34,623 nt of DNA from a virus. Of the stretch, positions 1 to 34,623 are shown piece after piece (positions within the stretch are counted from its first letter, which is position 1; every line of letters begins with the position of its first letter). The notes under the pieces are model-generated. The model saw only the letters and a list, made by a program, of their open reading frames with translations. It was not told where the DNA came from and did no database searches. A program made the translations under genes and the position numbers. Location of the stretch: IMG/VR virus record IMGVR_UViG_3300044630_000639, positions 1-34,623 of that record, one strand, 5' to 3'.

Positions 1-42
1 AAAAAACTCGTACGACTCGGTTAAGAATTCATTGGCTCTCAT
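1..42 (-). CDS. Partial leader-bearing protein (5' end only)
   Basis: The first 14 codons of a gene that runs off the window read MRANEFLTESYEFF from an ATG at 42-40. The start follows the stop of the upstream gene by one base (TAA-T-ATG), as in the other tightly packed genes of this cluster. The peptide nearly matches the start of the neighbouring gene (MRAREFITES) and carries L-T-E followed by S, the shape of a T4 gp21 prohead-protease site after a capsid-targeting leader. The body of the protein is outside the window, so its function cannot be judged. Confidence 0.75.
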   Translation of the reverse strand, partial: MRANEFLTESYEFF

Positions 43-43
43 A

Positions 44-526
44 TTAGCTCTTATAATAGAAGTAGTGTATATCTTCTTCTGGATTATACTTTACTACTAA
101 ATCGTCTAACACAAACTCATCACCATATTCGTCAACTAATTGTGCGAATGTAGTAGCATCACCAAAGATGTATTCAATAACATCATCGTCGGTACAATTG
201 CCTTGATAGTTTAAGTCAGCATCTTCAGTTAATTCTGTATCCTTAAACACGCTGTATAGAATAGGGTAGTCTTCATCGCCAACCATACCCGAAGCTACAG
301 GCTGATGCCCGCCCTCACGGCGGATAAAATCAGCAAATACTTCTTGAAACACTTTTTCCGGATTTCTGCGGTAAGCTCTACTAGATTGACAGTCATCAGT
401 AAAGCCTTCAAAGTGTACACGGTAATCGCCTACTTCGTCTACACCAACATCATCTGGTGTTAGGTCATTTAAGAATTCCGCAATTTCAGGATCTAATGAT
501 TCAGTTATAAATTCACGTGCTCTCAT
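44..526 (-). CDS. Acidic protein of unknown function with capsid-targeting-like leader
   Basis: A 160-residue, strongly acidic protein of no family I recognise. It starts MRAREFITES, which resembles the T4 internal-protein capsid-targeting sequence (MKTYQEFIAE followed by A) and contains the I-T-E site that a gp21-type protease would cut. The rest is rich in Asp/Glu (DLTPDDVGVDEVGDY, CTDDDVIEYIFGD) with many aromatic residues and no transmembrane segment. The ATG overlaps the stop of the 233-residue gene (TAATG), so the two are probably co-translated. Inference: a small protein packaged in the head and delivered with DNA. Its molecular role is unknown. Confidence 0.7.
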   Translation of the reverse strand: MRAREFITESLDPEIAEFLNDLTPDDVGVDEVGDYRVHFEGFTDDCQSSRAYRRNPEKVFQEVFADFIRREGGHQPVASGMVGDEDYPILYSVFKDTELTEDADLNYQGNCTDDDVIEYIFGDATTFAQLVDEYGDEFVLDDLVVKYNPEEDIHYFYYKS

Positions 527-1227
527 TATTTTAAACTCAAATCATCGTCTTGTTGTTGACGGTATGCGTTACTTAATTTGTCCATGTACTTCATATTACG
601 TAGGATTTTAAATGCTAGATTTTCTGTGCTGAATTCGCCGCCAGCATCTAATCCTGCACGGCGCATTTTACGAATCTTTTCTGATATACGTTTAATATCT
701 TCTGGATCATCAGCGGCTACAATAGCATGATCAATTTGGCTACGTAGATCTAATACTTTGGCATTAACACTAGCACGATCAATTGATGGCACTTTAAAGT
801 CGGGAGTTTTAAGCCACTTATTGTTTAACAAACTATACACACCTTCGCTAACTGGAGGTTGCGCAACATCTTCTACATATAATTCCACATCATAACCGTA
901 GATAGTAATGTCGTGTCCATCATTCCAAATTTGTTTCTTGGCACGATAGAACGCTTCGGCAATATCATCGCACTGTAGGTCACTGTAGTTAGTAACCACG
1001 TGTACATCAAAGTCACTGAACTTAGTCCAGTTATAGTTGGCCATACTACCTGTTAACACAACATCTTCTACTTTAAAATTAGGAATCTCTAAGTAGCTAA
1101 CAAATCGTTCGGCTATTTCTAACAAGCGATTGCGAACTTCTTCGATGAGTGTGTTATCGTCCCAAGCCGCTGGATTCAGCTGACTGTTATAAGCAACGTT
1201 GTTCTTGGTAAAATCTCTAGCTCTCAT
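526..1227 (-). CDS. Nucleotidyltransferase-fold protein (Pol beta superfamily)
   Basis: A 233-residue protein whose segment TGSMANYNWTKFSDFDVHVV (about residues 59-78) is the G-S...D-x-D signature of Pol beta-type nucleotidyltransferases, with the two metal-binding aspartates in SDFDVH. This superfamily transfers NMP to nucleic acids, proteins or small molecules; the substrate here is unknown. The C-terminal half is helical and basic (KRISEKIRKMRRAG). It begins MRARDFTKNN, sharing the MRARxF start of its neighbours but lacking the hydrophobic-x-E cleavage residues, so its leader may be degenerate. It lies in the same overlapping operon, downstream of the GNAT gene. Confidence 0.8.
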   Translation of the reverse strand: MRARDFTKNNVAYNSQLNPAAWDDNTLIEEVRNRLLEIAERFVSYLEIPNFKVEDVVLTGSMANYNWTKFSDFDVHVVTNYSDLQCDDIAEAFYRAKKQIWNDGHDITIYGYDVELYVEDVAQPPVSEGVYSLLNNKWLKTPDFKVPSIDRASVNAKVLDLRSQIDHAIVAADDPEDIKRISEKIRKMRRAGLDAGGEFSTENLAFKILRNMKYMDKLSNAYRQQQDDDLSLK

Positions 1228-1235
1228 TGTTTATC

Positions 1236-1613
1236 CTAACCGTTTGTAAAATCAAATAACGCATCTTCGCCTTTGTCTGTTAAGGCAGAATTCTGTACCA
1301 ATCCATTGGCTGCTAATGACTGTTGTAGTGCGTCAAAGTCTTTAGTTTGTCCTAGACTATCATAGCCATACCCTAGCTCGTTGTCGTGTGCAGTTTGAAT
1401 TGCTTTTAGCACTAACATAGTGCCGTACCCTTTTCTTTGAAATTCTGGGGAAATACTCACGTCGTGAAATGCATCACCTTCTTCGTCAACACTATATTTG
1501 TATGCGCCTACTTTGACATTTCCGACAAATAATTCCACAGTGAATCCACGAGCAAAGTTACTTTGGCTACTTACTCGAAATTTATTAGTGTTAGTAACTT
1601 CGTTTATCAGCAT
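1236..1613 (-). CDS. GNAT-family N-acetyltransferase
   Basis: A 125-residue protein with the acetyl-CoA-binding motif A of GNAT enzymes in VSISPEFQRKGYGTMLVLKA (about residues 52-71), including the Q/R-x-x-G-x-G/A pyrophosphate loop. It would move an acetyl group from acetyl-CoA to an amine; the acceptor is unknown. The N-terminus MLINEVTN contains I-N-E followed by V, a possible prohead-protease site like those of its neighbours. The start follows the previous stop by one base. It is short for a GNAT domain, with the C-terminal part diverged (ALTDKGEDALFDFTNG), so activity is not certain. Confidence 0.75.
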   Translation of the reverse strand: MLINEVTNTNKFRVSSQSNFARGFTVELFVGNVKVGAYKYSVDEEGDAFHDVSISPEFQRKGYGTMLVLKAIQTAHDNELGYGYDSLGQTKDFDALQQSLAANGLVQNSALTDKGEDALFDFTNG

Positions 1614-1614
1614 A

Positions 1615-2976
1615 TTAGTGTATTGCGTATTCTACACGCTTGCCTTCTTTATCTGTGTACAGCAAACTAACGTCCCATGCTCCATTACCACCTGCACGTT
1701 TAACGTAGATGTGATCTTTAATCCATTCTGCTACACCACCGTCACTATCTCTGCCGCTGATATTTTGTTCTAGGCTGTAGATAAAGATTTGATCGAGATC
1801 TGATATTTCTTGTGTATCGGCACCCCACTCACGACCTGTTTCTTCGGCTAGCGCACGCACATCCCATGGCTGTAAATCCACAGCATTATTGATAGAGACA
1901 ATAAAATCATTTGCTTCGTAATTCCAACTGGTGTAACTTTCGTCAGCATCTGCTGCAGCATCAAAGTCAATTTCGCCTTCTTCCTCGTGGCCTTCTGGAT
2001 ATACATATCCTTTTTCACGTAGGTAATCCCACCAGTAGTCGTCCCCAACTTCCCAATCATTGACTATTTCACTAACATGATCGTTTACGGCTGTTTTAAT
2101 TTTTTCTATTAACGGTTTTAGTACTTCGTCGGAAGCAAAGACTATCCAATCATTCAAATAGCCTTCTGGCATTTCTTCCTGGAAAAACGGTACTAAATTG
2201 CCAAAGCGCACTGTTAGTAAATCTACAATACTGTCTACACTGTTGTCGCCTTCGTCCATAAACTGACCACTAGGGAAGTGTAGTTGATATTTTTCACCTT
2301 CGTAGTCAGGCCGTTTAGGCAGTAGGATATACATTTGTCCATCGCGGGCATACTGCTCGAATCTATTGTTTTCACGTGCGGCTGTACACCATCTAGTGCC
2401 TTGACCATAGTAACAGGCTGCATCTTCGTCATGCGGCACAATAATGCGCACAGCTTCATTTTCGAACGCAGTGTAGGCATCGCCCTTGCTCATAGTTTTA
2501 GCAGCATCCTGTTCTTCTTTGGCCGCTAAGGCGTTACGCAGATCGAGATTTTGTGCAATATCTTCTAGTCCAGCAAAGTCAATGCGACCAATGTCACGAT
2601 ACTCTGCAGGTAAGATTTTTTTAACTTTAAATTCGTGATACATTTTAAGCGCACTGTTACCACGGCTTATTATATCTTCTAATTTGATGCCTTGGTTAGC
2701 ATATACTTTAGTCAACCATTGTACATACTCTTTATTAGGAGTAGGGTCGGAATTTTCAATTACAACCATGATATGGTCAATGATTATTTGACGTTGTTCT
2801 GCTGTAATCGCATCATTAATCTTGATCTTTTGATCAATGAACGCACGGTCTGTGCCTAATTGTGTACCAGAAAGAGTATGGCTCTTGTCCTTACCCAAGG
2901 CCGCAACAAGTTTATTGCCAAAGACATTAACTGTCTTTTCTCTACTGTATTCTCTTAAAAATTCTTTAAATCGCAT
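1615..2976 (-). CDS. Large phage protein with GTRWCTAA motif and capsid-targeting-like leader
   Basis: A 453-residue protein starting MRFKEFLREYS from the ATG at 2976; an in-frame TTG one codon upstream is less likely. The leader has L-R-E followed by Y, a plausible gp21-type site. The central part (about 185-235) has ACYYGQGTRWCTAA followed by F-x-x-Y and K-Y-x-L-H-F, a conserved signature I associate with uncharacterised proteins of large phages. The C-terminal third is acidic and Trp-rich. It overlaps the upstream nucleotidyltransferase gene by 11 bases. No catalytic activity can be assigned from sequence alone. Context suggests it belongs to the same head-packaged set. Confidence 0.75.
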   Translation of the reverse strand: MRFKEFLREYSREKTVNVFGNKLVAALGKDKSHTLSGTQLGTDRAFIDQKIKINDAITAEQRQIIIDHIMVVIENSDPTPNKEYVQWLTKVYANQGIKLEDIISRGNSALKMYHEFKVKKILPAEYRDIGRIDFAGLEDIAQNLDLRNALAAKEEQDAAKTMSKGDAYTAFENEAVRIIVPHDEDAACYYGQGTRWCTAARENNRFEQYARDGQMYILLPKRPDYEGEKYQLHFPSGQFMDEGDNSVDSIVDLLTVRFGNLVPFFQEEMPEGYLNDWIVFASDEVLKPLIEKIKTAVNDHVSEIVNDWEVGDDYWWDYLREKGYVYPEGHEEEGEIDFDAAADADESYTSWNYEANDFIVSINNAVDLQPWDVRALAEETGREWGADTQEISDLDQIFIYSLEQNISGRDSDGGVAEWIKDHIYVKRAGGNGAWDVSLLYTDKEGKRVEYAIH

Positions 2977-3907
2977 CAAACTGTCCTAATATACGCTGTG
3001 CTTCTCTAGTCAATAATGCTTTAGTATCCTCGGCTTTTTTCTTAGCCTCTGGAGTTTCTGCCTTATCAAACTTACTGCTATTAACTGCCTTGCTTATTTT
3101 ACTTATGTAAATTGCTTTGACTTGTTCTATTAGCTCAGGACGACCTAGACTTTCGGCAATGCCAACAATACTGTTAATAGTATTTGAAGTTTTTATTTCG
3201 TCACCCATGCCCGGATACTTGGCTAGACGTGCGCTGATAGTTGGTGCACCGAGAAACTTAGCAATATCTACGGCCCATGTATCAGGATTGTTAGTTATAG
3301 TTCTAAGCTCTGTATCTTTAGTTTGTCTAAAACTAACCGGTACACCATTCTGCAATTTAACCTGTACACCGCGCCCGCCAAAGCTAAGATTTAATGCTTC
3401 TGCCAAGGATGAATATAAACTTGCACTTAGTACACCCTTAACATTGTACTCTGGGCCCAATGCACGACTCCACTGTTCATTCTCATAGTAAGCTGTAACA
3501 AAGTCAACTTGTACATATTGATCGCCTACTTTAATTATAACATTTGTACCGTTGCTAGTCGAGTAGTTTGGGTTACTGTCGCAAAACTCTTTGATAGCTG
3601 AACTGTATGTTTGTTCGTTAGCATTGTCTGACATGTCGGGTAGTCGTGGCACAAAGAAATTAACATCAATGTCACCATACTCGCGTTGAGGATTTTGCGC
3701 AAGGTCACGTTTGTAGTAGGTTGTACTGCCAACCGGTGTGCCTATCTTAACTGGTGCTAGGTCTTTGGTTTTTAAGAAAGCATTTAATGCTTGTTCAAAT
3801 GCAGGTAATGATTGTACAACAACATCAACTAGTGCAGGTGTGATATGTGTACCTTGTGTTAAAGTACTTGCCCAACCGCCTTCTAGAATAAATTCCTTTG
3901 CTCTCAC
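2966..3907 (-). CDS. Nucleotidyltransferase-fold protein with leader, GTG start
   Basis: A 313-residue protein. About residues 55-90 hold PVGSTTYYKRDL and then REYGDIDVNFFVPR, the G-S...D-x-D metal-binding pattern of Pol beta-like nucleotidyltransferases, with a further Asp in QYVQVDFVTAYY as the usual third carboxylate. It starts at GTG (3907), whose last bases form the TGA of the upstream gene (GTGA overlap), which fixes the start. The leader MRAKEFILEGG carries I-L-E followed by G, a good prohead-protease site. The C-terminus is helical and Lys-rich. The substrate is unknown; it may form a functional pair with the next nucleotidyltransferase. Confidence 0.8.
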   Translation of the reverse strand: MRAKEFILEGGWASTLTQGTHITPALVDVVVQSLPAFEQALNAFLKTKDLAPVKIGTPVGSTTYYKRDLAQNPQREYGDIDVNFFVPRLPDMSDNANEQTYSSAIKEFCDSNPNYSTSNGTNVIIKVGDQYVQVDFVTAYYENEQWSRALGPEYNVKGVLSASLYSSLAEALNLSFGGRGVQVKLQNGVPVSFRQTKDTELRTITNNPDTWAVDIAKFLGAPTISARLAKYPGMGDEIKTSNTINSIVGIAESLGRPELIEQVKAIYISKISKAVNSSKFDKAETPEAKKKAEDTKALLTREAQRILGQFDAI

Positions 3908-4641
3908 AGCACTGCCTTCCAGTTCTTAAACCATGCCGCTGAACCTTCACCTACTATCTCTTGACGTGTTTCTGGCAATTGTACATTTTCTTTGCCTAAG
4001 GTTTCACGTGCATCTGCTACTAAGGCATTGTAGTTAGGCAAATTTTTAATCTTAGCTAGTATAGTTTCAACTGATGCTAGATCAGCTGCACTACCATTGA
4101 ATAGTTTGTGTGCAATTTCACTTGGGTCTTTAGAAACGACTTCATTAGTCTCACGATCCATTAGGCCGTTTTTGTATGACCATTTCATGCCCTGTGCTTT
4201 GGCAATTGATGCTAGTAACACATGGCGATGCATGCCTTTGAATGGGCTACCTTCTGGACTACCTGTCATACTAAAACGTTGGAAACTAGGATCACCAAAC
4301 ATAAAATCAGTTTGTACATAGCCATTCTTTGCTTCGCCATTGATGGGTGTTTTAAAATGTACGCTGTCGCCTGTCTTTTTAATGTCAGTAGGTTCAATGC
4401 CTTTCTTTAATAGTTGTTGTACCAGTACATCTTTGCTGATTTTACTCACATCAACTGCTAGGTCTAGGTCGCCACTTGTTTCTTTGTAGCCAGTTGACCC
4501 TAGCATATTGTCTACTAGATTAAGTCCTGTTAATTGCTCTAACCATTTAACTGTAGGAATGACATCTGCACGATTGATACGTCCGGTTGCTTCGCTACCA
4601 TCAGCTAGTTTAAATACATTCCCACCTTCAGTTATTTTCAT
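3904..4641 (-). CDS. Nucleotidyltransferase-like protein with short leader
   Basis: A 245-residue protein with NMLGSTGYKETSGDLDLAVDVSK (about residues 46-68), again the G-S...D-x-D pattern of the nucleotidyltransferase fold, and a later acidic strand QTDFMFGD that could supply the third metal ligand. The N-terminus MKITEGGNVF has I-T-E followed by G. The ATG at 4641 is preceded by AAAGG and, further upstream, by a T4-late-like AATAAATA box (4667-4674), so this is probably the first gene of the leader-bearing operon that continues to position 1. The reaction catalysed is unknown. Confidence 0.78.
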   Translation of the reverse strand: MKITEGGNVFKLADGSEATGRINRADVIPTVKWLEQLTGLNLVDNMLGSTGYKETSGDLDLAVDVSKISKDVLVQQLLKKGIEPTDIKKTGDSVHFKTPINGEAKNGYVQTDFMFGDPSFQRFSMTGSPEGSPFKGMHRHVLLASIAKAQGMKWSYKNGLMDRETNEVVSKDPSEIAHKLFNGSAADLASVETILAKIKNLPNYNALVADARETLGKENVQLPETRQEIVGEGSAAWFKNWKAVL

Positions 4642-4666
4642 ACCGGACCTTTTATACTCTATTAAG

Positions 4667-4674
4667 TATTTATT
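4667..4674 (-). promoter_or_regulatory. Late-type promoter box AATAAATA
   Basis: The minus strand reads AATAAATA, seven of eight bases of the T4 late consensus TATAAATA, 25 bases before the ATG at 4641. The spacing leaves room for a short leader with the AAAGG ribosome-binding site. It would drive the operon 4641 to 1. Confidence 0.55.
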
Positions 4675-4681
4675 TAAAATA

Positions 4682-5743
4682 CTATATGACTGGCCGGGAC
4701 TGGCCTTTACGTTTAATATCCAGTGTTAGACAGTGTATACCGGCTTCCCAGAATACCCCGTGTCTAATAGGACAAACGTGACTATTGACACCTAGACTAT
4801 CTAATAATTTAAATAGTTTAGTATTGTGTGTTGTGAATATAACATTGTGTGGATCAACTACTAATGGATTAAAATCAAAACAGACTTCTTGGGCATATCC
4901 CTTCCATTCATTTAACCAACAGTCTAGCCACTTGTCAGTTATTTTAATTTCTCCAGATAGATAACCATTGGTTAGGGGTGCGGTATTTCTACGTTCCCCT
5001 AATAGAACTCCTACAGGCAGTAGTCGTTTGTGCTGTAATGCATCGGGTACCCATGTTTTATTTTCGCATAAAATTATTTCATCATTGACACTAAAGAATC
5101 CGTGATCAATGTGCCCAAATTTATCTTGAACTATAATACGTCCTTGGGGAGTATTTCTGCGCATCCATTCTAACCCCAATGCCGTGCCTGGACTACGGTT
5201 AGATATTAAGGCATCTCCGTATTTAAACATACAAGCAGTATGCCATAATAGTTTATCTACGTATTTTTCTTTATAGAATTGTTCTCCACTTTCAGTCCAA
5301 TTGTCTGTATCGGTTGTGATAGTGGTCAATTCTGGTGGAGGTTGACTTATCCAGTTGTGCCCTTGTTTAAATAAGTCAGCAAATATTTCATAGTAACTTA
5401 GACTGTCTATATATCTGTCAGGTAATGATGTATATGTTTGATAGACTGTTTCACCGTAGACCATATACTGATCTCGTGGAACCATAGGCGCTGTGGCTAG
5501 TTTAATATCAAAATCGGCAATTCTTATATCTTGATTATTAAGTTTGGGTCGGGGGCGATGTACTTTAACTCCTAGTTTAGAGAGATAATCTGCTAGATTA
5601 TTTAAATCCTCTTTACTCTCTTCTAAGATTCGACTAAAATTGTCAGCTGTTTTTTTAGGTAGTTGCCAATTTAATTCATTGTATAAAAAACAATCGCCAA
5701 CTATAACTTCTTCGAGTGGATCCCACTCTGTCCAACAGGCCAT
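4682..5743 (-). CDS. Amidinotransferase (glycine/inosamine amidinotransferase family)
   Basis: A 353-residue cytosolic enzyme of the arginine-modifying amidinotransferase superfamily. It opens with CWTEWDPLEEVIVGD, the family N-terminal signature. APMVPRDQYMVYGE (about 84-97) is the conserved Asp-bearing strand, GHIDHGFF supplies the catalytic His and neighbouring Asp, and the C-terminal EAGIHCLTLDI supplies the nucleophilic Cys. The family moves an amidino group from arginine to an amine such as glycine through an amidino-cysteine intermediate. All key residues appear present and the length is normal, so it is probably active; the acceptor is unknown. An AACAAGGAT ribosome-binding region precedes the ATG. 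Confidence 0.85.
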   Translation of the reverse strand: MACWTEWDPLEEVIVGDCFLYNELNWQLPKKTADNFSRILEESKEDLNNLADYLSKLGVKVHRPRPKLNNQDIRIADFDIKLATAPMVPRDQYMVYGETVYQTYTSLPDRYIDSLSYYEIFADLFKQGHNWISQPPPELTTITTDTDNWTESGEQFYKEKYVDKLLWHTACMFKYGDALISNRSPGTALGLEWMRRNTPQGRIIVQDKFGHIDHGFFSVNDEIILCENKTWVPDALQHKRLLPVGVLLGERRNTAPLTNGYLSGEIKITDKWLDCWLNEWKGYAQEVCFDFNPLVVDPHNVIFTTHNTKLFKLLDSLGVNSHVCPIRHGVFWEAGIHCLTLDIKRKGQSRPVI

Positions 5744-5754
5744 GTATATCCTTG

Positions 5755-6558
5755 TTATTTACATTTGATTTGTTTTGCTTTGGTTAATGCACCAAAGTCT
5801 ACTGGAAAATCTTTAGTTGTTTTGTTTAAAATTGCACCTGCGGGTAATGGAAATTTAAGACCAGTTTGTTGTTCTACTGTTGCCAAACTAGTTTGTACTA
5901 CACTAATATCATTACCTTGACTACCTTTGTGCTCAAATATAAATGATAACACCTCTTTGGTGGTATTGTCAATGACAATTTTATAAAAGGCATGCGGTAC
6001 AACTACCTTGTTGGTGCCAATTGTTGGGTCTGCCGCACTATAGATAGGACCTGCATATACGGTAATATTAGTATTACGTTGTACTGCCCATCCACGTGTA
6101 TATGTTTCTACTAGTTTCCAAATGCCACGATTTAATCCACCTGATTGTGGCATCATGTTAGTCATTAAGAAACTTTCGTATTCTACCTGTTGATCAAAGC
6201 TCAAGTCACCGTCTGGAGCAACGTGTCCTTTATCGTAACCTGTACCCGCATAGTCATCTGGTTCTGCACGTGAGCCTTTGGGTAAACTAGCATCAGCTAC
6301 GAACGCATTAGTACGTGCAATACAACCAATTGCCTCGGTTGGTGTGATTGTCCAAACTGTCCACACTGGTAATTTAGCCACTGTATCGTTTAATGTAGCA
6401 TAGGCTAATCTACATTGCTGTACACCTTGCTTACCTGTAGGAAAGCCGTATGGTGCTTCTTGTTTGCAAAACGACAATGCTCGAGGAGGTGTTTGATTCC
6501 ACGCATAACTGTTTAAACTTATTAAAAAAATTGATAATGCCAGAATAATTTTGTTCAT
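5755..6558 (-). CDS. Secreted DNA/RNA non-specific endonuclease (NUC1 family)
   Basis: A 267-residue protein with a Sec signal peptide (MNKIILALSIFLISLNSYA, then WNQTP). The mature part has the beta-beta-alpha-metal nuclease core: YDKGHVAPDGDLSF (catalytic His in the D-K/R-G-H motif) followed by MTNMMPQSGGLNRGIWKLVE, whose Asn binds the metal. Such enzymes hydrolyse DNA and RNA without sequence preference, here in the periplasm or outside the cell. A perfect late box TATAAATA lies 19 bases upstream and overlaps the stop of the oxygenase gene. The 5' leader is nearly identical to that of the endolysin gene, hinting at matched late expression. Confidence 0.88.
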   Translation of the reverse strand: MNKIILALSIFLISLNSYAWNQTPPRALSFCKQEAPYGFPTGKQGVQQCRLAYATLNDTVAKLPVWTVWTITPTEAIGCIARTNAFVADASLPKGSRAEPDDYAGTGYDKGHVAPDGDLSFDQQVEYESFLMTNMMPQSGGLNRGIWKLVETYTRGWAVQRNTNITVYAGPIYSAADPTIGTNKVVVPHAFYKIVIDNTTKEVLSFIFEHKGSQGNDISVVQTSLATVEQQTGLKFPLPAGAILNKTTKDFPVDFGALTKAKQIKCK

Positions 6559-6576
6559 TGAAAGATCCTTGTTGTT

Positions 6577-7113
6577 TTATTTATAGATGTAATTTAAGTT
6601 GATGACGCATCTGGTTCGTTGATCTGTACAGGTTGTTCCTGTATGCTCATTATCAGCAGAAAATGCCACTAATCTATTCTCGACGGAGTTGACTTTTGTG
6701 CCATCGGCAAATATAGTGAATCCGTTGTTGGTGTTTACATAGAATACAGCAGTTTTTTTCTCAACATTATCGAAATCGCTGGAGTATTCGATGTCAGTAT
6801 GATAATCATATTGAATTATATCATGTGTGGCTGGTAATAGATTGGCTTTGATTCTCACAAGTTCAATTGTTTTACCTGGCACTACAACTAAGTTGATTAA
6901 TGGAGCTATCATATTAAACCAATCACTGCGCACAGTATAATTATTGTAGAATATATGGGTAAATTGATAATTGTACTTGTCTTCTACTAATGATTTTTCA
7001 TCATACAATACTTTTGTTGGGCACAGATACCATGGAAAATCCGACCCTAGCATAGCAGTTTTAATTACAGAAAAATCTTCATTACTTAAACAATTATCTA
7101 TTATATTATACAT
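6577..7113 (-). CDS. 2OG-Fe(II) oxygenase-like protein
   Basis: A 178-residue protein with the iron-binding triad of 2-oxoglutarate-dependent dioxygenases: Y-D-Y-H-T-D near residue 101 (H-x-D) and a distal His in FSADNEHTG, followed by R-x-x-x-N in QRTRCVINLNY, where the Arg would bind 2-oxoglutarate. TAVFYVNTNNGFTIFADGTKV is the central jelly-roll strand region. These enzymes hydroxylate proteins, nucleic acids or small molecules and are frequent in T4-like cyanophages; the substrate here is unknown. The ATG lies only six bases from a TATAAT box, so the transcript may be leaderless and early. Confidence 0.82.
   Translation of the reverse strand: MYNIIDNCLSNEDFSVIKTAMLGSDFPWYLCPTKVLYDEKSLVEDKYNYQFTHIFYNNYTVRSDWFNMIAPLINLVVVPGKTIELVRIKANLLPATHDIIQYDYHTDIEYSSDFDNVEKKTAVFYVNTNNGFTIFADGTKVNSVENRLVAFSADNEHTGTTCTDQRTRCVINLNYIYK
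6578..6585 (-). promoter_or_regulatory. Late-type promoter box TATAAATA
   Basis: A perfect match to the T4 late promoter consensus on the minus strand, 19 bases before the nuclease ATG (6558). It is built into the last codons and stop of the upstream gene (TAT AAA TAA). Confidence 0.65.
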
Positions 7114-7119
7114 ATTACT

Positions 7120-7148
7120 ATTATATAGTATGTGTAATCGATAATCAA
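7120..7148 (-). promoter_or_regulatory. Sigma70-type promoter, possible leaderless start
   Basis: The minus strand has TTGATT (7148-7143), a 17-base spacer and TATAAT (7125-7120), four of six and six of six consensus matches. The -35 overlaps the TGA stop of the glycine-rich gene. The -10 ends six bases before the ATG at 7113, so transcription should begin at or next to the start codon. Confidence 0.65.
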
Positions 7149-9748
7149 CCTGGTGCTATGCCAGACCATGTAATTATACCAAAACCAGATTGACCTGCTG
7201 ATCCAGGGATATTTTTGTATCCTGCTGCTGACCCAGCACCGCCACGTGCACCGCCATTAGTAGAGCCTCGGCCTGGACTGAAGTAACTTTGAGCTCTGGC
7301 TGCTCCACTTGCACCGCCGCTCTGTAATAAGATAGTGCTTGCACCCAGAGCAATAGTAGACGACCCTCCTGCGGCACCTGCACCTTGGCCACCGCCACCC
7401 GCACCACCTGTACCGATATCATATGAATATGTTTGCCCTGCTGATACAGTTCGAGTTACTGATACTAAATCCGATGCACCACCACCAAGACCAAACAACC
7501 AGTGATTTTTATCGCCGCCATCTGATCCGCCACCACCGCCACCGCCACCGCATATAGTAAATGTAGCTGAGGTTACATAAGCTGGAACAGTCCAACTACC
7601 GCTACCTGATATTGTCAATGATCCAGTAAATGGTACAGGAGTTCTTGACGTATCTGCAATTGCACAACTAGCACTTGCACCTTTACCGTCTAGTGTAATA
7701 GTTATATTTTCTACACCTTCTGTAGTCAAGTCGTTACTAAGAGTAAACGCAGCAGATTCAGCTGAGCCAACTATAAATTGTCCAGTCATGGCTCCTGATG
7801 ATAAATCGGCAGCATTAACGCCACTTAGTGACCATCGAACTACTTCTCCGGTGGTTGCTCCAACAGATGACATGGTAAAGGTTACTGTCTCGCCTTCATC
7901 TATAGATGCGGTATCTCCGAATATACTGTACACAGGACTAAGTGATATATTATTTACTATACACGATGCACTAACTCCTTTATTGTCAAGAAATACTTTT
8001 AATGTTCTTGCTCCGTATGTTGTATGATTTAATTTTGGAGTAAAGCTAATTGTGTCAGTTGTACCTACTACAAAATTACCACTCAACGCACCAGCCGTTA
8101 ATGCAGTTGCGTCTATACCAGTTGCGGTATAATGAACTACTGTACCATTTGTTAGGCCAGTACCACCCAAAGTGAATGTAACTGTATCGCCTTCATCTAC
8201 TGAACTAAAATCAGGAGTCAGCGTGTAGATTACTGTAGGGTCATTTAGATTTTCCGCACCTTGGATTGATCTGGATGTAATTAACGGTTGCCATGCACCA
8301 CTAACTTTAGTCCAACCATTTAATAATTCTTTCCACATGCCATCAACTTTAACCCATGCACGATCAATACTTCTCCAATTATTAGATTTTTTTAAATTAA
8401 TATTAAAAGATTTTGTAAAGACTAAAAGCGCAGCTCCATTTTTGTCTGGATATCCGGGATTAGTACTTGGATACTCAGGTATTGAGGCGCCGCCTGGGCC
8501 AGAACCAGAACCTGCTTGTATAATAGTTCCGTAGCTTATACCGCCTTCGCCACCGTCGGATCCATTGGTACTACTAGCACCAGCCAGGCCGCCAAAATAT
8601 CCACCACCGCCACCACCACCAGTAGATGGACCTTCTGCTGAATCAGCACCTTGGCTTGTTCCGCCACTGCCTCCGACTATCTGAGCATTGCCGCCAACTT
8701 TACCTTGAGTCCCAATTATACCACCACCTCCGCCACCGCCACCACCTGCAGCAACAGCAACTACCACACCGTTAACTGTGATAACAGTGGCTCCACCGCC
8801 ACCACCACCGCGTCCTTCCCTAGATGCAGCACCGGCAGTGCCGCCGCTGAAATTAGTTGGACTAGTTAATCCTTTACCACCAGCATATCTTACTCCGGCG
8901 CCACCGACTGACACTACAACAATATCGCCCTGCGTTACTCTTATTTTTCTATTTGCATATCCGCCTGTTCCGCCTGTTCCGCCTTGGCCGCCACCATACG
9001 AAGTGTATACCGGTTCGTACACTGGAGCATATACTGGTTCATATACTGCTTGTACTCCCTCGGGTACTGCGGCCCACGACACAATAACTGTACCAGAACT
9101 ACCTGCTGCACCCGATGATCCATATCCGCGCGGTGATCCTGACCCACCGGAACCAGCACCGATAGCAGAAGATGCGCCTGGAGATACAGCTTTAACTGCT
9201 CTGTTTGCACCTCCGCCGCCACCTGCAGCCTTTACGATAGTTGCTCCGTTTACTGCAACAACAGTTGCTGATCCTGCTCGTCCTGCCCTATCTGTGCCGC
9301 CGCCTTTTCCACCAGCACCTACAGTGGCAGTAATTATTTGGCCCGGTGTCACGGCTACAGTTGTTGTAGCCAATTCCCCAGCTTGTCCGCCTAGTCCATA
9401 TATATTATGATTCTTATCGCCACCATCAGAGCCGCCGCCTCCACCACCGCCACCAACGGCAGTTATGTTAACGGATGTAACTCCTTTTGGAACAACTAAC
9501 TCTTTACTTACAATTGCTTGCCCGGCAGCAACGCCCGCTCTTACTACAACCGTTCCAACTACTTGAGTTCCAGTTTGTACACTACCGACTTGGCGTGTCC
9601 CAGTCTGACGAGCAACCGTTTCACCAGCGGTGCCGCTTCCACCGCCACCGCCCCATAAGAAAAACTCAAGTGCGCTGACTCCTTGCGGAATAACGTAGAT
9701 GTATGTACCAGGTATAGTATATTCTGTAGTTTGACTTATAAGACTCAT
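7145..9748 (-). CDS. Glycine-rich tail-fibre/adhesin-like protein
   Basis: An 867-residue protein. Residues 1-445 contain long poly-Gly lattices (for example 99-110, 315-319, 335-343, 377-383) between short beta strands. A YEPVYAPVYEPVY repeat lies at about 236-248. Residues 457-490 form a Trp-rich motif (W-x-K-V-D-G-x-W and W-T-K-V-S-G-x-W) like those in other phage fibres. Two related Calx-beta/Ig-like repeats follow (about 505-600 and 605-705, each with D-E-G-D/E-T-V-T-F-T), then a third glycine-rich domain (712-867) that repeats the GGSDGGDKNH block seen at about 105-114. This fits a distal receptor-binding fibre or adhesin; direct proof is lacking. No signal peptide is seen. Confidence 0.75.
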   Translation of the reverse strand: MSLISQTTEYTIPGTYIYVIPQGVSALEFFLWGGGGGSGTAGETVARQTGTRQVGSVQTGTQVVGTVVVRAGVAAGQAIVSKELVVPKGVTSVNITAVGGGGGGGGSDGGDKNHNIYGLGGQAGELATTTVAVTPGQIITATVGAGGKGGGTDRAGRAGSATVVAVNGATIVKAAGGGGGANRAVKAVSPGASSAIGAGSGGSGSPRGYGSSGAAGSSGTVIVSWAAVPEGVQAVYEPVYAPVYEPVYTSYGGGQGGTGGTGGYANRKIRVTQGDIVVVSVGGAGVRYAGGKGLTSPTNFSGGTAGAASREGRGGGGGGATVITVNGVVVAVAAGGGGGGGGGIIGTQGKVGGNAQIVGGSGGTSQGADSAEGPSTGGGGGGGYFGGLAGASSTNGSDGGEGGISYGTIIQAGSGSGPGGASIPEYPSTNPGYPDKNGAALLVFTKSFNINLKKSNNWRSIDRAWVKVDGMWKELLNGWTKVSGAWQPLITSRSIQGAENLNDPTVIYTLTPDFSSVDEGDTVTFTLGGTGLTNGTVVHYTATGIDATALTAGALSGNFVVGTTDTISFTPKLNHTTYGARTLKVFLDNKGVSASCIVNNISLSPVYSIFGDTASIDEGETVTFTMSSVGATTGEVVRWSLSGVNAADLSSGAMTGQFIVGSAESAAFTLSNDLTTEGVENITITLDGKGASASCAIADTSRTPVPFTGSLTISGSGSWTVPAYVTSATFTICGGGGGGGGSDGGDKNHWLFGLGGGASDLVSVTRTVSAGQTYSYDIGTGGAGGGGQGAGAAGGSSTIALGASTILLQSGGASGAARAQSYFSPGRGSTNGGARGGAGSAAGYKNIPGSAGQSGFGIITWSGIAPG

Positions 9749-10437
9749 TAATCAGTTTCCTTGGTGTTGCAAATTGTGTCGTAATCTTGCATTGTTAGTG
9801 TATTACCTTCATGACTTAGAGCAATTAAACGTTCTGCTAAATCGTGTAAATCCGCATCTGTTTCGGCATCTTCGCGAGCAAATTCAAATAAGCGTATTAA
9901 TAGTGGAATATCGACACTAATAACATCTTGTGGATTAAATTCTTCCTTAACTGGTATCTCGCCGGTTAACGGACCTGCCGCTGGAGTTGCTGCACCGCCA
10001 CTTGCACCATCATCTGCGCTGTGCCATTGATCTGTGCCGTCATTCCATTGATCATTACCGTTGTGCCATGCTGGATTATCACCGGCCCACGCATCTTCTT
10101 TAACGTGTTTAAAATAGTTAACCTGACGTTCACGTTTTTCAGCACCAGCTCGAGTTGGATATTTACCTAAGTTCTTACCAGTATGTGATTTAAGTTCATA
10201 CTGGCTGCCCACTTTTACAATTGTTTCGTCTACAGGTTTAGCCAGTGCTGTTGCTTTTTGGTGAATACGTGTGCTGTATTCTTTACCATATTTGTTACGC
10301 AAATGCGTCATGTAATCAAAATATTCCTGACGTGCCTTAGTATCAGATAGTGCTCTATTCACTAGACCGTGTGCAGTAACAACATCTGCTACTTCATTAT
10401 CTTCGTTAACTGCTGGATTAAAATCTTGTATACGCAT
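9748..10437 (-). CDS. Leader-bearing modular protein, probably head-packaged
   Basis: A 229-residue protein starting MRIQDFNPAVNEDNE; V-N-E followed by D resembles the leader cleavage site of its neighbours. Residues 75-111 form a small beta-beta-alpha module (YELKSHTGKNLGKYPTRAG then EKRERQVNYFKH) that is common in phage proteins. V-K-E followed by D (112-115) and V-K-E followed by E (163-166) are further protease-like sites on either side of an Asp/Trp/Gly-rich linker with a repeated D-Q-W motif. The C-terminus is an acidic helical domain. The gene overlaps the fibre gene by one base and is preceded by a late box. Function unknown. Confidence 0.65.
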   Translation of the reverse strand: MRIQDFNPAVNEDNEVADVVTAHGLVNRALSDTKARQEYFDYMTHLRNKYGKEYSTRIHQKATALAKPVDETIVKVGSQYELKSHTGKNLGKYPTRAGAEKRERQVNYFKHVKEDAWAGDNPAWHNGNDQWNDGTDQWHSADDGASGGAATPAAGPLTGEIPVKEEFNPQDVISVDIPLLIRLFEFAREDAETDADLHDLAERLIALSHEGNTLTMQDYDTICNTKETD

Positions 10438-10465
10438 AATTGCTCTCAGATTGACTCATATAAGA

Positions 10466-10473
10466 TATTTATG
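10466..10473 (-). promoter_or_regulatory. Late-type promoter box CATAAATA
   Basis: Minus-strand CATAAATA, seven of eight bases of the T4 late consensus, 28 bases before the ATG at 10437. It would drive the leader-bearing gene and the fibre gene behind it. Confidence 0.55.
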
Positions 10474-10507
10474 CTAATTTAATTCTAAGTAAAACTTATA
10501 AAAAGAC

Positions 10508-10536
10508 TTGACTTTAACGGTAAAAGATAGTATAAT
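10508..10536 (+). promoter_or_regulatory. Sigma70 promoter for the plus-strand gene
   Basis: TTGACT (10508-10513), a 17-base spacer and TATAAT (10531-10536): eleven of twelve consensus bases at optimal spacing. It points to the gene at 10571. Transcription should start near 10543. A six-codon ORF (ATG at 10541, stop at 10561) lies within the short leader and may be chance. Confidence 0.8.
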
Positions 10537-10570
10537 AGCTATGTCTTTAATCAACCTATGAGTAAACTCA

Positions 10571-11017
10571 ATGACACAAATAGCAGAATTATTAAATGAA
10601 ATTATCGGTGACCCAATTAACGGACCATATGAAGGTGAGGATTATTGGATTGACACTGATGGCACAATACAAGTAGCTGAGAACAATGTTAAGTTGGCGG
10701 CCATAATTATGCGTCGAGCAAATAGTAGTGGATACTTTGATACTAAGTTAGTTAAAGTAGGCAACAAGGGTGATAGTATATTACTTGGCTTTGATACTAT
10801 GGCTGACATTGAGCCGGTGTACACATCAAAAATTGGATTCAAACGTGATACCTTAGCCGAAGTAAAGCGAGATTTGGCTGGCAAGTTCTGTGTGTATCTT
10901 AATAAGAAACGTGCTAGTCGTATGTTTAGTAAACTATCAGCGGTTAAAGCGTATCTAAAGAAATTAGACTTGGATTTACAAACAGACGGGCAAGAGCCAG
11001 AAGCACTAGACGATTAA
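10571..11017 (+). CDS. Plus-strand early-type gene of unknown function
   Basis: A 148-residue protein that I do not recognise. It is soluble, with an acidic N-terminal half (EGEDYWIDTDGTIQV) and a Lys/Arg-rich C-terminal half (AEVKRDLAGKF, YLNKKRASRMF, VKAYLKKLDLD), ending acidic. It is the only plus-strand gene in the first 27 kb and has its own strong sigma70 promoter, so it is probably expressed early from host RNA polymerase. The ribosome-binding site is weak. It converges on the 961-residue gene, with a perfect hairpin between them. A small regulatory or takeover protein is possible, but that is inference from position and promoter only. Confidence 0.75.
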   Translation: MTQIAELLNEIIGDPINGPYEGEDYWIDTDGTIQVAENNVKLAAIIMRRANSSGYFDTKLVKVGNKGDSILLGFDTMADIEPVYTSKIGFKRDTLAEVKRDLAGKFCVYLNKKRASRMFSKLSAVKAYLKKLDLDLQTDGQEPEALDD

Positions 11018-11035
11018 AGGGTTGCCCCTTTAATC
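11012..11035. terminator. Bidirectional hairpin between convergent genes
   Basis: A perfect 10-bp stem (GATTAAAGGG with CCCTTTAATC) around a TTGC loop spans the stop of the plus-strand gene and ends one base before the stop of the minus-strand gene. A clear U-tract is missing on either side, so termination may be partial. Confidence 0.6.
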
Positions 11036-13921
11036 TTATGGTGTTAGTTTAGCTTGATTTGCTATAGTTTTAAACTGTGATGCAAGTTTAGGATCTGCAG
11101 CGGCTTTGTTAAGCACACCCATTATTGGAGCAAGTGCTTTTACATCAGTTGATGTTGCTGTGCCTAACGTAGCTGAATCAAGTGCTTTATCCAATGTGGC
11201 CGGAGCAACCGTAGTGCCTGTTGCGGTTTTTAGTGTATTAGTTGCCGCAGCCGCTTTTGCTACAGCCGCTGGATCAGCTGGTTTAGCACCCGGTGTTGCG
11301 GTAGCTACTGTGGCTGCACCAGGAACTGCAAACTCTTTAACGGGCTTTTTTACAGCGGCTTTTTCCTTACGTAAGCGTATTTGTTCTTGGCGTTCTGCTG
11401 GTGTAGGAACCTGAACATTCTGCATACGATCCATATTACCTAACTTAGTAGCAATAACTTTATGTCCACGTGATTCTTTAAATTCACGCAACTTGCTTTG
11501 TAAGTCTGAATACTGTTGATTTAAACTGCCTAATCTACGTGCTAATTCATCTTTAAGTTGTGGATCTTGTGATGTAGTCGGATCCATTTGAATTTGTTGT
11601 AATGCACTACGTTTAGCCTGATAATCTTCTCGATCAAGTAATGGGGTTTCACTGCCTTCACCTAGACGATTGCGACTAGCCGCACGTGCTGCCATACTGC
11701 TTACACCTGCTTGTGCTTGCTTTTTATCCTTCATAGGATCTTCATTCTTAACAGTTAAAATTTCATTAGAGAATTTAACTTTAGTAGGATTAATACTGTC
11801 AACATAGTGTTGAATAGCTGGACTATTGTTGTTAGCATCTACTAGATCTTTAAGTAAGAATGGTTGACTTGTAGCGGCTACTACCATATTAGTAATAACT
11901 TCTGGTGCAACTTCTGTATGTCCCTGTTGAATAAGTTCTTGTACTGCGGCCAACACAGCGCCTTCAACTGGATCGTTAGATTCAATACCTTCATTAATAG
12001 CACGGTAAGCTAAGTTCTTACCATAGTTAGATTGGATGTAGGCCATAGCGTGCCCTTTAGTTGGGAACACTTTATCGGTGACTGGCTGACGTGTATCAAG
12101 GCTAACTACGTGATACCCTTTAGCTTCTGGTTCTTTTTGAGCATAAGGCGCATCTAATTTCTCTTGACGATGTGCATCATATTCAGCATCTGGATCACGT
12201 TCAACTCTGGTACGCTCTTCAGGACCACTTTCCCAACCTTCTTCTACGTCTTTACTAACAGTATCATGATAGTATTCGGCGCTTGCTACTTTTAAACCAT
12301 TGGCTTCTGCGTACTGTTTAGCACCTTTATGTGTGCGGAATTTTTTCTTAACTGTTTTAGTTTTTGGATCGTATACATAGAAATCGTTGTTCCAAGTAGT
12401 ACGTGCTTCCACCACACCTTGATTTTGCTTTTTAATCCATGCATTGGCTTCTTCAGCTGATTTAAATGGACCAGCAACACTTCCGCCTTGACCATCTTTA
12501 AATACACGCCAAACACCGTCTTTAGTTTCACGACCAGTGTAGTTTTCTGCTAGGTCTTTTACTAAACGTACATCTTGTTTAAGCACTACTGCTTGCCCAC
12601 CATCTTCTAAGTCTAGGTCAAGATATACACGATTTCTTAACTTGTCAGTTTTGATCTGACGAACATATCCAGTTTTACCAGCATCACGACCTTTAACGAT
12701 AGTAACTTTTTTGTGTAGACCTTTGCTAGGACCACGACCTTCTGCCATGTTACCATGATCTACGTAAAAGCGTTCGTTGCTACTACCATTAGCCGCTGCA
12801 TTGTCTTTAGCATTGTTTAAATTTTGTACCAATGATTCAATACTCTTTGGGTTAAGATTGATTTTTCTGTTACCACGTTCATGTTCGTATGATTTACCAG
12901 TTTCTAATGTGTAGCCATAGTATTCAATAAGTTCAGCTAACGTACCTGACTTACTACGCTCTCTACCATTTCTTTCTGATGTTATTGAGTAAACATCAGC
13001 CGCACCTTCACCAACTTGTGTATAAGGATGTGGATCGTTTTCTTCTTCATCACGATTGCGATTACGCTCTTGTTCGGCATCAGTTGGAACTTCTTTAGGC
13101 CAAGGAATTGATTTTCTTTTTGCTGCACGTTGTTTAGCTTGAGATTTGGCAAATTCTTCCATACCTTCTCCTAATAAATCTTCGTCGTCATCATGATCCC
13201 AGCTATCGTCATCTTCTTCGTCATCATAGTCATCATCTTCTTCCGCAGGACCGTAGTCCATAACGTCTAAACTGTCCCAACCTTGGTTAGGGTGATAGTT
13301 ACCATTGGCTTTAAGAGCAAACTCTGTAGCTTTGTGTGCTAGATCGTCGTAGCTGGTAACCGGACCAATATACTGTTCTAGTTGTCTATAACTTGCTTGG
13401 TTAAATTCATCACCATCATTGAAGTGACGATAGACAATTTTACTAGCCGCACGCAACACTTCACCTTCAATAGTTTCTGCCGCACCCTGTGCCGGTACTA
13501 ATTTTTCATATAGTGCTTCGTATTCTTTTTGTAATGCTCCGGTACCATTCCAGTAGGTACGTGGCTCATCAGGTAAACTAACACGATCACTACCTGTGTT
13601 CCAACCTTCTTCAACAGTGGTATAACGTTTACTTGGCTTACCATGTTTAGTATATTCACGACCTGGTCTGCTACCTTTACGACTTGGACGTTTTTCTTCT
13701 ACACCAATGTCATCTTCCATAAAATTAGCGTATGCTTCTGCTAATTCTTCTTCTTTAGTTTTAGGAGTAGGACCTTTAGCTAGATCTTTGATGATGCTAT
13801 CTCCTACTAATTTTTTACCCGGGGTACCTTTGTCTGTACCCTTCCATTGCTCACCTGGTTTTTGTTCAGGCTCACCGGCAAATTTAGACATAGCTTCTAA
13901 TAGTTTTCGCATCATACTCAT
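11036..13921 (-). CDS. 961-residue modular protein, candidate head-packaged polyprotein
   Basis: A hydrophilic protein with leader MSMMRKLLEAM (L-L-E followed by A). Motifs of the form hydrophobic-x-E then G/A/N recur at Glu 9, 62, 105, 252, 305, 394, 459, 505, 561, 644 and 755, between small modules. These include a very acidic stretch (226-248), a KOW-like segment (403-435: KVTIVKGRDAGKTGYVRQI) and three related beta-beta-alpha units (about 467-498, 511-541 and 602-633). The C-terminus is Ala/Thr/Pro-rich. The motif is the one cut by T4 gp21-type prohead protease, so the chain may be processed in the head. The ATG overlaps the stop of the 55-residue gene (ATGA). Function unknown. Confidence 0.75.
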   Translation of the reverse strand: MSMMRKLLEAMSKFAGEPEQKPGEQWKGTDKGTPGKKLVGDSIIKDLAKGPTPKTKEEELAEAYANFMEDDIGVEEKRPSRKGSRPGREYTKHGKPSKRYTTVEEGWNTGSDRVSLPDEPRTYWNGTGALQKEYEALYEKLVPAQGAAETIEGEVLRAASKIVYRHFNDGDEFNQASYRQLEQYIGPVTSYDDLAHKATEFALKANGNYHPNQGWDSLDVMDYGPAEEDDDYDDEEDDDSWDHDDDEDLLGEGMEEFAKSQAKQRAAKRKSIPWPKEVPTDAEQERNRNRDEEENDPHPYTQVGEGAADVYSITSERNGRERSKSGTLAELIEYYGYTLETGKSYEHERGNRKINLNPKSIESLVQNLNNAKDNAAANGSSNERFYVDHGNMAEGRGPSKGLHKKVTIVKGRDAGKTGYVRQIKTDKLRNRVYLDLDLEDGGQAVVLKQDVRLVKDLAENYTGRETKDGVWRVFKDGQGGSVAGPFKSAEEANAWIKKQNQGVVEARTTWNNDFYVYDPKTKTVKKKFRTHKGAKQYAEANGLKVASAEYYHDTVSKDVEEGWESGPEERTRVERDPDAEYDAHRQEKLDAPYAQKEPEAKGYHVVSLDTRQPVTDKVFPTKGHAMAYIQSNYGKNLAYRAINEGIESNDPVEGAVLAAVQELIQQGHTEVAPEVITNMVVAATSQPFLLKDLVDANNNSPAIQHYVDSINPTKVKFSNEILTVKNEDPMKDKKQAQAGVSSMAARAASRNRLGEGSETPLLDREDYQAKRSALQQIQMDPTTSQDPQLKDELARRLGSLNQQYSDLQSKLREFKESRGHKVIATKLGNMDRMQNVQVPTPAERQEQIRLRKEKAAVKKPVKEFAVPGAATVATATPGAKPADPAAVAKAAAATNTLKTATGTTVAPATLDKALDSATLGTATSTDVKALAPIMGVLNKAAADPKLASQFKTIANQAKLTP

Positions 13922-14085
13922 TTTGTTTTTCTCTTTTTAGGTTGTTTATACGTGCCACCAAACAATGTGCCCACTTTAGGACCTGTGCCTACACCTGGTA
14001 CAGTAGCAATAGCGCCAGAGCTAGTTGCTCCGCTGGTTGCATCTTCGGTTAAGTCTGGTCGTTTGATAATATCGGTTATTTTCAT
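13918..14085 (-). CDS. Short basic protein, leader-like N-terminus
   Basis: A 55-residue gene. It starts MKITDIIKRPDLTEDATSG, with L-T-E followed by D as a possible protease site, continues as a Gly/Ser/Thr/Val-rich segment (GAIATVPGVGTGPKVGTLFGG) and ends in a basic tail (YKQPKKRKTK). Its TGA overlaps the ATG of the 961-residue gene (ATGA), supporting translational coupling and a real gene. The basic tail and the leader fit a small DNA-associated internal head protein, but no family is recognised. Confidence 0.65.
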   Translation of the reverse strand: MKITDIIKRPDLTEDATSGATSSGAIATVPGVGTGPKVGTLFGGTYKQPKKRKTK

Positions 14086-14090
14086 ATATG

Positions 14091-14098
14091 TATTTATT
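14091..14098 (-). promoter_or_regulatory. Possible late-type box AATAAATA
   Basis: Minus-strand AATAAATA next to the stop of the 100-residue gene. It is only five bases from the ATG at 14085, so a transcript starting here would have almost no leader for that gene; it could still serve the 961-residue gene. Confidence 0.3.
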
Positions 14099-14396
14099 GT
14101 AATGTAAAACTTATGGTATGTTCATTGATCTGTTCAACATTAAATGTTTGATTGACAATTTGTAAATTACGCAGGGAGAATTGTGCTATGGAGTTGCTCT
14201 GAGAGATTATTTCAATTCTAGCAATATTGTTATTATTGTTAGGCATCACTATCCAGATATTTTCGTTAATTAACGTTTTAGAATCCCAAATCCAAGTGCG
14301 TTCTGTTAATAAATCATCATTTATATACAATCGATAATTATTTTGTTCAACAGGATCTATACAATGTACTTCTACTGTAAGATTTATTGCGTTCAT
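14094..14396 (-). CDS. Small beta-rich protein of unknown function
   Basis: A 100-residue protein with alternating hydrophobic strands (INLTVEVHCID, NYRLYINDDLLTERTW, NIWIVMP, IARIEIISQSN, QFSLRNLQIV, HTISFTL), the pattern of a single beta-sandwich like carbohydrate-binding or virion decoration domains. It resembles in style the 149-residue protein encoded at 15163-15612. It starts two bases after the stop of the NMNAT-like gene. No catalytic motif or signal peptide is seen. A virion accessory or sugar-binding role is inference. Confidence 0.6.
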   Translation of the reverse strand: MNAINLTVEVHCIDPVEQNNYRLYINDDLLTERTWIWDSKTLINENIWIVMPNNNNNIARIEIISQSNSIAQFSLRNLQIVNQTFNVEQINEHTISFTLQ

Positions 14397-14397
14397 A

Positions 14398-15132
14398 TTA
14401 GATTAAGCGTAATGCTTTGAGATTTTTATTAATAGCACCGGGTTTGATATCTACAGTAAGCGCACTGGCCCATCGTGGATCATTGGCTTCTTTCTTATTC
14501 TTTGGAATATAACCACTACATTCTGCTAATTCTGGATCTGCTAACATCATACCTTTACGCACTGCTTGGTATAAAGGTTCAGCTAGTTTACCTGCACCTG
14601 TTGCCTGCGCAAATGCTTGTAAGTCATTATTAGCCGCTGCCTCACGTGCTGAACTAGCACTAACACCTGCTATACCATCTGCATCAGGATCACGTTCACC
14701 ACTAGAAACAAATTTAATATCATCAAACTTGTAGTAAGCACCATTAACACCTTCTACGCCATTGTACTTAGGTATCAATTCTTGGAAACTATCAATACGA
14801 TCACTACCTGCAACCATTGTTATATTTCTATAACCCTTGGCATATAACCAATGAATAACGTCCATGATAGTTTTTATGTTAGTATCGTATACAACATGGC
14901 CTGCTTGATCTGGAAATAATGCTCGAACAAACTTAACTTTGGTAGCGTAATCTAACGGATTCTTTTTCTTATCTTGTGATTGGCTAACAAACACAAAGTA
15001 ATCACCACCTTGACTAGCTTTGGCTACAGTGTTGATTAATTGTCCGTGCCCTACAGTAGGAGGATTCATGCGGCCAAAACAAAATGCTGCATGTTTAGTA
15101 GTTGTTGATTCAAAAATTTCAGTGAGAAACAT
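14398..15132 (-). CDS. NMNAT-like nucleotidyltransferase with capsid-targeting-like leader
   Basis: A 244-residue protein with the HIGH-superfamily fold. FCFGRMNPPTVGHGQLI (about 18-34) carries the nucleotide-binding T/H-x-G-H motif and GVSASSAREAA the (I/V)S-x-S/T-x-x-R motif of NMN and pantetheine-phosphate adenylyltransferases. The likely reaction is adenylyl transfer from ATP, for example to NMN to make NAD. The N-terminus MFLTEIFESTTT has L-T-E and I-F-E sites and closely resembles the T4 Alt start (MELITELFDE as I recall it), which is cut by gp21. So the enzyme may be packaged and injected. A late-like ACTAAATA box lies 22 bases upstream. Confidence 0.8.
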   Translation of the reverse strand: MFLTEIFESTTTKHAAFCFGRMNPPTVGHGQLINTVAKASQGGDYFVFVSQSQDKKKNPLDYATKVKFVRALFPDQAGHVVYDTNIKTIMDVIHWLYAKGYRNITMVAGSDRIDSFQELIPKYNGVEGVNGAYYKFDDIKFVSSGERDPDADGIAGVSASSAREAAANNDLQAFAQATGAGKLAEPLYQAVRKGMMLADPELAECSGYIPKNKKEANDPRWASALTVDIKPGAINKNLKALRLI

Positions 15133-15154
15133 AGTAATCCTGTAGCTATTACTA

Positions 15155-15162
15155 TATTTAGT
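15155..15162 (-). promoter_or_regulatory. Late-type promoter box ACTAAATA
   Basis: Minus-strand ACTAAATA shares the TAAATA core of the late consensus and sits 22 bases before the ATG at 15132, next to the stop of the upstream gene. Confidence 0.4.
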
Positions 15163-15612
15163 TTATAATTTTTCTAATAGCCAAATATAAAATGGACTAG
15201 AAAATTTAAGGGTATATGAACCATTCCAACCAAGGTTAACACATTCAGCTAACTCGGTTATTTCTTTGCCCTGATATTGTTGTGGTGTATCTAGTATAAA
15301 TTTTGATTCGGACCATAATAATTCGCCGATTGATATATCATCAATAGTAATATCATTGATATTAAGCAACATATCTTTAGTTACTTCGTTATTGGTAACT
15401 AAAGTGTCGCTATCAGTTTTATTTTCTAGTTTAATTCTGAGAGTATGTTCGCCCTCGTCAATCGTATGGGTAAATTTGTGAGTTTGCGGAGATTCACTAG
15501 AAATTTCAGTTTGTATAATAACCTTGTTATCAAGCCAGATAGAGAACTGTGGTTTTTTATTCCAATATGTTCCGCTAACTGTAACTGCAACTTCTAGTGA
15601 TTCTTGTTCCAT
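15163..15612 (-). CDS. Beta-rich virion-type protein (carbohydrate-binding-like)
   Basis: A 149-residue protein with strands typical of a beta-sandwich (LEVAVTVSGTYWNKKPQFSI, WLDNKVIIQTEIS, HKFTHTIDEGEHTLRIKLEN). The D-E-G-E-H-T-L-R-I-K pattern resembles carbohydrate-binding or Ig-like modules. Near the C-terminus it has LGWNGSYTLKF, a motif shared with the structural protein at the right end of the window (QGWNGSYIKF). It lies two bases downstream of the glycosyltransferase gene. A role on the virion surface is inferred; no family is confirmed. Confidence 0.6.
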   Translation of the reverse strand: MEQESLEVAVTVSGTYWNKKPQFSIWLDNKVIIQTEISSESPQTHKFTHTIDEGEHTLRIKLENKTDSDTLVTNNEVTKDMLLNINDITIDDISIGELLWSESKFILDTPQQYQGKEITELAECVNLGWNGSYTLKFSSPFYIWLLEKL

Positions 15613-15614
15613 TT

Positions 15615-16442
15615 TTATACTGGGTGATGTTGTGCAGTTTGTGCGGCTTTAGCTGCAATTTGATCCGGTGTAATATCTGGCATAGTTGGTTTACCACCAG
15701 TTAATACACTTAAATCACCTGCAAACTCATAATGACCACAGTGGTTCAATAATACTTTAGCATGAGCATAAATCTCACCTCCTAGAGCAGACCAACGACG
15801 ACAGAATGTCCAGTCTTCACTTAGATAGTGACCTTTCTCATCAATTTCTGTGTCAAACAATGAGTACATAAATGGCTCGTATTGTTTACCAAGACCAACA
15901 TCATCTACATATTTTGTATCAGTACCGTATGCTTCGATCATTTTTTCAACAACTGTTTTCTTAAACATCATAAAACCAGTGCCCATAGTATCAACTGGGA
16001 AAATATCGTTAACAATCTGTGTACCTGGCTTAACGTTAATTACATAAGAAATTGGCAATGCTTTCTTAGGATATAGTCCACCAATGATGTCTTTTTCACA
16101 TAACAACATTTGGAAAATACTTTCTGGTTGGAATCTAATATCAGCATCAATAAACATAAAATGTGTGGCTTTTTCGTTAGTCATCATTTTAGCAACTAAG
16201 TTGTTACGAGCACGGGTTACCAATGACTCGTTAACCATAGTATCTAATGACCATTGTAAACCAACACGTTGCGCCATAAGAATGAAACGTAGGAAACTTG
16301 TAAATGTTGGTTCGTTAATCATACCACCGTAACATGGGATAGCAAAGTGAATATGATATTTGCTAAAATCTGGTTGTGCTTGTTGTGCTTGTGGTAGCGT
16401 GGCATTCATCGCCGGCTGATTAGGTTTAATACGTTTTGCCAT
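15615..16442 (-). CDS. GT-A fold glycosyltransferase
   Basis: A 275-residue protein. After a 25-residue Ala/Gln-rich N-terminus comes HIHFAIPCYGGMINEPTFTSF (nucleotide-sugar-binding strand), SLVTRARNNLVAKMM, and HFMFIDADIRFQPES, whose D-A-D is the metal-binding DxD of GT-A enzymes. FPVDTMGTGFMMFKK and LSEDWTFCRRW (acidic E-D near the active site) match the rest of the fold. It would move a sugar from a nucleotide-sugar onto phage DNA, virion protein or host surface glycan; the acceptor is unknown. It ends with a Pro/Ala/Gln/His tail. No signal peptide, so cytosolic. Confidence 0.78.
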   Translation of the reverse strand: MAKRIKPNQPAMNATLPQAQQAQPDFSKYHIHFAIPCYGGMINEPTFTSFLRFILMAQRVGLQWSLDTMVNESLVTRARNNLVAKMMTNEKATHFMFIDADIRFQPESIFQMLLCEKDIIGGLYPKKALPISYVINVKPGTQIVNDIFPVDTMGTGFMMFKKTVVEKMIEAYGTDTKYVDDVGLGKQYEPFMYSLFDTEIDEKGHYLSEDWTFCRRWSALGGEIYAHAKVLLNHCGHYEFAGDLSVLTGGKPTMPDITPDQIAAKAAQTAQHHPV

Positions 16443-16468
16443 TGAAAATCTCTCTTTATTGAATTAAA

Positions 16469-16633
16469 TTATGCTCTTTCGATTTCTACTAATGTGCCTG
16501 CGCCCGCAAGCTCTTCTACTACTGCTTCGAGACTATGCAATATATCATTGCTGATAATCTCTGTTGAGTTTTCGCTGTCTTTCAACAGTTTACTTACTTT
16601 GATTACTAATACTTCTTCTTGTAATTTTGCCAT
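16469..16633 (-). CDS. Small conserved-type phage protein
   Basis: A 54-residue gene: MAKLQEEVLVIKVSKLLKDS, then NSTEIISNDILHSLEAVVEE and LAGAGTLVEIERA. The composition is that of a short amphipathic alpha/beta protein without membrane segments. A late-type box GATAAATA lies 29 bases upstream and the leader contains AAGGAT, which fixes the start. It sits between the ClpA-like and glycosyltransferase genes on the same strand. Function unknown. Confidence 0.7.
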   Translation of the reverse strand: MAKLQEEVLVIKVSKLLKDSENSTEIISNDILHSLEAVVEELAGAGTLVEIERA

Positions 16634-16662
16634 GATATATCCTTATAATAGCTGTATATAAT

Positions 16663-16670
16663 TATTTATC
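16663..16670 (-). promoter_or_regulatory. Late-type promoter box GATAAATA
   Basis: Minus-strand GATAAATA, seven of eight bases of the T4 late consensus, 29 bases before the ATG at 16633 and 20 bases after the stop of the ClpA-like gene. Confidence 0.55.
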
Positions 16671-16690
16671 ATGGCAAATACTAATACAAA

Positions 16691-19000
16691 TTATTCTACT
16701 ATAATAAAACCTTCATCGTCAACTGTTTTGTTTTCTAATAAAATCAGTTCATCTGTTGGTTCAACTACAATAAACTCTATTGCATCATTGACATAGTCTG
16801 CTGTAACTGCACTACCAATGGCAATATTTTCAAACAGTATTTTCTTACTTAATGGCACTTTAATTAGCTCACTAATCTTACGTGCTAGTGGACGTGCGCC
16901 CATTGCACGATCAAATCCAACTTCAACTAAGTGATCAACTAATGCTTCTGTTGAACGTAGTTTAATTTGTTTCTCTGCTAGTAATTCGTTAAGCTCGTTT
17001 AAGAATTTAACAACAATCTTCTTCATGCTAATCTTATTAAGTCCATTGAACTTAACTACAGCATCTAAACGATTGCGGAACTCTGGTTTAAAGAACTTTT
17101 TAACAGCACTATCATCTTCGCCTGTTTTTTGTAAGTCGCGCCCAAAGCCAATGTTGTTTTGCTCATTGTCTGCTGAACCTAAGTTACTGGTTAATACTAA
17201 CATAGCATTACGACAATCCGCTTTCTTACCATTGGATCCAGTAATAGTACCTTCATCCATGATCTGTAACAATAAGTTACTAATGTCGGGGTGAGCCTTT
17301 TCAATTTCATCTAACAAGATAATTGAATGTGGATTACGCTCTACTTCACTGATTAACAAGCCGCCACCTAAGTTACCATCTTCGTAACCAACATAGCCCG
17401 GAGGAGCACCAATAAGTTTAGCCATAGCATGTTTCTCTTGATATTCACTCATATCAAAACGTATTAACTTCATGCCTAAGTTTTCACTAAGCAATTTAGC
17501 TAACTCTGTTTTACCTGTACCAGTTGGGCCTAAGAATAAGAAATTACCAATTGGTTTGTTATGTGCTTTTAATCCAGCTTTAGCAACATAAATCTTCTCA
17601 AGTACTGCATCAACTGCGGTATCTTGTCCGTATAGTTTATCTTTAATGTTACTTTCTAAACTTGGTAATGAAGTTGATGCATGTTTGCTATCAAAGTTTT
17701 CTTTTGGAATCTTAGTTGCTTTGGCCAAAGTATCGACAATCGCATCACCATTAACTACCCAAGTTGGATTATTAATTTTAAGACGTGCGCAACTCATATC
17801 AATTAGGTCAATGGCCTTATCTGGTAAGCGTTTGTCTGTTTGATAGCGTACACTTAAATCAACTGCTAGTTCAATTGCTTCATCTAAAATCACACCATTG
17901 TGGAAACGTTCAAAGTGACCTTTAAGTCCAAGTAAGATGTCTTTGGCTACTTCTGGACTTGGTTCATCAATGTTTAGTTTGTAGAATCTGCGCATTAACG
18001 CACGATCTTTTTCAAATGATTGTGTATATTCTTCATAGGTAGTCGAAGCAATAACTTTAATGCCGCCTTTGGCCAATGCTGGTTTGAGCATATTAGCAAA
18101 GTCTACACTACTTGAGCTACCTGCACCTGCGCCCTGCATTTGATGTGCTTCATCAATGAACAATATAGAATTACCTTTGGTGTTCAGTGATTCAAGTACG
18201 TCTTTAAGTTTTTCTTCAAACTCGCCACGGTATTTGCTACCGGCTAATAAGCTACCGATCTCTAAATTATAAACAGTATAGGGTTTTAAGTATTCTGGTA
18301 CATCACCGTTGACAATTTTGTATGCCAAGCCCTCTGCAATAGCAGTTTTACCCACACCCGGATCACCAATCATTAACACGTTGGATTTATGACGACGAGC
18401 CAGCACTTGTGCAATCTCTTCCAACTCATATTCACGACCAATAACTGGATCTATCTTACCATCAGTGGCAACTGCATTTAGATTTGTGCAATACTCTTCT
18501 AATATTGCATCAGAAAAATCTTGTTTAGCTTTTGAATCTTTGGTCTTAACTGCTTTACCATCGACAAATTTATCGGCATAATATTTTACTAGATCTTTGC
18601 GGTTAATACCCCATTTAAGCATAAAGTAAGCGGCATGACTGTTGGTCTCTTGACTGATACTTAAGAATAAATCAACTGGTTCCATTTGCTCACGTGCTGT
18701 AAACAACACCTGCGTAAACGCACGATTGAACACACGCTCTAAACTATGGGTACGCTGCGGTACAATTTCTTTATCCGATAGGTCAACCAGATGATCTTGT
18801 TGAGCAGTATATTCGTACAAGTCTGCCAATAATGGATTAGTATCAACACCATATTCGGTTAGTAACTTTTTAAATGCTCTAAATTCGATAAGTGCAATTA
18901 ACAAATGTTCAAGTGTTACGTATTCATGCCTATAATCACGTGCAAGTTCAGTTGCCGCTGCAATGATTTCTTCAATTTCGGGATTAGAATTTATTGCCAT
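16691..19000 (-). CDS. clpA: ClpA-like AAA+ unfoldase
   Basis: A 769-residue protein, close to E. coli ClpA in length (758). Residues 1-145 match the Clp N-domain (EYVTLEHLLIALIE). D1 has Walker A GDPGVGKT (213-220) and Walker B LFIDEAH (281-287). D2 has GPTGTGKT (492-499), ILLDEIEKAH (562-571) and sensor/Arg-finger segments (PEFRNRLD). The D2 loop contains NNIGFGRD (616-623): I-G-F is the tripeptide that docks ClpA/ClpX onto ClpP. So it probably unfolds substrates and feeds the host ClpP. No phage ClpP is seen here. It follows dnaJ by 12 bases and is probably transcribed from the same sigma70 promoter. Confidence 0.92.
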   Translation of the reverse strand: MAINSNPEIEEIIAAATELARDYRHEYVTLEHLLIALIEFRAFKKLLTEYGVDTNPLLADLYEYTAQQDHLVDLSDKEIVPQRTHSLERVFNRAFTQVLFTAREQMEPVDLFLSISQETNSHAAYFMLKWGINRKDLVKYYADKFVDGKAVKTKDSKAKQDFSDAILEEYCTNLNAVATDGKIDPVIGREYELEEIAQVLARRHKSNVLMIGDPGVGKTAIAEGLAYKIVNGDVPEYLKPYTVYNLEIGSLLAGSKYRGEFEEKLKDVLESLNTKGNSILFIDEAHQMQGAGAGSSSSVDFANMLKPALAKGGIKVIASTTYEEYTQSFEKDRALMRRFYKLNIDEPSPEVAKDILLGLKGHFERFHNGVILDEAIELAVDLSVRYQTDKRLPDKAIDLIDMSCARLKINNPTWVVNGDAIVDTLAKATKIPKENFDSKHASTSLPSLESNIKDKLYGQDTAVDAVLEKIYVAKAGLKAHNKPIGNFLFLGPTGTGKTELAKLLSENLGMKLIRFDMSEYQEKHAMAKLIGAPPGYVGYEDGNLGGGLLISEVERNPHSIILLDEIEKAHPDISNLLLQIMDEGTITGSNGKKADCRNAMLVLTSNLGSADNEQNNIGFGRDLQKTGEDDSAVKKFFKPEFRNRLDAVVKFNGLNKISMKKIVVKFLNELNELLAEKQIKLRSTEALVDHLVEVGFDRAMGARPLARKISELIKVPLSKKILFENIAIGSAVTADYVNDAIEFIVVEPTDELILLENKTVDDEGFIIVE

Positions 19001-19012
19001 TTTTAGTCCTTG

Positions 19013-19846
19013 CTAATTAATTGTTTTAAGTATTTGTATCTGTGCCGCGGTTAATGTTGGTGTTTTAATTATTGTATTAACAATTAAATCACCTCTATAT
19101 TGAGTATTCATTTGATATAAGCCTTTACCTTGTAGACCAAACTTAGTACCAAATTGACATCCTACTGGAATCTTAATTAAGTACGTACTACCATCAATTC
19201 CTTCTACTTCTTTTTCTGTGCCTGTCATTGCTTCAATTGAGGAAATTTCTAAATTACTAACTAAATTAACACCGTGTATCTCAAAACGTGGATCATCGAT
19301 TACATTAATAATAACATACAGATCACCCCTTGTCAATGATTCAAAGAAGTTGTCACCCATTTGTGTATATTTAATCGTTGTACCATTACTTACGCCACGC
19401 GGTATTTTTACATCTACATTAAATTTATCATTCTTGGTAGTCTGTACACTTACTGTTTTTTGCTGTTCGATTAATGTACTGGCAAGGGTAACAGTTATAT
19501 TAATACGTAGGTCTTTATTACGTCTTGGTTGTTGCTGTTGGAAAGGGCTACCACCACGTTGACTAAAGAACTGACTGAATATATCCTGTGGGCCACCACC
19601 ACCAAAATGAAATTCAAATCCACCAGGCCCACTGCCGCCTGCACCGAATGGATTGGGATTATCATGTTCTTGTCTTTTTTGTGGATCAGTTAAGGTGTCG
19701 TAAGCACCCTGTATCTCTTGAAACTTAGCAGTATCGCCGCCTTCTTTATCAGGATGATGTTTAGCAGCGAGCTTACGATAAGCCCGTTTAATTTCTTCGT
19801 CTGTGGCGCCGCGATGTACGCCTAGTGTTGAGTATGCATCTGTCAT
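19013..19846 (-). CDS. dnaJ: DnaJ/CbpA-type J-domain co-chaperone
   Basis: A 277-residue type II J-protein. The J domain (1-60: [20 protein letters not shown]) has the HPD motif in [11 protein letters not shown], which stimulates DnaK ATPase. A Gly/Phe-rich region follows (about 66-100), then two C-terminal substrate-binding beta domains; there is no Cys-rich zinc finger, as in CbpA. The start MTDAYSTLG at 19846 is preferred over an in-frame TTG 60 bases upstream, because that extension would cross a terminator and promoter. No Shine-Dalgarno is visible and the -10 ends seven bases before the ATG, suggesting a leaderless mRNA. It presumably works with host DnaK and the adjacent ClpA-like protein. 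Confidence 0.9.
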
Positions 19847-19853
19847 AATAGTT

Positions 19854-19882
19854 ATTATATGTGAAAAAAGGAGAATTGTCAA
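19854..19882 (-). promoter_or_regulatory. Consensus sigma70 promoter for dnaJ-clpA
   Basis: TTGACA (19882-19877), a 17-base spacer and TATAAT (19859-19854): twelve of twelve consensus bases. The -35 lies partly in the loop of the upstream terminator hairpin and the spacer holds its U-tract. The predicted start (about 19847) is at the dnaJ ATG. Confidence 0.85.
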
Positions 19883-19894
19883 GCTCTCCTTTTT
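19865..19894 (-). terminator. Rho-independent terminator after the lysis operon
   Basis: A 10-bp stem (AAAAAGGAGA with TCTCCTTTTT) and 10-base loop followed on the minus strand by a T-run. It lies 24 bases beyond the stop of the holin -1 extension (19919) and would end lysis-operon transcripts just before the dnaJ promoter start. Confidence 0.85.
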
Positions 19895-19918
19895 ATTTAC
19901 TATCAAAATTACATATGG

Positions 19919-20155
19919 TTAAGTTTTCTTTCTACGTAACGGTCTATTTGGATCTACAGCCACTGGTTCAGGTGCAACTTCAGTTTCCTCAGCAATTTCA
20001 ACCATTTCCTGTCCCACTGCTATTTCTGCAATCTCAAAAGTTTCAACAACCGATTCGACTGTCTCGGCTATTGGCTGCGCATCTGTCGGACTACTTTGGC
20101 TTAACCAGACTGGTTCTGAAGGACTTGTTACAGGGGTGTCCTCAAACCCTGTTAC
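19919..20155 (-). CDS. -1 frame extension of the holin (candidate programmed frameshift product)
   Basis: In the -1 frame relative to the holin, 78 sense codons run from GTA at 20155 to TAA at 19921-19919. They have no ATG, GTG or TTG near their beginning. The peptide begins VTGFEDTPVTSPSEPVW, continues as an acidic Glu/Val/Ala/Pro-rich segment (ETVESVVETFEIAEIAVGQE) and ends RPLRRKKT. It can be reached by a -1 slip on GGGAAAG just before the holin stop, giving a 174-residue fusion. Otherwise it would be untranslated, a 28-residue gene from an internal ATG, or the result of a sequencing indel. The extension stops neatly before the terminator, which supports its being part of the operon. Confidence 0.6.
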   Translation of the reverse strand, partial: VTGFEDTPVTSPSEPVWLSQSSPTDAQPIAETVESVVETFEIAEIAVGQEMVEIAEETEVAPEPVAVDPNRPLRRKKT

Positions 20156-20161
20156 TTTCCC
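20130..20161 (-). other. Candidate -1 ribosomal frameshift site
   Basis: The holin ends GCG GGA AAG TAA. The heptamer G-GGA-AAG (20161-20155) has the X-XXY-YYZ form and is the same as the lambda gene G/GT slippery site. A 6-bp GC-rich stem (ACAGGG at 20152-20147 with CCCTGT at 20135-20130, 11-base loop) follows after only two bases, closer than usual for a stimulatory hairpin. Confidence 0.55.
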
Positions 20162-20442
20162 GCATCACCGTTTTCAATTGATGCTACTTTTTCTTTACCA
20201 CGTGTCCAAGCTGCAATACCTAAGATAGCACCCATGGAGATATGGTACAAACCACCACCTTGAAGTGTTAGCGGTACCCACATACCTACTGCCTGTCCAG
20301 GATTCCAATATTGAAGTAAGTTGAATAAGATTGGACCTAAGATAAAGTCAAACCAAATTGTAGCCATGTATGTAATAGCCATTAATGGGCGCCATTTGCT
20401 GGTCATCCAATCTTCTGATTTTTTTTCTGCTGCTGTTACCAT
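20152..20442 (-). CDS. Holin-like three-transmembrane protein
   Basis: A 96-residue membrane protein with the order polar N-terminus, SKWRPLMAITYMATIWFDFI, LGPILFNLLQYW, LTLQGGGLYHISMGAILGIA, and a charged C-terminus. The W-R-P start and three hydrophobic stretches resemble the three-TM holin family (GTA/3TM holins). It would make lesions in the inner membrane that release endolysin and trigger spanins. It is the last gene of the lysis cassette, with late box AATAAATA 29 bases upstream. The gene ends at a slippery heptamer with an open -1 frame behind it. Confidence 0.72.
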   Translation of the reverse strand: MVTAAEKKSEDWMTSKWRPLMAITYMATIWFDFILGPILFNLLQYWNPGQAVGMWVPLTLQGGGLYHISMGAILGIAAWTRGKEKVASIENGDAGK

Positions 20443-20471
20443 TTTTTGCTCCTAATTATTATTGTTATTAT

Positions 20472-20479
20472 TATTTATT
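20472..20479 (-). promoter_or_regulatory. Late-type promoter box AATAAATA
   Basis: Minus-strand AATAAATA, 29 bases before the holin ATG at 20442, in a purely A/T spacer after the 69-residue gene. It gives the holin a possible late promoter of its own. Confidence 0.5.
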
Positions 20480-20488
20480 AGTTTGTGA

Positions 20489-20698
20489 TTAACTTACTGC
20501 GCTGGCTAGATCAATTAAATCATTAATTATTTCGTTTAATTGACTTAATTTTGCTAGATCACCGGCCGCTGCTTCAATAACTTTAGTGCTTTGTAAATCT
20601 TTAAGTAATTCTTTATATTCACTCGGCGATAGCTTACCAGCTGTAAATTCTGCTTCTAATGCATGTACTTCTATTAATACATTGTCTACACTGCTCAT
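20489..20698 (-). CDS. Small helical protein in the lysis cassette
   Basis: A 69-residue protein, almost entirely predicted helix (VDNVLIEVHALEAEFTAGK, LSPSEYKELLKDL, LSQLNEIINDLIDLASAVS) with no membrane segment. The start overlaps the stop of the upstream lipoprotein gene (ATGA). I do not recognise a family. Its position between lipoprotein and holin could mean a lysis regulator or antiholin-like partner, but nothing in the sequence proves that. Confidence 0.65.
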   Translation of the reverse strand: MSSVDNVLIEVHALEAEFTAGKLSPSEYKELLKDLQSTKVIEAAAGDLAKLSQLNEIINDLIDLASAVS

Positions 20699-21108
20699 CT
20701 TGGTTTGGCTCCTATTACTGTTTTCATTGTACCTGAACTATTTTCTATATTATTAAATTTAAGTTCGCAGTATTTTTGACTCACAACTTCGCCGCTATCG
20801 TAACGCTCTTTGAGACCTTTGGTAATAGCTGCAAGTTCTGTAGTCATTGTTATTGTATCTTTATTTTGTGGAATACTTGCTGAATAGTTACGTAGTTCAA
20901 TACTCTTAACATAAACGGTGTCTACATACACTAGCACTTCTTTAGTACCACATTTAGTTACACCTACTTGTGCTTGTGTATGGATTTGATTAACTAAACT
21001 ATATTCGTTGCTGTCAAACCTAGCCATACGATACGCATCAATTATTGTACTAATACTAGCACACCCCGACAATAGAACTACTAGACTAACTAAGGCTAGT
21101 TTTTTCAT
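20695..21108 (-). CDS. Outer-membrane-type lipoprotein
   Basis: A 137-residue protein with a lipoprotein signal: MKKLALVSLVVLLSGC, lipobox L-S-G-C with Cys16, then ASISTIIDAYRM. The mature part is soluble (QAQVGVTKCGTKEVLVYVD) with two further Cys residues. Residues after the Cys are not Asp, so outer-membrane sorting is likely. Its ATG overlaps the stop of the o-spanin candidate (ATGA). It may be an additional spanin component or an entry-exclusion lipoprotein; the family is not recognised. Confidence 0.72.
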   Translation of the reverse strand: MKKLALVSLVVLLSGCASISTIIDAYRMARFDSNEYSLVNQIHTQAQVGVTKCGTKEVLVYVDTVYVKSIELRNYSASIPQNKDTITMTTELAAITKGLKERYDSGEVVSQKYCELKFNNIENSSGTMKTVIGAKPR

Positions 21109-21365
21109 TTAATTTCCTCGTAGATACGACGTTGTTCTTTATACCAAATACCCCAGGCTTCGTGTTTGGCCTGGCACTCATAGTAGGTGCTGTAATTTTC
21201 TGTAACATTACCTACAACATCACTTAATTTGTTAGTGTCTGTTGGTAGTTGTTTAAGAATCGGACAATCTATAGCAAGTTCACTAGGAACATCCGGAAAT
21301 GGTGCTTTAACTGGCACTAGAGTTGAGCAACCTGAGAGTAATAATACTGCTAATAGATATCTCAT
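21105..21365 (-). CDS. o-spanin-like lipoprotein (Rz1 type)
   Basis: An 86-residue lipoprotein: MRYLLAVLLLSGC (Cys13 in L-S-G-C) followed by a short Pro-containing region (STLVPVKAPFPDVPSEL) and a helix ending AWGIWYKEQRRIYEEIK. Size, lipobox and position directly after a membrane-anchored coiled-coil protein fit the outer-membrane subunit of a two-component spanin. It would bridge to the i-spanin and fuse the inner and outer membranes at lysis. The ATG overlaps the preceding stop (ATGA). Confidence 0.75.
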   Translation of the reverse strand: MRYLLAVLLLSGCSTLVPVKAPFPDVPSELAIDCPILKQLPTDTNKLSDVVGNVTENYSTYYECQAKHEAWGIWYKEQRRIYEEIK

Positions 21366-21811
21366 TTAGTTTCTCCCACTGGTTTCTCTGCGGCCTTGTT
21401 TAGTAGTTCGATAGCTTCTTTAGGCACCACACATTCACCGTTGATAATCTTTTCTTTCTCTACAATTTCTTTCTGTAGTTGGACCTGTACTTCTTTAATT
21501 TTTTTGATCTTAGTAACTACTTTAGTTTTGATCACTGTGTTTGTTTCTTGGCTTTTAACCACAGCCGCATCTATTTTTGCCTGTAATTCTGCGGCACGTT
21601 CTCTCCATTGTGTTTCAACTTCGTAGCCGCCTTTAAAATACACACCTGCTACCAACAGCATGATACCTACAACCTGTACTATTAGTCGATAGGGTCTAAG
21701 ATAACTAAAATTGAATACAAAACCTAATAATGAAGTAATGATACCAGCATAGAATACTAAATTAACAAACGCATGCAAGATGCTATCTGGAATAAATGTC
21801 AACATCCACAT
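21362..21811 (-). CDS. i-spanin-like membrane protein with periplasmic coiled coil
   Basis: A 149-residue protein with two hydrophobic stretches (about 10-34 ILHAFVNLVFYAGIITSLLG; 42-60 RLIVQVVGIMLLVAGVYF), then a long charged coiled coil (VETQWRERAAELQAKID, KVVTKIKKIKEVQVQLQKE) and a soluble C-terminus. Lambda Rz has one anchor plus a coiled coil; the second hydrophobic stretch here is unusual and might add a holin-like function. It starts one base after the endolysin stop and is followed by the lipoprotein, the normal Rz/Rz1 order. Confidence 0.7.
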   Translation of the reverse strand: MWMLTFIPDSILHAFVNLVFYAGIITSLLGFVFNFSYLRPYRLIVQVVGIMLLVAGVYFKGGYEVETQWRERAAELQAKIDAAVVKSQETNTVIKTKVVTKIKKIKEVQVQLQKEIVEKEKIINGECVVPKEAIELLNKAAEKPVGETK

Positions 21812-21812
21812 A

Positions 21813-22658
21813 TTATTCTCCTAACATTTTTTTGATAGTTGCTGGACCAACAATACCATCTGCTGTCAAACCATGTGCTGTTTGCCACGCTTTAACTGCT
21901 TTCTCTGTACCTGGACCAAACTTACCATCTGCTGTTTGTCCTAATGCTTTTTGTACCGCTTTGACTGTGTCGTTATTGCTGCCTACACGCACTGTTACGT
22001 ACTCTGTAGCAGACGCAGGCGCCGCATGTGACTCTGCTACATGCCCACCACCTAACAAGTGTTTAGCTTCTTTGTAGTGCTTTGTACGATCTTCTAGGCC
22101 AATTGTACCACCGTTAATACGTTTGGTCATTTTAACTATATCATCTGCATCACATATAGCATTTAAGCCATTTGTTTTCCAGAACCAACAAGCTGATTCA
22201 ATGGCACCATCTAAGGTTTCTAAGTCAGCCACTGCTTCTTCTACTGTCATGCCTACTGATTTAGCAAACTTAGTATAGTTATCACGACCAGTTAGTTGGA
22301 TAGCACCGCGACCACAGAACTTAAATCCATCACCACTGGACTCTGGGCCATTGCCCATACGTCCACCGTAGACTTTGTTAGCAATCTTTTCTGGTTGACG
22401 ATTGTATGGTTGCGCACTTGCTAGTGTAGGGAAGTATTTTTTAAAGATCTTACTTAAACCCTCTGCTGAGTAGTTTAAGTTTTCTTTAAGAATTGTAAAG
22501 CCTGCTGACTCATGCCCGCATTGTGCTAGGAAACCTGCAGCACGATTAACTGTGTTAATCTCGTACTTTTCAAATTGCTCTGTAAGTACTTCTGCCAGGT
22601 CTTCTGGATGCTTGTACTTGGGAAATAGTGCTTTGATTAAACCTGCTGTAATTTGCAT
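21813..22658 (-). CDS. Endolysin: GH19-type lysozyme with peptidoglycan-binding domain
   Basis: A 281-residue protein. Residues 20-195 match glycoside hydrolase 19 endolysins: FLAQCGHESAGFTILKENL with the catalytic Glu in H-E-S-A-G, KYFPTLASAQPYNRQPEKIA, and FCGRGAIQLTGRDNYTKF. Residues 217-279 form a peptidoglycan-binding domain (VRVGSNNDTVKAVQKAL, DGKFGPGTEKAVKAWQ, LTADGIVGPATIKKM). It would cleave the glycan strands of the wall. No signal peptide, so release depends on the holin. The leader AACAACAAGGATTTTTCAAT is almost the same as that of the secreted nuclease gene. Confidence 0.92.
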   Translation of the reverse strand: MQITAGLIKALFPKYKHPEDLAEVLTEQFEKYEINTVNRAAGFLAQCGHESAGFTILKENLNYSAEGLSKIFKKYFPTLASAQPYNRQPEKIANKVYGGRMGNGPESSGDGFKFCGRGAIQLTGRDNYTKFAKSVGMTVEEAVADLETLDGAIESACWFWKTNGLNAICDADDIVKMTKRINGGTIGLEDRTKHYKEAKHLLGGGHVAESHAAPASATEYVTVRVGSNNDTVKAVQKALGQTADGKFGPGTEKAVKAWQTAHGLTADGIVGPATIKKMLGE

Positions 22659-22677
22659 AATTGAAAAATCCTTGTTG

Positions 22678-23244
22678 TTATTTTATTCCTGCCGCCCGTC
22701 TTAAACTTTCTGTAAATTCATTTATTGGTGCAGTTGTAGTTACATCAACTCCTGCGGCTGTTTTAAGTTGATCTAATTCTCTATCTAATTCTTCATCTTT
22801 TTCATACTTAGCGCGATATTTTTCTGGAGTTAATGCCATAATTTGACCTAATACCTCAACTGTTAGTTCGTGCTCACTGTTAGATTTAAAATAACGTACA
22901 CGCCAATCGGTAATATCTTGTTCTGTTAAGTTTACAATGTCTGAGATCAATTTATAAACTTGTTCTGGTACTTCTGGTGTACGATCGAGTTCAACAAACA
23001 CTAGATAATCGCCACCTTCTTTTTCACCTGAGCTAACATCAGCATCAAGAACCCAATCGTAGCCTTTTTCAATGAAACTAACTAGATCAATTGCTGGCTC
23101 TTTGCCGGCAACTTTAAAGCTAATCACGCAAATATCGGCATCGTCGCCCATTTTACTTTTATATTCGTCGATGTGTAGTTCATTGTGAACTAAACGTTTT
23201 AAGTCGCCACTTTCTAAGTTTTCGTTAAGCTGGTTGTTGTGCAT
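22678..23244 (-). CDS. Conserved-type phage protein of unknown function
   Basis: A 188-residue protein. I chose the start MHNNQLNENLESGDLKRLV at 23244 because it follows the upstream TAA by one base; longer starts at 23307 or 23310 would overlap that gene by about 60 bases. The body is a soluble alpha/beta domain (DICVISFKVAGKEPAIDLV, EKGYDWVLDADVSSGE, GGDYLVFVELDR), ending with a Lys/Glu-rich helix and INEFTESLRRAAGIK. I recall similar proteins in T4-like marine phages but know no function. It precedes the endolysin gene. Confidence 0.7.
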   Translation of the reverse strand: MHNNQLNENLESGDLKRLVHNELHIDEYKSKMGDDADICVISFKVAGKEPAIDLVSFIEKGYDWVLDADVSSGEKEGGDYLVFVELDRTPEVPEQVYKLISDIVNLTEQDITDWRVRYFKSNSEHELTVEVLGQIMALTPEKYRAKYEKDEELDRELDQLKTAAGVDVTTTAPINEFTESLRRAAGIK

Positions 23245-23245
23245 T

Positions 23246-23782
23246 TTATGCGATACCTTGTTCATTGCCTTGTTGATCTTCACTTGATATGTTTTCTGCT
23301 GCGTCATCACCTTCTTCGTATGCTTGATTTATATCTTCAAGATCTAGGGTTTCGCTTTCTAACTCTAAACTACCTTGCTGTATTTCTTGCATTAGCTTTT
23401 TAGGCATAACAATTTTAACCAGCCACACTGGAACTTTTTTCATTTTTGGCATTTTACCGCCCGGTTCAAAGTCATCTGGTTCTTTAACTTTAACTGGATA
23501 TTCAAGCATGTCTTTACTATAATAAACTTCACAGTCGTAACTTAGTAAACGCTCGCCACCACGTGGGTCTGGCATACGCTTGTGCGGCCACATGAATGTA
23601 CAGGTTACAAAATATTTTTCGTATGCTGGCCCTTGTACTAACTCACCTTCTTTCCAGTGTTTAAACACATAAAGATCAAGTTCGTCTAATACTCGTTCAA
23701 AGTCCAATAGAGTATTCAGACTGCTGTCAGTCATAAATATTTCTTTTGTATTTTGTATAACGTCTGTAATTGCTTGTGTCAT
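23246..23782 (-). CDS. Conserved-type phage protein of unknown function
   Basis: A 178-residue protein. After a 30-residue helical start comes a compact domain (LYVFKHWKEGELVQGPAYEKY, TCTFMWPHKRMPDPRGGERLL, YDCEVYYSKDMLEYPVKVKE) and then a long acidic tail (LELESETLDLEDINQAYEEG, DDAAENISSEDQQGNEQGIA). MTDSSLNTLL at 23734 is an alternative start. A late box AATAAATA lies 19 bases before the first ATG. The acidic tail and late box suit a virion or assembly factor, but the role is unknown. Confidence 0.68.
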   Translation of the reverse strand: MTQAITDVIQNTKEIFMTDSSLNTLLDFERVLDELDLYVFKHWKEGELVQGPAYEKYFVTCTFMWPHKRMPDPRGGERLLSYDCEVYYSKDMLEYPVKVKEPDDFEPGGKMPKMKKVPVWLVKIVMPKKLMQEIQQGSLELESETLDLEDINQAYEEGDDAAENISSEDQQGNEQGIA

Positions 23783-23801
23783 AGTTTTAGGTTCTTTATG
23801 T

Positions 23802-23809
23802 TATTTATT
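23802..23809 (-). promoter_or_regulatory. Late-type promoter box AATAAATA
   Basis: Minus-strand AATAAATA, 19 bases before the ATG at 23782, overlapping the stop codon of the upstream P-loop gene (GAA TAA ATA). Confidence 0.5.
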
Positions 23810-24455
23810 CAATTCCGCGAGCTTGCTTGGATTGTACACCGTGCCATACTTCCTGATCTAACCAGTATTCATCTACGTGTTTAACATACTTGGCATTAGG
23901 ATCACTGGATATAAATTTAAATATATCCGGATTAGCGTAGTCTATAGGAAAACTTAATAGTTTACTAATATATTTAAGGTAATGCTCGCGATGTAAAAAT
24001 AATGCTTCGTTTGATAGGAAATGTATAGGAAAATCGCTGGTTAACAGCTGATTATAGTAGTATTCTTGCGCAATTGGTGTGGTTATTTCCTTACGCACTC
24101 GTAACTGTTGTTCTGCATTAATATTCATATCACGAGTGATAATAGCAATCTTAACATCTATCCCAACCCCACGTGCTTGTTGTGCTACTTCAAGTATTTT
24201 AGGAATATAACGTTGCCCATCGTAAAAGAAAGGACAGCTAACATTAGCTAGCCAATAATCCTTACCTTCAAATTGACCGGCAGTGAGACGCTCGGGGCGA
24301 ACCCAATATTCAGCGAACGGTTCTAGGTCACTAGGTACCCAATATTTGTCTAGTAGACTCTTCCAACCACCTACATTTGGATGTGTACTAAGAATACGGC
24401 TGAATAAATGATTGCCACTGCCTTGTGGCCCGGTGATGATTATTAATCGTTTCAT
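23805..24455 (-). CDS. P-loop sulfotransferase/kinase-like protein, copy B
   Basis: A 216-residue protein beginning MKRLIIITGPQGSGNHLFSR, a phosphate-binding loop of the sulfotransferase/kinase type, followed by HPNVGGWKSLLDKYWV and DLEPFAEYW. DVKIAIITRDMNINAEQQL is a second core strand with R-D. It ends DPNAKYVKHVDEYWLDQ. The protein is clearly paralogous to the upstream copy (shared G-P-Q-G-S/A-G-N-H, G-W-K-S/T-L-L-D-x-Y-W, D-x-N-A-K-Y). Similar proteins occur in marine T4-like phages. The donor (PAPS or ATP) and acceptor are unknown. The ATG overlaps the stop of copy A by four bases. Confidence 0.72.
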   Translation of the reverse strand: MKRLIIITGPQGSGNHLFSRILSTHPNVGGWKSLLDKYWVPSDLEPFAEYWVRPERLTAGQFEGKDYWLANVSCPFFYDGQRYIPKILEVAQQARGVGIDVKIAIITRDMNINAEQQLRVRKEITTPIAQEYYYNQLLTSDFPIHFLSNEALFLHREHYLKYISKLLSFPIDYANPDIFKFISSDPNAKYVKHVDEYWLDQEVWHGVQSKQARGIE

Positions 24456-25090
24456 GGTTTAGTTTTAAATGTTGTTCCAAATTTATTGCCGTTGTCTAAT
24501 TCATTATAGTCGATGCTGTGTATGTATTTTGCATTAGCATCATCTGTTAATATTTCATCTATTCTAGGATTATCATGTGCCACTGGTATATTAAGTTTTA
24601 AACTTTTTAAATAATCCTGTTTATATAGATACAATAGTTCATAACTTAAAAATGTTGGATTTGATAATTTAGGCAACTGCTCCAAGAACAATGGCAAGGT
24701 ACTTTGTGTTCTAATGCGAGTTTGTTGAGTTGCGAGTATAGTTTGATCACGGCCAACTATAGCTAGCTCAACTTCAACTCCTTGTGCTAATACTGCGTCT
24801 TTGAAGCCTTGTACATCAGCAGTCCATATAGGATTAATGTCACTACCGATGATACCCAACGGTAAACTAATACTAGTAAAATAATAGTCACTTTGATTCC
24901 AATCAAATTCAGCCAATAAACTATGATCCTTCCAATGCTTGGCGAATGGCTCTGCGAAACGATGTGCCTCCCAGTAGTTGTCTAATAGCGTTTTCCACCC
25001 ATATACTTCTGGATGCAGGCTAAAGATCTTACTCCACAAATGGTTGCCAGCACCTTGCGGACCAGTCAATATTAACATCTTCTTAGCCAT
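24452..25090 (-). CDS. P-loop sulfotransferase/kinase-like protein, copy A
   Basis: A 212-residue protein with P-loop LILTGPQGAGNHLWSKIFSL, then HPEVYGWKTLLDNYWEAHRF and AEPFAKHW. VEVELAIVGRDQTILATQQT corresponds to the VxxxIxxRD strand of copy B, and the end DDANAKYIHSIDYNELDNG aligns with it too. So this is a tandem duplication with divergence. It overlaps the glutamine amidotransferase gene by eight bases, suggesting that the amidotransferase and both P-loop genes are expressed together and may act on one metabolite or surface group. The reaction is not known. Confidence 0.72.
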   Translation of the reverse strand: MAKKMLILTGPQGAGNHLWSKIFSLHPEVYGWKTLLDNYWEAHRFAEPFAKHWKDHSLLAEFDWNQSDYYFTSISLPLGIIGSDINPIWTADVQGFKDAVLAQGVEVELAIVGRDQTILATQQTRIRTQSTLPLFLEQLPKLSNPTFLSYELLYLYKQDYLKSLKLNIPVAHDNPRIDEILTDDANAKYIHSIDYNELDNGNKFGTTFKTKP

Positions 25091-25622
25091 ATAATACCTT
25101 TGCTAGATCGTCTAACAATATTCCCTCGGTCCTCTCTGGATGCCACACCAAGCCCCATATAGGTAAGTGACTATGTTTAAATGCTTCAACAGTGCCATCA
25201 TGGGGGCAAGTTGCTATGGATACTAAGTCAATCCCCAATCTGCCAATACTATTAGTATGATGACTATTTACATAGTTTATATTACCATCGATTTCAATTT
25301 CGTGCGCAGTATTGTTGTGTCCATCGACAGGCAGGTTGACGCCACTGTGAAATTCATTAATGAAAAACGCACCGTGGCATACTCCTAATATAGGTATTCC
25401 TTTTAATAAGGCAATATTGTAGTACATTGTTTCTGTGTGGGTACGGTTTGGTGTTGCATCACCACCTGACAGAATTAACATATCGAAATCAAGAGGAATA
25501 TTCGATACATTGGGTATAGGCTCTATATCGCAGTGATTTAATAACCCATACCAACCATGTTCTAAACAGTCATATGTAATGTTATTGTGTACTATTTCAC
25601 GTTGTGAGATTGCTATTTTCAT
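25083..25622 (-). CDS. Class I glutamine amidotransferase-like protein
   Basis: A 179-residue protein of the triad amidotransferase/peptidase C26 fold: DMLILSGGDATPN (oxyanion strand), GIPILGVCHGAFFINE (nucleophilic Cys in G-V-C-H-G), and PIWGLVWHPERTEG (His-Pro-Glu of the triad). Such domains release ammonia from glutamine or cleave gamma-glutamyl bonds. No synthetase domain is fused, so the acceptor enzyme or gamma-glutamyl substrate is unknown. ATGA overlap with the upstream membrane-protein gene and an eight-base overlap with the P-loop gene place it in one operon. Confidence 0.82.
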   Translation of the reverse strand: MKIAISQREIVHNNITYDCLEHGWYGLLNHCDIEPIPNVSNIPLDFDMLILSGGDATPNRTHTETMYYNIALLKGIPILGVCHGAFFINEFHSGVNLPVDGHNNTAHEIEIDGNINYVNSHHTNSIGRLGIDLVSIATCPHDGTVEAFKHSHLPIWGLVWHPERTEGILLDDLAKVLYG

Positions 25623-25849
25623 TTGTAGTATGCAAAGTAGATTAACCCAGCAATAATCATAAAGATCTGTGGTAAGAAGTTAGTGATTAAACTTTTCTCA
25701 TTCCACTTAAATCCCACATACACCCATCCACTGGCACCGATAATTTGCAAGATGCTATTCCATGGAGTAATGCCTAAAATATGCAAAGGCATAGCACATA
25801 GAATCATTGTTGCCGAGAACCACTTGACTATTTGTGTATAATCTTTCAT
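25619..25849 (-). CDS. Small membrane protein
   Basis: A 76-residue protein with about three hydrophobic stretches: KWFSATMILCAMPLHILGI, NSILQIIGASGWVYVGF and FLPQIFMIIAGLIYFAYY. Short proteins of this type are frequent in marine T4-like phages. It is the first gene after the terminator at 25867-25890 and is followed with ATGA overlap by the glutamine amidotransferase gene. AGGATTTCA precedes the ATG. The role is unknown. Confidence 0.7.
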   Translation of the reverse strand: MKDYTQIVKWFSATMILCAMPLHILGITPWNSILQIIGASGWVYVGFKWNEKSLITNFLPQIFMIIAGLIYFAYYK

Positions 25850-25866
25850 TGAAATCCTAGAGGTAA

Positions 25867-25890
25867 AAAAAGGGACCTAAGTCCCTTTTA
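25867..25890 (-). terminator. Rho-independent terminator after the diiron protein gene
   Basis: A 9-bp stem (AAAAGGGAC with GTCCCTTTT, plus-strand order) with a CTAA loop. On the minus strand the stem is followed by a run of T. It lies about 20 bases after the stop at 25911. Confidence 0.85.
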
Positions 25891-25910
25891 TTTGAAACTT
25901 ATACTATTAA

Positions 25911-26606
25911 TTATGCGCCGTAAGCGTCAGCAATTAATTTTGCAGCTTCGGGCAATGCTGTTGTGTTCATGCATGATACAGCAAACAAGTCCATGCGCAT
26001 TGTACGTGCAATTTCTTCAACACGTGCTTGTGCATCAGCATCTGTTGCTAACAATTCTAATGAACGTGCACCAATGTTACTGTGGAAGCCTTCATCTTTA
26101 GCAATTTTAGCATAGGTTGTTGAGATGAATTCGTCTTGAATACAGTCAGCCATTTTGTTCCATACACGTTCTGCACGACCTTCAGCAATGAACTGATATG
26201 CAGCAAGTGCTAGTGGATCTTGTTGTGCTTCGTACTTAGCTAACAATGCAGCACCTTTAGCAGTTGGGTTAGCTTCTTCGTTAGCAATTGCAGCCGCAAC
26301 GTCTAATTTCTCACCAGTCATGTGTTCGATAACATCACGCACCATACGGAAGTGATTGGCTTCATCTAATGCTTGTTTGCTAATTAACGCACAATATTCT
26401 GCTGTTGCATCTGCAGGCATATTAGCAACTTTATTAGCAATCTCTACCATGTTCATACGTTCGTTAACCATACGACCAACAAAGTGTGTTACTAATTGCT
26501 CTTGTGTTGGGTTACTGTTGAAATATGCTTCAACTTGCATTTCACTTGCTTGAAATAGTGCTTCGTTGTCTTGTGCCATTTTAGCAACAAATTGTTTTGA
26601 GTTCAT
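25911..26606 (-). CDS. Ferritin-like diiron-carboxylate protein
   Basis: A 231-residue all-helical protein with two sets of iron ligands: Glu49 (in VNERMNM) with E82-x-x-H85 (DEANHF), and Glu142 or Glu146 (AEGRAERVW) with E172-x-x-H175 (DEGFHS). This E...EXXH...E...EXXH pattern defines diiron oxygenases and ferritin-like proteins such as PaaA, MiaE or RNR R2-type folds. The length fits a single-domain member. It may hydroxylate a small molecule, RNA or protein, or handle iron or oxygen; the substrate is unknown. AAAGGAT precedes the ATG and a clear terminator follows, so it can be a highly expressed unit. Confidence 0.8.
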   Translation of the reverse strand: MNSKQFVAKMAQDNEALFQASEMQVEAYFNSNPTQEQLVTHFVGRMVNERMNMVEIANKVANMPADATAEYCALISKQALDEANHFRMVRDVIEHMTGEKLDVAAAIANEEANPTAKGAALLAKYEAQQDPLALAAYQFIAEGRAERVWNKMADCIQDEFISTTYAKIAKDEGFHSNIGARSLELLATDADAQARVEEIARTMRMDLFAVSCMNTTALPEAAKLIADAYGA

Positions 26607-26627
26607 TTTATTATCCTTTTAATAACG

Positions 26628-27212
26628 TTATTTTTTAATTAATGTAACTAATATATCTGGCCAGACGTTAGTTACATTAATGTCTGCGTCGAAATTATCT
26701 TTAATCCACCCGGATGTAAAGTACTCCCACTTACAGTTATTTATCATTCCGAATTCCAAAATAGCTTTGTTTTGTGCTGAAATTTCTGCCAACATGCCTA
26801 CACTATCCTTGTAAGCATTGTAGCACGGGTATTTAATTTGAAATCCACCAGCTTCGTGCCACCATGCATAGCTTGTCATATCTGGACGGTACACTAACAT
26901 AATCCACGCATCTGAGAATGTATCTTTAATTTCGTGTAACTTGTATGCCCAATCGTGACTCTTAACTAACTTAGTACCGCCATCTGCGGTCCATGCACTG
27001 TTTATGTGCGCTGCATCTAACGTAGTTTCAAACTCCATACTGCGACCAAAGTATGCACCAACATGTCCTGTGTAACTGTGATGACTGTATGTACGTGCAG
27101 GAGTACGGTCACTGGTATTCATGTTAGGCATTGACTCTAACACCTGTGCTATGCCACTCCATCGTGATCCGGGTACGCCTGTAAAAAATATGTGATTAGG
27201 TAATTTGCTCAT
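26628..27212 (-). CDS. Sulfotransferase-like protein
   Basis: A 194-residue protein with HIFFTGVPGSRWSGIAQVLE, a PAPS-type phosphate-binding loop after the first strand, and later GTKLVKSHDWAYKLHEIKD and AWIMLVYRPDMTSYAWW, which match the conserved strands of sulfotransferase-fold proteins in cyanophages. It would transfer sulfate from PAPS to an unknown acceptor. The start MSKLPNHIFF at 27212 is preferred to an upstream TTG, because that would read into the divergent methyltransferase gene. The ATG lies seven bases after a TATAAT box. The product differs from the paralogous P-loop pair at 23805-25090. Confidence 0.72.
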   Translation of the reverse strand: MSKLPNHIFFTGVPGSRWSGIAQVLESMPNMNTSDRTPARTYSHHSYTGHVGAYFGRSMEFETTLDAAHINSAWTADGGTKLVKSHDWAYKLHEIKDTFSDAWIMLVYRPDMTSYAWWHEAGGFQIKYPCYNAYKDSVGMLAEISAQNKAILEFGMINNCKWEYFTSGWIKDNFDADINVTNVWPDILVTLIKK

Positions 27213-27227
27213 ATAAGTAATTATATG
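27210..27227. promoter_or_regulatory. Palindromic divergent start region
   Basis: CATATAAGTAATTATATG holds both divergent start codons at its ends (minus ATG 27212-27210, plus ATG 27225-27227) and is an inverted repeat (CATATAA/TTATATG). The minus-strand TATAAT (27225-27220) overlaps the plus start, and the plus-strand TATAAG (27212-27217) overlaps the minus start. Neither has a good -35. Confidence 0.4.
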
Positions 27228-27740
27228 AATCAAACAGCACTTAATAATTATTTTGGTACCACGTGGCAATCAAATTTAAAACAATACACATACTCCGGGT
27301 GGGCATTAGTTGATAAAATTAACCCCAACGAATTAGTATTAGATGTGGGCTGTGGATTCAATGAGTTTAAATCTCGTATACCCAATCTTGTAGGTATCGA
27401 TCCTGCAAACGACAAAGCCGATTTTAAACTACCTATAGAATATTTTAGAAATGATATAAAGTTTGATGTAGCATTTTGTCTAGGTAGCATTAACTTTGGT
27501 AAAGAAATTAATATAGTCAATCAGATTAGACATGTAGTTGCATGTCTCAAGCCTAAAAGTAGAATCTACTGGCGTTGCAATCCTGGCCTAGCTGATCATA
27601 ACAATGAAGAATGTAAAGAGATAGACTTTTATCCATGGACTATAGAAAAACATGTAGAGTTTGCTGAATTATTTGGTTATAAGCTAACAGTTGCTAGATG
27701 GGACACTGGTAATAGAATTTATGCAGAGTGGATCTCTTAG
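27225..27740 (+). CDS. Class I SAM-dependent methyltransferase
   Basis: A 171-residue protein with motif I ELVLDVGCGFNEFKSR (about 37-52), an acidic end of strand 2 in LVGIDPAND, FDVAFCLGSINFG as motif IV region, and IRHVVACLKPKSRIYWR as the motif VI strand-helix. It would methylate a small molecule or polymer using S-adenosylmethionine; no target-recognition domain is seen, so a small acceptor is likely. It is transcribed away from the sulfotransferase-like gene; the two start codons are 12 bases apart. No Shine-Dalgarno is visible. Confidence 0.82.
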   Translation: MNQTALNNYFGTTWQSNLKQYTYSGWALVDKINPNELVLDVGCGFNEFKSRIPNLVGIDPANDKADFKLPIEYFRNDIKFDVAFCLGSINFGKEINIVNQIRHVVACLKPKSRIYWRCNPGLADHNNEECKEIDFYPWTIEKHVEFAELFGYKLTVARWDTGNRIYAEWIS

Positions 27741-27816
27741 CTCAGTATTTAGTAATTAAATCTCAAACATAACTGTGTACTTTCAACCATTTTCTTATAG
27801 TTAAATAAATTTAACA

Positions 27817-28020
27817 TAGGAGGACAAGCGATACATAAATCAGCATAAGTTTAATAAATTGTATACTCAGACGACAATGGTTTTAATACACTGACACTAC
27901 AAGAAGGCATATTCAGACAGTCTCAATTAAACTCTGCACTACTGTATTCACAACTACAATAATAAATTCGACCAACCTTTAATTAACAGTGGCGCAACAT
28001 TTACCACACCGCATGATTAA
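27817..28020 (+). pseudogene. Probable decayed small gene upstream of phoH
   Basis: In the 307 bases between the methyltransferase and phoH genes, a strong ribosome-binding site (TAGGAGGA, 27817-27824) is followed at ideal spacing by ATA (27831) instead of ATG. That frame meets three TAA codons, then opens as IVYSDDNGFNTLTLQEGIF, RQSQLNSALLYSQLQ (stop at 27960). A +1 shift continues as YNNKFDQPLINSGATFTTPHD to a stop at 28018-28020. The protein-like pieces in two frames behind a good RBS suggest a recently inactivated gene. The remaining bases (27741-27816, 28021-28047) hold only AT-rich sequence with a TTAAATAAAT stretch. Confidence 0.4.
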
Positions 28021-28047
28021 TAACTAATTAACTAACAATGGTGGACT

Positions 28048-28827
28048 ATGACAAAACGCAGAAGCAATACAACTACAAAAGCACGTGAATTCGTAAGATT
28101 TATAGATAGTAACCCGATACCAATACCAACAGCATATAACCAAAAGAAATTTTCAAGTTTTGATTTAGTAAATGTAAGCCCAAAAACAACAAACCAACAA
28201 AAAGTTTTTGATATGTGGAATGAAGATTATTCCATGATATTAGCTGGGTCCGCCGGATCAGGTAAGAGTTTTATTGCATTATATCTTTCATTGTCTGATG
28301 TACTTGATAAGGTTAATGGATATGAAAAAATAATTATTGTACGTAGTGCAGTTCAGGCTCGAGAGCAGGGGTATGTACCTGGTACACAAGAAGAAAAGAA
28401 TGCAATTTACGAATTGCCCTATACACAACTGTTTAATGATTTATTTAGAAAAACAAACCAGTATAGATTCTTAAAAGAAGCAGGCATTGTAGAATTTCAC
28501 ACTACTGGTAACATTCGTGGTGTAACATGGGATAATAGTATTGTTATCTTTGATGAATTTCAAAATGCTAACTACGAAGAACTTTCAACAGTGGCAACCC
28601 GTGTTGGTCAACACTCTAAACTTATTTACTGTGGCGATATTGCACAAAACGACCTACATCGTAAAAAGAATGACATCAGTGGCTTTGCTAAATTTGTGAA
28701 GATTGCCGAAATGATACCATCATTTCGTAGTGTCTACTTCAATCATGACGATATTGTACGTAGTGGATTTGTTCGTGAATTTATCATTGCTGAGGAAATG
28801 TGGAACGAAGCTAATCCGAATGGGTAA
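28048..28827 (+). CDS. phoH: PhoH-like ATPase
   Basis: A 259-residue protein with Walker A LAGSAGSGKSFIALYLSL (about 70-87) and Walker B NSIVIFDEFQNANYEELST, the typical PhoH signature, plus KLIYCGDIAQND as the sensor-I strand. PhoH proteins are predicted RNA-acting ATPases; they are very common in marine phages and their role is unsettled. GGTGG precedes the ATG. It is encoded on the plus strand, and its last 17 bases overlap the 3' end of the convergent HAD gene. Confidence 0.92.
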   Translation: MTKRRSNTTTKAREFVRFIDSNPIPIPTAYNQKKFSSFDLVNVSPKTTNQQKVFDMWNEDYSMILAGSAGSGKSFIALYLSLSDVLDKVNGYEKIIIVRSAVQAREQGYVPGTQEEKNAIYELPYTQLFNDLFRKTNQYRFLKEAGIVEFHTTGNIRGVTWDNSIVIFDEFQNANYEELSTVATRVGQHSKLIYCGDIAQNDLHRKKNDISGFAKFVKIAEMIPSFRSVYFNHDDIVRSGFVREFIIAEEMWNEANPNG

Positions 28828-29410
28828 TTAACTCAAAGATTTCTTTCCAGTTTTTAACTACAGGATATGGGCACTCATGATGCATGTTGTGCCCATGTTC
28901 GAACAATATTGATTTTAACCCAATTGCATGCCCTAAGTCTGCATTTTCGGGCTTGTCTTCAACCCACCAGAGACCACTATCTCTGTACTTCTCAAGTGCT
29001 TCGTGTTTATCTGCACCAGTATCTAAGCACACAATCTCATCAAATGTATTAGCACCAAATAACTTATTAAGATTCATTGCACGTAACTTTTGCGCATTAA
29101 CATCTTTGCTTATGCTAGTGATACAGTTAAACACATAGCCATATTCTTCATGTAAGCGTTTAACATAGTACACAGCGTCACGCAATGCGGGTACAAAGCC
29201 CATAGCCGCACTTTCATTAAACAAGCGTACTAACTTCTTACTTTCATCATGCTCGAGATCATTGTACATTAAGTGAATGTAGTATGTTAGCTTTGCATCT
29301 TCTTTAAGCACATATCCACGTTCTTGCATCCACACACGAAACGCCCATTCCCAATCGAGCAAACAACCGTCGACATCAGTTAATATTATTTTTTTACCTT
29401 TATAATCCAT
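28811..29410 (-). CDS. HAD-superfamily phosphatase
   Basis: A 199-residue protein with the four HAD motifs: I ILTDVDGCLLDWEW (nucleophilic Asp and the +2 Asp), II NCITSISKD (Ser/Thr), III Lys in TGADKHEALEKY, and IV GLWWVEDKPENADLG (acidic pair). These enzymes dephosphorylate nucleotides, sugars or nucleic-acid ends; the helical cap between motifs I and II sets specificity, which is unknown. The start MDYKGKKII at 29410 is preferred over a TTG-extended ORF that adds a hydrophobic 20-residue stretch. It could be a 5'-nucleotidase or polynucleotide phosphatase. Confidence 0.8.
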   Translation of the reverse strand: MDYKGKKIILTDVDGCLLDWEWAFRVWMQERGYVLKEDAKLTYYIHLMYNDLEHDESKKLVRLFNESAAMGFVPALRDAVYYVKRLHEEYGYVFNCITSISKDVNAQKLRAMNLNKLFGANTFDEIVCLDTGADKHEALEKYRDSGLWWVEDKPENADLGHAIGLKSILFEHGHNMHHECPYPVVKNWKEIFELITHSD

Positions 29411-29447
29411 AATTACCCAATCTAGTAGTACATTGATAAATAAGTAT

Positions 29448-30119
29448 ATGTTCATACAAAACAAATACACTAAAACTTATTATAACATAATTAATCGAGC
29501 TAAGTCAAGAGCAATTGACGGTTATACTGAAACACACCATATCATTCCCAGATCACTTGGTGGCGACAATAATATCGACAACTTAGTAAAATTAACTGCA
29601 CGTGAACATTTTATTTGTCATCTATTATTACCTAAGATGACAACTGGTGCAAACTATCAAAAAATGTTGTATGCGTACACTATAATGTCCGGGCGCACTC
29701 TATACAATGCTAAGAAGTATGAATTCTATAGAAAAGAATATACTGTAATTAATAGCATACTTAGAACAGGATCAGGTAATGGTATGTTTGGCGCTGATAG
29801 AAGTGGTATGAAAAATACATTTTTTGGCAAGACTCATAGTGAAGAAACTAAACGAAAAATATCAATTGCAAAAACAGGTGTCAGTACGATCATGCCACCA
29901 TTCTCGCTCGAACATAAAAGAAATTTAAGTCGTGCAATGCAGGGACGTAATGCTGTAACATATAATTTTGTGCATGACGAGCACGGTAACTTTACAGGTA
30001 CTATTCAGGCATTGATAAAACATTATCCCGACACATTTACTAAAAAATATCACAATGCAGAGATATGGAAACTTACGGCTGGACTTTACAAATCATGTAA
30101 GGGCTGGAAGTTGCTATAA
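29448..30119 (+). CDS. Free-standing HNH homing endonuclease with NUMOD modules
   Basis: A 223-residue protein. The HNH core is ETHHIIPRSLGGDNNIDNLV (about 29-48) and REHFICHLLL. FFGKTHSEETKRKISIAKTG (about 126-145) is a NUMOD3 DNA-binding motif, followed by a second related repeat (PPFSLEHKRNLSRAMQGRN). The C-terminus (IWKLTAGLYKSCKGWKLL) resembles an intron-nuclease repeat. It would nick or cut a specific site to spread itself. The ATG at 29448 is preferred; a TTG at 29433 is possible. A GATAAATA box (29435-29442) is just upstream. It is inserted on the opposite strand between the HAD and cupin genes, as expected for a mobile endonuclease. Confidence 0.88.
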   Translation: MFIQNKYTKTYYNIINRAKSRAIDGYTETHHIIPRSLGGDNNIDNLVKLTAREHFICHLLLPKMTTGANYQKMLYAYTIMSGRTLYNAKKYEFYRKEYTVINSILRTGSGNGMFGADRSGMKNTFFGKTHSEETKRKISIAKTGVSTIMPPFSLEHKRNLSRAMQGRNAVTYNFVHDEHGNFTGTIQALIKHYPDTFTKKYHNAEIWKLTAGLYKSCKGWKLL

Positions 30120-30434
30120 AAGATACTTGTCGCTAGGAATACTAGGAGTTTTGACGCTTATTATAGTGGTTTCTTCGAGATATTCAGATTGACTAATATC
30201 ATTAGGGTATAATATATAACCCTCACCTGGACCAAATAATTTTCCATTGGTTAATACTTTACCAGATACTATTAAAGTAATTTCTGTTATCTCGGTGTGA
30301 TAATGGCTAGCACACGGACCACGAGGATTAGTCTGTACGCCAACTTCAAACTCTTTGGTACGGAATACAGCTTCAGCAAAATCTCCAATAAACCAGCCAC
30401 GGGCGCCGGATTCAGATAATTTAAATTCCTTCAT
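30114..30434 (-). CDS. Small cupin-domain protein
   Basis: A 106-residue single cupin barrel. ASHYHTEITEITLIVSGKV gives cupin motif 1 with H-x-H and downstream Glu metal ligands. LFGPGEGYILYPNDI is the turn before motif 2, which lacks an obvious His, so metal binding may be partial. Single-domain cupins act as sugar epimerases/isomerases, dioxygenases or sensors; the substrate is not evident. It overlaps the preceding gene by 14 bases, and its 3' end overlaps the HNH gene by six bases. Confidence 0.75.
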   Translation of the reverse strand: MKEFKLSESGARGWFIGDFAEAVFRTKEFEVGVQTNPRGPCASHYHTEITEITLIVSGKVLTNGKLFGPGEGYILYPNDISQSEYLEETTIISVKTPSIPSDKYLL

Positions 30435-30726
30435 TTAAATTATTCACTGCATCATCAATATATTCAGCGTAGCCATCATAATAGTGTGTGAATAGCTCTT
30501 CGAAATTATTGGCATTTTTGAAGGTGTTTTTAATGATTTTAGCTTCGGTTAGGTTCAAAATCACTTGGTTTACAAGCTGTTTGTTATGTAATCCGCGGGT
30601 GATGTACACTTGCTCTTCATATTCAATATTAGCAGGATCTTTCATATAACCTGCTTTATGAGTCTGTTTAGGATCTTTAGGTTGCCCTGTGTACTTGGCA
30701 ATTAGGTAAATGCTTAGGTCTGCCAT
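30421..30726 (-). CDS. Small protein after the clamp-loader ATPase (possible gp62 position)
   Basis: A 101-residue protein of no clear family: MADLSIYLIAKYTGQPKDP, EEQVYITRGLHNKQLVNQVI, and an acidic helical C-terminus. In T4 the gene after 44 is 62, the small clamp-loader subunit (187 residues). This protein has that position but is much shorter, and I see no sequence proof of homology. The ATG overlaps the stop of the clamp-loader gene (TAATG), so translation is probably coupled. Confidence 0.6.
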   Translation of the reverse strand: MADLSIYLIAKYTGQPKDPKQTHKAGYMKDPANIEYEEQVYITRGLHNKQLVNQVILNLTEAKIIKNTFKNANNFEELFTHYYDGYAEYIDDAVNNLNEGI

Positions 30727-31649
30727 TATTGTGATACCTGACTTAGTTCAATCATCATTGCCGATAGGTTAATTTCGTGATCTGCAACAAGTGGTGCGTT
30801 AACTGCGGCCTTACGAATAATTAGTATTGCTTCGTCTTGCCCTTCGTCTGTCTTAGACCATAAACTTAAATTGTTATATGCCCAAGAAATAATTTCTTCC
30901 ATTTCTTCTGGACGAGCTTGTTCACATAACAGTTTACGTGCTTCACGAATTTTACCATGTTTAAACAAATCAATCATAGCAAGTTTGTAATCACTTGTAC
31001 CCGTGCCTGTTTCGTTTGGTGCTTTGAGTACATTATCTGTACTGTTCATTTGTAACAAGTTTAGGCACTTACGTAAATCTGGATAGGTTGCTTTAACATA
31101 GCTGTCCAATGTATCTAAGTCAAACTCTACACCTTCTGTTACTAACACAGTGGCCGCACGTGCTGTAAACTCTGTGTGATCAACTTTCTCGATATGAAAA
31201 CCTTGACAACGACTGTGTAGCGCAGGAATAATCTTGTGCGGATAGTTACAGGTCATAATAAAACGTGCTGTATCACTATATGTTTCCATTAGCCCACGCA
31301 ACACTGCCTGCGCACCTGGTGATAAGTAATCAGCTTCATCTAACAGGACAATTTTAAACTTGCCAAACGGCATTGTACTAACAAAGCCTTCGATGCGTGT
31401 TCTAATAAAGTCTACACCATTATCACGTGACGCATTGATTTGTAAAATATCATACTCGTCAATGTTTAACGCTGTAATAAGAATCTTTGCTAGTGTTGTT
31501 TTACCGATACCAGCCGAACCACTGAATAGTAAGTGAGGTATTGCACCTTCCTTAATCCATTGTTTAACTTGTTCACGTTGTGCTTCGTCGCGAAACACAT
31601 AACCGTCTACGTCTTTAGGACGGTATGCTTCTACCCATAATTGTTTCAT
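30726..31649 (-). CDS. 44: Sliding-clamp loader ATPase subunit (T4 gp44-like)
   Basis: A 307-residue AAA+ protein similar in length to T4 gp44 (319). It has HLLFSGSAGIGKTTLAKILI (Walker A, about 38-57), KFKIVLLDEADYLSPGAQAV (Walker B D-E-A-D), the RFC-type S-R-C motif in PALHSRCQGFHI, and a helical collar domain at the C-terminus. It opens the sliding clamp and loads it at primer-template junctions with ATP hydrolysis. AAAGGCG precedes the ATG. It is translationally coupled with the 54-residue gene upstream (ATGA) and the 101-residue gene downstream. Confidence 0.92.
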   Translation of the reverse strand: MKQLWVEAYRPKDVDGYVFRDEAQREQVKQWIKEGAIPHLLFSGSAGIGKTTLAKILITALNIDEYDILQINASRDNGVDFIRTRIEGFVSTMPFGKFKIVLLDEADYLSPGAQAVLRGLMETYSDTARFIMTCNYPHKIIPALHSRCQGFHIEKVDHTEFTARAATVLVTEGVEFDLDTLDSYVKATYPDLRKCLNLLQMNSTDNVLKAPNETGTGTSDYKLAMIDLFKHGKIREARKLLCEQARPEEMEEIISWAYNNLSLWSKTDEGQDEAILIIRKAAVNAPLVADHEINLSAMMIELSQVSQ

Positions 31650-31810
31650 TGATCGCCTTTGGCTGTTGATGGTTTAAATGGACTGTTGAGAGTGGACAAT
31701 TCGTCGGCTATTCTGCGCATATCTATGCTTAATTTGCATTGCCCAAATGCTTCTTCAACTTTTCTTGCTAGATTATGTTGGTCAATTATTACTTGATCTA
31801 AATCGTTCAC
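31646..31810 (-). CDS. Small helical protein, GTG start
   Basis: A 54-residue gene: (M)NDLDQVIIDQHNLARKVEEA, FGQCKLSIDMRRIADELSTL, then NSPFKPSTAKGDQ. It starts with GTG at 31810 overlapping the TGA of the upstream gene (GTGA) and stops with TGA overlapping the ATG of the clamp loader, which makes the assignment firm. It is predicted to form two helices with no membrane segment. Function unknown; its place suggests a replication-associated accessory protein. Confidence 0.72.
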   Translation of the reverse strand: MNDLDQVIIDQHNLARKVEEAFGQCKLSIDMRRIADELSTLNSPFKPSTAKGDQ

Positions 31811-31965
31811 ACTAATTCCTCTACGATTCCTAATATTTCTGCCAGGATAAACAAAACCCCAGCACTTACTAACATATTAGCACATAAAAAGCCGCCTGCC
31901 AATATGCGCAGGCCACTTTTGGCAAAACTAACTACTTGATGTTTCCACGGATCTGGATGTTGCAT
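31807..31965 (-). CDS. Small single-pass membrane protein
   Basis: A 52-residue gene: MQHPDPWKHQVVSFAKSGLR, then a hydrophobic segment ILAGGFLCANMLVSAGVLFI and LAEILGIVEELV. One or two membrane passes are likely. It starts on the last base of the co-chaperonin stop (TAATG) and ends in a GTGA overlap with the next gene. Function unknown. Confidence 0.7.
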   Translation of the reverse strand: MQHPDPWKHQVVSFAKSGLRILAGGFLCANMLVSAGVLFILAEILGIVEELV

Positions 31966-32321
31966 TATGTTAACCCTCTTCCAATAATTTCGTCTACAGT
32001 TGGTGTATCTCTAACTAATAAAATATCATTATGATCGATTCTGCGTAAGGTATGTTCACCGTCTGCATCTTCGATTTCGATTCCACGTGTCCAACGTCCA
32101 TGTTTAACTAAAACATATTGTCCGACTTGTACATCTTTTTGGCGATTACCGATAGCATATACTCGACCCCATCGTGCATGTATACCTTCTAACTTGCCGT
32201 CTGTGTTTTGTATAATAATACCACTAGTAGTAACACGTTGATCAAAATTCATATCAGTTACCAGCACGTGATCTTGCAGTGCTCTAATCTTGTTTATTTT
32301 GTGTGCTTCAAATGCGGCCAT
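31965..32321 (-). CDS. GroES-like co-chaperonin
   Basis: A 118-residue protein with a GroES-type beta-barrel: IRALQDHVLVTDMNFDQRV, TTSGIIIQNTDGKLEGI (mobile-loop region with the hydrophobic I-I-I that contacts GroEL), then RWGRVYAIGNRQKDVQVGQY and VLVKHGRWTRGIEI. T4 gp31 has the same function, replacing GroES so that GroEL folds the major capsid protein. This protein is much closer to GroES in spacing, with a C-terminal extension (DTPTVDEIIGRGLT). AAAGGAAT precedes the ATG. Confidence 0.85.
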   Translation of the reverse strand: MAAFEAHKINKIRALQDHVLVTDMNFDQRVTTSGIIIQNTDGKLEGIHARWGRVYAIGNRQKDVQVGQYVLVKHGRWTRGIEIEDADGEHTLRRIDHNDILLVRDTPTVDEIIGRGLT

Positions 32322-32330
32322 AATATTCCT

Positions 32331-32753
32331 TTAAATTCTTCTAATACCCGGAGTAGGATCCGATAATGGAGTTAATAATTCTTGTTTAACTTCGGTGTCG
32401 CTAGCAATTGCGCCAGCAAAACTACCACGTGGTTTACTAGTCGATGCAGCGACAGGTGCACTGCTTGTAATTGGCACGTCTTTTGCTGTTGGCTGTACAA
32501 GTTTAGTGGGTGCCGGAGCTGTATTTGACGAGCTATCGGATATAATATCATTATCCTGTGATGCTACTGGTGTATTTAATTTATGATATTCCTGCATTAT
32601 TTGACTGCGAGTTTTTACAATTTGACCTCCTGCACCTAACTCATCGCCACGTGCATTAGTTTTCATATTGCCTACTGCAATTACATTTTCATTTGCCACA
32701 CGAAGAGAGTCGATGTCGATCGCTTTCCCCATTGCTGTTTTATATGTTGCCAT
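32331..32753 (-). CDS. Conserved-type phage protein with disordered tail
   Basis: A 140-residue protein. The N-terminal 60 residues are ordered (TAMGKAIDIDSLRVANENVI, NARGDELGAGGQIVKTRSQI) and resemble proteins I recall from marine T4-like phages. The rest is Ser/Ala/Pro/Thr-rich and probably disordered, ending TPLSDPTPGIRRI. AGGAG lies seven bases before the ATG and an AGTAAATA late-type box 25 bases before it. A virion or assembly role is likely but unproven. Confidence 0.68.
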   Translation of the reverse strand: MATYKTAMGKAIDIDSLRVANENVIAVGNMKTNARGDELGAGGQIVKTRSQIMQEYHKLNTPVASQDNDIISDSSSNTAPAPTKLVQPTAKDVPITSSAPVAASTSKPRGSFAGAIASDTEVKQELLTPLSDPTPGIRRI

Positions 32754-32778
32754 ATCTTTCTCCTATTATACGTGTACT

Positions 32779-32786
32779 TATTTACT
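32779..32786 (-). promoter_or_regulatory. Late-type promoter box AGTAAATA
   Basis: Minus-strand AGTAAATA, sharing the TAAATA core of the late consensus, 25 bases before the ATG at 32753. A TTGACA (32807-32802) 17 bases from TAAATA also gives a weak sigma70 reading, and the box overlaps the stop region of the DnaE-like gene. Confidence 0.4.
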
Positions 32787-33294
32787 TTAAGAATTCTGTG
32801 ATGTCAAGTTGATAGTGCAAGGAGTCAATTTTATGCACGCCTAACAAGAACAATACATAACTTGCCACACTCGATCCACGTCCAACACCCCAAACTAATT
32901 TATTCTTACGTAATGTATCCACAAGATATTTTAAATAACGTAATAGGTTAAACAAATCACGCTCTTGATATAATAATAACTCTTGTGCTACACGCTGTAA
33001 TTCGTAGTCTTCTCGACATAAACTTAGAATGTATTCTGCGATATCTAATTCTTTATAATCATCGGGCATGTGCCACTGTGACTGCATAGCATCATCATAC
33101 TTGTCTACGGGCATACGTTTACTAGTATACAATCCTAGTTTGTTTATTTCGGCATGCAGTGCATCAACACTACTATTGAACTCATCAGGATCTTCAACTT
33201 GAAATAAATTAATATTTAAATCAGGTTTGGTATATAATAGGTCACACAATTCTTTTGTGTCTGTGTAACCTTGACCGTATTCATCGTACTTCAT
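32782..33294 (-). CDS. Truncated DnaE-like (Pol III alpha) protein
   Basis: A 170-residue protein. Its C-terminal 85 residues follow the Pol III alpha pattern: YKELDIAEYILSLCREDYEL, then DLFNLLRYLKYLVDTLRKNK, then LVWGVGRGSSVASYVLFLLG and DSLHYQLDITEFL, matching G-R-G-S-a-a-G-S-l-v-a-y-l-L-G-i...D-P-L-x-f...E-R-F-L of DnaE. The chain stops just before the catalytic P-D-x-D motif, so it cannot polymerise DNA by itself. It may bind nucleotide or primer-template, or act as a decoy or regulator. The start overlaps the previous stop (TAATG). Confidence 0.7.
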   Translation of the reverse strand: MKYDEYGQGYTDTKELCDLLYTKPDLNINLFQVEDPDEFNSSVDALHAEINKLGLYTSKRMPVDKYDDAMQSQWHMPDDYKELDIAEYILSLCREDYELQRVAQELLLYQERDLFNLLRYLKYLVDTLRKNKLVWGVGRGSSVASYVLFLLGVHKIDSLHYQLDITEFLK

Positions 33295-33530
33295 TATTTG
33301 ATATCAATTTTGTCTTTGAATGTTTTGCTATTCTTTTCTAAATCATCTAGCATTTTTTGATTACGACGTTGAACTTCCATATCATAATCGCCCATGACTA
33401 ACTGTATCTGACCAATCATATCGCCATGCCCCATACGATATGCAAACATCATACGATTACTTAACTCAGCACGCTTTTTATGTAATTCATCATCTGATAA
33501 ACCTGATAGGTCTGGTGTAAGTGGATGCAT
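33294..33530 (-). CDS. Small conserved-type helical protein
   Basis: A 78-residue protein: MHPLTPDLSGLSDDELHKKR, AELSNRMMFAYRMGHGDMIG, QIQLVMGDYDMEVQRRNQKM, ending in Lys-rich helix. I recall close relatives in many marine T4-like phages, without known function. Predicted as an antiparallel helical hairpin. It is coupled by one-base overlaps with the mazG gene upstream and the DnaE-like gene downstream. Confidence 0.72.
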   Translation of the reverse strand: MHPLTPDLSGLSDDELHKKRAELSNRMMFAYRMGHGDMIGQIQLVMGDYDMEVQRRNQKMLDDLEKNSKTFKDKIDIK

Positions 33531-33964
33531 TATAAATCTCCGTCTTGTCTATTCTCACTATAGTAGGCATCAAAACTTCCGCCTGGATAGCGTGATTGTA
33601 GTTTATTTACATTTTCTTGTATTACATCATTTGGATCTAAGTTTAAGGCACGACATGCATTAACCCAATACCACATGATATCACCAAGTTCACGCTTCAT
33701 GTGGAATACATTCTCATCGTTAAGTGGTTTACCTTGGAATAACATTTTCTTTGGAATTTCACAAAACTCGCCAGACTCTGCCGCTAGCCCTAAGCATGCT
33801 GTAATTAGTAGCGGAACATTAACATCTGGACCATGCAAATTGGTTGCAGAATCATAATTACCATCCAAATCATCTAAACGATTCATAAAAGTAGTTAAGT
33901 CGTTGCTGGGTTGGCTAGTTACTTCTTTTACAAAGTCTGAATATTTGTTTAAATCGATATGCAT
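33530..33964 (-). CDS. mazG: MazG-like nucleotide pyrophosphohydrolase
   Basis: A 144-residue all-alpha NTP pyrophosphatase. The metal-binding motif E-x-x-E is in LAAESGEFCEIPKKM (about 77-91), and E-x-x-D is in MKRELGDIMWYWVNACRALN. MazG enzymes cleave NTPs to NMP and PPi, and phage versions often prefer dNTPs. The single-domain form is typical of marine myoviruses. AAGGAG lies nine bases before the ATG, but it is sequestered in a long hairpin in read-through RNA, so expression is probably controlled by where transcription starts. Confidence 0.85.
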   Translation of the reverse strand: MHIDLNKYSDFVKEVTSQPSNDLTTFMNRLDDLDGNYDSATNLHGPDVNVPLLITACLGLAAESGEFCEIPKKMLFQGKPLNDENVFHMKRELGDIMWYWVNACRALNLDPNDVIQENVNKLQSRYPGGSFDAYYSENRQDGDL

Positions 33965-33972
33965 AAATGAGA

Positions 33973-34017
33973 ACTCCTTAGTAATACTACTAGTTTATAG
34001 TAATATCGCTAAGGAGT
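33973..34017 (-). promoter_or_regulatory. Hairpin sequestering the mazG ribosome-binding site, with promoter in the loop
   Basis: In minus-strand RNA, ACTCCTTAG (34017-34009) pairs with CTAAGGAGT (33981-33973). After one C-A mismatch, ten more pairs (two G-U) close on a TAAAC loop. The 3' arm contains the mazG AAGGAG. The loop region holds TATAAACT (33999-33992), like a late box, and TTGACT (34020-34015) with 17-base spacing to TAAACT gives a sigma70 reading. A transcript starting there lacks the 5' arm. Confidence 0.75.
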
Positions 34018-34035
34018 CAATGGGTTTGGTAAAAA

Positions 34036-34623
34036 TTAACCTATTTTATACCATTTAGTTTCTGATGCATGGTAGAAATATGATACACTTGTGCCAGCAG
34101 ACAACGTTACGTTGGCACTTGGTACTAATGTTGTACCCACGCTTGGATTAACTTTAAATGCTGTGATAGTTTGTGTTGAACTAACTGTAACAACTTTAGC
34201 TTCAACGTTGCCTGCAGGAAGTGTTAATGTACCTTTGGCTAATGTACTAGCTGGGTTATAAATCACACGTGAAACACTAGCACCAACAGTTTGATCAAAG
34301 TCTGACGTAGCAGCACTATACTGATAACCAGTAGCAATGGTAGCACCACCTAGTGTTAAATTGCCTGTGATTGTAAAATCACCAGTGATATTATCACAAT
34401 TACGTGTTAAATCTTCAATGGTAATTGTAGTACCTGCATCATATGTAGTAAATTCAAATACATAAGATCCAGCGGCTGGGAATTTAATATATGATCCGTT
34501 CCAACCTTGAATATTTGTAAGTCCTACTGATACCGCCGCTGGCAATGTTATTGTATCTGTCGATGCTTGACTAATAACAATTTCAAGTCTTAATTTAGCA
34601 TACAATCCGCTAGTTGGCCAATT
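34036..34623 (-). CDS. C-terminal part of a virion structural/fibre-type protein
   Basis: The reading frame is open to the window edge (195 residues visible; the first codons read NWPTSGLYAKLRLEIV), so the 5' end is missing. A TTG at 34605 is not needed as a start. The sequence is beta-rich and Thr/Ala/Gly-rich: IQGWNGSYIKFPAAGSYVFE, DFTITGNLTLGGATIATGYQ, VIYNPASTLAKGTLTLPAGN, TVSSTQTITAFKVNP, ending SETKWYKIG. Repeated T-I-T-G-N-L-T-L-G-G units and the K-W-Y-K-I-G end are typical of phage fibre or structural proteins. The GWNGSY motif recurs in the protein at 15163-15612. Confidence 0.72.
   Translation of the reverse strand, partial: NWPTSGLYAKLRLEIVISQASTDTITLPAAVSVGLTNIQGWNGSYIKFPAAGSYVFEFTTYDAGTTITIEDLTRNCDNITGDFTITGNLTLGGATIATGYQYSAATSDFDQTVGASVSRVIYNPASTLAKGTLTLPAGNVEAKVVTVSSTQTITAFKVNPSVGTTLVPSANVTLSAGTSVSYFYHASETKWYKIG

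What the first reader, a model, noticed from the sequence alone, without database searches (positions are those of the whole stretch)
1..15132. A family of proteins with T4-like capsid-targeting leaders: candidate injected effector set
Eleven genes begin with short leaders that end in hydrophobic-x-Glu or share the MRAxxF start: MRANEFLTE-S, MRAREFITE-S, MRARDF (no Glu), MLINE-V, MRFKEFLRE-Y, MRAKEFILE-G, MKITE-G, MRIQDFNPAVNE-D, MSMMRKLLE-A, MKITDIIKRPDLTE-D and MFLTE-I. T4 internal proteins and Alt carry comparable leaders (MKTYQEFIAE-A; MELITE-L) that target them to the prohead and are cut by gp21 after (L/I)xE. The bodies are otherwise unrelated: three nucleotidyltransferases, a GNAT, an NMNAT-like enzyme and modular acidic proteins. 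The simplest reading is that this phage packages a set of enzymes in its head and delivers them with its DNA. I know of no description of this particular set.
Basis: partly seen in the sequence, partly recalled or inferred. Interest (0 to 1): 0.88.

Follow-up and report, generated by a model that had tools for sequence, protein, structure and literature searches.

The report
Phage tag loading enzymes into heads
Several unrelated enzymes of an uncultivated large phage begin with the same kind of short tag that phage T4 uses to pack proteins into its head and inject them, and the same kind of tag sits on many other different proteins in other phages, so it may let one read from sequence which proteins a phage delivers into its host.

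Summary
In detail: all eleven N-termini are in the window (ten genes plus one cut by the edge), and they are not chance. A scrambled control gave 29 matches, 12 with such ORFs. Other genes on leader loci carry a leader-type start 61 of 1303 times, against 3 of 1578 on random loci.

Best reading, with corrections: T4-type capsid-targeting leaders cut by the prohead protease. Support: an S77 (gp21-family) protease in a 219-kb close relative; leaders close to proven T4 propeptides; orthologues whose leaders differ but all end hxE directly before the body; late-promoter-like boxes; and a homologue listed as mass-spectrometry-detected in Pseudomonas phage PA5oct. S77 also occurs in 10 of 10 leader contigs of 140 kb or more, but its base rate is high.

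Corrections: the NMNAT-like protein is more probably cut after MFLTEIFE; 526-1227 has no site; some cargo is lysin-like. Packaging, cleavage and injection are not shown for this phage. It is a new variant of a known kind.

The parts
1..43 (-). N-terminus MRANEFLTE|SYEFF of a gene cut by the window edge; full orthologue in G003 is a 102-aa minimal nucleotidyltransferase
   Evidence: Polbeta E 2.8e-7, NTP_transf_2 E 4.1e-6 for the orthologue
44..526 (-). MRAREFITE|S leader on a 160-aa protein of unknown function; in G001, L002 and G003 the same body is preceded by about 115 aa of other sequence and the leader is still at the N-terminus
   Evidence: no Pfam/PHROG hit
526..1227 (-). Nucleotidyltransferase with leader-like MRARDF but no hxE site (targeting-like part without a cut site)
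   Evidence: NTP_transf_2; phrog_36119; most orthologues lack the site; L082 has MLLREFTLE|S
1236..1613 (-). GNAT-family protein, MLINE|V; weakest member, leader seen only in near-identical genomes
1615..2976 (-). MRFKEFLRE|YSREKT leader on a 453-aa protein with invariant WCTA motif, unknown fold; homologue in PA5oct (EST35_0205) annotated 'structural protein, ESI-MS/MS'
2966..3907 (-). (V/M)RAKEFILE|GGW leader on a nucleotidyltransferase-like protein (invariant GS...GDID)
   Evidence: signature read by eye, no Pfam hit
3904..4641 (-). MKITE|GGN leader on a protein with predicted pol-beta-type nucleotidyltransferase fold; first gene of the seven-gene leader cluster
4666..4674 (-). T4-type late-promoter-like box (two overlapping matches) 33/32 nt upstream of the start codon at 4641
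9748..10437 (-). MRIQDFNPAVNE|D leader-like start on a modular protein (V at P3); late-promoter-like box at -36
11036..13921 (-). MSMMRKLLE|A leader on a 961-aa modular, partly acidic protein with internal hxE sites (possible polyprotein, weakly supported)
13918..14085 (-). Short basic protein: leader MKITDIIKRPDLTE| followed by DATSGATSSGAIATV, resembling a stretch of the major capsid protein's N-terminal arm; late-promoter-like box at -13 (unusually close)
14398..15132 (-). Cytidylyltransferase/NMNAT-like enzyme with leader MFLTEIFE|S

Best explanation
These are T4-style capsid-targeting leaders. Late in infection the leader (a positive residue, a short amphipathic stretch such as EF[IL], and [L/I]xE) docks each protein into the prohead core. 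The S77 (gp21-family) protease then cuts after the Glu, the leader leaves, and the mature body stays in the head with the DNA and enters the next host with it. The leader is a modular address tag carried by many different bodies (nucleotidyltransferases, GNATs, kinase-like, ADP-ribosyltransferase, DUF6267, NMNAT-like and others) in large phages that, where the head genes were examined, have a PA5oct-type head module. Shown here: the shared leader on bodies not linked by BLASTP, its N-terminal position, the hxE junction conserved where the rest of the leader is not, an S77 protease and hxE-bearing head proteins in such genomes, and late-type promoter boxes. Inferred: docking, cleavage, retention in the head, injection, and action on the host. 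The confidence given is for targeting and cleavage; for delivery of host-acting enzymes I would say about 0.6.
For: (1) Leader MRAxEFhxE on 137 IMG/VR proteins in 34 groups not linked by BLASTP against a scrambled control. (2) S77 protease in the 219-kb relative G003 (E 1.3e-20, gene runs off the contig end) and in G009, and in 10 of 10 leader contigs of 140 kb or more (the 140-kb line was drawn after seeing the sizes). (3) Head module portal - small core protein - gp68-like - S77 - gp22 - MCP: the small core protein next to the portal has [LI]xE within its first nine residues in 6 of 6 metagenomic genomes where BLASTP found it, and in PA5oct; MCPs begin e.g. MSKVLLE|SRWDETKEALLE|G. (4) T4's own propeptides match closely. 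(5) In the 3904-4641 family the leaders MKITE, MTRTLLKE, MSGNELLNE, MTLLLE, MLTE, MKAMISKLSE, MIVNE, MMYLYE differ but all end hydrophobic-x-Glu directly before GGN, and the homologue in phage Phosso starts at M-GG with no start codon upstream in frame; that of Atu_ph07 is annotated likewise (two upstream TTG codons exist, no hxE before GG). (6) An inserted segment in L124 and about 115 extra residues in the 44-526 family sit behind the leader, which stays at the N-terminus. (7) Late-promoter-like boxes precede 7 of 51 window genes against 0.4 expected, three of them leader genes. (8) PA5oct EST35_0205 (32% identical over 188 aa to window 1615-2976, E 2e-23) and EST35_0150 are listed as ESI-MS/MS-detected. 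Atu_ph07 gp53-gp63, with MRWEQLTE- and MRLFQLLE-type leaders, lie inside CDS 31-76, of which 29 products were found in virions (PMC6102473, section read in full; numbering). (9) In the AF2 models the leaders are low-confidence tails in front of folded bodies, which by itself is common at N-termini.
Against: The window contig itself has no S77 hit (a 34.6-kb fragment). S77 is common: 4 of 9 random contigs of 100 kb or more have it (1 of 2 at 140 kb or more), against 11 of 15 leader contigs of 100 kb or more, so co-occurrence alone is modest. Two large NTase-bearing contigs, G008 (354 kb) and G010 (240 kb), show no S77 hit although they carry MSDMRKLLE/MFIAEMFTE-type leaders. The exact MRAxEFhxE form is absent from G008, G009, G010, G039, T4, PA5oct, Atu_ph07 and Phosso, so the link to the isolates rests on the wider leader type. 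The loose motif does not separate MS-detected from other PA5oct proteins (17/65 against 26/98), and the PA5oct MS list also holds metabolic enzymes (ribonucleotide reductase, thymidylate synthase), so it is not proof of packaging. Which 29 of the Atu_ph07 cluster were detected could not be read. 526-1227 has no cut site. The Glu before GGN is invariant in the 14 aligned sequences and could in part belong to the body. The exact box TATAAATA occurs once in the window, below the 4.8 expected. The 961-aa protein is only weakly enriched in hxE sites (21 against 16.0, sd 3.4). GH19, M23 and LysM bodies do not look like effectors.
Confidence: 0.8

Rival explanations
1. The leaders do target and mark prohead-core proteins (as in the best explanation), but the cargo mostly serves head assembly, DNA condensation or cell-wall entry, and is not a set of host-directed effectors.
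For: A leader-type start also sits on the portal-adjacent core protein; several bodies are short basic modules (by eye) or lysin-like domains (GH19 5, LysM 3, M23 1 of 137); the 13918-14085 protein resembles the MCP arm.
Against: Many bodies look like enzymes with no obvious structural role: nucleotidyltransferases, GNAT, ADPrib_exo_Tox, kinase-like, NMNAT-like, and DUF6267 proteins with a KWDGNP motif that looks ligase-like by eye; T4 Alt is a precedent for an injected enzyme (PMC9026906, passages).
Confidence: 0.25
2. The shared N-terminus is a translation-initiation or recombination cassette (a duplicated gene start), with no function as a peptide.
For: Adjacent paralogues share the start; the codon at position 2 is AGA in 121 of 146 matches.
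Against: 137 distinct 27-nt leaders among 146 matches and varied codons at Ala, Glu, Phe and Ile/Leu show peptide-level rather than DNA-level conservation; the hxE junction is kept in leaders of other length and sequence.
Confidence: 0.06
3. The leaders address the proteins to another place in the virion (tail, baseplate) or to a host site, and the hxE is incidental.
For: Localisation inside the head was not tested; hxE is a frequent tripeptide.
Against: Close match with T4 head propeptides and a leader-type start on the portal-adjacent core protein; the first ten residues of T4 IPIII suffice for head targeting (PMC9026906, passages).
Confidence: 0.08

Closest known systems
T4 internal proteins IPI, IPII, IPIII with capsid-targeting sequence (CTS)
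   Same: Ten-residue leader MKTYQEFIAE|A against MRAREFITE|S; basic second residue, EF[IL]xE, different bodies; S77 protease in T4 and in G003
   Different: T4 has three small IPs; here a larger and enzymatically diverse cargo and a different consensus start (MRA)
T4 Alt (head-packaged ADP-ribosyltransferase)
   Same: Short MELITE-type leader, enzyme cargo, TATAAATA box at -36
   Different: Window cargo is mainly nucleotidyltransferases and others; ADP-ribosyltransferase domains occur on leader proteins elsewhere (ADPrib_exo_Tox 1 of 137; Atu_ph07 array by eye)
T4 gp24 and gp23 propeptides
   Same: gp24 MAKINELLRE|S resembles MKINEILTE|A of G009; gp23 ..FLTE|A resembles EFLTE|S
   Different: Those are shell proteins, these are presumed core cargo
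Pseudomonas phage PA5oct virion proteins EST35_0150, _0205, _0238
   Same: Leader-type N-termini, homologous head module, EST35_0205 homologous to window 1615-2976
   Different: PA5oct has no exact MRAxEFhxE match
phiKZ/SPN3US ejection proteins with long propeptides
   Same: Prohead protease cuts after xxE; cargo ejected (PMC5694885, passages)
   Different: Several SPN3US propeptides exceed 100 residues; here 5 to 14
MuF fusions and polyvalent proteins (head-packaged effectors)
   Same: Idea of enzymes delivered from the head (PMC9503650, passages)
   Different: There delivery is inferred from fusion to head domains or gene context; here from a short detachable leader

Membership tests
T4-type CTS internal head proteins | N-terminal leader of about 5-20 residues ending in (L/I)-x-E | tested here: met
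   9 of 11 window starts contain such an end; MRIQDFNPAVNE has V at P3; MRARDF has none
T4-type CTS internal head proteins | Same leader on unrelated mature bodies | tested here: met
   34 groups among 137 leader proteins by BLASTP E<1e-3 single linkage, first 12 residues removed; a few singletons (L132, L143, L163) look alike by eye, so the true number is somewhat lower
T4-type CTS internal head proteins | gp21/S77 prohead protease in the genome | tested here: inconclusive
   Not in the 34.6-kb window contig, present in close relative G003 and in 10 of 10 leader contigs of 140 kb or more; not found in G008 and G010
T4-type CTS internal head proteins | Cleavage after the Glu | not testable with these tools
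   Only indirect: junction conservation and a leaderless homologue
T4-type CTS internal head proteins | Presence in the virion head | not testable with these tools
   A homologue in PA5oct is annotated ESI-MS/MS; not this phage
T4-type CTS internal head proteins | Late expression with head genes | tested here: inconclusive
   Late-type boxes at 3 leader genes in the window and at the portal in G003; exact TATAAATA occurs once in the window, below the 4.8 expected
T4-type CTS internal head proteins | Injection into the host | not testable with these tools
   none
phiKZ/SPN3US long-propeptide ejection proteins | Long propeptides (several over 100 residues) | tested here: not met
   Window leaders are 5-14 residues; definition from PMC5694885, passages
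MuF/polyvalent effectors | Fusion to MuF, portal or other head domains | tested here: not met
   No such Pfam domain at E<=0.01 in the ten complete leader genes scanned
Pol-beta-type nucleotidyltransferase (window 3904-4641) | Fold and GS/DxD active-site pattern | tested here: met
   AF2 model pLDDT 73.6, pTM 0.58; Foldseek best hits are pol lambda/mu/PolX, E 2.2e-5, prob 1.00, TM 0.43; VIA best Z 8.3, rmsd 4.1, 163 aligned; invariant G48, G51, G57, D58, D60. Activity untested

The most novel reading that the evidence does not exclude
A short leader works as a general loading code in a widespread group of uncultivated large phages: tens of enzyme and protein families, among them pol-beta-type nucleotidyltransferases, ADP-ribosyltransferases, kinases, acetyltransferases and ligase-like proteins, are swapped behind it and injected as a changing effector set, so that injected effectors can be read off genomes from their first ten residues. 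One short member even carries a copy of part of the capsid protein's arm behind the cut site.
Probability: 0.5. Interest if true: 0.88.

Novelty: new variant of a known kind. Interest (0 to 1): 0.74.

Why it matters
T4 shows that a ten-residue leader can load a protein into a phage head. If the same code is in use across uncultivated large phages with a far richer cargo, it gives a sequence-only way to propose which proteins a phage injects, which otherwise needs virion proteomics of isolates, and it points to enzymes (nucleotidyltransferases, the WCTA protein and others) that may act in the first minutes of infection on host RNA, proteins or defence systems.

Tried and rejected
Loose motif (any hydrophobic-x-Glu within the first residues): rejected as a criterion, since it fits many ordinary genes and does not separate MS-detected PA5oct proteins.

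S77 co-occurrence as sole proof: weakened by the random-contig base rate (4 of 9 at 100 kb or more). Of the 120 random loci, 50 were checked: ten of the eleven listed ones over 60 kb (L253 was dropped for the 50-locus limit) and the 40 unlisted ones. Of the leader loci, 60 of 120 were checked: the 20 listed ones of 65 kb or more and the 40 unlisted ones. Of the 29 scrambled-pattern loci, the 13 with contigs of 34 kb or more were checked (1 of 13 with S77, the only one over 140 kb). The 140-kb and 100-kb lines were drawn after the sizes were seen.

Fold of the WCTA protein (1615-2976): no PDB match (best Foldseek E 1.6; best Z 4.8) and no profile match (best E 0.4); function left open. Profile search with the 3904-4641 family against PDB sequences: only one weak match outside the fold class (E 0.021). 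PADLOC: only weak hits for the NTase 526-1227 (best E 0.0042). Polyprotein reading of 11036-13921: only weakly supported. One member of the 61-protein family that dominates the leader set (L072:1168-1542) has no match in the isolate phages by tblastn at E<=1e-3, nor has 2966-3907 at E<=1e-5. No close DNA relative of window 10000-34623 among phage records. The strict leader regex was written after the leaders had been seen, and the late-promoter box was defined from 8-mers enriched in G003 and from the recalled T4 late consensus, so their significance in those genomes is not fully independent; gene calls come from a simple script, not a trained gene finder. The ADP-ribosyltransferase reading of Atu_ph07 gp53-62 rests on motifs recognised by eye (YRG, S-x-F-C, conserved Glu); Pfam gave no hit for the seven of the ten that were scanned.

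Literature: the searches listed no paper that names an MRAxEF-type leader family; this covers only the held library and those terms. PMC9026906, PMC5694885 and PMC9503650 were seen as passages; PMC6102473 as abstract, passages and one section in full; all others only as listings. The PA5oct proteomics paper was not found or read; its MS data are the notes of the GenBank record.

Full report
OBSERVATION. One gene (MRANEFLTE-S) is cut by the window edge; one starts with GTG; one (1227..526) has MRARDF but no Glu. Seven of the genes form one co-directional run (4641..1); the others lie at 10437..9748, 13921..11036, 14085..13918 and 15132..14398. The window is a 34.6-kb virus record.

IS IT MORE THAN CHANCE. 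They hold 146 matches (145 with Arg, one with Ser at position 2); 137 open a frame of at least 60 aa, and 124 of these have fewer than 30 open codons upstream; 21 of 120 loci hold more than one match. A control in which RA and EF were swapped found 29 loci in the whole collection, with 12 frames of at least 60 aa, 4 of them with short upstream frames, and no locus with two matches. With the first 12 residues removed, the 137 proteins fall into 34 groups not linked by BLASTP, the largest with 61 members; a few singletons look alike by eye. There are 137 different 27-nt leader sequences among the 146 matches, so the peptide is conserved rather than a copied piece of DNA. Other genes on these loci carry a leader-type start in 61 of 1303 cases, against 0 of 436 on the control loci and 3 of 1578 on loci drawn with an arbitrary 14-mer. 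The loose form of the motif is not informative.

RELATIVES. The nucleotidyltransferase 526-1227 finds 19 loci in IMG/VR. G003 (218,902 bases, 97% identical in this protein) is largely colinear with the window, by eye, and continues the leader cluster with MRYSQIKQALKE, MNLFEMFE and MKSNEFLSE genes. Its last gene, cut by the contig end, is an S77 protease, E 1.3e-20; G009 (320 kb) also has one, E 5.6e-27; the other 12 of the 14 records searched show none, most of them short, but two large ones (G008, 354 kb; G010, 240 kb) among them. G009 carries its own set of leaders: MKINEILTE, MRINEIITE, MKITDVLDE, MKITEIILE, MKTTDFITE and others.

PROTEASE AND HEAD MODULE. Of the 60 leader-bearing contigs checked, 11 have S77: 10 of 10 at 140 kb or more, 11 of 15 at 100 kb or more. 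Of 50 random contigs checked 7 have it: 1 of 2 at 140 kb or more and 4 of 9 at 100 kb or more. Around the protease the gene order is portal, a small core protein, a gp68-like protein, S77, gp22, MCP, closest to PA5oct. The small core protein next to the portal was found by BLASTP in six metagenomic genomes (G003, G015, G016, G021, G026, G031) and begins MNLLE, MRLLE, MLLTE, MILNE, MKLFE and MILNE; that of PA5oct begins MKINDIITE. So a leader-type start is present on a presumed prohead core protein. In G025 other genes lie between portal and core genes, G009's contig begins behind this gene, and G039 (a scrambled-pattern contig) has a different T4-type module.

COMPARISON WITH T4 SEQUENCES. Read from the T4 record: IPII and IPIII MKTYQEFIAE-A, IPI MKTFKEFTSTTTPVSTITE-A, gp24 MAKINELLRE-S, gp23 ..SFLTE-A, Alt MELITELFDE-D. 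The window's MRAREFITE-S, G009's MKINEILTE-A and the window's MRANEFLTE-S match these closely. According to a review (PMC9026906, passages), gp21 cuts after L/I-X-E, only the first ten residues of IPIII are required for incorporation into the head, and foreign proteins fused to it are packaged and delivered.

JUNCTION EVIDENCE. In the 3904-4641 family the leaders differ in length and sequence but all end in hydrophobic-x-Glu directly before GGN. The homologue in phage Phosso begins at M-GG; there is no ATG, GTG or TTG upstream in frame. That of Atu_ph07 is annotated to begin at M-GG too; two TTG codons lie upstream in frame, but no hxE stands before GG. This places the border at E|G and suggests that the body does not need the Glu. 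In the 2966-3907 family, L124 has an inserted segment between leader and GGW. In the 44-526 family, relatives have about 115 extra residues between leader and body. In the NMNAT-like family, orthologues resume after MFLSQLFE, MLLRELFE, MKIKELVE, so the cut is probably after MFLTEIFE. In the AlphaFold models the leader is a low-confidence tail: residues 1-5 of 3904-4641 and 1-8 of 1615-2976; low confidence at N-termini is common.

EXPRESSION. Boxes of the ATAAATA type (compare the T4 late promoter TATAAATA, recalled) lie within 70 nt upstream of 7 of 51 window genes (0.4 expected), among them 4641 (-33), 10437 (-36) and 14085 (-13, unusually close), and of 31 of 256 genes in G003 (1.7 expected), among them the portal gene. 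T4 alt has TATAAATA at -36; none was found within 70 nt of ipI, ipII and ipIII. The exact TATAAATA is found once in the window, fewer than the 4.8 expected.

VIRION EVIDENCE FROM ISOLATES. Window 1615-2976 matches PA5oct EST35_0205 (32% over 188 aa, E 2e-23; first found through the orthologue L067:1615-2901), which is annotated 'structural protein, ESI-MS/MS' and begins MKLFEVFTLYE-D. The two of 170 called PA5oct genes in 36-184 kb that meet the strict leader regex, EST35_0150 and _0238, are both listed as MS-detected; of the 163 genes entered, 65 are. The list also holds metabolic enzymes, so detection is suggestive only. In Atu_ph07, ten tandem genes (gp53-gp62) start M[RK]W..L[TNI]E, and gp63 starts MRLFQLLE. 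By counting CDS (check points gp2, gp4-5, gp18 and gp70 agree with the paper) they lie inside CDS 31-76, where 29 products were found in virions. Which 29 was not readable here. PA5oct, Atu_ph07 and Phosso all have S77.

CARGO. Window: NTP_transf_2 and GNAT, cytidylyltransferase-like, pol-beta-like predicted fold for 3904-4641, no fold match for the WCTA protein. Over the 137 IMG/VR leader proteins: DUF6267 in 8, GH19 in 5, DUF6934 in 4, GNAT in up to 4, DUF6321 in 3, LysM in 3, Kinase-PolyVal in 2, ADPrib_exo_Tox in 1, M23 in 1. In G003 and G009: Polbeta, Amidoligase_2, LysM, DUF6267, a weak Kinase-PolyVal match and cytidylyltransferase-like among ten scanned, four without a hit. Enzymes that could act on host molecules are common; lysin-like domains are also there; most families remain without a name.

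A SIDE RESULT. The 55-residue protein 14085..13918 reads leader, LTE|, then DATSGATSSGAIATV, close to a segment behind an hxE site in the N-terminal arm of the G009 MCP (LSE|SATAGGTSAGSVATL). A motif written for this fits 3 of 1525 genes on leader loci (two short proteins, L112 and L132, and a 546-aa one, L084) and 0 of 492 on control loci. A short protein of the same plan is in Phosso and a similar segment in PA5oct EST35_0203, which is MS-listed. It may dock at the capsid shell; this is inference.

VERDICT. It is of the T4 CTS kind by all that could be compared, with a new consensus, another group of phages and a much broader cargo. I found no paper on this leader family in five searches. 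Cleavage, packaging, injection and effector action remain to be shown.

Noticed in passing
MF403008.1 (Atu_ph07) 39484-49507, in L229/L233: Ten tandem paralogues gp53-gp62 with MRWEQLTE-type leaders and ADP-ribosyltransferase-like YRG motifs (by eye), annotated only as hypothetical proteins.
   Followed up: partly
G014 (76-kb contig of L018), e.g. 6618, 11110, 14233, 40594, 41835, 42187 and 38877-40228: Two other recurring N-termini on different bodies: xxE|[NS]W(R/Q)xF (MKLILENWRSY, MQKLFENWRNF, MKNLFENWQNY) and MKITKSQLKQIIKEE, perhaps another leader code.
   Followed up: no
window 13918-14085: Short basic protein whose post-leader segment resembles part of the major capsid protein's arm.
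   Followed up: partly
L071:2092-2496 and 60 further leader proteins in its BLASTP group (L072, L073 among them): A family of mostly 117-141 aa, sometimes two in tandem, is the commonest leader cargo (61 of 137); the one member searched has no tblastn match in isolate phages.
   Followed up: partly
window 1615-2976: WCTA-motif protein (invariant W196 C197 T198 A199) with no PDB fold match; its orthologue in L067 finds PA5oct, other Pseudomonas jumbo phages and CcrBL9.
   Followed up: partly
G003 111650-112989; G009 240925-241818: Leader proteins made of short Cys/Lys-rich modules (SINCSNPKGFSQKAHC, FADGKKPGRKG) that recur in other leader proteins (by eye), possibly DNA-binding internal peptides.
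   Followed up: no
window 16691-19000, 19013-19906, 25911-26606, 28048-28827, 30726-31649, 31965-32321, 33530-33964: Other genes look like ClpA-type ATPase, DnaJ-like, ferritin-like, PhoH, sliding-clamp loader, GroES-like and MazG-like proteins (by eye, no search run).
   Followed up: no
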